A stretch of 64,000 nucleotides of DNA from Heliocidaris erythrogramma (lineage: Eukaryota > Echinodermata > Echinoidea > Camarodonta > Echinometridae): NCBI GenBank assembly GCA_025617745.1, contig CM046855.1, forward strand, positions 40,247,663-40,311,662, written 5' to 3'. The position numbers were made by a program, and so were the translations under genes. Of this stretch, positions 1 to 64,000 are shown piece by piece (positions within the stretch are counted from its first letter, which is position 1; the number at the start of each line of letters is the position of its first letter). Below the pieces are notes generated by a model, which did no database searches, was not told the origin of the DNA, and saw nothing but the letters and a program-made list of their open reading frames with translations.

Positions 1-221
1 AAGTTAATATACTCCCATCGATGCTTCACCCGACAGCAAATTTAGATCCTTATAATTATTATGCACCTAAAAATGTGATAATCCTTTTTGTCTTGCCTGC
101 GTAAGCAAACAGCGAGACATAGGTGCCACTTTTCCGATGGCGACGGCTGTGAGGGCGTCAACAAGTTTGGAAATGCTCTCATTTCAAAAGTATACTATAG
201 AGGTTTTTCACGGCAGCCACA

Positions 222-313
222 CTGGAGGACATAACAATAAAAACCTCTGCATTAGACTATGAAAAGCCATTGTCAGTGTCTAATGGACATGGTTTTATTG
301 TTATGTCCTCCAG
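222..313. repeat. Short foldback with 21-bp perfect arms
   Basis: CTGGAGGACATAACAATAAA at the left is repeated inverted at the right, with a 50-bp loop holding a second smaller inverted pair (CATTAGAC/GTCTAATG). It is MITE-like. No target duplication is clear. Confidence 0.6.
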
Positions 314-329
314 CAGCTTGTGAGAACCC

Positions 330-1819
330 AAATATAAATTATGTTTGATTTCCATGAAACTTGCATACAAGGGTTGTAGGGCATCACAAATAATGTGGAA
401 CAAATTTCTTCAGGTAAACAGTCAAGGTCACAGGTCAATTAAAGTCAATTGAGTTCAATTGACTAAGGTCAAACAACTTAACCTTAGGTTGAGTTTTTGA
501 ATTTTTATGTTATTTAAAAAGTATTTGTTCAAATTTTTGAAACTTGGCATCATTCTTGGTAGGGATTGTCTTTATAATAATAATAATAATAATATGCAAA
601 TTTATAAAGCGCTTAATACAAATGTTTCGAAGCGCTATTTATACAGAATACAAAAAAAATTATTACATCAGAATCAACTACACATATATTACTGTACAAT
701 ACTAGAGATGAACAACAAATGCATATAGAATACAAAAATATACAACAGAAAGTATAAACTATAACGGAATTGTCCACTATCGTTGCTGAATTTGAAAAAG
801 GTGCGTCTTGAGTTTTCTTCTAAAGGTGTCAGTGCTTGGTGCATCTTGAATGTGTAAAGGGAGAGCGTTCCAGAGAATGGGTGCACAAACTGAAAAGGCC
901 CGGTTGCCATAGCGATTGTGAGTGCGAGGTCCAAGGGCAAGCTGGGGTCTTTCAAATGGATACCCAAATCTTATATTTTCATTACATTAAAGGTCACCTA
1001 CTATATATACTGTTCAACTCGGTTAAGTTTTTGGTAAAATTTAGTTATGTACCTACATACATGTTGGTAGGGATCATCCTTAGGGAAGGAGGTTAAGATT
1101 AATACACATGGGGTACCTGAATATAGGGGGGGGGGGTAAAGTCTTTTAATAGGGGCACCACCCCCAAGAGCACCAATTGGATTCATTTTTTGATTCTTCA
1201 ACTTTAATTCATGTTGCAAGATTGTAAGCAAAGTTGGTAGGTATCATCTTTCTTGAACAGGGTACTTTGCCCCCAAGGGTCTCAGGGGCAGCACCCCCAC
1301 AGAGCCCCTATTGTTAAAATTATATATTATTTAAATGCACAGATAGGATTTAACCAAACTAGGTAAGAATTTTTCTTTGGCAAAGAGAATTTAAATTAAT
1401 ACAAATAGGATACCTATCCCTCGCGTGTGTGTGTGTGGGTGTGGGTGTGTGTGATTTTACATATATGCAGTTGTGGGGTACAGAGAACAAAAGAACACAA
1501 TGATGGCCTTTATTCCGTCATGCTTGTGGGGTACAAAATCCAATAGGAGAAGTGCTTGCGGGGTAAAAAATACAATAGGAGAAAGCAATAAAGTTCCCCA
1601 CAAGTGCATGTATGTGAACGTGGGTCTGTTTAGCAGTATGTCCGAGGACATTTTCGGACAGAGAACAAAAAAAAAATCATGAGAACAATGGTCCTCGGAA
1701 GCCGGACAATAGTCCTCGAACGTCGAACAATGAATTTGTGCTTTATTCCGTCGACTGTCCGAGGACGAGGAACAATAGAGGAACAATACTTGTCCTCGGA
1801 AGTAAAGCAATGTAAAGAT

Positions 1820-1859
<40 letters not shown>

Positions 1860-2110
1860 GGGGGGGGGCTTTGTCTGTGACACCAAATTGAACATTTTTC
1901 CTTCTCTATAAAACCTATTGATACATGTAGATTATAACCAAACTAGGTATGAATCATTCTTAGGGAAAGGACTTGAAGTTTTTCAAATACAGTTGATAAT
2001 TATCTTCAAGGGGCCTGATGGAGGGGCAGCACCCCAAAAGTGTCCCAATGGCAATTATTTCATGTACACATATTCTGCTCTTTGAAAACACACAGCCTGA
2101 TTTCAAATGA
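330..2110. repeat. Decayed repeat region (TTGGTAGG..CATTCTTAGGGAAAGG type)
   Basis: Near 360, 545, 1065, 1235, 1365 and 1945 the same phrase recurs in decayed form: a 'CAAACTTGGTAGG' part, then 'ATCATTCTTAGGGAAAGGA', then 'TACAAATGGGGTACC', often followed by GGGGCAGCACCCC. GT microsatellites lie at 1421-1452 and 1819-1852. No gene is seen. Confidence 0.5.
571..965 (-). mobile_element. 5'-truncated LINE 3' end with (ATT)n tail
   Basis: On the minus strand it reads RAFSVCAPILWNALPLHIQD followed by a TFRRKLKTHLF motif and a stop. That is the typical C-terminus of non-LTR ORF2. The end is an AT-rich tail GCGCTTTATAAATTTG followed by (ATT)6. It is 5' truncated. Confidence 0.7.
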
Positions 2111-2518
2111 ACTTCACCGTCCGATAAATCGATAGGGGAGGCTGGGTCGCAGGGGCAGCACCCCTTAAGTGTCCCAACCTTTGATTTTTTTTAAGTGAAA
2201 ATTTTGCCTCGATAATTGCGCAATGCAGGCTAGACCGCCCTGGGCATTTCCCTGGCTTGTTTTTTCTTGTCAAATAATCTTGGCTAAAACCCACTCCCAA
2301 AATCCAATGACCCTTTTTTTTCTTTCGCAAGACATTAGTACTCAATCAAACATAGAATAGATAACATTACCAAAATTATTTACATGACGGACTGTTTTGA
2401 ACAAATATGCTAAAATTGTATGTCTTAAAGTTATTTTCTTCAGATGAAAATACACATGAATCATAGCCTACATGCGGCGGCATGTTATTAATCAAAGCTT
2501 CTTTTCCGTAAGACATGA

Positions 2519-2717
2519 TCATCGTTTCCGAATTAAATGCTTCGTTTCATCAAGCGATGGTTGTGGCGTATCTTCTAGGGTCTCGAATGGACAAGTCGGC
2601 AACAGAACATCTTGCTTCGGAGATCCTTGGGCTTCATCTTCTTCTTCTGGAATTCGTCTGAGCAGTAAGCAAAATGGTGAAGAGGCGAGAATGGCAATCG
2701 ATAAGCTCCACATAGTC
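2519..2717 (-). CDS. SLC18-like exon 14 (residues 472-537, stop)
   Basis: Encodes TM12 (TMWSLSIAILASSPFCLLL), the RRIPEEE start of a 45-residue acidic/polar cytosolic tail, and a TGA stop. VMAT tails are also acidic. The acceptor is TTGTGTCCTTTAG. Confidence 0.9.
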
Positions 2718-5700
2718 CTAAAGGACACAATGCATTAAAAATGAAGGATCATTAAATATGAAGAGGGGGGGGGGGGGTACATCGCAAATGGAAATGTGAT
2801 GAAAAGGTGAGGAAGATAGCTGTTAGAAAACAGGAATATTTCACCCCTTACCAACATCGTATCATTAAAAATACTGACAATGAACATGCTGAAAGGTGAT
2901 CAGACTTTCGCTCCTGCGACCTTTTCTTCTATAGGTTTATATTTGATCAAAGACTTAAGGGTAAGGGTTGGGGTTGCAAACAGTTTTTAGGGTAGGTTTA
3001 GGGTTACGGTTAGGATCTGTTGGGTCCAGGGTTGTATCTAAGAATTAATTTTCAAAATGGTAGATTTATACCTTTATAACATGGTGGATCCAACAATATG
3101 AAGGTTGGACCGAGCATTTGTAAAAGTGTAAATTTACCATCTTGAAATGTTGTCACTCCTCCAACCTTTTTTAATGCCGATTTAACATTTGATATTCTTT
3201 GAGAGGGTATACCTCCAAAAACTTACCAATTAAATCCAATATAAGTCACAACAGTACCTGAAGTCAGCGTACCTGTGAAGTCAATAGCAGTAAAAGAGTT
3301 TTAATATTTGTACATGTACCATTTTAGAATAGCATATGTCTTATACCACCTCAATTAATGTGCGTTAATTTGATTGCTTAAAATGATCTGTTCTGTGATG
3401 GGACGGAATCTTTCCTCTCCTAAAAATGATTGTCGGCACAAGTGAGTGGCGTTACAATATGTTTAGCTTCTATTTGCCAATGATAAGTTTTTCATAACTT
3501 TCTGGCTCACAGTGAACTAATGTTTTTGTCATGAAAAATGCTTGAAATATACAGGGGCGTCGCTAGAACATTTTGAATGGGGGGGGGGGGGGGTGTGACA
3601 CCCAAATTTGCCAACAAATGTGCTGCACCCTTATCCCCCCCCACAAATAATAATAAAAGATGTGAAAATCTTGATCATATACAGGCCCATTTTCGCAAGG
3701 AGGGGGCTGACGCCCTTTGCCCGGATATCAACATTTCAATTTCTAAATATTTTCGAGCATTTTTGTTTTCATTTTCGTAGTGAAAATGTACAGAAGTTAC
3801 AGACAGACGATACATAATTATCTGGGAGCCTCGCTGTACGGATATATGGATATAATATGCTGGCTCCTCGCTGCTCGAATATGAAGTGATGGTTGCCGAA
3901 TATCTGCACTTTGAAAATCTGCAGCATATTGACGAAGGGAGACGCCTTTTGCCCGAATATTAACTTTCCATTTTTTTTTTTTCTTCCCTTCCCTTTTCCT
4001 TTCCTTCTTTTCTTTGTTTTCGTTTTCATTTGCTTTCCTTTTGGTCCTCCAACTTTTCTCCTTTCCCCTTTGCTCTTCCTTCTGCCGACACCCCCCCCCC
4101 CCAGCGACGCCCCTGAATGTATATGGCATTTGCACCCTCTGTGCTTACCTAAAGTGTACGCGAGGCAAAATTCGAAGACGAAAACGGCGGCTGCCGAACT
4201 ATGCGCACCCTCATGCCAAACGTCAACAATGCGATACATTACTCCGATCACAGTGCTATCAACAGTACCTATTAATGAAGAGAAAGATTGCGATGAATGA
4301 TAAATGAGAATGAATAACAGAGAGAGAAGAAGAGAGGGGAGGGGAGAGAAGGAGAGAGACAGATGGGGGGGGGGGTGGGGGGAGGGGGAGGGGGAATTGG
4401 AAGGGTAAGGGAGAGATATTTGTTTAGTATTAATTATTGCTACTGAATAGTTGTATGCAAAGTACGTCAATAATAATATGACATTATAATGTATAACTTA
4501 CCAAATGCAAAGCCAATTAAGCACATGGAAGGTATCAGCTGCCAGGTCACGTGAGCAAGTGGAAGCTTTGTGAAAAACGTAAAATCACGAATCCGTATTA
4601 ACTACATATCATTACTACTAGTCTACTACTACTACTATTACTACAACAACTACTACTACTACTACTACTGCTACTGCTACTACTAATTTGACAGTGTACT
4701 ATATCAGTAATTTTGTTACTTCAATGCCTAGATTTCCTCAGATTCTCCTGTATTTCATGTCCAATCGATATTCTTTAAAAAATATTAGAATAGAGGTGGG
4801 CTGATTAAAAATAAAGCCCTATATTCAGCTCTTTGTATTGATACAACGTTTAAAAAAAGAAGTATAGAGGGAACACTTACATATTTGTCTTCATATGAAT
4901 TCATACGGATTGAATGCGTCAAAAATTGTACGTCTCCTCTTGAGACGGAATAATGCGTGTTCATTTTCTTACATTTACATGTACGTATTTGCAGAACTAA
5001 AATTTGCAGAACTTTCATTTGCTCCTCAAACGAAAAGCTTTACACCATACAACTCTCAAAAACGGATGCTCCTTTATAGTAATAAATGTTACTAATAATT
5101 GTATTTTAAGAGATGTTTTATATATGTGTAATATCAGGCTATATTAACATGCATAGTCAATAAATTATTCTTACCGTAGAAATGCCGATGACCATAGCTA
5201 ATGCTCCAATGAACATACATCGAAATCTGTATGCATGAGAGCGAGAATAGTTCAATATTTGAGGCTTTTTGACACCATATTAATTTAAACAAGATAACAA
5301 ATATCATCTCTTCAAAGGAGACGATATGAAGAATAATTAATTACTATTGTTACATTAATTCCTATCCGTCATTTCAAATGTTATCGTAGAACGCGAAGTA
5401 AGATGGAATTTTATTGTTTTTGCTTTTACTATCAGATTGAAAAAGATTATACTTTAGGGGTAATTCAGGGTTTGAATGTGTTTTTCGTTTTGAAACTACA
5501 TAAGACAAACTCTATTTTCCTAAATTGAACAAATTTTATTGCAAGGAAATTAGCGAAACGTGTACCTTTTCAATGTTTTATTCCAGTATCCGATAAGAGG
5601 TCCCACTATGATGTGCATGACACTGGTAGGAACGAATATCAGACCTAGAGAAGAAAAGATCATTTCAATCACATCATTCTCTTCTTTTTGTACAAAAACA

Positions 5701-8700
5701 ATCAACTATTGACGTCTAAGTTTGTATAATCAGGGGCGTCGCTAGAGGGGGGTGGGGAGGGGGGGGGGGGGGGTAGAGTACCTTTATATAGAGAGTAGCG
5801 ACATGGACGTTGTAATATGATGGACATGAAGTATCATCAACATTAAGAGTCTTTACAAGGCTGGATTTAGGAACTCAAACTAAGAACAACTTGTTCCATT
5901 TATTAGGTATATGTGAAGCCGCATTACAAACTTTGATATCAATGCTCATGAGCATATGATGTAGATCATAAATTAACATAGATATAAATGACATCATATT
6001 CCAACCCCTCTTCTCAATAAAAGCTTCTTTTATATATATATATACACCGGTACCACAGTTGAATCTTTTCTACATGTTTACTTAAAAAAACATGCAGACT
6101 TAAACTTACATACACATGTACATGTATTTAAATTTGGATATATAATTCAAAGAATTTTATCCCACTTGGATTTCCTTTCACATGCGATATTGTCCTTTGC
6201 TTTTCTTTTTTTTTTAAATACATGTATCATTATCTACCCATCAAATTATTGTATCCCTGTCAACTTTAGTTCTTATATTGGTTTGTAATATAATCGCTGA
6301 AAAAAGATACATAACATATTTCCTGTCTGTCTCTAAAGAGTCTAATAATCAGAAACATTAACACAGTGAATAAACTCTTAATCATATCAATGATTTACAT
6401 ATTGTATCTCTCTGGTTTCTTACCAGTACGACCTGGTCTAGTGGTGTATGGTTCGTGGTGATTCAGTGGTGTGTTTGGTTTGATTTGTGTTTGTTCTGTT
6501 TGTGCATTCTGATTGTATAGTGGTCGTGTACATCATTGTGTCTATCACTATAAGCATGTTGGTGGTTTTGTTGCATGCTGTCCCTCTCTTGGGTTGGTTT
6601 GATGTGTCTGCGATTGCGTCGTAGTGTATGACGTGATGACGCCTGTACTTCGTATGACCTTGGTTCTGGTCTCTTGTTAGTGATCTTTCCTCACTCCCAT
6701 CTACCGGTCTCTTGGTTCTGGACTCTCACTTCCTGTCCTTTGTGTAGTGGGGGAAGGTTGGTAGAATGTTTCTCATCGAAGTACTTTTTCTGGTTATTCT
6801 GCCTGGGCCCATGTGCATAAAAGGCTACTAGTTTAGCTGGCAACTAGTGCTTAGTAAGATTATAAATTCCCTAGTTTATACCTACGGAGTTGGCAACTAA
6901 TTTGTGTTGCATAAAACCTCACTAGGCACATTGCTTACTAGTTGCATACTAGGACAATTTGGTTTGTAAATGCTTTGGGTGCTATGGCCTTGGAGAGGAG
7001 GTGATTATGTCAGATACAATAGGCTCAATCCATATGTGTGTACCATCAACACATCCAATGACCCCTGGAAAGCGTCTCATATTAAAGAAGCCATCCTTGA
7101 ACTCGCCAATAGTATTCTCATCAGGGAACTTGACAAAATCATCCAGTCTCGTACATAATGCAGTGGATCACCAACTACACTATGGAATGTTCCAGTTGCG
7201 TAATACTGCAGCGCAATTAGCACTTGCTGATATGGTAGCAGCGCATGGTTTCTGACAGTGTCATGTTCAATGTCTGGTGCCACTATGTCACTAATGTCCA
7301 TTATGCCTTCACGGGTAAATCTATACCGCTCATACACCTTATCATCATCAAAGAAGTCTAACGGATTTCTCCTGTCTCGGAAGACGCGTTCTTTTCTTAT
7401 TTGACGACGCAGTTCAACTAGATCCATGATTCCACGAGCCATGTTGTCAGGACGGTGTCCAAAGGCAGACTGATTAGTTGTCATCTAGTGACTTAGAGGT
7501 ACCCTAGATTAATTCTAACTTTTGCCAGAATTTTAGAATGTTACTATATCTAGTTGGGTTTTATGCATCACAATTAGTAATCATCTAGGCTTAGTAAGCA
7601 ACTTAAGTCCATTTTAGTTGCCTAGGCCTAGTAGCCTTTTATGCACATGGGCCCTGGTCTGCAGTCTCTGGTAGATGTCGTCTTTTTGGGGTGACTGGTT
7701 TTGAATTCTGGTGGGTAGGTTGGTTTGGATCTTCCTTCCCAGTAACAGCTCAGCTGGAGATGGTAGATGGCTGTCCAATGGAGTGGCTCTCAGGCATTGT
7801 AATGCCTTGTTGGCGCCTACATTGTCTCTCTTGGCTTTCATCATAGGGTAAACTGGGGGAATATGGAGCCCTTAAGCACAAAATGATATTTTTGAACATG
7901 TAACAAACATTCTTTTCACTTCTCTCTTTTACTGGTGGAAGAACTATTTATTGCCTACATAAAATCACTAAAGTTAAAAAAAATAATTGTCTTGTATAAA
8001 TAAAAGACAAAATCGAGATCCATATTACCCCAATGAACGGGGTAATATGGAGCCCATATACCAAGATTTTGGTATATAATTAACAATTAATTTTTTTAAC
8101 AAGTGAAAGTTCTCTTCAAACTATAAATTATACATCATGTAATGATTATAACTACACAACAGAACAATACTGCAATAGCCATCAACAGTCTGTGCATGTA
8201 CACATTGATAACACTACCCTTGTACCATGGTAATATGACTGTAATTCAACCAAATTACCATCAAATCATGGTAATTTGGTTGAATTACCGTCACATTACC
8301 ATGGGTACTATGGTACTTTTTTACAAGGGTATATCCATTGTATAGAATGCTGCATGTTTACAAGGGGCTCCATATTACCCCAAAGATATTGTGGCTATGT
8401 AAATGGATTGTACAGGCCATTCACTCAACCATGATCAATACACGTGCACTCAACACCAGTATACAACCCACATTATGCACTTATTATGATACAATCAAGA
8501 TATGATTACGCAAAGTAGGTTTACAACAGCAATCTTTACATGTTCGGGCTTATAAGGAGCCAAAAAATGGCACGAAAATCGCTTACCTTTCTCAAATATG
8601 TTGGATTTTGTTGTGGATATCCGAGACCTACCAACTAACTTCGTGTTTACAGAGCGGCAGTGGGTGCAACAGGTCACATGACAGGCATTTAAACCACAGA

Positions 8701-11700
8701 GGGGGGCTATAACACTTTTCTACAGGCAGATTTCTATGCATGGCTCCATATTATCCCAAGGCTCCATATTCCCCCGGTTTACCCTAGTGTTCTTGACAGT
8801 TTGTACTTGTCTCTGTATGAAGCCATTGGATTGTGGGTACCTCGGACTGGAGGTTACATGCTGAAAATTCCAGTCTTTGGCGAACTCCGTGAACATGGCG
8901 CTACTATACTTAGGTCCATTGTCACTCATCAGTCTCTCCGGGGTTCCTTGTTCATAAAATATTTCCTTGAGTAGTCTGATGACATCATGACTTGTTGCTT
9001 GCAGTGGTAGCTGTTTTACAATTGGGTACTTTGAGTATGCATCCGCAACAAGAAGGTACTCTCTTCCATCTAGTGTGAAGAGGTCAGTGGAGACAAATTG
9101 CCAAGGTCTGGTAGGAATTTCATGTGGTTGCAGAGTTTCTGCTGGCAGGGATTTGCCGTACTCTTGACATACAGGACATTTCTGTATCATCATCTCAATC
9201 TCCTGATTTATGACATTCCAGAAGATGCAGCTCTTGGCCCTCAGTTGACATTTGATGACGCCTTGATGTCCCTCATGAAGTTTATTGAGGTATTCCTTGG
9301 TCAAGCACTTGGGAATGACAATTCTCGAACCTTTCAGGATAATCCCATCTTCAATAGACATCTCGTCTCTGAATGGCCAATACTTGATCAGGCATTTGTG
9401 CGAAGTTCACTGTCCTGTGATGTTGAATAGCGGATCTCCTGTAGCTTCGGAGAACATAACAACTCTCACATGCGCTTCAGAAGACTCAGGGGGTATTGGA
9501 TTGAGTGTTGACATGACATCTGACAGTAGCATCTCCTTTCCAGGTTTGTATTTCACTGTCATGTCATACCCTTGGAGTCTGAGTAGTAGTCTTTGCAGTC
9601 TCGGAGGTGCAGCTCCAAGGTTCTTGAGAGTGATCATTTCTAGTGGTTTTGTTACTTTTGTAACAGACGTTTTAGAAATTTTTTGAAAAATGTACTCTTG
9701 CTGGTTTTTTCGTTTTTCTTTTGTCTAAGATGTAGAAAATATAACCGGGGGTTGTCAAATGAATGTATGAGGTTGCATGAATTCACAATGGAATGTTCAT
9801 TTAAAATTCAAAGGTATGGTCGGGCAGGCAGTCCAGAATAGAATGTTAATTCACTGCGGCGTATTTTTTTTACGGGGGGGGGGGGGGGGGGCACAAGATG
9901 GCCATGCCTCACCCCTTATTGGTGGGTGAGTAAGAAAATAGGAAGATGAGTGAGGAAGATGAACAAATATTCCCGGGAAAATGTAAATAGGGGTCAATTT
10001 TCGCAGACTCTGGTGGTTTCCTCCCCGGGGATACGAGGGGGGTTAATTTCCTAAATTGCCTGGATAGGGGGTCCAATATCTCAGAAAATTCCCCGGGATA
10101 GGGGGGTAAAACAAATTCCAACTTCTCCGGGATAGGGGGTCACTTTTGAAAAGGAGGTACGAGCATAGGCCTACCCCTTGTATGGGGAGTTGGGGGGGGG
10201 GCTCTTTGTCTCTGATGGGACAATTATGGCTTTCTCTCACGGTGCAATTCAAAACTACTAATCCAAGATCCAGGCACAACTCGAGTCCAAGAATTGCTGG
10301 TCTTGGAGTCTTCACCACGAAGAATTCAGCATTTGTCAGTCTGCCTCAGTTCATGTGTGCCTAACTGAGGAATAACAATCTTCTCACCGTAGCCTGTTAT
10401 ATTTGTTGGTGTCTTTTTCAGCTTTCCTGTGAGAGGCTCCCCATTGGAGTCGACACGATCAGGGTACATCTTCTGCTAGATGCGTAATGGAAGAATGTTC
10501 CCTTGAGACCCTGTGTCAAGCTTGGCTTTTAGCGTTGCTGGCCCTCTTTCAATCTTAATTCCGATCTCAGCAAACACTTCGTTCTTCCTGATTTGGTCAA
10601 CCGATATGGTCTCAAACAGTATGTCTTCCATCTCTTCAACTTGTCACAGTTTCTGCACTTGGTGCCGTAGGCAGGGCACTTTTTTTGGTGGGTGCTTTAA
10701 TCCACAGAACGAGCACTTCTTCCCATGGATGTGGTGCTTGGTCACATCCACATTTATTGCCTGGCCATGAACATGAAGCGATCTCATGTCCGCTTCCGTT
10801 GCCTCATGCGTTCGGGAAATATCTAATGCTGTGTTTAGTTTCAGCTTGTCATCCTTGGACAGTAGAGTCTCTTGCACTTTCTTGTTGGAGGTGCCAACAA
10901 TCATCTGTTCAATTAGACGACTCTCCAGCTCGGCCTCCTCAAACTTGCATTTCTGTGCTTGTATTCGGCATCTTGCCATGAAGTCATCTATAGCTTCAGC
11001 CGGTTCCTGTTTGTACTTCTGTAGCTGAAACCTAGCCAGACGAAAATAAGTCTTAGGCTCGAAATGTTTGGAAAAGGCTTGGAATAACTCGACTGGCGTA
11101 TTGAACTCCTTGCCCCAGGATTTGTGTATCCGGATGCCCTCTTGGCCCAGCCACAACAGGATGTAGGTGCACTTCTCGATCAGATTTTCTGCTCAGCGGT
11201 CCGGAAATTATCAGTTCACAATAGTATTGAAAGTTCTTGAATTCAGTAGGCAAATCTTTGGATGTCCAGTCCATGCATGGGGGGTTAATACCGGTCATCT
11301 CACCCATGATGATGTTTGTTTCTGTGTGTGACTTGTGTGAACAACCAATATAATCTTTAAAAGCCTACATCACATAAAGGAGTATGACTATGTAACAGGA
11401 TATGGTTAGACATTACTAAAGGATTAATGTCAATAGGAACCTTATCCTGATATACAAATTGGAGTAGGGTCAAATTCAACACCCTATCCTGTGTGTAATC
11501 ACTCAATATGGCATTCATCAGTGTAGTAAAATCACGCGAAACCGTTATAACGGTATACGTAACCCTCGCACAGCAAGCTCGAACTCCGGTTCTACGCTCC
11601 AGTGAATTTCACAGTCTCTTATTAGTCGTTCGCCCGAATTTGCGAACTACACTACTCATGCTACTCGCCACAAGCCCAAGCACACGCTCACACACATACA

Positions 11701-14700
11701 CACACACGGCCGGCCGAGCCGGGCAGCAGTATACACATACTACACAGTGTAGTACATGCAGCGCTCGAATACATACACCCTGTACACCCCATGCATATCA
11801 CACAGACAAACTCGGTTTTGGTTTTGAAACGAATTAAGTTAAGACGGCTGTTACACACATCTAATTTTGTTCTAGTCAGATTCTGGAAAAAGCTGTTTAA
11901 TATTTGTGACTGATTTTTACAAAAACGCCACGGGGAAATCCAATTCGGCGCCGATAGCTCGATCAAGTATACATTGCATGTTAAAAGTATCGTATTTTGC
12001 AATCGTCCCATCGCCTTCCAAGCCGTCCCTGGGAGGGTAAAGATGAAGAACGTGTCGCGTAATCGTTCCATTTCTTTCCATTCGCATATAGCCTCTTGTC
12101 GAGGCCCTGGCGCTGTTGAAATCCTTGGCGATATCGAGGCAAAATTTCTGGCGAGCGAAGCGAGCCAGAGAGACCGAGGCGCTTCATTATTTGTAAATAT
12201 ATGATGATCTCTTGAGAAATATGTACATTTGTCTTATTTCAAATTACCATGGTTTGTAAGCTAGAGATCGAATTCTTCATAATGTGCTTGTCTGTGAATG
12301 TATTTTGAGCAAGAGATTTACGTAATCCCCCTAAAAAATAATAGACTAGTCCAAACTGAAGTAAGAAATCCTTGAGATTTCATTGGCCAATTTGCTGGGC
12401 GATCGCCGCGGTTATCTAACTATTCACGTTTCATGCATAATTCAGTAGGAAATCGTGCCTCATGAATATATAATTCAGATCAGGTGTCAAGAGGCCCTCG
12501 GCGCAAGCGCCTCGCACTATGAACATGGCGAACGAAGAAGCGGACAATTTATGCTGCTCCTCATTGTACCCTTCACAATTGCACTGGTTAACAAAAGAAC
12601 ATCCATTCATTGCTATCCTGTAAAAATATGTAGAACAGGTGTCACATAATAGCAGTGAAGGGATGTCCTTTTGTTTACTAGAGCTATTGTGGAGGGTACA
12701 ATAAGGAGCTGCATAAATTGTCCGCTCTCTTTGTCACCGTGTTCATAGTGTCGGTCTCTCTGGCTCGCTTCGCTCGCCAGAAATTTTGCCTCGTTATCGC
12801 CAAGGATTTCAACAGCGCCAGGGCCTCGACAAGAGGCTAATTCGCATACGGTTTACGTGCATAGTTGGGGACTCAGTGGAGAGCGGACGGTGCTCTCACT
12901 GTGATCGATTTACTATTTTGACGTCAAATTATTACGCGTTTGCGTTATAACGGTTACGCGTGATTTTACTACACTGTTATACATGTACATCAAATCAAAA
13001 TCATGTCATTATATGCAATTGCAAAATGTTCATTTGCCAGTCCAGCTTTATCAAACTGAGTCTCTAATAAGCTGGTTATCTCAACAATTATTAGATTCAT
13101 CCATGCAGATTTTCTCACAGAACGTTAGACATGTTCAGCAAAGCGTCCATAGTTTTATAGTGATTCAATTATCAATTCCAATAGCATGTGTGACAAATGG
13201 ATCCAGCAAAGCGTTCATTATTTCAAAAACATAGCATCTTGATAAAATCTAATGTCTCACAGCTCAAGTTCATATCAGACTCCTCGGAAAATTTCACTCA
13301 GGGGATTCATCTACTCGATGTCGGTGTCCAGCGACGTCAATCTCCTGATGACTACCGTCTCACTAGGCCTGGCTCGATCTGGGACTGGGTCTCACTCGGT
13401 CTGCGCACGACTGGTGCACCGTCTATGCACTGCTGCGTAATCACTCAGATTCAGTCACAATTCTGATGAAAGTCAATCGTATGGGCATTTCAGATCTCAC
13501 GTTTTCGACTCACCCAATAATCAGCGTAATTTATTGCAGTAGTCAAATGTACACACCATAGTTCCGCTCAGATGATGTCGAACTTTCACTTCAAAATTCC
13601 TCCGCGGCATTCGTAATACACATGTAATGCCTAGTTCACATTTGCCGCTGACGCCGTGCGATAAATGTGTCTACGATTTTCCGTGCGATTTTGTGGGCAT
13701 CGTACGTCACTAGGGGCTACGGTATTTGTGTTCACATTGTCTACGGGCATCGTGCAATTTCTTCTTCGGGGCTCGGGGCAACCCGTCTAAATTCCGTACG
13801 GGCATTGTGCGATGTCAATGCAGTTGCCGTACAGTCTCCACAACCTCCATGAGGAAATCGTACGGAGCCCGCACGGCCCCGTGGCGAGGCTTCACGGAGG
13901 TGGTGCGGTGACTGTGCAGTCGCCGTGCCGTTTGAGGATCCCAATCCCCAGCAACAGGGATTATGTGTACATATTTCATATTTTACGGGTACTGCACGGG
14001 CAGCGAGCGGCAACCTTGCGATAGCTGTGCGAGGGCCGTGCGAATGTACAATCTCCTTACGATTTTTTTTGCCCCCATGTCCACCAAAAATCGTGCGTTT
14101 GCTGCACGATCACGCTTGGCCGTTGCACGGTGCCCGTGCGAGGATTGTGCGATGTCACCTACGACATGTCTACGGGCTACGGTCTTTAAAAATTTGTCAA
14201 ACTCCTCTCGATAACAAATCGTAGAGGCTGCGAAGCCCGTGAATCCGCACGAAAATCTTACAGCCTCCGCACGGAGGCCGCGCGGAAAGGGGGATAAGGG
14301 CAGTTTACGGGCTCCGTAGACACATCGCAAGCCAAATGTGAACTAGGCATAAATTGTAAAAGTCCTCGTAGAACTGTCCATGCCGCACGTGTACGCACAT
14401 ACAGCCAATATAGCACAGGGGGTCGATCCGCGTAAACGGAGTCCCAACCTAAGCCTGGCCGGTTATGTCAAAAGTGTCCATAAAATCCAATCTGGGCTCC
14501 ATCTGCTCTCAAAACGGTCTAGCAAAATCCTTACACCGCTGCACCATGATGGACACGAAGTATCATCAACATTAAGAGTCTGTACAAGGATGGACTTAGG
14601 AACTCAAACTAAGAACAACTTGTTCCATTTATTAGGTATATGTGAAGCCGCATTACAAACTTTGATATCAATATAATGCTCATGGGCATATGATGTAGAT

Positions 14701-17700
14701 CATAAATTAACATAGATATAAATGACATCATATTTCAGACGTCTGGCTTTTCTGGAAACAAAATGGCGTTTGAATTCTTTGAGAACACCCAGGTGCTCAT
14801 CGGAATTGATGAGAAATGTTGCATAGCAGTGGAAACAAAATGGCGTTCAAGTCATGAGTTTTCGCTACTCTCTTTATTTTACTTTAATAGGGGGGGGGGG
14901 AGGTCACACCCCCACTCAAAATTTCTGTCGGAAAATGCACCACCTCTGTCGGCAAGAAAAAAAAGGAGGGAAAAAAGAGGGAGGGAAGAGGAAAGGGAAA
15001 AGGAGAAAAGTTAAAGGAGAAGAAAGAAGAAAAAAAGGAAAGAAAAGGAAAACAAAAACAAAAACAAAAAAAATCGGGCAAAAGGCGTCCCCCTTCGGCA
15101 ATAGGCTGCAGATTTTCAAAGTTGCGATATTCGGCAACCACCACTTCATATTCGGGCAGCGAGGAGCCAGAATATCCACATATTTTTACATATAATTATG
15201 TAACTTCTGTCTGTACTTCTGTACTACGAAAAGTGAGAAAAAAAATTGCTCGCTCGCTTCGCTCGCTCGCAAATATTTACAAACTAAAAAGTTGATATTC
15301 AGGCAAAGGCGTCCCCCCTTCCCCCGAGGATTTTTAAAGTTCCGATATCCGGACAATCGCCACTTCATATTCGAGCAGCGAGATTCCCAGATAATCATAT
15401 GTAACTTCTGTTTGTAACTTCTGTACATTTTCACTACGAAAAGTAAAAAAAAAAATTGCTTGCTCGCAATTATTTAGAAATTGAAAAGTTTATATTCGGG
15501 CAGAAGGCGTCCCCTTTGGCAATGGGCGGCAGCCCCCCCCCCCCCGGATTTTCAAAGTTCCGATATTCGGGCAACCACCACTTTATATTCGGGCAACCAC
15601 CACTTTATATTCGGGTAACCACCACTTTATATTCGGGCAGCGAGGAGCCAGAATATCCACATATTTGGGCAGAGAGGTTCCAGATAATTATGTAACTTTT
15701 GGGTGTCACACCCTAAAAATGTGTCAGCATATTTGGGTGTCACCCCCCCCCCCCCCATTCAAATACTACTGGCGTATCCGGGGTTCTATATTAAAGGCAT
15801 TGGGTAACTTTGTGGAGGCTTGATTTAATAAATTGTTGAATTTTGATATCTGTCTTGTATAATGATGTTCAGAATAATAAATAAATAGCCAGGCATACAA
15901 AGGTTTTCAAATATATAATGCTATTATTAAGATATCTGCGACTGAATACTCCCATTTACGAAAGCGTATGGCCATACGCTTTAGTCTAACACTGAGTCAA
16001 TGGGGAAAATGAGTCTGGCATTTTCCGGTCACTTGCATATGTTTACTTTTGTGAAGCACATGATGATTTTGAAGTGCTTTTTGCCACATGGGCTTCATTT
16101 TTACACCATATTACATACACTGATAACATGTAAGGCCAGACAGCTCAGATTTTATCAATCCTCCACAAAGCTACCCAATCACTTTAAAGTCAAAGTCAGA
16201 AAATATCTGACAAGCAAAATAAGAAAAGAAACGAAAATTAAAGTGACTTTGCAGGTTTACAAAAACCTTTTTTGTACTAAAGGTTGTTATTATGAGTGGG
16301 TTTTAAAGGAGAGAGGATATGGGTGGTTTGTGCCCCTTCCCCCTTTATCCACAACTGCTTGTTACATGATAGTCTTTTCACGTTCATACCGATTTGCCAT
16401 TCTGGTGTGTTGAACGTCGATCGAACCCAGATTGGTAGTGTTGCATTAGCGAAAGCTATTCCCATTGTGGTCAGTAAAGCCAGAACTACATATGAAAAAA
16501 AAATATATATATATCTATATTTATATACACAGTATACATGCATTATGTAATGGAAATTAAGCAAATCATTTTGAATTAGAATCAACTTCAAGTCGAGTAA
16601 CAAGATGACATAAATGCAGACTCATAGGCTTTTTTCATTCCTTGTGAAAGTAAACTTTTTGATTTTGTTTCAAAGTAGAATAAAATTTACTCGATGGATG
16701 AAATACAAGGCCATTGATTAACTTGAGACCGTGGGAGAGGGTACTATCTCTCACTTTTCTTTTTTTTTCTCTGTTTTTTTACCTCTTTATAGTTTCTCTT
16801 TTTTTCGTCATCCGTAGCCTGCAGCCACACCACTGCCCAAGGTCAAACTACAATCTACAAATCTACAATCCAAACTTACATCAGTTTTATAGGTAATAGA
16901 ATAGCGTATTGAAATCACCCTCGAGTTGATTACTTGAAAGTGTTTGCGATCATGTTTGATGATCTATCATGCCCCTATTCGTTCGCCACAATAACATACC
17001 GGAGACCAATAAGGTGTATGGATTCATGACGAAGCTAAGAACAGATGAACGCCCCTCAATAAAAGCAGGTCGTATGTCCGCAGGTACGAGAATTGGAATA
17101 AGCACTGTGAGTAGAAAAAAATACGTAAGTAAGGCCTACGGAAGTTTCATCAAATTATTTGTCTATGATTTCTCGCTGTCTGTAATTGTAATGTACATAT
17201 CACGGCATATTTTTTAGTGGTACGTATGCATCAAAATGATAAAATATTGATGGAAATGATACGAAATTCACCCTTGGATGTATCTTTTGATGATCATCTT
17301 GATGATCATGGATCACTCATGTAGCATTTGTTAAAGATATTGTCTTGAAGAATATTGGTTCATCAGCAGACAGCGCTTTGTCTTGCATGCCAGATATACG
17401 GTTCTAGGACTCCTACCCCCTGGACAACCACCCCCCGGATAACCACCCCTAGGATAACCACCCTCTAGGACAACTACCCCCTAGGGCAACCACCCTCTAG
17501 GACGACTACCCCCCTAGGACAAGTACCCCCCGGATAACTACCCCCCAGACAACTACCCCCTAGGACAACCACCCTCTAGGACAACTACTCCCCGGATAAC
17601 TACCCCCGGACAACTACCCCCCGGACAACTACCCCCTGGACAACTACCCCCTGGACAACTACCCCCGGACAACTACCCCCGGATATCTACCCCCCGGACA

Positions 17701-20700
17701 ACTACCCCCCGGACAACTACCCCCTGGACAACTACCCCCCGGACATCTACCCCCTGGACAACTACCCCCTAGGACAACCACCCTCTAGGACAACTACCCC
17801 CTGGACAACTACCCCCGGACAACCACCCCCTAGGACAACTACGGGGGGTAGTTGTCCCTGGGGGTAATTGTCCGGGGGGTAGTTGTCCAGGGGTAGTTGT
17901 CCAGGGGGTAGTTGTCCGGGGGGTAGTTGTCCGGGGGGTAGTTGTCCGGGGGGGGGGGGGTAGTTATCCGGGGGGTAGTTGTCCTAGAGGGTGGTTGTCC
18001 TAGGGGGTAGTTGTCTGGGGGGTAGTTGTCCTAGAGGGTGGTTATCCTAGGGGTGGTTATCCGGGGGGTGGTTGTCCAGGGGGTAGGTGTCCGGATACGC
18101 AGATATACATGTATACCTCTTTTTAAAGCCTAGACGTAACTTGCATGCAAGTAACTTACGCCCAAAATATCTAGATAATTTTAGGAAATGAAACATACCA
18201 ACACACGCAAGTAATGTAGCCGACAGAATCAGAAATGGAGCAGGTTGGCCTACTAATCCATACATAACAGAACCTAAGGTTGGACCAACTGGAGAGAGAG
18301 AGAGAGAACATAAAAAGAAAGTAGGTATGGTAGGAGAGGGAATGAAAATGGAAGAAAACGCAAAAAAGATCTTTATACTTCATGATCGTTTACGCTGAAA
18401 ATCACAACTTATAATATTATTATCGTTTTGATTTAATATTATAGATCTCTATCGTTTGTTCAAGTGCTTTTGTTTTTCATAATTTTCATTGTCTGTACAT
18501 ACACGGTTGATATCGATACAAAACTATGCTCAGGGCCCTGTTTCATAAAACATGTAATGCCAGAGATCTATGACAAATCTGCTCATAGCCAATCGCATGT
18601 AAGAATTTCAGTAGCTTATAACAATTATTGGATCTTGTTATTGGTAACAAATTTTATGAAACAGGGCCCAGGTATCAGGGAGATGTGAGCTGGTCTAGCG
18701 GTAATGTCCGCGGTCAGCTCTCTGTCTTCGTCTAAAAACTGATCGGATTCGGGTTCGAAACTGAGTCACGTCTTTCGGATGGTGACGTTAAAGGTCGGTC
18801 CCAGACGCAAATCGTATCTGATTGATATACGTCTTTAATAATTCACTGACACACAGTACGTTGTCCTTAAAACTTCAACACAAAACGGACAGTTAAAACA
18901 TTCATTACAACTGTGAAACTGCAGGATGCTATATACGCGCATGTATTCTCCCTGTTGGTGAGTCATCAAAGATATAGGGTCAGGGCTAGTTACTGATAAG
19001 TTTTATGAAACGGGACCCAGATGATGCACTATAGGTCAGTATAGAATTTAAACAAGAAAGTACTGGCTTCCCTACATAATTATAAGGGCAGATCCATGAT
19101 GGTAAGAAAGGGTGATAAGCCGAAAGAGCATTTTTTTCCCCATCACATGATTTTCATAGGTCTTACCATCGCTAAACTAAGATTGGGGTGGTTAGTAAAT
19201 GAAGAAGCTTGATGGGAGGAATTTTAATTTGTAAACATTTTACTCCCAGTGTTAAAGATCGTATGCTCGATCTGTAATGAAAAACACAAGTCAGAAAAAT
19301 TGGAACCAGCGGGATTCGAACCTGTCATCTACTGCTTGCCGGGCAGCGACTTAACCACCAGGCTATTCTGGTTCATGGCCAAGTCCTGGCCAAGTCATGG
19401 GGTAGGGGTGGCAAAGAGCTATTTCCCAAAATATTTTTTCTTAATGGAGAAGTGGTGTTCCCTCGGTCTCCTAAATCTGCCCGTGTTTCCTTTCGTTCTT
19501 TTCTTGCCTTTCAAATAAAACAATTCAATACTTACTAAGAGTTCCGAAGGCAAAACCACTGATGACCAAGCCGAGAACGAATCCCTTCTTTCTCTCGTCA
19601 TCTCCGTATCTTACAGCCAAGTAAGAAATACCTTTTACGAAATAGAGGAATGGCAAAAAGATAATCATCGACAATTATATTTTGTAATCCTTTAGAAAAA
19701 ATTGGTGGAGTAGAACTATGAAGGTCTAAAGGTCTAAAGAAAAATACCCTCAAAGACATTTCGAAGGGGCAAATCTGCTCAAACAATAATTTACACATCC
19801 CATTTCTTGGAAACTATTGAACTCAAACATTTAGCTTATGACACGTCCCTTTCACATTTATATCGGCCTATTAGTAGGGATATTTTTATCATCAATTTCG
19901 TAGACAATGGTTCGATTATTTTCAAACTGATAGAAAACGGCTATAATGAACATTGAGCAAAGTGCTTGAAAATAATCTATCCCGCTTACTGGATGCATAT
20001 CAAGTCGGTACAAGGATATTTTACTTGTCTTGTTTCTTGTTGTTTTTTTTTGTCTATGCAGCACTTTTCTCAATTTTGTTTTGTTTATATTATGCTGTAA
20101 AAATATGCTGCGTTAGCCCTAAATTTTAAGTTTGATAATTTTATTTCAGTTATATCCATATATTAACAGCAAATAATTTACAAAGACTTTCAGTTTAGAA
20201 AAAATCATTATGAGCATAGAAAACATTAAGAATGAAATCTGGCACTAAAATTCAGTTTTAAAACAAAATTTCCGTTGTAATTGGTAAGTATATAAATGCT
20301 AGCTGTCTTGTGGAGGAAACCTTGGAAAGCAAAGCTTGTAATTCAGGTTCCATATAACATAGATATCAGAGTATCATTTAATAAAACAAGAGCATCAACA
20401 GGATATAAAACGACACACGATGCAAGACCACACAGATATGCTAAAATGTGCAGTGTGTTTCTTAACGTATGGGACAAAATACCTTTGACTTGTTGCTCAC
20501 ATCACTAAAGCCACCAAAACTTTGATACTTCGATCTCATTTTGATGTCTCTGAATTATTGTCTTACAATAATTGTTTTTAATGCGTTCAATTAACCTGCG
20601 ATTTCCATTCCTGTTCCGCCAATGCCGTGGAATGCTCGCGATAAAAATAGAACGACAAGGGAGTCAGCAAAGGCCATCACTGTAATAAAAAAAAAAAAAA

Positions 20701-23700
20701 TAAAAAATTATTGTGCTTTAATATTACTTTTTGTGATGATTCAGCCGATAATAACAATTCCCAACTGATGAAACGGTGTGCGCTCAAAGCCTTCACAAAA
20801 AGTAAAATTATTCCACATACAAACTTCTCACATTTAAAGTTTCGTGAAAATGAATTGAGTTGACTTCAACTTTTAGACCAACAACCTGTTTGAAATTAAA
20901 GTACCTCGGAGAATAAAGGAAGGGAGCCGAGAGAACGAGAAAGACAGAAAAAGACAAATCACATACAAGCAAATGGACAAAGAAAACCGGTGAAAGAAAG
21001 AGAGGGAGTGGGGGGGGGGGGGGGTGAAAGCATTACGATGAATAAATATTAACACAAGTGAACTTAAACATCAAGAATTCTTACTGAAGCTAGCGGTCAG
21101 AGTGAATAGTGTGCTGAAGAAAAACGGCCAAAATAACCCAATTCTGAAAGAGAAATGTCCATTAAACAAGTATTAATTATAGGCACAATTGGATAATGCA
21201 AAATTAGAAGAGCCCCAGTTCACTCATTTTTATTCTGATTCATGGATGATTCTTCCCAAAATTCCTGTAGTATCGTCGAGCTTTTGTCTTCATCTACTTT
21301 AATTTATAATTGTATTTCAGTCTGGTAATCAGTATGAAGGATGCATTTATATTCATTGGGGTAAGGCATATTATAGGCAAGAGAAGCAATAATTATCTCA
21401 GATCATTTTTGTGAAAAAAAATTGTCCACCTGTTCCGCCCTATGTTGAAATGATTGTCACTTCATTTAATTTGTTGAGACATTTTGTAAGAAAATATACT
21501 TCAAATTGGAAGATTCTAGCATTATGACTGGCAATTTTTATATATTTTTTAATTGTTATAAAGCATCGTTGCATGATGCACATATTAGCGAATCCAGGGG
21601 GGGGGGGGGGTGGGCAGAAAAGGCACGTACCCCCACCTCATATAGGGTCCAAAACCTTACAGTTTTTGTTACTCTCAGTGATAGTCCAGACATGTACTCC
21701 CAGCCCTGTCAAATTATCCTGCATCTATTGATACAATACAATACATAGAGAAGTGGTCTAGTGGATACGTCACCAGACTGTGGATCACGCGGTACGGGGT
21801 TCAAATCCCTGCCACATCCCTGTTCAGGACCAAGTTGTGAAACAGATTTACTTATATATCTGATTCTTGTTATCCTGAAGAAATATATTTTAATAAAATA
21901 AAATGATTGTTATTAGTATTATCATTATCATTATCGTTATCATAAACATTATCAATGTATATTATTATAGGTTTTTCCGCCCAATTTCATATTTTTGTCA
22001 CTCAAGGTGACATTCAAGGTGCATTCAAATTCACGCATTATCGTCTTACGATTGATACCGGTCTTTCAAATTTAAAATCCGGGCAATGGAATTAATTTGG
22101 AGACACGCGAATTAATTTATGAGCAAGAAAATTATTTAAGTTAAGGGTATTCCAATTTTTGTTATCCGCATTCGATTCATTTTTTTAGGGCAAAAAAGAA
22201 AATCGTTAACCTGCATACGAAGTCGTGAACGTACATATAAGGGCGTTGAATTTCGAGGTTCGTGCATTCCAATTTTAACAGTAGGCTTGAGGAGCCTGTT
22301 TGAGCAATCGATTTCATTTTGTGGAATTCAAGTTATTTATTAGTTTACTAATATGGATTCCGTATGTTTGTATGTGTTCTGTGTGCGTGTTTATGTTTTT
22401 TATCTTATCACTCTACATAATGTCTATATTTATGCATGTCTATGTGTGTGTGTGTAATAATAATAATAATAATAATATTGGGTATTTATAAAGTACCATT
22501 TCCATTACGCAAACTGCTCAAGGCTCTGTAAAAGTACAGTAAAACAGAGTACAAGAAATTGAGATAAAGAAACAAAATGAACAACACAGATACAATGAGG
22601 AAATATGAGAAACATTGGCAAATTAATCAAATACAGTTTTGAACAAGTGTGTTTTTAGTGAAGACTTGAAAGAGTTTAGAGTTGATATGTCTTTAAGAGG
22701 CTGTGGTGGCTGATTCCAAAGAGTTGATCCTGCACATGCAAATGATCGATCACCTCATGATACATACTTGCATGTGCTTCATGTGCCATAATATATCCTC
22801 TTTTCGTTTATGGGATTTCGAATTGTTGCCTCATTATACAAAGTCATTCGATTTCGAAACTTTTCACATTTTTATGATGTTTACAATGACAGTATGATTG
22901 TTAAGTTCTTTGCTTGTTTTTATCATTGTTCTTTTTATATATTCTGGAAGGTCTGTTTTTAATAATTGCATGATATTTTGCACGTTTTCTTAACTACATG
23001 TGTGTTTAATCTATTGCACTTATTTAAAACGGTTCGGTGTAAAAATGCCAGAGGTAAAAATGCCAGAGGTAAAAATGCCAGTGGTAAAAATGCCAGTGGT
23101 AAAAATGCCAGAGGTAAAAATGCCAGAGGAAAAAATGCCAGAGGAAAAAATGCAAGAGGTAAAAAATGCTAGTACCCCCCCCCCCCCCCCCCCCCCCCGA
23201 TATAGCATGCATGTATTGTTTGCCACTCGCTTTCAGTTGACGACCCTTTTTGTTAAAAACTTCAATATTATATTTTTTTTTCACTTATAATTCAGTTTGA
23301 ATATATCTGCATCTTGTTCAACTTAATGTGCATGAGCCCCCTCCCCCTTCCCCTATTAATGTTGACGAGGCCGTAATGCTCGATGTTTGTGTGACGGTCT
23401 GTACATTTGCTGAAGAAGGGAGGAATGAAAAAGAAAAAAAAAAAGTGCAGGTACAAGTACAGATAACGAAAAACAAACTAGTCAAGATAATTTGGTACAA
23501 GTTATTTTACTACAGGTACAGGTATTGTGTCCTTAAGTTATACAGTAAAGTATCATGATGCGGGGGCATTTCGTTTTTCCGAAGGTTCGTATTTCAGAAA
23601 CACTAATTTCCCATGCCTGGAGGTACAAAATTCCGAACATTGGTTGCATTATTCTGAAGGTTCGTTATTCCGAAGGTTCCAAAGGTTCATAATTCCGAAA

Positions 23701-26700
23701 AGGTTCATATTTACCCACAAAAGGACTGTCCCACATTAGGGTGATGTCATTTTTGCAACAGTTCGACAAGAAAAACGCGGTCAAACCAAAAAGTCTAAAA
23801 AGTAAAATACAAGCAGATTCCAGGTCTGCTTCTTGACCTTTATTTTTCACCTATATTCTCCTAGTATGCAGCTGGCATTTTTTTCGTCTGGCATTTTTTT
23901 CGTCTGGCATTTTTACCTGGCACCTTTAAAACATGCTTGCCATTTCATGAATTTGACTGACTGCAAGAAAAGCCGAGGCCATCGTCATCTGATTTTGTAC
24001 GTCCATTTCTTAAATTTTATGTTCCTAGCTTAAATGTGAATGACTGGTTTGAAAAATTGTTGCATGGTAATGAATTCGAACGAGGGAAAATTATTTCGAA
24101 AGCTTATCCTTTAAAGTGCATGCTTTTTAAAAATTATCGAAATTCAGGTGACTAATTTTGAAGATTTTTTTGCACAGATAACAAATTTGAGAGTGAGAAT
24201 AAAGTTGAATGGTCATTCGTAATATGCTCCTTATTTGAATTGACATGACTCATTTAAAGAGCTTGTTGCATGAGTAACGAATTTCAACGAACGAAAATGA
24301 AGTCGAATGAGAATTTGCCGTGGTGATCACAAGTATCGTGAATTTGAATGCTCTTAAAATTAAGCGGGAAAACCTGTTTTGTTATGTTATTATTGTTATT
24401 ATAATTTATTAGTATTATTATTATATTATCAATATTATTGTTATTATCATTATTACGTCCTTGGATTGTGTGTGCGCCACTAGCGTAGCTGGGGGGGGGG
24501 GGGGGCAGTTGCCCCCCTGACAACTTTTCCCCGCAATTTATTTTTAGAATTATGGAGGAAAACTGATCTGAGGACCAATTCGTCTAATCAACATTTCGTC
24601 TAATCACCACTTCGTCTAAAACCCATTTGGTCTAAACACCACTTAGTCTAATAATCAGTTCGTCTAATGTTCACTCTGTCCAATATCTATTTCGGCAAAA
24701 ACCAGTTGGTCTAATAACCAAATTGTCTCATCATCATTTCGCCTAATAGCTATTTTTATCTAAACCCAGTTGGTCTAGCACATGGTCTAATCATCACTTC
24801 GTCTAATTAACATTTTGTCTAACCATCGTTTGGTCTAATGTTCACTTGGTCTATTATCCATTTGGTCTAACACTACAGACAAATAGGTCAGCTTGTCATA
24901 GTTATATAGGTTTATCGCCACTTGGTCTAATAGCAAACTGGTCTAACATCATTCGGTCTAATATCAGTTGGTCTAATAACCAATTGGTCTAATCATAATT
25001 TCGTCCAATTACCATTTGGTCTAATTGTCATTTCGTCTAATTACAATTTGGTCTATATAGGGGCCTAGTCAAATCATCTAATAGCCGTTTGGTCTAAGAC
25101 CATTTCGTCCATTATCAGTTGGTCTAATTATCATTTAGTCTAATCATCAAATGGTATAAACCTAATTGGTCTTATATCCATTTGGTCTACACATCATTTG
25201 GTCCATTTGTCAGTTAGTCTAACCTCAGTTGGTCTATAATCATTTAGTCAACACCCATTTAGTCTAATAACCATTTTTTTTTGCAGTAATTTGTTTTTTT
25301 GGGGGGAATAAAAAAGAGAAGAAAGGGTGACCTTATGGAGCATGACTTCAATTAATGACCAGTGCTTAATTATCTAGTGAATAAATTGATTAATCAATTT
25401 CTAGTTTAGTGAATTTTCAATTGTTTTATTGCAATTTACTTTCGTTATTTTGTTTTTTATCCTTTCATTTTTTCGCTGTCTTCTCATATGTATATCTTTA
25501 TCATTTTTCATCTTTTTCATCTTTCGTTATGTTCTTCCTTGCTTTTATCCTTTCATCTCTCCATCTTACCTTTAGTTGTGTTATTCTTTGATTCCTTCCA
25601 TCACCTCTTCCATCTTTCCGTATATTATTAATCTTTATATTCTTTCTTCTATTATCTTTCTCATTCTCTATGTTTTTTCGCTCTTTATTCCTTGTTTTGT
25701 CTTTCTATCATTTTGCCTATTTTGCATTATTCTTTTTTTCCATCTACAATTTCGTAATGTTATTCTTCTTCTCTTTCCCTTTTTTATAATCTTCTCTTCC
25801 ATCTTTCGTCATGGTTTTCTTTATCCTTTTACCATTTCTCTCTCTCTCTCTCTCTTTACGTTATGTCTTTATCATTATATCCATTAACTTTCAGTCCTCC
25901 CTATTGTATTGTTATTCATCGATTAATCTTTACTTCCGTCTTTCCTTATATACTCTTTATATTCATTCCTCCACCATCTCTCTCTCATTGTGCCATTATT
26001 ATTACATGTACACTGTAAAAAATAACTGTAAAAATACAGGTTTCCTAGCCCTTAAAATTACAAGTTATTGCCGTAATTTCAGTTTTACAGGCTTTTTCCT
26101 GTAAAACAACAGCAAGTTTGTTGGTTTACCGGAAAATCGGCATTTATTTTCAATCGCCAGATCAAAAACACCGTTAAAAAAACATTTTCTCATATTTTAA
26201 CAAGTTACCCTGTTAAATTACCAAATATGTGGGAAAACACTTATATGAATATTCATGAATTTTTAGTAAGCGTATGGTTTGGGGTTGCCCGATTTAGTAA
26301 CTGTCACAAAAGGAATAAAAAACTATAAGGTGCATATAAAAGATTGCATTAAATTGAATGAAATTTAACTGGGCGTTGTGGCGTGCGCCTGTAATCCAGC
26401 TACCAGTGGAAGTTACAAACTGATTCAGCGAACCCAGGTTCGAGACTGAGTCACGTCTTTCGGATGGTGACGTTAAAGGTCGGTCCCAGACGTAAATAAT
26501 CATATCTGATTGATACACGTCTGTAAAAACCCAATTACACACACACACGCACACACAATTAATATCTGATTGATACACGTCTGTAAAAACCCAATTACAC
26601 ACACACACAATTAAGGAATAGTCATTTGTTGACTAAATGCCTAAAAACATCAATTAAAAAAAAAANNNNNNNNNNNNNNNNNNNNNNNNNNNNNNNNNNN

Positions 26701-29700
26701 NNNNNNNNNNNNNNNNNNNNNNNNNNNNNNNNNNNNNNNNNNNNNNNNNNNNNNNNNNNNNNNNNNNNNNNNNNNNNNNNNNNNNNNNNNNNNNNNNNNN
26801 NNNNNNNNNNNNNNNNNNNNNNNNNNNNNNNNNNNNNNNNNNNNNNNNNNNNNNNNNNNNNNNNNNNNNNNNNNNNNNNNNNNNNNNNNNNNNNNNNNNN
26901 NNNNNNNNNNNNNNNNNNNNNNNNNNNNNNNNNNNNNNNNNNNNNNNNNNNNNNNNNNNNNNNNNNNNNNNNNNNNNNNNNNNNNNNNNNNNNNNNNNNN
27001 NNNNNNNNNNNNNNNNNNNNNNNNNNNNNNNNNNNNNNNNNNNNNNNNNNNNNNNNNNNNNNNNNNNNNNNNNNNNNNNNNNNNNNNNNNNNNNNNNNNN
27101 NNNNNNNNNNNNNNNNNNNNNNNNNNNNNNNNNNNNNNNNNNNNNNNNNNNNNNNNNNNNNNNNNCCTATTATATATCTGATTCTTGTTATCCTGAAGAA
27201 ATATATTTAATAAAATAAAATGATTGTTATTAGTATTATCATTATCATTATCGTTATCATAAACATTATCAATGTATATTATTATAGGTTTTTCCGCCCA
27301 ATTTCATATTTTTGTCACTCAAGGTGACATTCAAGGTGCATTCAAATTCACGCATTATCGTCTTACGATTGATACCGGTCTTTCAAATTTAAAATCCGGG
27401 CAATGGAATTAATTTGGAGACACGCGAATTAATTTATGAGCAAGAAAATTAATTCATGGGCAAAATTATTTAAGTTAAGGGTATTCCAATTTTTGTTATC
27501 CGCATTCGATTCATTTTTAGGGCAAAAAAGAAAATCGTTAACCTGCATACGAAGTCGTGAACGTACATATAAGGGCGTTGAATTACGAGGTTCGTGCATT
27601 CCAATTTAACAGTAGGCTTGAGGAGCCTGTTTGAGCAATCGATTTCATTTTGTGGAATTCAAGTTATTTATTAGTTTACTAATATGGATTCCGTATGTTT
27701 GTATGTGTTCTGTGTGCGTGTTTATGTTTTTTATCTTATCACTCTACATAATGTCTATATTTATGCATGTCTATGTGTGTGTGTGTAATAATAATAATAA
27801 AATAATATAATATTGGGTATTTATAAAGTGCCATTTCCATTACGCAAACTGCTCAAGGCTCTGTAAAAGTACAGTAAAACAGAGTACAAGAAATTGAGAT
27901 AAAGAAACAAAATGAACAACACAGATACAATGAGGAAATATGAGAAACATTGGCAAATTAATCAAATACAGTTTTGAACAAGTGTGTTTTTAGTGAAGAC
28001 TTGAAAGAGTTTAGAGTTGATATGTCTTTAAGAGGCTGTGGTGGCTGATTCCAAAGAGTTGATCCTGCACATGCAAATGATCGATCACCTCATGATACAT
28101 ACTTGCATGTGCTTCATGTGCCATAATATATCCTCTTTTCGTTTATGGGATTTCGAATTGTTGCCTCATTATACAAAGTCATTCGATTTCGAAACTTTTC
28201 ACATTTTTATGATGTTTACAATGACAGTATGATTGTTAAGTTCTTTGCTTGTTTTTATCATTGTTCTTTTTATATATTCTGGAAGGTCTGTTTTTAATAA
28301 TTGCATGACATTTTGCACGTTTTCTTAACTACATGTGTGTTAAATCTATTGCACTTATTTAAAACGGTTCGGTGTAAAAATGCCAGAGGTAAAAATGCCA
28401 GTGGTAAAAATGCCAGTGGTAAAAATGCCAGAGGTAAAAATGCCAGAGGTAAAAATGCCAGAGGAAAAAATGCCAGAGGAAAAAATGCCAGAGGTAAAAA
28501 ATGCTAGTACCCCCCCCCCCCCCCCCCCCCCCGATATAGCATGCATGTATTGTTTGCCACTCGCTTTCAGTTGACGACCCTTTTTGTTAAAAACTTCAAT
28601 ATTATATTTTTTTTTCACTTATAATTCAGTTTGAATATATCTGCATCTTGTTCAACTTAATGTGCATGAGCCCCCTCCCCCTTCCCATATTAATGTTGAC
28701 GAGGCCGTAATGCTCGATGTTTGTGTGACGGTCTGTACATTTGCTGAAGAAGGGAGGAATGAAAAAGAAAAAAAAAAGTGCAGGTACAAGTACAGATAAC
28801 GAAAAACAAACTAGTCAAGATAATTTGGTACAAGTTATTTTACTACAGGTACAGGTATTGTGTCCTTAAGTTATACAGTAAAGTATCATGATGCGGGGGC
28901 ATTTCGTTTTTCCGAAGGTTCGTATTTCAGAAACACTAATTTCCCATGCCTGGAGGTACAAAATTCCGAACATTGGTTGCATTATTCTGAAGGTTCGTTA
29001 TTCCGAAGGTTCCAAAGGTTCATAATTCCGAAAAGGTTCATATTTACCCACAAAAGGACTGTCCCACATTAGGGTGATGTCATTTTTGCATACCTCCTTT
29101 CCCTTTTCAAAACCTAAAATTCAGTTGCAGACTTCCTTCTCGTTCCGAATTCCATTCGGGATAATGAAATAATTAAAAAAATGCCAGTTCTACGATCTGG
29201 AGTCCAGAGTCCAACAGTTCGACAAGAAAAACGCGGTCAAACCAAAAAGTCTAAAAAGTAAAATACAAGCAGATTTCAGGTCTGCTTCTTGACCTTTATT
29301 TTTCACCTATATTCTCCTAGTATGCAGCTGGCATTTTTTTCGTCTGGCATTTTTACCTCTGGCATTTTTACCTGGCACCTTTAAAACATGCTTGCCATTT
29401 CATGAATTTGACTGACTGCAAGAAAAGCCGAGGCCATCGTCATCTGATTTTGTACGTCCATTTCTCAAATTTTATGTTCCTAGCTTAAATGTGAATGACT
29501 GGTTTGAAAAATTGTTGCATGGTAATGAATTCGAACGAGGGAAAATTATTTCGAAAGCTTATCCTTTAAAGTGCATGCTTTTTAAAAATTATCGAAATTC
29601 AGGTGACTAAGTTTGAAGATTTTTTTGCACAGATAACAAATTTGAGAGTGAGAATAAAGTTGAATGGTCATTCGTAATATGCTCCTTATTTGAATTGACA

Positions 29701-32700
29701 TGACTCATTTAAAGAGCTTGTTGCATGAGTAACGAATTTCAACGAACGAAAATGAAGTCGAATGAGAATTTGCCGTGGTGATCACAAGTATCGTGAATTT
29801 GAATGCTCTTAAAATTAAGCGGGAAAACCTGTTTTGTTATGTTATTATTGTTATTATTATTTATTAGTGTTATTATTATATTATCAATATTATTGTTATT
29901 ATCATTATTACGTCCTTGGATTGTGTGTGCGCCACTAGCGTGCTGGGGGGGGGGGGGCAGTTGCCCCCCCCTGGCAACTTTTCCCCGCAATTTATTTTTA
30001 GAATTATGGAGGAAAACTGATCTGAGGACCAATTCGTCTAATCAACATTTCGTATAATCACCACTTCGTCTAAAACCCATTTGGTCTAAACACCACTTAG
30101 TCTAATAATCAGTTCGTCTAATGTTCACTCTGTCCAATATCTATTTCGGCAAAAACCAGTTGGTCTAATAACCAAATTGTCTCATCATCATTTCGCCTAA
30201 TAGCTATTTTTATCTAAACCCAGTTGGTCTAGCACATGGTCTTATCATCACTTCGTCTAATTAACATTTTGTCTAACCATCGTTTGGTCTAATGTTCACT
30301 TGGTCTATTATCCATTTGGTCTAACACTACAGACAAATAGGTCAGCTTGTCATAGTTATATAGGTTTATCGCCACTTGGTCTAATAGCAAACTGGTCTAA
30401 CATCATTCGGTCTAATATCAGTTGGTCTAATAACCAATTGGTCTAATCATCATTTCGTCCAATTACCATTTGGTGTAATTGTCATTTCGTCTAATTATAA
30501 TTTGGTCTATATAGGGGCCTAGTCAAATCATCTAATAGCCGTTTGGTCTAAGACCATTTGGTCCATTATCAGTTGGTCTAATTATCATTTAGTCTAATCA
30601 TCAAATGGTATAAACCTAATTGGTCTTATATCCATTTGGTCTACACATCATTTGGTCCATTTGTCAGTTAGTCTAACCTCAGTTGGTCTATAATCATTTA
30701 GTCAACACCCATTTAGTCTAATAACCATTTTTTTTTGCAGTAATTTGTTTTTTTGGGGGGAATAAAAAGAGAAGAAAGGGTGACCTTATGGAGCATGACT
30801 TCAATTAATGACCAGTGCTTAATATCTAGTGAATAAATTGATTAATCAATTTCTAGTTTAGTGAATTTTCAATTGTTTTATTGCAATTTACTTTCGTTAT
30901 TTTGTTTTTTATCCTTTCATTTTTTCGCTGTCTTCTCATATGTATATCTTTATCATTTTTCATCTTTTTCATCTTTCGTTATGTTCCTTGCTTTTATCCT
31001 TTCATCTCTCCATCTTACCTTTAGTTGTGTTATTCTTTGATTCCTTCCATCACCTCTTCCATCTTTCCGTATATTATTAATCTTTATATTCTTTCTTCTA
31101 TTATCTTTCTCATTCTCTATGTTTTTTCGCTCTTTATTCCTTGTTTTGTCTTCTATCATTTTGCCTATTTTGCATTATTCTTTTTTTCCATCTACAATTT
31201 CGTAATGTTATTCTTCTTCTCTTTCCCTTTTTTATAATCTTCTCTTCCATCTTTCGTCATGGTTTTCTTTATCCTTTTACCATTTCTCTCTCTCTCTCTC
31301 TCTCTTTACGTTATGTCTTTATCATTATATCCATTAACTTTCAGTCCTCCCTATTGTATTGTTATTCATCGATTAATCTTTACTTCCGTCTTTCCTTATA
31401 TACTCTTTATATTCATTCCTCCACCATCTCTCTCTCATTGTGCCATTATTATTACATGTACACTGTAAAAAATAACTGTAAAAATACAGGTTTCCTAGCC
31501 CTTGAAATTACAAGTTATTGCCGTAATTTCAGTTTTACAGGCTTTTTCCTGTAAAACAACAGCAAGTTTGTTGGTTTACCGGAAAATCGGCATTTATTTT
31601 CAATCGCCCGATCAAAAACACGGTTAAAAAAACATTTTCTCATATTTTAACAAGTTACCCTGTTAAATTACCAAATATGTGGGAAAACACTTATATGAAT
31701 ATTCATGAATTTTTAGTAAGCGTATGGTTTGGGGTTGCCCGATTTAGTAACTGTCACAAAAGAATAAAAAACTATAAGGTGCATATAAAAGATTGCATTA
31801 AATTGAATGAAATTTAACTGCGTTGTGGCGTGCGCCTGTAATCCAGCTACCAGTGGAAGTTACAAACTGATTCAGCGAACCCAGGTTCGAGACTGAGTCA
31901 CGTCTTTCGGATGGTGACGTCCCAGACGTAAATAATCATATCTGATTGATACACGTCTGTAAAAACCCAATTACACACACACACCCTCACAATTAATATC
32001 TGATTGATACACGTCTGTAAAAACCCAATTACACACTGTAATCCAGCTACCTGTGGAAGTTATAAACTGATTCAGCGGACCCAGGTGAGGGATGGTGACG
32101 TTAAAGGTGACGTTAAAGGTCGGTCCCAGACGTAAATAATCATATCTGATTGATACACACACGTCTGTAAAAACCCAATTACACACACAATTAACTAGAT
32201 AGGATATGTTTAGGATAGGATAGATTAAGGAAGAGAATAGGATAACATAATGTATGGCTATATACTAATAACTGTAAAACAGTTATTAGTGTAAAACAGT
32301 TATTTACAGTCTCTTTCCTGTAAAAAAACGGAAATATTTTTTACAGACTGTAGTTTTACATGAGGCTGTAAAATAACGTAAAATAACGTGCACTCCTGGC
32401 GTTTCGACTGCCAGGAAATTTCCTGTAAAAATACCCACATATTTTTTAACAGAGTTTCATCTTGTAACTAACATACCAAGCAAATATTTCAACCACAATG
32501 CAGGGAAATGGAACATTTTTGGAAGTGGGGACTGACGCCTCTTGCCGGGTACCAACTAGGCCCTACCCTTTTCAACATTTTGCGAGCGAGCGAGCGAAGC
32601 GATCGGCCAAACATTATTACAATGTATTAGCTTTAAAATGTGACCTCTTCTAAAAAAAATATATATACTGTACATAATCATTAAACAAAATTATATGAAA

Positions 32701-35700
32701 CGTGTCTACTCAGAAAGTGAAGGGGCTGCAGCCCCACCACCCCCACCCCGATGAATAACATTACAATAGGGAGTATTGAAAGTTAAGGGACAGAAGGTTA
32801 AAGACTGTAAACGTAAAGATAGATAGATAGAGATAGAAAATTGTGAAAGGGATAAAGAAAAACCATGGCGAAAGATGAAAGAGAAGATTACAAAATATGC
32901 TAAACAAAAAAACATAACGAAATTAGAGATGAAAAGCAACAAGAAAAAAAAGTTAAAAAGAAAGAATAATGGAAAATAGGCAAAATAATATACGGAAAGA
33001 TGGAAGAGGTGATGGAAGGAATCAAAAAAACACAAAAAACAAATAAACAACAAAAAAGACAGCTAAACATACACTATTCGAAAAGTTACCTTTCAATTTG
33101 ACGTCAGAAAAAATAAATATGTTTATGTGTCAGGGCAATGTGTATCTAGTCTTGGTTGAAGTTTCTCCCGGGGTCAGAGAAAATGCCGTCTCTTGGGCAA
33201 CCCATTTCCCCTTTGTGTTTAAACGTATAAACAGTGCATGGATCATGTGGGCAATAATCAGTGGCTTTAGCTATAATCCAGCTGTTGGGGGCACTGGCAC
33301 CATGGGGGGGGGGGGGGGGGGGCGAAGGGACCCTAAACATAACTCTAATCGTAACCCTATTTCATCTTTAAGAGCATCCGCCATTTTCATTCTCCGTGGA
33401 ACCATTTAATTTGATCTCCCTCAAAGCAATGGTCAGACGGTAGTCCGTAGTCGTAGCAAGAGGGCAAACAAAAAATTAGCCCAGTTGATCATTACACGAA
33501 ACGATGATTAGACCAAATGCTAATTAGACCAGACGGCTGTTAGACCAAATGGTTATTAGACTAAGTGGGTGTAGACTAAATGATGATAAACCAACTGAGG
33601 TTATTAGAACTGGCTGTAGACCAAGTGGCAATAAACCCTTTATTTTTTAAATCAAAACAACATGCAGCGAGCGACGTATATTTTAGGCCCTCCATACTTT
33701 GATTATCACTAGACTGAAACGATAACATGCAGGTTTCAGGCATTTCTCAACCATTAAATATTTCATCATTAAATATCGGAATCCCGTTTTCTTTGCTCAT
33801 TTTTCACTTCATTATATATTTCTGGTCAGTTTCCCCTACTCAAATTCATTAAATATCGGGTGAATAAAAAGTAAAGTTTACGTTAAAATTCAATTTATGT
33901 GAAGCGCCCTCTTGAGACTGATAAAATAAATTGCTGTTCTATGTAGAGATCGATGGATTATGTGAATTTTTCCTGCCATTGAAATTTGTGATCAGCTCCT
34001 CGACCCCCCCCCCCCCCCCCCCCCCCCGTCTCTGTAAATTGATTATAAAAAGGGAAACCACTAGTAAACCACTAGTTTACTAAATTTCTACATTTGCGGT
34101 TGAAATGTTTGTGGTAAAGGGTGTTTCAATATTGTAGGGATTTTAATGGTCAGGAAAACCTCACATACACGCATACACGCGCACCCATAACTTATCGGTA
34201 CACTATCGCTTGGTCTACCACCACTTGGTCTAATCATCAGTTCGTCGAACTCCACGAGGTCTAACTTCATTTTGTCTACAACCAGTTTGTCTACTTACCA
34301 TTTCGTCTAATTTCCATTTGGCCTAATAACCAATTCGTCTAATACACAGTTTGGCTAACCCCATTTAGTCTAAAACCTATTTGGGCTAATTTTCACCTCG
34401 GCTAATTTTCACTTCGTCTATTTCCAAATAGTCTAACAGTCATTTTGTCTACAATCCACATGGTCTCATATCCATTTGGGCTACACCTACTTTGGCTAAT
34501 ACCATATGGTCTACCTATCATTTGGGCTACACCTACTTTGGCTAATACCATATGGTCTACCTATCATTTGGTCCAATTCCATTTAGTCTAATAACCAGTT
34601 GGACTACTTATCATTTAGTCTAACTGTCATATGGTCTAATGACCATTTGGTCTAATATCCAATTCGTCTAAAAACCAGTTAGGCTACTTATCATTTGGTC
34701 TAATTTCATATAGTCTAATGACCATTTGGTCTATCTGGCCATTTAGTAGCAAGTTGAGAAAGGAAAGGGAAATGAAACTTTAAAAAATGAAACTTCAAAG
34801 AAGTCATCTATAGGCTACGTAAATGTGCATTAAAAGAGTTATTCACCTTGCTGCTGCTTATATCAAGTCAATCCCTACATTTTATATATTAATTATTTAA
34901 TTTATTAAACTCAATTATAGTATTATTTTTTAGTAATTAAAAATTCCTATAGGTCTTCTCTTCCTTTCATGACTTAAGTAGAAGAACCTGATTTTGTATT
35001 GCACTTCAAATTATGTTTGTTGGGTTGATAATCTGTTATTCATGGTTCTTATTTGATATCCGATGTACAAAATTGTTTGTGCAAGTAGTCAATAAAAGCT
35101 AGGAGGGGTGCCAGGGTATTTTCATATGAGGGGCAAGACGACCCACGCACTTGGGGTTTCAACGAACTGGGTACCGTTTTTGGAAAAGGCCCGGAAATTA
35201 ATTAAAAAGGGTGAAGACAAGAATGGAAAAATGGCGTTTTGATACGTTGCTGTACCCCTACATTGTACTTAACACGCATTAAATGTTAAGGATATATTTT
35301 CTAATGTTTGCATAATATGCAATTCTGCCTTACTCCTAACTTGCAAGCGAGCGATCAAAAATATTATGTTCTTGTTGACGGTCATAGATGATGCTTGCAT
35401 TATATTGATTTCATGACGAAGATGCCGCAAAAGCGTTTAATTTCAAGCATAATCTCTCAATAAAAGAGATATGACTTTATGTTACTGCCATGAGTTACAA
35501 TAAGTGAGTGCGAGCGAGCGTAGCGAGCAAGCTTCGGGCGGGGAATATCTTAATTGCTGTAATATTATTAAACTTTTGGGCACTGTGTCCCCAGCTCTGG
35601 CTAAGTTCCTGCTCAAAGGTGTCACACTGTTGTCATATCAAGAACTAAATATTCTCCCATTAAGCTTCTCTGATTCTTTTGAGCTGTGCAAACTGCTTTT

Positions 35701-38700
35701 TTCAGGGGCGGCGCTACAGGGGGACGGGCAGGGGTGGTTGCCCCCTATGATTTTTCAAGTGACCTAAAAGAGAAAGAGAGAGAGAGAGAGAAGAAAAACG
35801 ACAAAAGAAGGAGAAGAAGAAAGAAGAAGAAAGAAGAGTATGCAACTATTATTATTATTATTATTATTATTATCATTATTATTATTATTATCCTTATCAT
35901 CATCATTATTATTATTTGTTCATCTAAAACGTAAATTAACTCGCTCGTTGGCGAGGTGCACAATCACCCCCCCCCCCCCCCTTTTTCAAGCACCCAAAAA
36001 GTGTCTCACAAAAATGCCGCTTTTTAGTCTTGTTCACTGCCTTCTTTTTCAGTGGCGTATATTATGACGCCCTGGGCAAACAGTGAATTTGCGCCCCCCC
36101 CCCCCCCCCCTCGAGTCAAATTATGTTATGCGAGGAAGCGAAGCGACCGAGCAGCATTTTTTTTTTATTCAATTATATTTTTACCCTTCTACAGAGTTCC
36201 TTTATTCATCATCAATATAACAATTCTTACAAAAGATCGTACATATTATATATATATTTTTCCCCCCATGATTTTTCATGTAAATACTTACCATAATATA
36301 ACAAAATATGCAGCCGCACAGCGGTGTATTGGATAGTTTGACAAAATACACGTTGTGTACAATAATATATTACATACAAAACAGGCAAAGAGAACGTAGA
36401 CTCTCAGAAACATTTGGTGAAATGAAAACATTTTTTCCTCAAACTTACCATCTTTAAGATTTATCTTTGATATATACTTTTCCATATCATAATATGTTTT
36501 GATAGCTGTCAAAACTTTTTCAAACCTTGGTAGGCCTAATTGACTTACATTTAGCTGATTTTTTTTTCTTACAGGGACGGCCAACAAAATGACGCATAGT
36601 GTTATGGTAGGTGCGTAGACGAAAAGGGAATAGCCCAACAGGCAATTAGCCTAAGTGATAATTAGACAAAGTGATGTTTAGACAAATTGGCATTTAGACC
36701 AACTGACAATTAGACTAAATGGAAAATGGACTAAATGAAAGTTAGACCAAGTGCACATTAGACCATATAAATGCCATGTAGACCATATGGATACTAGACC
36801 AAGTGGATTTTAGACGAAAGGCCTGTAGACCAACTAGTTTTAGACTGACTGGGAATTAGACAAACTGACATTAGACGAACTGGTAGTAGACCAAGTGACA
36901 ACAAAATAAAGTAGACGAAATGGTAATTAGACCAAATGGTAATTAGGCCAAGTGATAATTAGCCCAAGTGGTCATTAGACCTTCTGGTTATTAGACCAAG
37001 TGCAAATTAGGCCAAATGAAGAGTGGACCAAAAGGGTTTAGCCCGAATGAAGGTAGCCCATCTGGAAATTAGACCAAGTGGTTTTAGCCCAAGCGTGCAT
37101 AAACCAACTTATCTTACATGGGTGCATTATGCAAGCAATGAGTTTTTACATTTGCTGTCGAAATGCTGTGACATTTGTGGTAAAAATGGAAATTTTTACA
37201 TTTGTAGGCGAAATGATTTTACACTTGTGGTTAAACAGATTTTACATTTGTGGGCAATTTTATTTTACATTGGTGGTTATTTTTACACTTGTGGTTGACA
37301 TGTTATGACATTTGTGATTATTTTGACATTTTCGGGTGCAATGTTTTCACATTTGTGGGCTCTACCCCCCCCCCCCCCCCCCCCCCCCACTGATTTGTTT
37401 TTTGCCAGCCATCCAAAAGTCAAACAAACAAAAAATTCCCTCCCCCCACTGAGTGACTTTCTCCAAGAATAAAAAATACGGATCTCCCTTTTAGAGGTGA
37501 TAGATTAAAAAAAAACAAATTATGGAGGAAAAAATCCCGTAACCCCATAACCACCCCCCCCCCCCCCCTCACAGCGACTTTTTTTTTAGGTCTGGCGAAA
37601 AAAATTGTCGCCACTCCCTTTGATTCCTTCTTTGTTTTTACTTTTCTTTCATCTCCTCTTTCTATCTACAAAATAACATAAATAAATTATTATATAACAT
37701 AAAGAATTATCAATCGGCCGCCAGATAATTCTGTCTTTTTTATATTATGTTATTTTCCTTCTTTCATCACTATTTCTCTTTTCTACATTTATTCTTTGTT
37801 TTATTCTTTTATCTATGCCTTCTATCTTACCATGTTATTCTTTGTTTTTATCCTTCCTTCTTCGCTTTCTATTTTTCCGTATGTTACTCTTTGTATGGGA
37901 CCGGAGCACGACATTAAATGTCATTTACAGGCAACAAAAAATTGAGAATAGACTGCCCACAAAGTAGAAATGAATGTTATTCCAGGTGCGGTTATTTGCT
38001 TCCGACTTGGATGCATAGAACCTGAAAAGAGGGGACGGTCAACCCCATGAATAAAAAGGGGGAGCCAATAACAAAAACAAGAAACAACCAAACAAACGAA
38101 CAAATAAAAAAAAATCAGAAAATAAAACAAAATCGGTGAGATGACCTCCACTTATGCTTATCACCTTATTAATCAATCATGATACCTCCCCTCTATCTTT
38201 CATTCTTTATAATATCACCGAATTCATTCTTATCCCCTCTTTCTACTTTTCCTCTCTTCCTTCTTTTTTCATTTGCCCTTTATATTGTAATAATTATTAT
38301 CTTTTGAGGCCCTCTCCTAATTCTCCCTGTCTTTGTCTCTGCTTCTCTCTCTATCTCTCTCTCTCTCTCTCTCTCTCCACTCCTTTGGATCTCTGATGGG
38401 GGAGAGGGTGCTGGGCTGTCTCGACCTCCTGAATTCCTTTTAATGTTCGTTCGTTGTTTCGGTACCCTTTTCCATTTTTGGAAATACGAACCCTATTTCA
38501 TTTTCGGAATTATGAACCCTATTTCATTTTCGGAATTACGAACCCTATTTCATTTTCGGAATTACGAACCCTATTTCATTTTCGGAATTACGAACCCTAT
38601 TTCATTTTTTCGGAATGACGAACCCTATTTCATTTTCGGAATTATGAACCCTATTTCATTTTTCGGAATTACGAACCCTATTTCATTTTTTCGGAATGAC

Positions 38701-39270
38701 GAACCTATTTCATTTTCGGAATTACGAACCCTATTCCATTTTCGGAAATACAAACCTTTGGAATTACGAGCCCTCTTTCATTTTCGGAAAAACGAACTTC
38801 GGAATTACAGACCTTTGGAGTAACAAGCCTTCGGAAATACGAACCTTTGAAAAACCGGCATGTAACCATTAAAAAAAATATTATTATTATTATTTTTATT
38901 ATTATTATCATTATTATTATCACCATTATCATAATTATTATTCATATGTTCTCACTTGTCGATGAGCAAGCTGGCAGGAACAGTCAGCAAGATCCTCATC
39001 ATGAATTTGGTTGCCAGGAGTAACCCGTTTTGGAAACTAAGTTCCTCATGACACTCGTGTAGTAAAGGAGCTAAGAGAGAGTCTCGACTGGACCAGGTTG
39101 TGTTGGAGGGTGGGGTGAAATCCTTGGGACTGTCAGTTGACTCGGTTTGTTCCGCCAAGCATTCTGATAGGTTCGATGGGTCTGTTCGTGCTACCTGATG
39201 GCACATGGAACGATACACATTCCTGTAACAAAGATGGAGCAGAATTTCGGGAGACACTGGGACTGTATTG

Positions 39271-39301
<31 letters not shown>

Positions 39302-42300
39302 GAGAGCGAGCGAGAGAGAGGGGAGATGGGGGAGATTAGAATGAGAGAGAGTATAACAGGAATAGACACAGAGAGAAAGATATTTTCATTAATAAGCACT
39401 TGACAACAATGACAGGCGTATGGACGCTTTACGATTTATACCCTTACGGATCAAATGGTACTTAAAAAAGAATAATTACAATTCTGCACACAGCTAGGGG
39501 CTTACGGTGCAACTCCTTCAATCCGATCCACAGGATATTTCATATAGCACATTGCCCTTGCTCTTACATATAGTGCTGCAAATACTGCTTCACACATATA
39601 GTTGAGCAAATATATAATCCAAAATTGTCAAAAATATTAATTCAAATATGATTAGAATCTATTTAATAAAGGGCATTTCCTAGCGTTACGGAATGATATT
39701 CACCACAAAGCATTCAGAAGAAGAATATTATGATCGTCGTAATAAATTAATAGTAAAATACAGTCATAATCTAATATGAGGTACATTAAAATTGTTGAGT
39801 TTTAGGCAAACATTTGTAGCGACTTACTTTAATGTACATGTATAATTATGTATTTCACAAAAATATCCAAAATGGCTTCCATTTTTGTTTTTAATGCAAG
39901 TTCACTTTTCTTCACTTTTCAGAACCAGTTTGAACTTGTTTTTCAACATACGGTAATTTTCCATTACGTCATGTGTAGACAAGCCTATGTTTATTCATGT
40001 TTTTCTTGTTTTGGTAATTTTGGCCAATCATTAATCTTGTGTACAGCGCGTCTAATTTTACGCGATCGCCTCAATTCAACTTTCTTCTCCACTCCCGCAA
40101 CAACTACGGTCGAGGCATCACCTCCCATTTCATCGCGGTAGAGTCATCAATTTACTCCCCTTCATTTCGTGGTCGAGTCTTCAATTCAACTTTCTTTTCA
40201 TCTCCCAGTTTTTCTACGGTCGAGGCATCATCTCCCGTCATCTTCTGGTCGAGTCATATTCTCACTTAATTCTCACTTAATCTTCTCAAGCTTCTCTGGT
40301 TGTGGTACCTTCGGCAGTAGTTTTCAGTCTACCTTTAAGACTGATTCCGTTTGGTGGCCGTAGCTAGATACCAGCTCCTCATCATCAGCATGTTTTGTTC
40401 ATCGACGACGAACGACTCACCGCTTCGTCACGTCTTTTCTGAACTAATGCTGTTCTTCATGGACGACGAACGACTCACCGCTTCGTCACGTCTTTTCTGA
40501 ACTCATGCTATTCTTCATCGACGACGAACGACTCACCGTTTCGTCACGTCTTTTCTGAACTCATGCTGTTCTTCATCGACGACGAACGACTCACCGCTTC
40601 GTCACGTCTTTTCTGAACTCATGCTATTTTTCATCGACGGCGAACGACTCACTGCTTCGTCACGTCTTCTTCAGTCCATCTTGGGGCAACTCACCGTCCC
40701 GCGGACCAGCAGCAATTCATCTATTCATCCATCATGGACCTGCATGCGACTCTTCAGTCCCGAACCAGCGGTCTTTACATCAAGTCTCCGAGCGATCATC
40801 TCGCGAGCCCCTTTCGTCTCCGACACTCGTCGTCGAGCGCCCTTCACTACTATTTCTTCATTTACGACTGGCATAGCGAGATCATGCAGACTCGTATTAA
40901 AGTTACAGCCAGCTACCGTATTTATAGACTTTGAACTTTAATTCAACTCTCAACTTTAAATTAACAGCAGCGATCTTTTTTCGGAATTGACATGTCAATT
41001 CATTTATTATTCATTTCTCGTATTTCATTTGTGCAATTTCTTATCACGTTCACCGACACTGCGTTGTCAAGATTGCAGAGCTATATTCTTCATAATAAAA
41101 AGGGAAAAGGGAATTACTTTTGGTATGGACTTTTTATTCTATTGTCGGCATCAAAATTAAATCGTAGCCTAATGTAGTTTTAATCTTAGTTTAAAACTTC
41201 ATACCTATATTTCATTCACACTTACCAAAATTCATATCTCACAACCTTTTTTCCTAAACATTCATCAATTCTATAAAATATAATTTTTATATTGCTTCGC
41301 TGCGGAATGACTAAAAAAGGACGTGACTTTTCAACCAGAATAAACGTTGCTCAAACTCTATGAACTTTAAATGATTGTGTGTCTTGTTTTCAAGATTGGT
41401 GTGGCATTCTGTAGTATTTTAACTTTGATATGGCACCATGTTCCTGGAAATCTGTTTGAAAATATTTTAAATATGCTGCAAAATATGAAATGAAACAGCG
41501 TTATACAAAACGACCGTTAACGGAATGACTTATATTGTTATTCTTTGTAAATAATTTGATCTTTGAAAATGTTTGAAGAGTATTCATTTGTGTTTAATGC
41601 TTCTGCATGCAAGCTTAACATACATTCAGATATATCTAACCATCACATATATACCATTTTATGCATGTATTTAATTGTTTTATGAATTTCTTATATAATC
41701 TATTGTTTTTCAATATTCATGAATTTCATATGATTTTTTTCTATTTCATACTATCAACTAAATCAATATTTTGTGGACGGCAATACATGTATTTAGTTTT
41801 ACGTTGGGTCCAACGTAATTGTCAGATTTTGATGCAATCCGATCTTGGGGTTCTGGCTCATGTACATATATGAAAGTCTTATAACTTTTAATATTTCTAT
41901 ACATGTACTCTGCTATTTTTATTTTTATTATATTTTATTTTTTCTGTTTTTTGGGTTTTTTTTTTTTTTTTTTATCATCTTAATTATTTGTAAATATCTT
42001 GATTTGTCATTAATTTTTATATATAACAATGTTTGTATCTGCTTGAAAGTTTTTTATGTTTGTGAACTCTCAATAAATACACAATTAAAAAAAAAAAATC
42101 AATCAATCAATATTTGGACCTACAATACAGGACGTCAAAGAAAATACATTTCATTAGCAATGGAATAAGAGTACACCATTTTCCCATTTATTTTGTACAC
42201 AAAACCCAAAATATGAAAATTTCTAAAATTTGATATAATTTTCATACTGGAAAGTTTTTTCATTTCATTTCATTTATATTCATATTTCCCATGTTACATT

Positions 42301-45300
42301 TACATTTAAAAAACAAATGAATTACATTCAAGGACACATACTTAAATAACATACAGGTAAGTGGTCTATGTAGAGTACTGATTTAACTGAGAGTAATATG
42401 ATGGGACCTACATGAAAGCAAGTGGGATCATCATCTCTACTTAATTGCGAATAATTTGATATATTAAGCTGAACCAATGTAAAGGCTTAGAATTTAATTA
42501 ATTATACAAAACTGAATTTAATTCCATTCCATAACATTATTTTGTTACGGAATGACACAATCAATCATATAATTCATATTTAAAATATTTCTTCAAACTA
42601 AAAGCATATACATTTTGCAGGTATTATGTACCTTGACTTACCTATATACTTTCATAACAAAATGATAGTCCTTTTCGGAAATAAGATGAAATGATGTGTT
42701 TTGGGTTACGGAATGACATTTTTTTGGAGTTTAAATTTCCAAGGTTAGTTAAGTATGAGAAATTATGAAAAAAAGAAAGTAATCGTATTCTTGGTTACTT
42801 TGTTGTTTAAACTTTGTGTATCAAGTATATTTTAACAAACAGGTCATACTTATATGACCTTTACCTTCTTTTACGATTTATTATATTGGTATCAAACATT
42901 GATTTCAAGACTATTATTCATGCAAATTTTCAGTATTCATGAGTGTGAAAATGTTTTAATTTGATCAGATTATGAAAATGTGAATATTTATGATTAATTT
43001 TACACTTAATGTGATATGATCAGACAGATTTGAAATTTTGGGGTTTATGTCCTGATCCTGTTTTGCTTGGAATTGCCCTCAAAATGAATATATTGACTCC
43101 TATGATGTGCCCTTACTAAAATCTATTCAAAGTGAATATAACAAAATGTCAAAGTTATTAGGATATTGCTTCAAGTTACGTAATGCCCAGGCCCGGCTGT
43201 AGGTCGCATGCGGCCTGTTGACTACTTCTGCCCCACCTACACTTTTATTGTGTATCGCAACTTATTTTCTCTGCAATACACGTTTTTCAGTGGACTGATA
43301 CCAACCGCGTATCCAGGATTTTATTTTAGGGGGCGGTTGTGAGTTCGCAAAGCGTGCGAAATTGGTGATGAGCACGCGAAGCGTGCTCCGCAAACTCTTA
43401 GAAAAAAATGGTGCTTATGTGGTACTCATTAGCTCCAAACTGGTGCCGGATTGAAAAGGTGTCTACAAGTTCCATTAAAAGGACCTTAACCATTGAGCTT
43501 AGATTTCTCCACCTTTTGTTATGCGTATTAGTCTTTATCATAATCTGTAGATATTATTTAAACATGTCCACGATAATATCTATCTACATTCGTCATTTTC
43601 AAAATACTTTGGTTTGATACAAATTGTATAAATGTGTTCTATTGCATGTTGTTATAATTTATTGATTTCAGTTACTATGGATATATTTTTTTCGAAGGAC
43701 TATAAAATATTGCTCAAGAGTAGGCTAGCTCTTTGCCAGTGCTCATGATGAGCACCTTTAAAGGTGTCGATGAAAACCTTTTCAAAAGGTGCTTAGGTAC
43801 ACCCTAAAAGGTGGCACTGTTGTGGCAAATATAAGCACCTTTAAAGGTGCTCAAACAGACCTTTTTTTCTAAGAGTGCAGGGGGTGGGTGCAAGGAGGGG
43901 GCGGGGGAGTTTTCCCTGACGCTTTAGCAAATTTGAGAGAAAAATAACGGCTTGTAGCAAACAGTTTTTTTTAGGCGGAAGGTTATAGTTCGACGCCCTG
44001 ACTGCATGCTTTTCAAGTATTTGGACGCAATATTGCACTGTATGTAACAGGGGTGGGTGCAGGGAGGGAGGAGTTTTGACGTTTTTAGAAAATTTTGAGA
44101 GAAAGATCACGGCACGGCACTTTTTCAGGCTTTTTTCTCTCACTTCCCCCTATCTTTCGCTTTCGCTTTAAAAAAAAATTTTTTTTTAATTGACTTTCTT
44201 TTGGGGGCTTAATTCCTTTCCGACTTTTATGTAACATTTTATAATTTCGTTACAATATTCTCCAGCTAAAATAAATGGGACATCTTGAACTGGTACACAT
44301 GCAGAGAATCGACTAGCATCTTGAAGGGCTTAGCATATACGTTTCCAAGACCAATTAGAGGAATTGATTATGTGTGATTATGTATGTACGTATAAATACG
44401 AATAAATACAAAATAAACAAGTCAAATTTTGTTCCAAGTTTTGAACTGAATAGTTTCCATGATTATGAACTCGTGTTGCAGGACACCAAAACAAAGAAAA
44501 AGTCAAAGAAACGTGGTGCTCTTTACTTTTATCATAACAATTCTGATTTAGCAGTATCTTTAAAAAGCTAACAGTTTAGATTTTAATAAGAAGAAAGTCT
44601 TTTAAGCTCTACAAAAGAAACATGAGAAAAGGAGCTCTACAAAATAATATATGTGTTCCGCGCTATAGAACTGTGCTTCATATAAGCCAACGTAAAAGTG
44701 ACAAGAATGCTGGTATCCGTAAAGCATATAAAGCCGACAGTTGATAAACGTCTAGAGCAATAAACAATGAAATTTGAACGAAAAATATAATATGAATATT
44801 ATGGGCTTTAGAGTGGTAACTTATTTAATTTCAACCAACCATATAATCATGCATGTACAACACATTACCAGACATTGTACTGGGTTGATTCATTTCTTAG
44901 GGACATACAAAGTCGTGTGTAGGTCATTCAGACCATATTGTTAGAAACTTAAGGACAGATAGATTATTGATTGATATTGGAATTACCAATAATATAGCAT
45001 TTAATTACTCATTACTTTTTTATCATCCTCGCAAAAACAAAACTGAATCACAAATAATAATAATAATACATGGCATTTATAACGCGCCTTTCCCAAACTG
45101 GCCCAAAGCGCGAGATATATATCATTACCCCGGTCATTGGATTCTGGCACGCCCGCACACAATGTATGCACATTCTCCACTCAATGGGGAGCATTCCAGC
45201 AATGGGCAGTACAGTGACGCTCACATGCTAAGCAAACGACATTAACTTTCGCCATCCTACCGGGTACCCATTTAACACCTGGGTGACAGTGGCAAATGTA

Positions 45301-46401
45301 GATTAACGTCTTGCCAAAGGACGCTAGTGCTGCGGTGGGATTCGAACCCCGGACCTCGTGGTTCACAGTCCGGGGACTTATCCACTGATCCACAACACCT
45401 CTACAAAAAATATTACATTCGAGCTTGCGTGAAATTGACAATTACATTTACGTCTGTTGAGAGCCAGAAGGGCGTTAACTCTGTGTTAAAGTATATGAGT
45501 TAACGCCCTTCTTAATATGAATATCTTTCTTTGACTGCCTATATTGTTTTTGCAATGATCTTCCGTTTTGCAAATCGAATTCAATTTGGCTAGATGGTAA
45601 AATGGTTTAGTATATAAACAACAAAATCCTCCACATTAACCAGTTATTCTGTTTCGGTTTAGTATTACAGCTGGACTTGACTGCTCTGAATTAGATGTCT
45701 GATTATATTTACTTTTGCCGTTTACAAATAATCGGACAAAAATGTCTAATCAAAATAATACCAAACAAAACATGACGGAGTGTTTTTGAGCGTGATTGGC
45801 TGAGCATGGATACGAGCATAATATTTTCCATCACAGTAAGCATTATGAAACGTCTACTGAAAAAGGGTGGGGAGGGTGACTGAAGCCCCCCCCCCCCTCC
45901 AGTTCCTGGGCTCCTGGAATTAGACTAGTATTGCCTGTCGGTAGTCAAATACAGTGAAGTCAGATTACATAGAAAAGGATGGTTGACAAACTTTTTAGGA
46001 TGACTGCATGCCTTGAAAATACAAATACAAAAAAATACTGTTCTTGAATAATAAATTGATATCAACAAACTTCCTCATGACTTAAGGAATAACGGTTATT
46101 TGGTGTTTAAAGAAAATAATGTTTTTTCATCGTGCCTGATTAATACAGCAGTCACACCACCAAAATGTTTCAAAGCGACCAATTCATGGCCAGTCGGGGT
46201 AATGCAATTTTTCGTATGGTCTGTCGGTCTGATGTCAGTCCCGTTGGCGTGACCAGGGTTATAAAAGATGTACTCACCGACAGCGGTCATGAAAGCTTCG
46301 TTGGCAATGAACGAAATGAGAACGAGGACCGTCGAAAAAGTTCGATTGTTTTGAAGGCGATCCAGGCAAAATCTCCGCCGAAAAAAGTCAGACGACGGCA
46401 T
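2519..46401 (-). CDS. SLC18-like vesicular transporter (MFS), complete 14-exon gene
   Basis: Fourteen coding exons joined by GT/AG sites give 1614 nt, 537 residues and a TGA stop, with every junction in phase. The product is a 12-TM major facilitator protein resembling vesicular monoamine/acetylcholine transporters (proton-driven vesicle loading). Seen: TM1 about 23-45; a long luminal loop with N-glycosylation sequons at Asn53, Asn112 and Asn135; TM2 with GLLLATK (Lys167); SRAFHGIGGT; RYGDDERKK; TLIGPTLGSVMYGLVG (motif C-like); MGIAFANATLPIW; GTVDST (Asp420); and a charged tail. VMATs are 515-530 residues, so the length fits. Asn34 replaces the TM1 aspartate and other pocket positions differ, so the substrate is uncertain. 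The start is the first ATG of exon 1, just before TM1. Neither the 5' non-coding exons nor the poly(A) site could be placed. SLC18B1 is a less likely alternative because the match to SLC18A motifs is closer. Confidence 0.92.
2718..3226. other. Intron 13, no gene seen
   Basis: AT-rich intron with a poly-G tract at 2766-2777 and a degenerate GGGTTAGGGTT-like stretch at 2955-3020. The latter is not a regular telomere array. Confidence 0.5.
3227..3272 (-). CDS. SLC18-like exon 13 (residues 457-471)
   Basis: A 46-nt exon encoding TLTSGTVVTYIGFN, matching GPSAGGAIAKAIGFPW. The acceptor is TTGACTTCACAG and the donor GTAAGT. It is needed to bring exon 12 (phase 1) into the phase of exon 14. Confidence 0.88.
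3552..4115. mobile_element. hAT-like non-autonomous element with poly-G ends
   Basis: Terminal inverted repeats CAGGGGCGTCGCTAG and its complement (one mismatch), 8-bp flanks GAAATATA and AATGTATA matching at 5 of 8 sites, and a poly-G tract just inside each end. The internal DNA is pyrimidine-rich with no transposase. Same-family starts (CAGGGGCGTCGCTAG, CAGGGGCGGCGCTAC) occur at 5733 and 35704. It lies in intron 12, 34 bp from exon 12. Confidence 0.7.
4149..4268 (-). CDS. SLC18-like exon 12 (residues 417-456)
   Basis: Encodes GTVDSTVIGVMYRIVDVWHE and then a TM11 ending EFCLAYTL. This matches GMVDSSMMPIMGYLVDLRH...FCMGYAIG. The TM10 aspartate (VMAT2 Asp399) is kept as Asp420. The donor is GTAAGC. 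A 564-bp hAT-like repeat begins 34 bp beyond the exon end. Confidence 0.9.
4502..4538 (-). CDS. SLC18-like exon 11 (residues 405-416)
   Basis: A 37-nt microexon-like segment encoding LIPSMCLIGFAF, matching GLI.PN.GVGFAIG. The acceptor is GACCTGGCAG and the donor GTAAGT. It is too short for an ORF finder; it was placed by phase and homology. Confidence 0.85.
5175..5226 (-). CDS. SLC18-like exon 10 (residues 387-404)
   Basis: A 52-nt exon encoding FRCMFIGALAMVIGIST (TM9), matching RWLCALLGM..VG.S. The donor is GTAAGA and the acceptor CATACAG. Confidence 0.88.
5566..5644 (-). CDS. SLC18-like exon 9 (residues 361-386)
   Basis: Encodes LIFVPTSVMHIIVGPLIGYW and then NKTLK, matching VAFLPASISYLIGTNIFG.L..K (TM8). 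The acceptor is TTTTCTTCTCTAG and the donor GTACAC. His371 lies where VMAT2 has Tyr341. Confidence 0.9.
5733..5800. repeat. hAT-like terminus plus poly-G tract
   Basis: CAGGGGCGTCGCTAG followed by a G-rich run to 5773, the same edge as the 3552-4115 element. The matching other end was not found. Confidence 0.45.
5818..6000 (+). repeat. Dispersed direct repeat, copy 1
   Basis: About 180 bp, roughly 95% identical to 14547-14735. Starts TGATGGACA and ends near CATCATATT. The two copies flank the Gypsy fossil and other insertions. Whether they are its LTRs or an unrelated repeat is unresolved. Confidence 0.7.
6806..7653 (-). mobile_element. PIF/Harbinger element, internally deleted
   Basis: Perfect long TIRs beginning GGCCCATGTGCATAAAAGG, 3-bp target duplication CTG (6803-6805 and 7654-7656), and Harbinger transposase remnants inside. 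At 848 bp it is too short for the full transposase plus the Myb-like partner gene. It sits inside the integrase end of the Gypsy fossil. Confidence 0.9.
6982..7484 (-). pseudogene. Harbinger transposase fragment (HARBI1-like)
   Basis: The first frame (7484 to about 7155) reads MTTNQSAFGHRPDNM, RNPLDFFDDDKVYERYRFTR and LPYQQVLIALQYYATGTFHS then GD, the usual N-terminal half. The reading then continues one frame over as DDFVKFPDENTIGEF and RRFPGVIGCVDGTHIWIEP, which contains the first catalytic Asp of the DDE domain, and stops at 6982. There is thus a frameshift near 7155, and the rest of the DDE domain is missing. Confidence 0.85.
7846..8784. mobile_element. TA-flanked DNA transposon, non-autonomous (Tc1/mariner-like)
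   Basis: TIRs of about 25 bp (GGGTAAACTGGGGGAATATG...) with TA duplications at 7844-7845 and 8785-8786. Internal subterminal copies of GGGGTAATATGGAGCCC occur near 8039, and its complement near 8365. No transposase frame. The 939-bp element interrupts the integrase of the Gypsy fossil. Confidence 0.85.
8217..8329. mobile_element. Nested foldback MITE with TA flanks
   Basis: CCCTTGTA/TACAAGGG ends, TA on both sides (8215-8216, 8330-8331), and long arms pairing almost throughout (ACCATGGTAAT, TTCAACCAAATTACCAT). It lies inside the 7846-8784 element, itself inside the Gypsy fossil. Confidence 0.75.
9638..10340. other. Unassigned stretch within the Gypsy span
   Basis: A poly-G tract at 9876-9891 and G-rich phrases such as CCGGGATAGGGGG repeated at about 10025-10140. 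No recognisable retrotransposon domain; it may be an inserted low-complexity repeat. Confidence 0.4.
11519..12976. mobile_element. 1.46-kb TIR/foldback element (hAT-like, uncertain)
   Basis: Ends CAGTGTAGTAAAATCACG and its complement, with further inner matches around CGTTATAACG. A second large inverted pair (about 12095-12190 and 12755-12838) contains the GCGAGCGAAGCGAGCC motif. Flanking 8-mers GCATTCAT and TTATACAT match at 5 of 8. No transposase. It hosts the CACTA MITE at 12515-12750. Confidence 0.7.
12515..12750. mobile_element. CACTA-type MITE, copy 1
   Basis: Ends CACTATGAACATGGCGAAC and near-complement, with nearly the whole element self-complementary. The 3-bp duplication TCG (12512-12514, 12751-12753) is confirmed by the uninterrupted inverted copy of the host sequence near 12165-12180. 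The CACTA end plus 3-bp TSD fits the EnSpm/CACTA superfamily. Confidence 0.85.
13628..14349. mobile_element. GC-rich PIF/Harbinger-type MITE
   Basis: TIR TGCCTAGTTCACATTTG, 3-bp duplication TAA (13625-13627, 14350-14352). The interior is much richer in GC than its surroundings and dense with CGTGCG/CGTACGG/GTGCGAT words on both strands. Open frames inside are composition artefacts. Confidence 0.8.
14547..14735 (+). repeat. Dispersed direct repeat, copy 2
   Basis: Second copy of the 5818-6000 repeat in the same orientation. A 6-bp insertion and a few substitutions separate them. Confidence 0.7.
14885..15770. repeat. Composite of hAT-family fragments with poly-G/C ends
   Basis: Several partial copies of the repeat phrase 'TCGGGCAGCGAGGAGCC', 'CACCACTTCATATTCGG' and 'TATGTAACTTCTGT', with a short triplication at 15575-15645 (GGGCAACCACCACTTTATAT). 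The same phrases occur inverted at 3660-3960, so these are relatives of the 3552-4115 element. Confidence 0.6.
15771..16389. other. Intron 8 end, no feature recognised
   Basis: AT-rich DNA with no repeat or exon that I can support. Confidence 0.4.
16390..16485 (-). CDS. SLC18-like exon 8 (residues 329-360)
   Basis: Encodes LALLTTMGIAFANATLPIW and then a TPEWQI end, matching FANMGIAMLEPALPIW...KWQLG (TM7). The positions of VMAT2 Asn305 and Glu312 appear as Thr335 and Asn342; the Trp of PIW is kept. The donor is GTATGA. Confidence 0.92.
17000..17104 (-). CDS. SLC18-like exon 7 (residues 294-328)
   Basis: Encodes the central cytosolic loop and the start of TM7. The ending VMNPYTLLVS matches LLKDPYILIAAG of VMATs. 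The acceptor is TTTCTACTCACAG and the donor GTATGT. Confidence 0.9.
17408..18092. repeat. Minisatellite that inverts at its centre
   Basis: Left half (17408-17840): about 14-16-bp units of the form CCCCGGACAACTAC. Right half (17841-18092): the complement, GTAGTTGTCCGGGG, in the other direction. The turning point is AACTACGGGGGGTAGTT. The whole can fold as one long hairpin. It lies in intron 6, starting 107 nt downstream of the exon 6 donor. Confidence 0.9.
18199..18288 (-). CDS. SLC18-like exon 6 (residues 264-293)
   Basis: Encodes GPTLGSVMYGLVGQPAPFLI and then LSATLLACV, the best-conserved block of the family (VMAT: VGPPFGSVMYEFVGK.APFL). The acceptor is CTCTCTCCAG and the donor GTATGT. Confidence 0.93.
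18534..18668. mobile_element. Harbinger-type MITE with CAG target duplication
   Basis: Perfect TIR GGCCCTGTTTCATAAAA and complement, 135 bp, with 3-bp duplication CAG (18531-18533, 18669-18671). Shares the GGCCC terminus and C-W-G type duplication with the element at 6806-7653. A half-related end (TTTTATGAAACGGGACCCAG) lies at 18998-19019. Confidence 0.8.
18684..18860 (+). mobile_element. tRNA-headed SINE
   Basis: A-box-like TGGTCTAGCGG and B-box GGTTCGAAAC, then the body ACTGAGTCACGTCTTTCGG and GGTCGGTCCCAGACG shared with the 7SL-like-headed copies at 26370, 31820 and 57755. Confidence 0.75.
19293..19385 (-). mobile_element. tRNA-like SINE head
   Basis: On the minus strand: AGCCTGGTGGTTAAGTCGCT (A box) and GGTTCGAATCCCG (B box). 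The cloverleaf stems, notably the T stem, do not pair well, so it is a SINE head rather than a working tRNA gene. Confidence 0.5.
19536..19631 (-). CDS. SLC18-like exon 5 (residues 232-263)
   Basis: Encodes ISYLAVRYGDDERKKGFVLG and then LVISGFAFGTL, matching the family's A.RY.DD.ER loop and TM5 start. The donor is GTAAGT. The acceptor, CGTAAAAG, is weak in pyrimidines but is fixed by phase and homology. Confidence 0.9.
20596..20679 (-). CDS. SLC18-like exon 4 (residues 204-231)
   Basis: Encodes MAFADSLVVLFLSRAFHGIG followed by GTGMEIA. This is TM4 with the conserved R...GIG pattern; the Arg aligns with VMAT2 Arg189. The acceptor is TTATTACAG and the donor GTTAAT. Confidence 0.9.
21085..21143 (-). 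CDS. SLC18-like exon 3 (residues 185-203)
   Basis: A 59-nt exon encoding IGLFWPFFFSTLFTLTASF (TM3). The acceptor is TTTCTCTTTCAG and the donor GTAAGA. It directly continues SLLIDK of exon 2, matching the TNRIGY...FAGF region of VMATs. The intron before it is 17.8 kb. Confidence 0.88.
21745..21960 (+). mobile_element. tRNA-derived SINE with AT-rich tail
   Basis: A-box TGGTCTAGTGG and B-box GGTTCAAATCC 50 bp apart, then a short body (CTGATTCTTGTTATCC) and an (ATT/ATC)n tail. The tail part is repeated at 27172 just after the gap. Confidence 0.65.
22454..22760 (-). mobile_element. 5'-truncated LINE 3' end with (ATT)n tail
   Basis: The minus strand reads DRSFACAGSTLWNQPPQPL then SFKSSLKTHLFK, the C-terminal signature of non-LTR ORF2, then a GCTCAAGG..TTTATAAATACC end and (ATT)7. 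Lies in duplication copy A; its twin is at 27786-28100. Confidence 0.7.
23040..23198 (+). repeat. 15-bp minisatellite (AAAAATGCCAGAGGT) plus poly-C tract
   Basis: Nine units with G/T and T/A variants, then a 22-base C run. A few inverted units (CTGGCATTTTT) lie 700 bp downstream at 23870-23930. Twin at 28375-28532. Confidence 0.9.
23565..23715 (-). repeat. Small array of the TTCGGAAATACGAACC family
   Basis: Starts with the conserved edge GGGGCATTTCGTTTTTCCG and has about seven degenerate AAGGTTCG.ATTCCG units. Twin at about 28895-29048. Confidence 0.65.
24570..25275 (+). repeat. TTGGTCTAAT-core degenerate array 1
   Basis: About 40 units of 14-18 bp, core (T/C)(T/G)GGTCTAAT or TTCGTCTAAT joined by short variable spacers (ATCATCA, AACCA, TATCA). 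A poly-G tract lies 80 bp before it. No coding frame. Confidence 0.85.
25430..25990 (+). repeat. Pyrimidine-rich low-complexity stretch
   Basis: Long CT-rich DNA with recurring CATCTTTC and TTATTCTTT words. Hydrophobic open frames here are composition artefacts. A twin lies at 30890-31440, an inverted relative at 32770-33055 and others at 37620-37900. Confidence 0.7.
25997..26330. mobile_element. CACTGTAAAAAA-ended transposon fragment (copy A)
   Basis: Begins CACTGTAAAAAATAACTG and is full of CTGTAAAA/TTTTACAG words. Followed directly by a SINE. Its continuation with similar words is seen after copy B at 32265-32455. Confidence 0.55.
26370..26612 (+). mobile_element. SINE with 7SL/Alu-like head (copy A)
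   Basis: Head GGGCGTTGTGGCGTGCGCC then CTGTAATCCAGCTAC resembles the 5' Alu domain of 7SL RNA. It is followed by a B-box CAGGTTCGAGACTG, the body CGTCTTTCGGATGGTGACG and a (CA)n-rich end whose last unit is repeated. Confidence 0.7.
26666..27165. other. Assembly gap (500 N)
   Basis: Exactly 500 N, a usual placeholder for a gap of unknown size. The open frame across it is meaningless. Confidence 0.99.
27786..28100 (-). mobile_element. 5'-truncated LINE 3' end (twin in duplication copy B)
   Basis: Near-identical to 22454-22760, including the LWN..LKTHLF coding end and the ATT-rich tail. Confidence 0.7.
28375..28532 (+). repeat. 15-bp minisatellite plus poly-C tract (twin)
   Basis: Copy B of the 23040-23198 array with a slightly different order of variants. 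Inverted units at 29328-29375. Confidence 0.9.
30028..30722 (+). repeat. TTGGTCTAAT-core degenerate array 2 (copy B)
   Basis: Near-identical twin of the array at 24570-25275. Confidence 0.85.
31460..32460. mobile_element. CACTGTAAAAAA-ended transposon with inserted SINEs (copy B)
   Basis: Left end CACTGTAAAAAATAACTG, right part rich in CTGTAAAA words up to ATTTTTTAACAG near 32451. One full and one rearranged SINE copy (31820-32190) sit in the middle. No transposase frame. Confidence 0.55.
31820..32190 (+). mobile_element. SINE with 7SL/Alu-like head (copy B, rearranged repeat)
   Basis: Same head and body as 26370, then a second partial copy from CTGTAATCCAGCTACC at about 32038 with a doubled GTGACGTTAAAGG. 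Confidence 0.7.
32461..33060. other. Repeat-rich gap without genes
   Basis: Includes GCGAGCGAGCGAGCGAAGCG at 32583, a G/C-rich phrase at 32720-32750 and a purine-rich inverse of the CT-rich stretch. No gene seen. Confidence 0.5.
33480..33640 (-). repeat. TTGGTCTAAT-core array 3, inverted
   Basis: About ten units reading ATTAGACCAAATGGT, the complement of arrays 1, 2 and 4. A 20-base poly-G tract precedes it at 33303-33322. Confidence 0.8.
34200..34745 (+). repeat. TTGGTCTAAT-core array 4
   Basis: About 32 units; one 50-bp segment (CATTTGGGCTACACCTAC...) is duplicated exactly near 34477 and 34524. It follows a poly-C tract at 34004-34027. Confidence 0.85.
34760..36640. other. Intron 2 segment, no gene seen
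   Basis: AT-rich DNA with a GCGAGCGAGCGTAGCGAGC motif (35510), a hAT-like start CAGGGGCGGCGCTAC (35704), (ATT)n at 35846-35920 and poly-C tracts at 35967-35982 and 36096-36110. Confidence 0.5.
36640..37100 (-). repeat. TTGGTCTAAT-core array 5, inverted
   Basis: About 28 units of the form ATTAGACCAAGTGGT. It merges into another degenerate array at 37145. Confidence 0.85.
37145..37388 (+). repeat. TTTTACATTTGTGG degenerate array plus poly-C tract
   Basis: About nine units of 20-27 bp around TTTTACA(T/C)TTGTGG, ending in a 23-base C run at 37366-37388. Confidence 0.75.
38462..38850 (+). repeat. 26-bp array 1 (TTCGGAATTACGAACCC)
   Basis: About 12 units of 25-27 bp followed by shorter 14-17-bp units. 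Preceded by CT repeats and followed by (ATT)n. The unit length is not a multiple of three and has no stop in this direction, so frames stay open by chance. Confidence 0.9.
38956..39262 (-). CDS. SLC18-like exon 2 (residues 82-184)
   Basis: Encodes the rest of the long luminal loop, with sequons NLS and NTT and several cysteines, and then TM2 with GLLLATKFMMRILL. The acceptor follows a pyrimidine-rich CTCTCTCAATACAG and the donor is GTGAGA. It is phase 1 in and phase 2 out. A second possible acceptor inside the exon (TTGTTACAG) would shorten the loop, but it needs a phase that exon 1 does not supply. Confidence 0.88.
39270..39340 (+). repeat. (GA)n microsatellite
   Basis: AGAGAGAAAG repeats next to the exon 2 acceptor of the SLC18-like gene; on the coding strand this gives a strong pyrimidine tract. 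Confidence 0.85.
39670..43190. repeat. Long unit marked by spaced TTACGGAATGAC motifs
   Basis: The motif or one-to-three-base variants occur near 39686, 41301, 41518, 42545, 42706 and 43176. Edges read GGGCATTTCC...TTACGGAATG (left) and TTACGTAATGCCC (right), suggesting inverted ends. No transposase frame. May be a large non-autonomous transposon holding the 58-bp repeat. Confidence 0.45.
40399..40690 (+). repeat. 58-bp tandem repeat, five copies
   Basis: Unit with core GACGACGAACGACTCACCG followed by CTTCGTCACGTCTTTTCTG. Starts at about 40400, 40458, 40516, 40574 and 40632, the last diverging. It sits in a C/T-rich region (40040-40920) with no recognised gene. Confidence 0.9.
43290..44170. 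repeat. Mixed decayed repeats
   Basis: GCGTGCGAAATTGG/AGCACGCGAAGCGTGC phrases and a pair of related G-rich segments near 43880 and 44050 (GGGTGGGTGCAGGGAGG and AATTTGAGAGAAA). No gene seen. Confidence 0.4.
45045..45408 (-). mobile_element. Full-length tRNA-derived SINE
   Basis: Minus strand: tRNA head (A box ATCAGTGGATAAG, B box GGGGTTCGAATCCC), body with GTGTTAAATGGGTACCCGG, and a tail GGCGCGTTATAAATGCC then (ATT)4. The tail resembles that of the LINE end at 571-965. Confidence 0.85.
46158..46401 (-). CDS. SLC18-like exon 1 (residues 1-81)
   Basis: Holds the start ATG (46401-46399), a basic cytosolic N-terminus, TM1 and the start of the luminal loop (NGT sequon). It ends in phase 1. The donor is most likely GTGTGA after 46158; a GTGGTG donor three bases earlier keeps the same phase, so the exact edge is slightly ambiguous. 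Confidence 0.88.
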
Positions 46402-46607
46402 CTTTAATGTTTTATGGTGTGAGTACGAGTTAGTTATTGAATATCTAGATTTGTAGCAATTGAAAACAAGCAGTTTTATGATCTAATAGCGAGTTGGTCG
46501 GTCCGCAGCAGCCAACTGTCTGTTATGAACCTATGGTATACCGTAAAACGCGGATTAATTCACACCGAACACGACAACGACAAACGACACGACAGCACGA
46601 CATGCTA
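46402..46607 (-). promoter_or_regulatory. 5' flank of the SLC18-like start codon
   Basis: 206 bp between the start ATG and a TIR element. On the minus strand it begins with TCGTG/TCGTT-rich repeats and ends TTAAAG before ATG. It may be 5' UTR and proximal promoter; no core element is certain. Confidence 0.2.
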
Positions 46608-47467
46608 CACTGTAAAAAAATCGTTGAAATCACTCAAAAAAAGTTCGTCAACGGATTGCCTTGACTATTTTAAGTATTTGTAACAAGGAATTTTAAGTAG
46701 AATTTACTTATTTTGCTTAATAAACTCAGTTAAATTGAGTTACATTAATAATTTAAGTATTGTAATCATGATAGATAACAATTTAAAAAAACTTATGACA
46801 TGATTATACTTGTACCCATCTAACATTCACTGACACTCTTTCAATTTAGGATTTAATTGAATATCTACCACCATCACCAACAAACACTATTACATACGCT
46901 TTAAGTTGACAACTATTGAAAGGGCTCCGTTTTTTTTAATCGTAGCATCTTATAAAGAAAAATGGTTGACAATTTTCCTGAAATATCAAGTTTTGATTAG
47001 TTTTGATTGGAGTGACAATTAAAAGTTGTCTTATCTTCTTATTATTGCTTAAATGAATCAGGAAACATTTTAAACTCCTTAAATTCCCATTCAACCACAA
47101 AAAAAGAATTCTTTAATTCTAAAAAAGAGATTAACTTGGTCTTAATGAATAATGTTAATTCAATTATTACGCACTGCACCCGTCTTTACTTTAAAATAAT
47201 AAGTACAATCAACATAAATTGGTTGAGTAATACGTACACATTCTTACTTTGAGTTAACAATAATAAATTAATAAAAGTTGAAATTACTTAAATGTTCTTT
47301 TGTATTTAATTTTACTTAAAATTTTCACGTATATTCTACTAAATTTAAAAATTTAATTTATTATGACTTAAATCGAGTGCGTAAGTGGCAAAACTTATGT
47401 TTTGAAGTAAATTCTACGTGGGAAAAATAAGTAAAAGTTACTAATGGGCATATTATTCTTTACAGTG
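46608..47467. mobile_element. CACTGTAAA-ended TIR element near the SLC18-like start
   Basis: Ends CACTGTAAAAAAAT and ATTCTTTACAGTG, flanked by TA on both sides (46606-46607, 47468-47469). 860 bp, AT-rich, no transposase. Related ends occur at 25997 and 31460. Confidence 0.75.
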
Positions 47468-47799
47468 TACATGTCAAACAGCAAAAAACCAGTGCACACC
47501 GCACACGACATTCGCTAAAAGTCTTGCTGGAGAGATGGTGATGATTGCAGTCGACATCGAACTGTACCTTGCAGCCATTTTTGTGTGTATAGTACAAGCT
47601 TGCCAAGCCTAGCGCCATTCAACATATCCACTTAGCCGTACATATAATTGACTGCACAATGGACTGGCTTGTAATGAATGCAGGTCAATGGATTCTATGC
47701 AGCATGAATCATCGATATAAGAAAGATAATGCACGAGTCAATATCTCTAATCTTTGTCAGATTAAAAAACAAAGATTTGAAAATCATGGTTTTAATTTG

Positions 47800-49110
47800 T
47801 CTAAGTTCTACTGACCAACCCAACATCAATCAATAAATTGGATGAGCTTGAAATTGTTATGAAAGATCATAAATTTGATTTAGTCACTCTGACGGAAAGT
47901 AAAAGATTCACCTCTCGAGTTATTATCTATAGATGGTTTCGCCACCTTCTCTAAGCCTCGCGAAGGGCGACAAGGAGGCGGAGTAACCGTACTTGCCAAG
48001 CATGAACTGCACCCTCATCTTATAACTGATATTACTGTACCAGAGAATATTGAAGCATTGTGGGTAATGTTAAGACCCCCACACTTACCAAGGCGAATTT
48101 CTTGTATTATTCTTTGTGTTCTTTACTTTCCAACCAAAAGTCCCAATGAGGCTGACTGTGTTGATCATGTCATCACGACCATTAAATTGATGCTCAATTT
48201 GTGAGACATCCTGATGCAGGAATAATAGTACTAGGTCATATAAATGATTTGAATTTTAAAAATATTTTAAGAGATGATAGATTTTAAAAAGTAGTGGATA
48301 AATCGACAAGAGGACGTAAAATACTGGACAAGAATTTTACAAATATTTCTAAATTTTATCATTTGGCACCCAGCTATTATTTTAAAACAAAATAGTGAAA
48401 GGAAGAATAGGATTGTTCGCCCACTGAAAGACAGTGGAATACGGTCCTTTGGTCAATGGTTAACATCATACACGTGGGAAGAAGTGTTCCTAAATACCTC
48501 TGATTTATCATTGAAGTGTACCAGGTTGATTGATACTATTAAAACTCAATTTGATTTATATTTACCTACATGTGAAGTGAAAGTGTGTAGTATTGACACC
48601 CTTGGGTAACTCCACTCATTAAAGGAGAATGAAACTCAGCAAACATTAGCTGATAATCCTGTGGAAAATTGTCAGCCTGTTCAAAATATCTTGAAGATAC
48701 TTCTATTTGATTACTCAGTAAGGAGAACAATCTCTCTAAAGTTTGCAGATTCCTTCACTATGAACATGGCGAACAACGAAGCGGACAAAATATACAGCTC
48801 CTCAGCGTACCCTCCACAATTGCTCTGGTAGACAAAAGAACATCCCTTCATTGCTATTATGTAAATTAAGTAGAACAGGTGAATATGCACGTGACACCTG
48901 TTCTACATACTTTTACATAATAGCAATCAAGGGATGTTCTTTTGTCTACCAGAGCAATTGTGGAATGTACAATGAGGAGCTGTATATTTTGTGATCCTCT
49001 TCTTTGTTCGCCATGTTCATAGTGTATTAATCTGGGTTATTCAGTGACAACTTAAAAGCATTCAACGACCGACTATTTCTTTGATTCACACTAAGACTGT
49101 TCCATCATGT
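47800..49110 (+). pseudogene. CR1/L2-like LINE fragment (endonuclease region), decayed
   Basis: Frames read INKLDELEIVMKDHKFDLVT then LTESK, GRQGGGVTVLAKHELHPHL, PDAGIIVLGHINDLNF and SFGQWLTSYTWEEVF. These match the APE-type endonuclease and the start of the linker of CR1/L2 LINEs. The usual GDFN motif reads GHIN. Several stops and frameshifts are present, no RT domain is found, and a CACTA MITE interrupts it at 48756-49024. Confidence 0.75.
48756..49024. mobile_element. CACTA-type MITE, copy 2
   Basis: Same ends (CACTATGAACATGGCGAAC) and the same inner phrases (ACAAAAGAACATCCCTTCAT) as copy 1. At 269 bp it is longer in the centre. No clean 3-bp duplication is visible. It interrupts a CR1/L2-like LINE. 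Confidence 0.8.
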
Positions 49111-49831
49111 ACATCCCATGTATTCAAAAGTAAGGAGGAGAACATGATAAAATCGTACAGAAAGAAGGACTCGCTAAAGAGAGAGAAGAAAGCTTGAGAG
49201 TGAAGTGAATTACTTTGTAAAAGTGCCCCTTCCCCTTTTGATCTCTGATAAGCGCCCAGTTTATTTTGTCACGTGCCCCTTTGCAGTCGACAATTTCCCA
49301 ATTTCCTTTGAAATAAGTGTCCATTTCCGTTCTCATAAGTGCCCATTATAATCTGTTGTAAGTGCCTGTTTTCTTGGCGCCCCTCCCCCACTTTGAAAGT
49401 CACTCGGTCGCCCCTGAAGAAGACTAGACTACAAGCAAACCACCTCAGCCCCCCCCCCCCCAGAAAAGAAATAATATAATTGTCTGACATGTTAATGCCA
49501 GAGTCGTCACTCAATATAGTAGACGAGGGAGGGGAGGGGGCAATTCATATGTAATGACGTATTTCTTTTGTAATATCTATATTTTCATGACAGTTCACGT
49601 CAGGCTTACTCCTCGTTTGTTTCGTTCCCTTCATTGTATTTTTTAAAATTTGGTTCGGCTATTTAAAGTCGGCCAAGTCTAATTTATTATTTATCATTCG
49701 TGTGTGAACCTGTATACATGTATCGGGCCAGTAACTGGGATTTTCAAGAGGGTTCAAACTAAAAAATAGTGGACCTTTCTCAGTGAAGCGACGAAGGAGG
49801 CTATAGGGTCTGAGAAGGGTATATTTTTAGG

Positions 49832-50293
49832 GGGCATCTCGTTTTTCCGAAGGTTCGTTTTTCCGAAGGTTCGTATTTCCGAAACACTAATTTCCCATGC
49901 CTGGGGGTTCATAATTCCGAAAATGAAAAAGGGTTCGTAATTCCGAACATTTGTTGCATTATTCCGAAGGTTCGTTATTCCGAAGGTTCGTTTATCCGAC
50001 GGTTCGTTTATCCGAAGGTTCATAATTCCGAAAATGAAATAGGGTTCATATTTCCGAAGGTTCGTATTTCCGAAAATGAAAAAGGGCTCATAATTCCGAA
50101 GGTTCGTATTTCCGAAAATGAAAAAGGGTTCGTATTTCCGAAAATGAAAAAGGGTTCGTATTTCCGAAAATGAAATAAGGTTCGTATTTCCGAAAATGAA
50201 AAAGGGTTCGTATTTCCGAAAATGAAATAGGGTTCGTATTTCCGAAAATGAAATAAGGTTCGTATTTCCGAAAATGAAAAAGGGTTCGTATTT
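49832..50293 (-). repeat. 26-bp array 2 (TTCGGAAATACGAACCC), inverted
   Basis: Starts with the edge GGGGGCATCTCGTTTTTCCG, short units first and 26-bp units after. The open frames (up to 207 residues) are repeat translations. Confidence 0.9.
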
Positions 50294-50399
50294 CCTGGAA
50301 AAACAAGCAAATTCATCAGGAGCAGAGGTGTAGCAATGGGGGGGGGGGGAGAGGGAACGCCCCCACCCCTCCCTCATCGGATGGCGAAAAAATAAGAAA

Positions 50400-53228
50400 A
50401 AAAGAAAGAAAATGGAATAGGAAAGAAGACGGTTGGACTGTACAAATGATTAATGGTTTTACTCATAAATACGAACCTACCATTTTTCATTGACATTTAT
50501 TATATGACATTCAAAAATTAATGTTACGTAACACCATACCCGGGAATACACACACATTTTGTATCAAAAGATACATTACACTCTAAAGAAAAAGTCATAA
50601 GGTCGCGCGGCAAGCCCTTTAAAACTATCAGCGGTGGGGGGGGGGCGCTAATTGCCCTCCAGTCCTATTTGGATTAAAAGAATGTGAAAGAAAGATGAGT
50701 CTCGTCCGGGTCTGAGATACAAAACTGTATTTGGGCAGCCATGTTCATCGTTAATCTCATCTCAAAGTTCTTCTTTCTTCATCCTGTCGCTTTCTTCTTT
50801 GTTTTCCTTTCGCTTTTTTCTTATAATCTATTTATTCCCATATGCATATACGAATTTCAGTGTTGAAAAAATCGGAATTAGGTTTTCTGTTTTCTTTCCT
50901 TTTTTCTTCTTTTTCTCTCTTTTTTCCCTTCTAACCTCTAATGAATCTTTTCACCTTTTTCTTTTCTCCTTTCTCTTCCCTCTCCCTCCTTTTTGCCCAC
51001 ATAGTGGCGCATATATTATATACTGACAGCAATGTTGAATATGACAGGGGGAGTGACATCCCAACACCCCACCCCTGCCCCAACCCATTTTAGCAAGGCC
51101 CATGATAGGGGTGGGGTAGGAAAATTTATATATCTTATCATAAGTCATAAGCCTGATCATGTGATCTCACATTGTGCAGTACGCAGTTATCTTTATAAAG
51201 TTCATATAATGGAACTTAATACAATAACTACGTGTATTTGAGGGCCTCGTGTTTGAAACCAAGTGGATGCGGTCACCATGCCCCTCGAAGTGACTTAAAA
51301 CCGTCGTTCCACTGTTTGCTTACTTTATACAAACATAAATTATCGAGTAATCGCAGATATAGGTTAACTATAATTTTTATAATTACAGGGGCCGCATAAC
51401 TCCCTTTTTTTAAGTAGGGGGGGGGGGGCTGACACATCTTTCCCGAAAATCCACCATTATGTTTCTACATTTTCTAAATTTTATGAGCGAGCGAAGAGAG
51501 CGGGGAAAGAATTAACCTACAATTTTATTTTGTCAAAGAAATACACGAGAAAAGTTTATGTACATGATCACCTCCTATACTTGATAATTATGTCGGATTT
51601 CGGGCAGTTTGCAACACGAATATGTGTATATTTGCTGAACGAGGCATCCAAGAAAAGTTTAAGTTTTACGAACGAACGAGAAAAAAGGACACTTTATCAT
51701 CTTTAAATGCTATCAACAAAAGACACTTACAAACATTATTCTAAGAAGTATATATGTGCTCCTTAATATTTTACCTGAAATGATATATCTTAACACTCTC
51801 ATTTTTACGTATAAGTTACCCAGTTTATTTGATGACAGTCATGTTCACTCTTAATTCATCTGTGTATTCATATAATACCCGTCAATCTGTCAATCTACAA
51901 TGTTTCACCAACCTAAGGTTTTCTCTACTTTAAATTCATTTGGCATTAAAGCTATGGTCACAACCCACAAAATTAGCCTGCAATGGGAGTAAAATATGAT
52001 GTTATGTTTTGCATAATGAATTTATATAGTCAAATAATTTTACACATTCATGCATACTAAATGAAAAAAATTACGTGTTAAAAAATTGCCTTATTTTAGT
52101 AGCCAGCCTTAGCATAATATGCTTTGGACACTATAATTTTCATTATGGATATGTAGAAATTTGGATCCACTGGATATGTGTTTTGAGGTTGACAGATAGA
52201 AATAGGCCCATGGTTACAAAACTTTAGTAATCATTAGGATCATTTGAATGTAATTAAGATTCTATCATCATCTGAAAAGGAAAGTGAGTTCAGCATTATC
52301 ACATTATATTACTTGTGAATAATAGACGTCATTAATAGACGTCCATATGCACTCGTCAATGTTCATCAAAAGATAATTCTTGTATGAAATGTAAATCATA
52401 TCACAATATATAACTAAAAAGAGCAAAATAGGAGGTAAAGATCAGAATCCAGAACTTTAGTAACTCCCAGTGTGGGTGATAGCAGGGGCGGTGGAGCGTC
52501 TTTCAAAATGGGTGGGGGCACCAACAAAAGGGGCACTTTGGGGGCAAAGGGCACCTACAAAGGGTGAAAAAATTGCGGGAAACGCCACTTTGAGCTGAGA
52601 CAATAGTATATTGCTTTTGTTGGTGTCCCACCCATTAATACACTATCGAATATCATTTTCGACACATTATTGTTTATGTCTTAGCATGGTTCTAGATGAA
52701 AAAGAAAAAAAAATAAAAATTTACAGTTGAGTGCAATGATCTGATTATTCATATTGAAGATATTTTGAATAACAGCGATTTTCCTAATAATTATGATAAA
52801 AAGACAATGGGAAATGCGAGCGAGCGTAGCCAGCGAGCTTAAAAAAATTTAGAAAGAAATTGTCGTTCTTCCTGTTTTGATGTAAGGGCACTGCTCATTC
52901 TTGTATAACTGCCCCCTGCTCCACTGCCTCTCATTATGCTGATATCAGTAGGGGATCGGAATCTATTATAAGGGAAGCCTCTCTGAGCTAGGTAGGCCTA
53001 TCTGGTTCTTTTGTGGACTTTATGGCTCAATTTGTAAGCGACATCGGAGTATATACGAACAATATATTAAATATATATATAGGTATATAGGTATAGGGCA
53101 CTTATCACAAGACAAAGCGGGCACTTATCAATAGCAGTGACTCCTTTATGAACTCTCTGTAATATTATGTTGTTGTTTTTATTGCTGTTGTTTTGGGGAC
53201 CGGAGGGGAGGGCTTGTAGAGTCATCTA
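50400..53228. other. Gene-free stretch
   Basis: AT-rich DNA with CT-rich runs (50760-51000), GCGAGCGAAG-type motifs (51485, 52818) and poly-G tracts. No exon or element with clear ends was recognised. Confidence 0.45.
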
Positions 53229-53380
53229 CAGAGCCATATTACAGACTTCGGCCAACTCGGTTTATTTGGGCACAACATGGCGTATATTCCTTTGTTTAGT
53301 GCTTGCCTAACAAAGCAACAAGCGCCATATTGCTACCTACATGGAGCCGAGTTGGCCAAACTCTGTAATAGATGGCTCTG
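53229..53380. mobile_element. 152-bp foldback MITE
   Basis: Arms CAGAGCCATATTACAG and GGCCAACTCGG repeat inverted at the right (CCGAGTTGGCC, TGTAATAGATGGCTCTG). No clear target duplication. Confidence 0.7.
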
Positions 53381-54144
53381 AGGGCTAGGGAAGCAGGACG
53401 CCCCCACCTTATTTTTAGGTTACACTTTTCATAGTATACTTTTTTAATCACAATTTATGTTCACGAAGTAATTACATCTTAAAGATAATAAAGTGTCAAT
53501 GTTTGGCTCGCTGGAATCCAGCAGCGTGGTGCCCGAACATCCTTTTATTTTGGGAAGCGAGACGGTCGGCTAAAATCATTATTCTATAGACAATATCTCC
53601 TTTTTTTTACTTGCTCACTAGCGCGTAAGATTTAGAAACGGAATAGTTTGGGACAGGGAACGCCCTTCATTAGGGCGAGTGAAGTGCCCAAATATTCCAT
53701 ATTCGGCAGTAGGGTTCAGTTATATTATTCATGGCTCATTATTACATGTTCTATATTTGTCTTTTGATGGCGAAATTGCACTTCCATTACAATAAAAAAG
53801 GGTTTTATGTTTTTTCTAACTCGCTTCGCTCGCTTGCAAATTGTACGAACGGGGAGTATGATATTCTGCCAAGAGGCATCAGCTCCCCCTTTCAAAAACA
53901 TTACGTGACCATTTTCTGCTTGTAAAGATCTACTTGGAACTTTGGTGTGTCTCATTTTCAAAAGCGGTATATACATTATATAAATAACTTCAAGCCAATT
54001 TCGTTGTAGGAAATTTAATCCGGAATCCGATCATTCACTTTCTTCAATACATCAATATGTATTTTAATCACCGAAGTAATATCATTTTATGAGAAATGAA
54101 ATATTTATTCCTGAGGCGCTCGCTCTCCACGCTCGCTCACAAAT

Positions 54145-54340
54145 ATTGGTTATTATAATAGGAACAATTATAATAATGATAATAATATTAATAATAATAA
54201 CAATAATGATGATAATAATAATAATTATAATAATAATAATCATAATAATAATGATAATATTGATAGGAATTACGATAATAATGGCTATTTCTCTGGATTT
54301 TATTATAATAATTGTTATCATCATTGTTATGATTATTGAG
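54145..54340 (+). repeat. (AAT/GAT)n microsatellite
   Basis: Imperfect AAT/GAT repeats about 80 bp before 26-bp array 3. A similar (ATT)n tract lies after array 1. Confidence 0.85.
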
Positions 54341-54422
54341 TACGAAATGAATATCTTTACACTTGGCAGTCTTTCCCCTCCTCCCTATCCAAAATACGGA
54401 TTGACGCCGTATTCTCTGAATT

Positions 54423-54935
54423 TAAACCCTTTTTCATTTTCGGAAATACGAACCCGTTTTCATTTTCGGAAATACGAACCCTATTTCATTTTCGGAAATA
54501 CGAACCCTTTTTCATTTTCGGAAATACGAACCCTATTTCATTTTCGGAAATACGAACCCTATTTCATTTTCGGAAATACGAACCCTTTTTCATTTTCGGA
54601 AATACGAACCCTATTTCATTTTCGGAAATACGAACCCTTTTTCATTTTCGGAAATACGAACCCTATTTCATTTTCGGAAATACGAACCTTTTTTCATTTT
54701 CGGAAATACGAACCCTTTTTCATTTTCGGAAATACGAACCCTTTTTCATTTTCGGAAATACGAACCTTCGGAATTATGAACCCTATTTCATTTTCGGAAA
54801 AAAGAACCTTCGGAAAAACGAACCTTCGGAAAAACGAACCTTCGGAGTAACGAACCTTCGGAATAACGAACCTTCGGAATTATGAACCTTCGGAAAAACG
54901 AACCTTCGGAAATACGAACCTTCGGAAAAACGACA
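54423..54935 (+). repeat. 26-bp array 3 (TTCGGAAATACGAACCC)
   Basis: About 13 units of 26 bp then about ten 14-15-bp units (CCTTCGGAAAAACGAA), ending GACATGTAA. The same layout as arrays 1 and 2. A 253-residue open frame spans it and is an artefact. Confidence 0.9.
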
Positions 54936-54999
54936 TGTAATATATTTTTAAACGTAGAAATCACTCAACTTTGCACCTTTAATAGTTTGGTTTGACAGG

Positions 55000-56632
55000 T
55001 GTATCAGCCATTAAGAACAGCTAACGTGGCCCGTACCGTACCGAATAGTATCTTTAACAGTATCTCGCTCAGCCACATGCATAGGAATGATTTCCCCCCT
55101 TTTTTTTATTGGGGGTGCTATGGGCGGAAAAAATTATTCACTGGTGATCCATCGGCGGACATTATGCTCCTCCTACACCGGGACAAACAAACGAAGTTAT
55201 CCCTACGCCCCCCCCCCCCCCCTTCCTCCCCGTAGGCGGAAATGCATAATTTTGGGAGGGTCTGAAACTTTTTCCTATGTATGAGCGAGCGAAGCGAGAA
55301 GAGGAAAAATTTCGACACTTTTGTAGTGCAAATGTACAAAAATTATATGAGGATATTCGAGCACCTCGCTGCCCGTAATGTGTTAGTCGAGCCAATATTG
55401 GCCTTCTCAAAATCCTCAAGGGGCTGCAGCCCCTCGTACGCTTATATCCCCCTCCAAGTTATCTACGGTATTGTACAAGCGAGGGAGCAAAGCGACCAAG
55501 GAGTATATATATATTTTTTTGGGGGGGGGGGGGGGGGGGGGCATTTGTAAGCTGCAAAAACGTCATTTCTTATTCAATGTACCAAGGAAAATTCCCAAAT
55601 GACCACTGCGAGCTAAGCCAAGATCCAAATATTGAACATTGATAAAAGTCCCCCTTTTTTTTTACTTCCTATTGAAATTGCCTTCAGTTGATTTTTCGAA
55701 AGTAGTTTTATCGTGTTATTTGCCCTCTTGTTGCTACAAGGGCTACATGCTCCTATTTCAACGAGAGCATTTTCCCCCTTTTAATCCCTTTTATTCCTTT
55801 TAATGTAACAAGTCATTGTTTTTCTTTGTAATATATAGACACTTTTCAGGTGTTATAAGTGCCCCATTTTGACCTGTGATGAACTGCCTTTTATACCTTT
55901 TCTACACATTCATTTATTTTTCTAATAATTGAAGTGTCCTTTTCCCCATGATAACTTGATTAAGTACCACGTTTCCCTTTTCCATAACATGTGCCCCTAA
56001 TCCAAAGTGACTTAGAGCCAGTATTCCCAAATACTCGCTACGCTCGCTCGTATTAAAAGTATAGCTTATTAAATAAATTTTCATTGTGAAATTTTGCAAT
56101 CACAATGTAATTAATATTCAAATCATACTACAAAAGTGCAAAGCATGATGCTAAAGTTGTATCTTGGATATGTAAAGAGAAAAAAACATATACATGTTTA
56201 CACACCCTCACCCCCCCCCCACACACACACACCCACATATATCTGGCCCTTCGGGGTAATCATACCCCCCCCCCCCCCCCTCCCCCAGGTATGAGGGCCT
56301 GTTTACGCCAATGCATTGCGCGCATTCTTTATACTACAAAAACCCGTGGCAATAGGTCGCGCGCATGCGAAGTTTTGAATTGGTCGCAGAAAGTGAACAG
56401 TGTTTTTCCAGCAATAGAAAATTAATGAAAGAGTGTTCCAAGGTACGACGCATATATAGGCGAAAAGAGAAACTCCCTGGCTCTCACCTCATGTGACAAA
56501 CTAAGAAATCGAGTTGTTGTGCAGAGAGAGTTCTAGAAAAGCATGTTTTTTACAGAATTCAGGAAATTTAACCGTAATATTTCCCAAATCATTCGATATA
56601 TCCAAGAAATTTGATAGTGTCCCCAACTTTAA
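55000..56632. other. Gene-free stretch with hAT-type repeat fragments
   Basis: GAGCGAGCGAAGCGAG at 55282, GCGAGGGAGCAAAGCGACC at 55481, CTCGCTACGCTCGCTCG at 56035 and poly-G/C tracts at 55208-55222, 55518-55541 and 56266-56280. No gene seen. Confidence 0.45.
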
Positions 56633-57088
56633 AAAGACCTCAGCCTGACCCAAAACAACCATATATTGACGTAAAGCTTAGTAAACAAAGAATATAATTA
56701 CCCTGGGTATTCATAAATTTTCGTCTCCGTTTATCCATAAAAAATAAAAAAGTTTTTTTTTTTTTTTTTTTGGTCCGCCCCCTCCCTATTGCGTAACAAG
56801 AGAGGAAACTGCCGGGGGTCGCTAGACGCGTGACGACATGTCATGTATACAGCTCCGAGTGCGTCTACACGACATGTCGTCATCAAATTTTCACCCCCCG
56901 CAAAGTAGCGTTCCTCAGAGACGGGGCCCTCGTCAGAAAAACCACCGGCGCTCAACATTCGGGACGCTGTTACTCATTCCACAGGAAACGGAATCTCATG
57001 AAGTTGGTTTCAATTTGTTCAGAAAATATATAGCTCCCCGTGGATGAATAAAGTGTATATTTCAAAATTCGGTCAGGCTGAGGTCTTT
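56633..57088. repeat. Inverted-end unit inside a direct repeat
   Basis: AAAGACCTCAGCCTGACC at the left and its exact complement at the right. Outside the ends, related direct sequences occur (AAAAGAGAAACTC, AAGAAAT.GA) near 56464 and 57107. Inside is a second inverted pair around GACGACATGTC. Confidence 0.6.
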
Positions 57089-57754
57089 AACATAAAAATA
57101 TGGTTGAAAAGAGAAACTCAAGCTTTCACCTTATCTAAACAGCCAAGAAATTGAAATGTTGAGGCGTCACAGTAAAATAAACACGTCCACTCCCCTCCCC
57201 CAGCACGCCATGATTGATTACAATGCCCAAACGAGTATGGACCACCCCCTGCCCCCTCCCCCATCCAACATTACTTCTTGTTGAGGAGAAAACATATACA
57301 CCCAATCCCCTCGTTTAATATGTAGATTTTCTGTTATTTCATATATTAATGAAAATATTTTTACAAGAATGCTCCATGTGTTGACATACATTGACAATAA
57401 AAAGTATCACTTCAATTCATCCAGCCGTACCTGTCATTTGTGACGGTAATTTTTATCATCATCATTATTGTTATTATTATTATTTTTGGGGGGAGGGGGG
57501 GTGGGGTGGGGGAGCAGTGACATTATATCCAGATGCATCGCCAGGGGGATATAGGCATGTGCCAATCATATACATGTATATCTTCCCGTCAAAAATGAAT
57601 TAAAAAATTTTTAAATAATAATATATGAAATAAAATGCTTTCAGTGCATTTGCCCGGTAATGCATTCTCATATAAATATTTATAAGTATGCAAGGTCAAT
57701 GAAAAATACATTTTTTTCCTTTTGCTGTTGGTTTTTTTGAAGATACCGTAATTG

Positions 57755-57893
57755 GTCCGCTGATTCAGCGGACCCAGGTTCGAGACTGAGTCACGTCTTT
57801 CGGATGGTGACGTTAAAGGTCGGTCCCAGACGTAAATAATCATATCTGATTGATACACGTCTGTAAAAACCCAATTACACACACACACACACG
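57755..57893 (+). mobile_element. SINE, 5'-truncated member of the 26370 family
   Basis: Begins near TCCGCTGATTCAGCGG, then B-box CAGGTTCGAGACTG, the same body and a (CA)n tail. It abuts a LINE RNase H segment. Confidence 0.75.
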
Positions 57894-57899
57894 CCATGC

Positions 57900-59125
57900 C
57901 ATGCTGGCAATTTGAATATCTTAAAGGTAAGAATGTAAGTAAACCTTTCGGATATAGGCTCCAGTGCAAGATAGGGAAAGAAAGTATGGAAAAGATAAGT
58001 CCTCCAGCTTTTCCCCCATGGTTATTCTGCCCACCAATAATATCTACCGAATTAAGCTCACAAATAAAGAAATCAGATCACCCAATTCAATTACAACAAT
58101 ATAGTTTAGAATTGATACACACAAAGTGGTCAAGCCAACTTCACATATACACTGATGGATCCAAAGTACCCGAAAAGGGGATCAGTTCAGCTGCTTTTTA
58201 TGTACCTTATTTCTCAATATACCAAGGAAAAAGATTATCTAACTTTACCTCTTCTTATAGGGCAGAATTGGCAGCGATTGTTCTTGCACTGGAATGGGTA
58301 GAAGATATAATCATATACACAGGTGTTGTTATATTCAGTGACTCACTAAGTGCACTTTTATCCTTACATCGACAAAATGACGAACCCATTATTACAGAAA
58401 TTCTAACTATTATCACTAGGCTTAAATATAAAGGAATTGACATATATTTTGAATGGATCCCATAACACTGTGGAATATTAGGAAATGAAATAGCAGACTC
58501 TTGTGCAAAAGCAGCTTTATCAAATAGAATAGAAATACATAATAAATTAACATTATCAGAAATTAAGCAACTTATATTACAAAGTTCCAAGATACTTTGG
58601 CAAGGAAGATGGAATCAAACAAACTCGGCCTTGAAAGAATTACAGCCATCGGTGACATCTCCATATATATGTAATCTGGGAAGGCAAGAAACTAGTACAC
58701 TCCATCGTCTCCGGGAGTTATCGGTCTTAATCAAGATCTTTTAAGATTGGGTATTCATCCAACAGTTTTGTGACAGATGCTCTGAGGTAGAAACAGTCAG
58801 ACATTATCTTATAGTATGTCCGAAATATATTATTAAGAGAGCAATGCTTCTATCAGAATTAAATGAATCTCAATCAGGGCAAATAATGGAGTATTTAAAA
58901 AAAAGTGACCCAGGAATACAAAAAGCTATACTACGTTTCGTTTCCAGAACGAAACGTTTCAGTAAAGAATAGGTAATCTACCATTATAGTATAGGCCTAC
59001 ATGTATGTGTTTTGTGTGTAGGTATGTTTAAAAGTATTTTGTGTGAATTAAAAAATTTGATTAAATTTCTAAAATGATTCCTATATATGCATATGTATGC
59101 ATACGTATGTAATAATAATAAAGAG
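57900..59125 (+). pseudogene. LINE 3' end with RNase H domain and zinc knuckle
   Basis: Reads IYTDGSK, SSYRAELAAIVLALEW, FSDSLSALLSL and then HCGILGNEIADSCAKAA, the catalytic RNase H blocks of Jockey/I-type LINEs. A C-terminal CDRCSEVETVRHYLIVCP (Cys/His knuckle) and a stop follow. An in-frame TAA at 58463 breaks it, and a later frame change near 58740 is likely. It ends in a TAA-rich tail near 59107-59120. Upstream RT is absent, so it is 5' truncated. Confidence 0.85.
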
Positions 59126-59129
59126 TTAT

Positions 59130-59723
59130 CATAGTTATAAGATGCACATGTTGTTACTAACCAAGGCCACAAGTGTTTTCGCCTTGTTGATAAAATATTG
59201 TAAAACTTGTAAAATACATTTAAATATGTAAAAACCCATCTATATGCACAGGTACACGAGCGCCCCCTCGCCCATGCTTGAGTTACCTAGGCTTGACCGA
59301 AAAATTGGCGCGACGTACTGCGCCGACCCGGTAAGATTGCATCTTGGAAAGGGCAGGGCAAGTGCCGTTGGAACTGTGCTGAAGATAGCGGTTGTTTTCT
59401 CGGGCTTTTCAGTGTAAATCTAGCGGGAAAAAAAAAGAAATAAAATTTCTTTATTTTCTTTTATTTTAGCAGGAAAAAAAAAACAAATAAGAAAGATAAA
59501 ATTATAGAAAATATATGTAAATAATATCCTTAACAGAGAGAAGGAGGAAAAAAAAAGAAAAAAAAGTCATTGGCGACAATAGTCAAATATGACTGATTGC
59601 CAATTAACACTCTTAACGAAAGAAGAAGAAGAAGCGGAAGTTGTGGACGCCATGCCAAAATTAAAGAAAGGCTAGGGGCCTATACCGGTATGTATCTCTA
59701 TGGGCAGCGCCCACTAGTCTAAA
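59130..59723 (+). promoter_or_regulatory. Upstream region of the CBM9-like gene
   Basis: Gene-free DNA between a LINE end and the start codon. It has a GC-rich stretch (59265-59345), A-rich runs and a CCAAT-like GCCAATTA near 59600. No clear TATA box at a fitting place. The promoter call rests on position only. Confidence 0.25.
59652..59675 (+). other. Possible upstream ORF (7 codons) before CBM9-like start
   Basis: ATG followed by PKLKKG and TAG, 48 bp before the main ATG. It matters only if transcription starts upstream of it, which the sequence does not show. Confidence 0.25.
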
Positions 59724-59925
59724 ATGATGGAGCTGCGGTATATTATCTGCCTTGTGATTGTTTTGAAATCCATTCTGGCATGTGGAGAAGGGCTGGAATG
59801 CGACAGTTTACCTATTCCGAAATCTTACATTGTGTATTTTCTGCAGAATGGTGAGAAAATCAACATTGATGGGAAACTCGACGATGATGCTTGGCAGGAA
59901 GTGCCACGATCCGACCGATTCGTTG
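59724..59925 (+). CDS. CBM9-like gene exon 1 (residues 1-67)
   Basis: Signal peptide plus the first domain strands (INIDGKLDDDAWQ). The donor is GTAAGC after 59925. Reading on past the donor keeps an open frame to 60116, but the composition and lack of homology there show it is intron. Confidence 0.9.
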
Positions 59926-62900
59926 GTAAGCCGCTCGCCGGTCGGTCGCCCGGTACCTCCGGTTCGATTTCCGCACTGTTCGCTGACAAAAGCTCAGCTC
60001 AGACTCAGAGCAGCTGCGTGATTATACATTGTAGTTTTGTACTGGCGCGCCGACATGTCATGACTGCAATTGAAAACTTTTTGATCTTCCAAGCCGATAT
60101 TGATCAAACAAAATAACAAATGCAAAGAAGAGTCATAGCAATCCTGGGTTTTAGCGGTCTAAATTATTTTCGGTTGCTAACTACAAATCAGCATGGGTTC
60201 ACCTCATGACAAGCTACATCATGTATCTTCACTTCAGATAAGCTTGTAATATTTTGTACTCCGTAATAATTTTCTTCTTCTGATGATGAAGTCTGCCTCC
60301 TTCAATTTGACTGAAGATTTTTGCAAACGTTTTCACGGGTGAATAGGCTTCAATAGCTTTGAGGTTATATATGAGGTTAGGCATTATCGTGGTTGAGGAA
60401 ACCAACATTCACTCCACACAGAAGCGCTTCATTGCGTTATACACGCATTGGTTTCCTCATTCCCCGTCCATAGACTCTGCACTTTATTTTTGCGTGCTAA
60501 GGAACGAGTGGTTTCCTCAACCATGATATAGCCTGAGGTTATTTCTTATGAATTAAAACCTTTTTGGATGAGAGCTTTCATCCTTCTGTTCTTATAAATT
60601 TAGATTGACGACCTTGAGTCTAATTGCAATGGGGTTGGGGTTTTAGATGAACATAAATACAAATCCATCTCCAATATCCAATTTTATGAGTGTCATTATC
60701 CCTATCTCTTACAAACAGTTCAATTCTATTGCTTGTTGAATTATGCCATTAAAATTGAGTTTACTTAAGGGTCCAATAACGTAAGCCAGTGGTCGGGTAA
60801 AATAAAAAGTTTTCTTTTCAGAGAAGAGATATTCATTTCAGGATTAAAATGTTTTGCCTCTTCTTTGATCATCTTATTCAGTGTTCATCCATCACTAAGT
60901 GACGTATTTGGTTGCCAGTGTTGGGCAACCACTTTGGCTCATTTTAGCTTCTCCATGATTCTGGGCAACTTATATGTTGAGCTACCTTGTACCTTGTACC
61001 TTGTACCTTGTAGATGTAGCCCCTGAAGTCCTCCTCTAGGAAGGGTAACTCAGGGCCGACGAGAGTGGTTTAGTTTATTCCATTTTACTAGTTTGGTGCT
61101 TAAAAGTGTTCATTTTGCTTTTAAAACTATCCTTGGATTTGGATTCTACGAGTTCTTGTGGAAGGGTGTTCCAACGGGGTATGGTTTCCGGGAAAAATGA
61201 GTTTGCCATTTGTGTTGTGGAAATGAATTTTGATTTAACATCGTACTGCTGCCCTATAGTATTGTTGTTATCATGATAGAACTGACAATTTTTCAAACTT
61301 TTTATCCCGAAGATTGCATTTTCAACCAATTGGATATATATACTTTACTGTAAAGATAACAGGATATCAAAGGACTTACAATATTTAATATCTTACTTCA
61401 TTACACTTTTATTGTTTATATTGTGAATCATTCAATAATCTTCATGCAGAAGGAGATACAGTGCAGATCTAATGCCCACTATTGCTTACATAAACCTTCT
61501 TTTCAGACTGAGAAAGAAATTTCTCAAAGAATGAAGGCTTGTTCAGTGTCAAAATGTGATCATATTTTTCTTAATAGATTTGAATGCTCTTTTTTCCTGA
61601 CAGATATCCAAGGAGAAGATCTTCCCAAGCCGAGGTTTGATTCATGGGTTAAGATGAGATGGGACTCCAAGTATCTCTACATAGGAGCATACCTTCAAGA
61701 AACTGATGTCTTTGCTAACCAAACAAAGCATGACTCTGTAGGTATGTTATACTGAAATCATTTGTTGTTGGTAGATTCTAATAACGGATTACAGATATAT
61801 TCTTGACAGTTAAACACTTTGAGCTTTTGCAGAAATTGGTCTTTTTTCAAATAACAACCTCTTTTTTTTTTAAATAAGGATTTTCCATGTAATGGACAGA
61901 AGTCAGCCAAATAAAAACAGTAAAATTGTACCTACTCCTTTGAATGCACATTCATCATTTACTTGATAGGAATCAGGAAATGAATCCTTTCCTTTCTTTC
62001 CTATTATATTCTCCCTTCTTTTCTTTCTTTCTTTCTACCCATCTGTACTTTATTTATGACTCTGGGCCTATCCAAAACGAGCTATGCTTCACTTTAGGCC
62101 CTTTCTCTATAAAGAATATAAATCATGGGATTTGTCTCATATATGCATTTGTTGTTGCATTATGTATGTCATTTGAAAGTGTATGATTTGTATATGGATT
62201 GATTAGTGGAAAAATGAAATAAAGTGAAAAAATGGAAATATGAAATCCTCCAAATCATCGTGAGGAATCCACCTGTGTTGGTGATATTACAGTTTTGCAG
62301 GATAAATTTCACATAATTTTGACTTTGGAAATACAATTATTAAAATGTGTGGATGATTAAAAACATAAGTGGCTTAGAGTATGCTTAGAAAAACCAACAC
62401 AAAAGCCTTGATATGTAAGACAAGTTGATTTTTTTTTCTATCCTAGAATGCTGTCACGTTGACTTGATAATCATGACGTTGCATTAACTCTAAAAAAATG
62501 ATCTGACTCGACATTCTTTTTTCATGTTGCATGGTATTTTTTGTATTCCAGCAAAATTCAGACCTAGAATTGCTCTAGATACAACATTGTTGTATGGTGG
62601 CTCTTTCAGTCATGTTTATTGTGTTTTTTTTTTTAAATTTAATTTTCCAGTGTTCAAAGACAATGATTTTGAGGTAAGCACTTTCAAGTTTTTACCACCA
62701 TGCATTCATTCTTACAAAAGATAGCTAATGAATACAATATTTCTGTGGTATTTTTCAAGTATATAAATATTCCTTTTCAGCTTCTTTAAGGGGCAGTCCA
62801 CCCTGATATTAAGTCAGTTGTATTAAAAGAAAAAAAAATGAAAATAAATCAGTGAAAGTTTTAGGAAAATTTAACCAAGGATATAAGAAAGTTTATTATT

Positions 62901-63941
62901 TTCAAAGTTGCAATCAATAAAATGCACTTTATAAATATTTGTAGTAAAGATTTCATAAATTTCCATTTTCTTTGTTATTAATGAAGGAATAGATCTACTT
63001 CATATAGGGGGTATATTAAAAGATTAGTGCTTGTAAAGTAAGTAAAAACTATGCACTGTCCGATATTCAAAATCTAAAGAAACAAAGAAATACATGTATA
63101 TCTTTTCTGATAGTATGGAAAGTTTCAACCCAATCCATTTAGTACTTCACAGTGTATGCCAGGGAGTTTTGATTCACCCTTGTGCGACAAACAAAAGGAC
63201 ACAGATTAGGTGCTCTTGAATGGTCACTCTTCTTTAGAGCCTGTTTTCTCTATTGTTTGGTCATTAGCCTGTCGGACACGTTGACATTCTCATTGTAATT
63301 TACAAGGGTTTGTTTAGTCCATACAAAACAAGTTATTTTAAAATCTAAGCTTTCAAACTTGAAATTTTTAAAAATCCAAATTTCCGACTTATTGGTAGTT
63401 TTGTGGTGGAGGGTCACATTTAAGCCAACTAAGTGCCATAGTGGACTCAACTTGAAAAGGTATCTTTGTTACATTTCTTTGCTTATTTATTTTTTAAACT
63501 TAATTTGCTATTGACTCCTAATTTGGACATTGTATTTTCATCTTGAAGGTGTTTACAGATCCAGATGGAAGCACACACTGGTAAGTACACAGTTATCAAG
63601 ACCACTGATAAGGGATGAAGGTGGGGGTCCTAGAATCTCCTTTTCCCCTCTCCCTTTTCACTTTTTCTCTTTTTTTTTTTTTTTTAATTTTTTTCCTTTT
63701 GTTTGTTTATTTTTTTGCCATATGGAGGAGGGGGCTGCCCCCTCCTCTATCTTTGCCATGGTATGAGAGCAAATTAATGAGCACAAGATAGGGAATCATG
63801 TTGGACATCTTTAAATTTCTTTGCTTATTGTTCAACTGTTTATACATTTTCTACCCAAATCTTTGTCCGTTTTTGCTTGGCAGGTATAAGGAGTTTGAAA
63901 TCAATGCTATCAACACAACATGGGACCTCATCTTAAATAAG
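59724..63941 (+). CDS. Secreted CBM9-like (DOMON-type) domain protein, 5' part
   Basis: Five exons in phase give the first 151 residues. Residues 1-20 form a signal peptide (hydrophobic core YIICLVIVL, cleavage near ACGEG). After it comes a family 9 carbohydrate-binding-like domain: NIDGKLDDDAWQEVP (47-61), SWVKMRWDSKYLYIGAYLQE (81-100), the DNDFEVFTDPDG segment (117-128) and WYKEFEINAINTTWDLILNK (132-151). These are hallmark strands of the CBM9-like fold, so a secreted sugar- or matrix-binding role is inferred, with no catalytic residues seen. The start is the first of two adjacent ATGs with an A-rich context. Intron 1 is 1.68 kb. The gene leaves the window after a GTGAGT donor, so the full length and other domains are unknown. 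Confidence 0.9.
60380..60533. mobile_element. 154-bp MITE with 8-bp target duplication
   Basis: Arms GGTTGAGGAAACCA inverted at both ends, flanked by exact TGAGGTTA duplications (60372-60379, 60534-60541). An 8-bp TSD fits hAT or Merlin. Lies in intron 1 of the CBM9-like gene. Confidence 0.85.
60985..61330 (-). mobile_element. 5'-truncated LINE 3' end with (ACAAGGT)n tail
   Basis: The minus strand reads SFFPETIPRWNTLPQELVES then SFKSKMNTF, a non-LTR ORF2 C-terminus, and ends in about four ACAAGGT repeats, a tail type used by L2/CR1-like LINEs. In intron 1 of the CBM9-like gene, antisense. Confidence 0.75.
61604..61741 (+). CDS. CBM9-like gene exon 2 (residues 68-113)
   Basis: The acceptor is TTTTTTCCTGACAG and the donor GTATGT. 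Encodes KPRFDSWVKMRWDSKYLYIG and the following strand. Sequon NQT is at residues 106-108. Confidence 0.92.
61742..62650. other. Intron 2 of the CBM9-like gene, nothing else seen
   Basis: AT-rich intron without recognisable repeats. Confidence 0.5.
62651..62673 (+). CDS. CBM9-like gene exon 3 (residues 114-121)
   Basis: A 23-nt microexon encoding FKDNDFE. The acceptor is AATTTTCCAG and the donor GTAAGC. It restores the family's N.DFEVF.DPDG motif across three exons. Confidence 0.88.
62674..63548. other. Intron 3 of the CBM9-like gene, nothing else seen
   Basis: AT-rich intron. A GGGGCAGTCCACCCTGATAT phrase at 62790 may be an old repeat end, but no partner was found. Confidence 0.45.
63549..63580 (+). 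CDS. CBM9-like gene exon 4 (residues 122-131)
   Basis: A 32-nt microexon encoding VFTDPDGSTH. The acceptor is CATCTTGAAG and the donor GTAAGT. Confidence 0.88.
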
Positions 63942-64000
63942 GTGAGTGGATGTTGGTAATTGAACAAATTTCTTTGCTTATTGTTCAACTGTTTATACAT
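63813..64000 (+). repeat. 35-bp direct repeat around exon 5, cut by window end
   Basis: AAATTTCTTTGCTTATTG followed by TTCAACTGTTTATACAT occurs at 63813-63847 and again at 63966-64000. The period is 153 bp with exon 5 between the copies. The second copy runs to the window edge, so the repeat may be longer. Confidence 0.85.
63884..63941 (+). CDS. CBM9-like gene exon 5 (residues 132-151)
   Basis: Encodes WYKEFEINAINTTWDLILNK. The acceptor is TTTTTGCTTGGCAG and the donor GTGAGT. It lies between two copies of a 35-bp repeat (63813 and 63966). Confidence 0.92.

Follow-up and report, generated by a model that had tools for sequence, protein, structure and literature searches.

The minus strand of the window (the whole 64,000-nucleotide stretch of DNA analysed here) carries a complete SLC18-like gene whose 506-aa product retains, as D389, the aspartate that holds the amine in VMAT2, with the VMAT2 membrane carboxylates D33, E312 and D426 all replaced. 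Judged from the sequence, the protein is probably an uncharacterised variant of the vesicular amine-pump kind, a vesicular cation transporter.

Gene structure and surroundings

Motif and tblastn scans of the window placed the gene on the minus strand; a plus-strand gene was ruled out, as the motif scan of that strand returned no SLC18-like stretch. Phase-compatible exon joining yielded 14 coding exons leading from an ATG at 46401 to a stop codon at 2519 (-) (Table 1). All 13 introns are GT..AG with compatible phases, the reading frame is intact over all 14 exons with no internal stop, and tblastn of the protein against the window found no second SLC18 copy within its 64 kb. The interval 4149-46401 proposed by a sequence-only reading of the same DNA has the correct start, but the gene ends at 2519, and exons 13 and 14 (3272-3227 and 2717-2519), which encode the tail and the last part of the membrane domain, were missed. 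Exon 3, the weakest by similarity, bears none of the residues discussed here; it ranked at the top of 223 phase-compatible candidates, scoring 26 vs 24 for the runner-up and 18 for the best other candidate whose splice sites are good.

Table 1. Coding exons of the SLC18-like gene, with codon positions of selected residues and the equivalent VMAT2 sites unless VAChT is named. The TM labels are assumed, being carried over from VMAT2 by alignment.
Exon	Interval	Strand	Content	Residues	Basis
1	46278..46401	-	ATG, N-terminus, TM1	N34 46300-46302 (D33); E35 46297-46299 (N34)	splice sites, phase, codons, alignment; residues in 48/48 settings
2	38956..39262	-	TM1 end, luminal loop 1 with two sequons (N72 and N95), TM2 start	K127 39006-39008 (K138); R131 38994-38996 (Q142)	
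3 (59 nt)	21085..21143	-	about TM3		similarity score, splice sites
4	20596..20679	-	SRAFHGIGGTGMEIAG, TM4	R178 20636-20638 (R189); H181 (Q192); E189 20603-20605 (S200, VAChT D193)	
5	19536..19631	-	TM4-TM5	T222 19540-19542 (V232, VAChT S225)	
6	18199..18288	-	GPTLGSVMYGLVG aligned with VMAT2 GPPFGSVLYEFVG (TM5); also TM6		
7	17000..17104	-	TM6 end and central loop		
8	16390..16485	-	TM7	T295 16466-16468 (N305); N302 16445-16447 (E312); W308 16427-16429 (W318)	
9	5566..5644	-	TM8	H331 5613-5615 (Y341, VAChT H338)	
10 (52 nt)	5175..5226	-	TM9		
11	4502..4565	-	TM9-TM10		
12	4149..4268	-	TM10-TM11	D389 4258-4260 (amine-holding D399); V416 4177-4179 (D426); E418 4171-4173 (A428); Y423 (Y433)	
13 (46 nt)	3227..3272	-	TM11-TM12; outside the earlier interval		
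14	2519..2717	-	TM12, tail with acidic stretch, stop codon; outside the earlier interval	DVLL dileucine-type motif 2600-2611	

Intron 2 contains a 500-N gap (26666-27165) whose flanks, 21852-26602 and 27170-32036, are direct copies of nearly 5 kb, 98.2-98.3% identical and free of exons; the simplest view would be that they are uncollapsed allelic contig ends. Retroelement remains occupy intron 8 (16389-5645), including an integrase ORF (rve + H2C2) and a sub-threshold gag-like ORF at 8723-9406 (-) and 10647-11192 (-). A 135-aa ORF at 7080-7484 (-) has no Pfam match and resembles a PIF/Harbinger-type transposase fragment. The ORF at 57854-58462 (+) encodes an RNase H domain and probably derives from a retroelement, and that at 59718-60113 (+), which opens with a signal-peptide-like start followed by INIDGKLDDDAWQEVPRSDRF and has no Pfam match, may be exon 1 of a neighbouring gene arranged head to head. 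FRKYEPYFIFGNTNPFSFSEIRT-like peptides from a simple repeat family recur at 38308-38823 (+), 49754-50449 (-) and 54080-54850 (+). No tRNA or Rfam element was detected in the window.

Family membership and residue map

Comparison with PDB sequences by phmmer returned VMAT1 at E 3.8e-60, VMAT2 at 1.9e-58, VAChT at 1.9e-38 and SLC18B1 at 3.4e-5; every one of the 17 PDB entries with a match at E up to 1 belongs to SLC18. Pfam assigned the 506-aa protein to MFS_1 (PF07690) at 3.9e-40. By its MFS fold and its nearest similarity to SLC18 members, the protein belongs to SLC18 in the broad sense, and the SLC18-like identity given by the sequence-only reading is borne out; kinship to VMATs is clear. Three other identities were set aside: the Pfam OATP match fell under its cut-off; the seven NCBIfam families matched at E up to 0.001 are all MFS and all fell under their curated cut-offs; and SLC18B1 as nearest relative is rejected by its E value of 3.4e-5 vs 3.8e-60 for VMAT1.

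Over aligned columns, identity is 32.8% with VMAT1 (a partial sequence lacking most of loop 1), 29.2% with Xenopus VMAT2, 28.4% with human VMAT2, 23.7% with VAChT and 20.0% with SLC18B1; on the same basis VMAT2 and VAChT share 37.8%. Measured in this way the protein is nearer to the VMATs than to VAChT, yet it scores 179-207 bits against VMAT chains, for which human VAChT reaches a higher 314-350. Trees of seven rows, one of them UNC-17, were computed under two models (LG and a mixture). The UNC-17 sequence, used here and as a fifth reference below, is assumed to be correct. Five AU tests over three groupings (with the VMATs, with the VAChTs, outside both) rejected none of them in the seven-row tree; p-AU was 0.695 (mixture) and 0.478 (LG) for the VMAT grouping and 0.49 (mixture) and 0.123 (LG) for the VAChT grouping. 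The LG tree set the protein outside VMAT+VAChT with a support of just 52/22, and in it two long branches, those of the 506-aa protein and SLC18B1, meet.

Fifteen polar-network sites were mapped in 48 settings that varied the matrix and the gap cost, and 14 of the 15 received the same partner in all 48; the unstable one, N388, fell on M378 in 39 settings and on S377 in nine. At the stable sites, VMAT2 D33 and N34 of TM1 become N34 and E35; K138 of TM2 is kept as K127 and Q142 becomes R131; R189 of TM4 is kept as R178, with H181, G185, T186 and E189 standing for Q192, S196, S197 and S200; N305, E312 and Y341 of TM7/TM8 become T295, N302 and H331; and in TM10/TM11 D399 is kept as D389 and D426 becomes V416. 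In one alignment the equivalents of W318 (W308), Y433 (Y423) and the E127 of VMATs are also kept, V232 is replaced by T222, and the otherwise conserved TM10-TM11 stretch LVDxRHVSVYGSVYAIAD is mostly replaced as well. A GPxxGS stretch is present in TM5. In terms of the features that define SLC18A transporters, the amine-binding TM10 Asp is present (D389), as are the TM2 Lys and TM4 Arg (K127 and R178); the TM1 Asp (D33), TM7 Glu (E312) and TM11 Asp (D426) are all missing, and the VMAT pair Tyr341 and Asn305 is represented by H331 and T295.

The sequence-only reading had anticipated much of this map. The replacement of D33 and E312 by Asn, of N305 by Thr and of Y341 by His holds in 48/48 settings, as do the loss of D426, where Val is found, and the retention of K138, R189 and D399; that of W318 was found in one alignment, and the Glu that it saw two positions after the D426 site is there, as E418. 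Its number N34 was correct, and its K167, T335, N342, H371, D420 and E449 were 31 to 40 too high, the correct residues being K127, T295, N302, H331, D389 and E418. E35, E189 (at S200) and R131 (at Q142) had been overlooked. It had also held that an acidic residue aligned at the Asp33 site would overturn it; N34 occupies that site in 48/48 settings, and the next residue is a Glu, E35.

The specificity residues follow neither relative. The VAChT set Y50, M51, S225 and H338 corresponds to M38, T39, T222 and H331, of which just the His matches, H331 being the VAChT state at the VMAT2 Y341 position; the VMAT2 set L37, T38, V232 and Y341 faces the same four residues in one alignment. Taken by its residues, the set M38, T39, T222, H331 is thus neither VMAT nor VAChT but mixed. 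A C-terminal dileucine-type motif has a role in sorting, and the DVLL of the short tail (residues 477-480), which matches the VAChT DVLL in one alignment and not in another, hints at a vesicular location.

The network sites did not show a significant excess of divergence. Among sites invariant in four references (VMAT1, human and Xenopus VMAT2, VAChT), 3/13 network sites were kept vs 53/134 others (Fisher p=0.37), and with UNC-17 as the fifth reference the counts were 3/13 vs 47/112 (p=0.24). Because the network sites did not change significantly more than other family-invariant sites, general drift is possible.

Proposed transport mechanism and its alternatives

As the structural reports describe it, serotonin or dopamine in VMAT2 places its amine on D399, with N305 (PMC12721464, PMC11405867, PMC10770148), and the same Asp (D399/D407/D398) recognises the amine in all three SLC18A members (PMC11369146, PMC12721464, PMC11405867, PMC10770148), the contact with ACh in VAChT being weak at 4.8 A (PMC11369146). 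The ring hydroxyl is bound by N34, E312 and Y433, and histamine takes a reversed orientation with its amine on E312 (PMC12721464). D33 is reported to lie relatively far from the substrate and to serve as a hinge and a site of protonation (PMC12721464), and simulations let it touch dopamine's hydroxyls, not the amine (PMC10959523). The sequence-only reading had cast Asp33 as the amine contact of VMATs, a role that these reports give to D399.

D33, E312, D399 and D426 are reported as proton-site candidates; D33N, E312Q, D399N and D426N lose uptake in human VMAT2, with D33N, E312Q and D426N each losing both dopamine and serotonin uptake, while N305A keeps 17% and N305D 70% of uptake and Y341F is inactive (PMC12721464). 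VMAT2 N34D transports serotonin slightly less than wild-type, and its DTBZ binding was reported as not detectable (PMC10959523). In the account given for VAChT, the non-conserved specificity residues are Y50, M51, S225 and H338, N47 contacts the ACh acetyl group, D193 may take part in proton-coupled movement, and vesamicol binding is unaffected by E309Q and D425N (PMC11369146).

Against this background we favour, with moderate confidence, a proton-coupled vesicular antiporter for organic cations, which keeps the main amine anchor, has a rewired proton network and mixes specificity residues of the VMAT and VAChT kinds. The fold family, D389, the K127 and R178 of the TM1/TM2/TM4 network, the Trp gate W308 and GPxxGS are its basis in the sequence. 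A transporter of the major facilitator fold so equipped would most likely take up an organic cation from the cytosol in exchange for protons from the lumen; the amine of that cation would sit on D389, with T295 and H331 (the latter as in VAChT) beside it. The carboxylates of D33, E312 and D426 being gone, their role in proton coupling may have moved to E35, at the VMAT2 N34 / VAChT N47 position that is described as contacting the substrate at its far end, and to E189, at VAChT D193; E418, two residues from the D426 site, would by helix geometry point away from the pocket. On this account, substrate choice would be unlike that of VMAT2 and probably would not cover classical monoamines; tetrabenazine binding is not expected. 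The tolerance of VMAT2 for an acid at N34 (N34D, PMC10959523) speaks for the antiporter, and two results speak against it: the loss of E312, reportedly a second amine site, and the non-significant divergence of the network sites (p=0.37 and p=0.24), by which the changes may be overall drift. The rewired network itself is an assumption, because loss of E312 or D33 alone is reported to stop uptake by VMAT2.

It is unlikely that the gene is simply a fast-evolving VMAT orthologue that loads ordinary monoamines, with E35, E189 and E418 compensating and substrate choice unchanged. VMAT1 and VMAT2 are its best matches, the equivalents of D399, K138, R189, W318 and Y433 are kept, the VMAT grouping was not rejected (p-AU 0.695 and 0.478), and in VMAT2 N34D is described as nearly normal (PMC10959523) and N305A and N305D retain part of the uptake (PMC12721464). 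However, E312Q and D33N lose monoamine uptake and Y341F is inactive according to the same source (PMC12721464), the Y341 site here is a His, V232 and N305 differ too, and the protein scores 179-207 bits against VMAT chains, for which human VAChT gets 314-350. That the protein belongs with orphan SLC18 proteins of invertebrates (insect Portabella is one) or with the outgroup SLC18 of sponges and choanoflagellates seems unlikely: the LG tree does place the protein outside VMAT+VAChT, but with a support of just 52/22, with its long branch meeting that of SLC18B1, and with the other placements not rejected. Both kinds of sequence are on record, Portabella being described as a VMAT/VAChT relative (PMC8566550) and SLC18 sequences being reported as outgroup to the VMAT/VAChT clade (PMC10244343).

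The sequence-only reading proposed that the protein carries something else or works differently. The second part is supported, because D33N, E312Q and D426N are reported to lose VMAT2 uptake and all three sites are neutral here; the reason offered, Asp33, is not. Also in its favour, E312, the reported histamine-amine site of VMAT2, is lost. Transport of a non-amine (an anionic or uncharged solute, for instance), or operation without proton coupling, is nevertheless improbable in our estimate: three of the four VMAT2 carboxylates D33, E312, D399 and D426 are replaced, the histamine-binding E312 included, and basic or His residues are at hand (K127, R131, R178, H181, H331), but the amine-holding Asp is kept as D389, and new glutamates stand at a substrate-contacting position (E35) and in TM4 (E189). 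Because these two are newly present, acidity has moved rather than simply been lost. That the gene is decaying or an assembly artefact is highly improbable, since the frame is complete in 14 exons with no stop, the introns are 13/13 GT..AG and the exons lie outside the duplicated stretch, against which stand the gap in intron 2 with its 98% identical copies on both sides and network sites without excess conservation.

Within the favoured antiporter, a more specific and doubtful proposal is that the TM1 carboxylate has moved by one residue, from the proton and hinge site (D33) to the substrate-facing N34 position. D389 and E35 would then form a two-ended acidic pocket suited to a dication (a diamine or agmatine), with E35 and E189 taking over proton coupling, and the protein might serve an undescribed invertebrate route for a vesicular transmitter.

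One membrane-carboxylate set is common to human VMAT1, VMAT2 and VAChT and Xenopus VMAT2 in one alignment, and single neutral changes in it are reported to stop or reduce VMAT2 (PMC12721464, PMC11405867). A complete relative with three of the four carboxylates replaced and the amine anchor kept is a natural test of proton coupling vs substrate choice, and an SLC18-like gene of this kind may point to an as yet unassigned vesicular transmitter. Pattern searches for homologues gave 25 and 63 matches in viral contigs and 20 and 174 in genome contigs, none confirmed, and no match in phages, which says little on animals because the collections searched hold prokaryotes and viruses. In the open-licence literature searched, no paper title pointed to an SLC18-like protein with these residues.

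Comparison with other SLC18 proteins

With VMAT1 and VMAT2 the protein shares equivalents of D399, K138, R189, W318, Y433 and E127, whereas their D33, N34, N305, E312, Y341, D426, Q142, S200 and V232 are replaced. The protein resembles VAChT in the His at the Y341 position (H338), the acid at D193 (E189), the small polar residue at S225 (T222) and the amine Asp D398, but VAChT D46, N47, Y50, M51, E309 and D425 are not kept. One passage gives VAChT a Phe at the W318 position (PMC10959523); contrary to that passage, one alignment made here shows Trp in human VAChT and Phe in SLC18B1. Portabella, an insect SLC18-like orphan, is described as a relative of VMAT and VAChT (PMC8566550).

SLC18B1, the vesicular polyamine transporter, likewise lacks the TM1 Asp and the D426 acid in one alignment, and its Ser in place of the former shows that an SLC18 member can lack the TM1 Asp. 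In the same alignment its remaining pattern is the opposite of the one described here, with an acid at E312, Tyr at Y341 and a gap at the D399 column.
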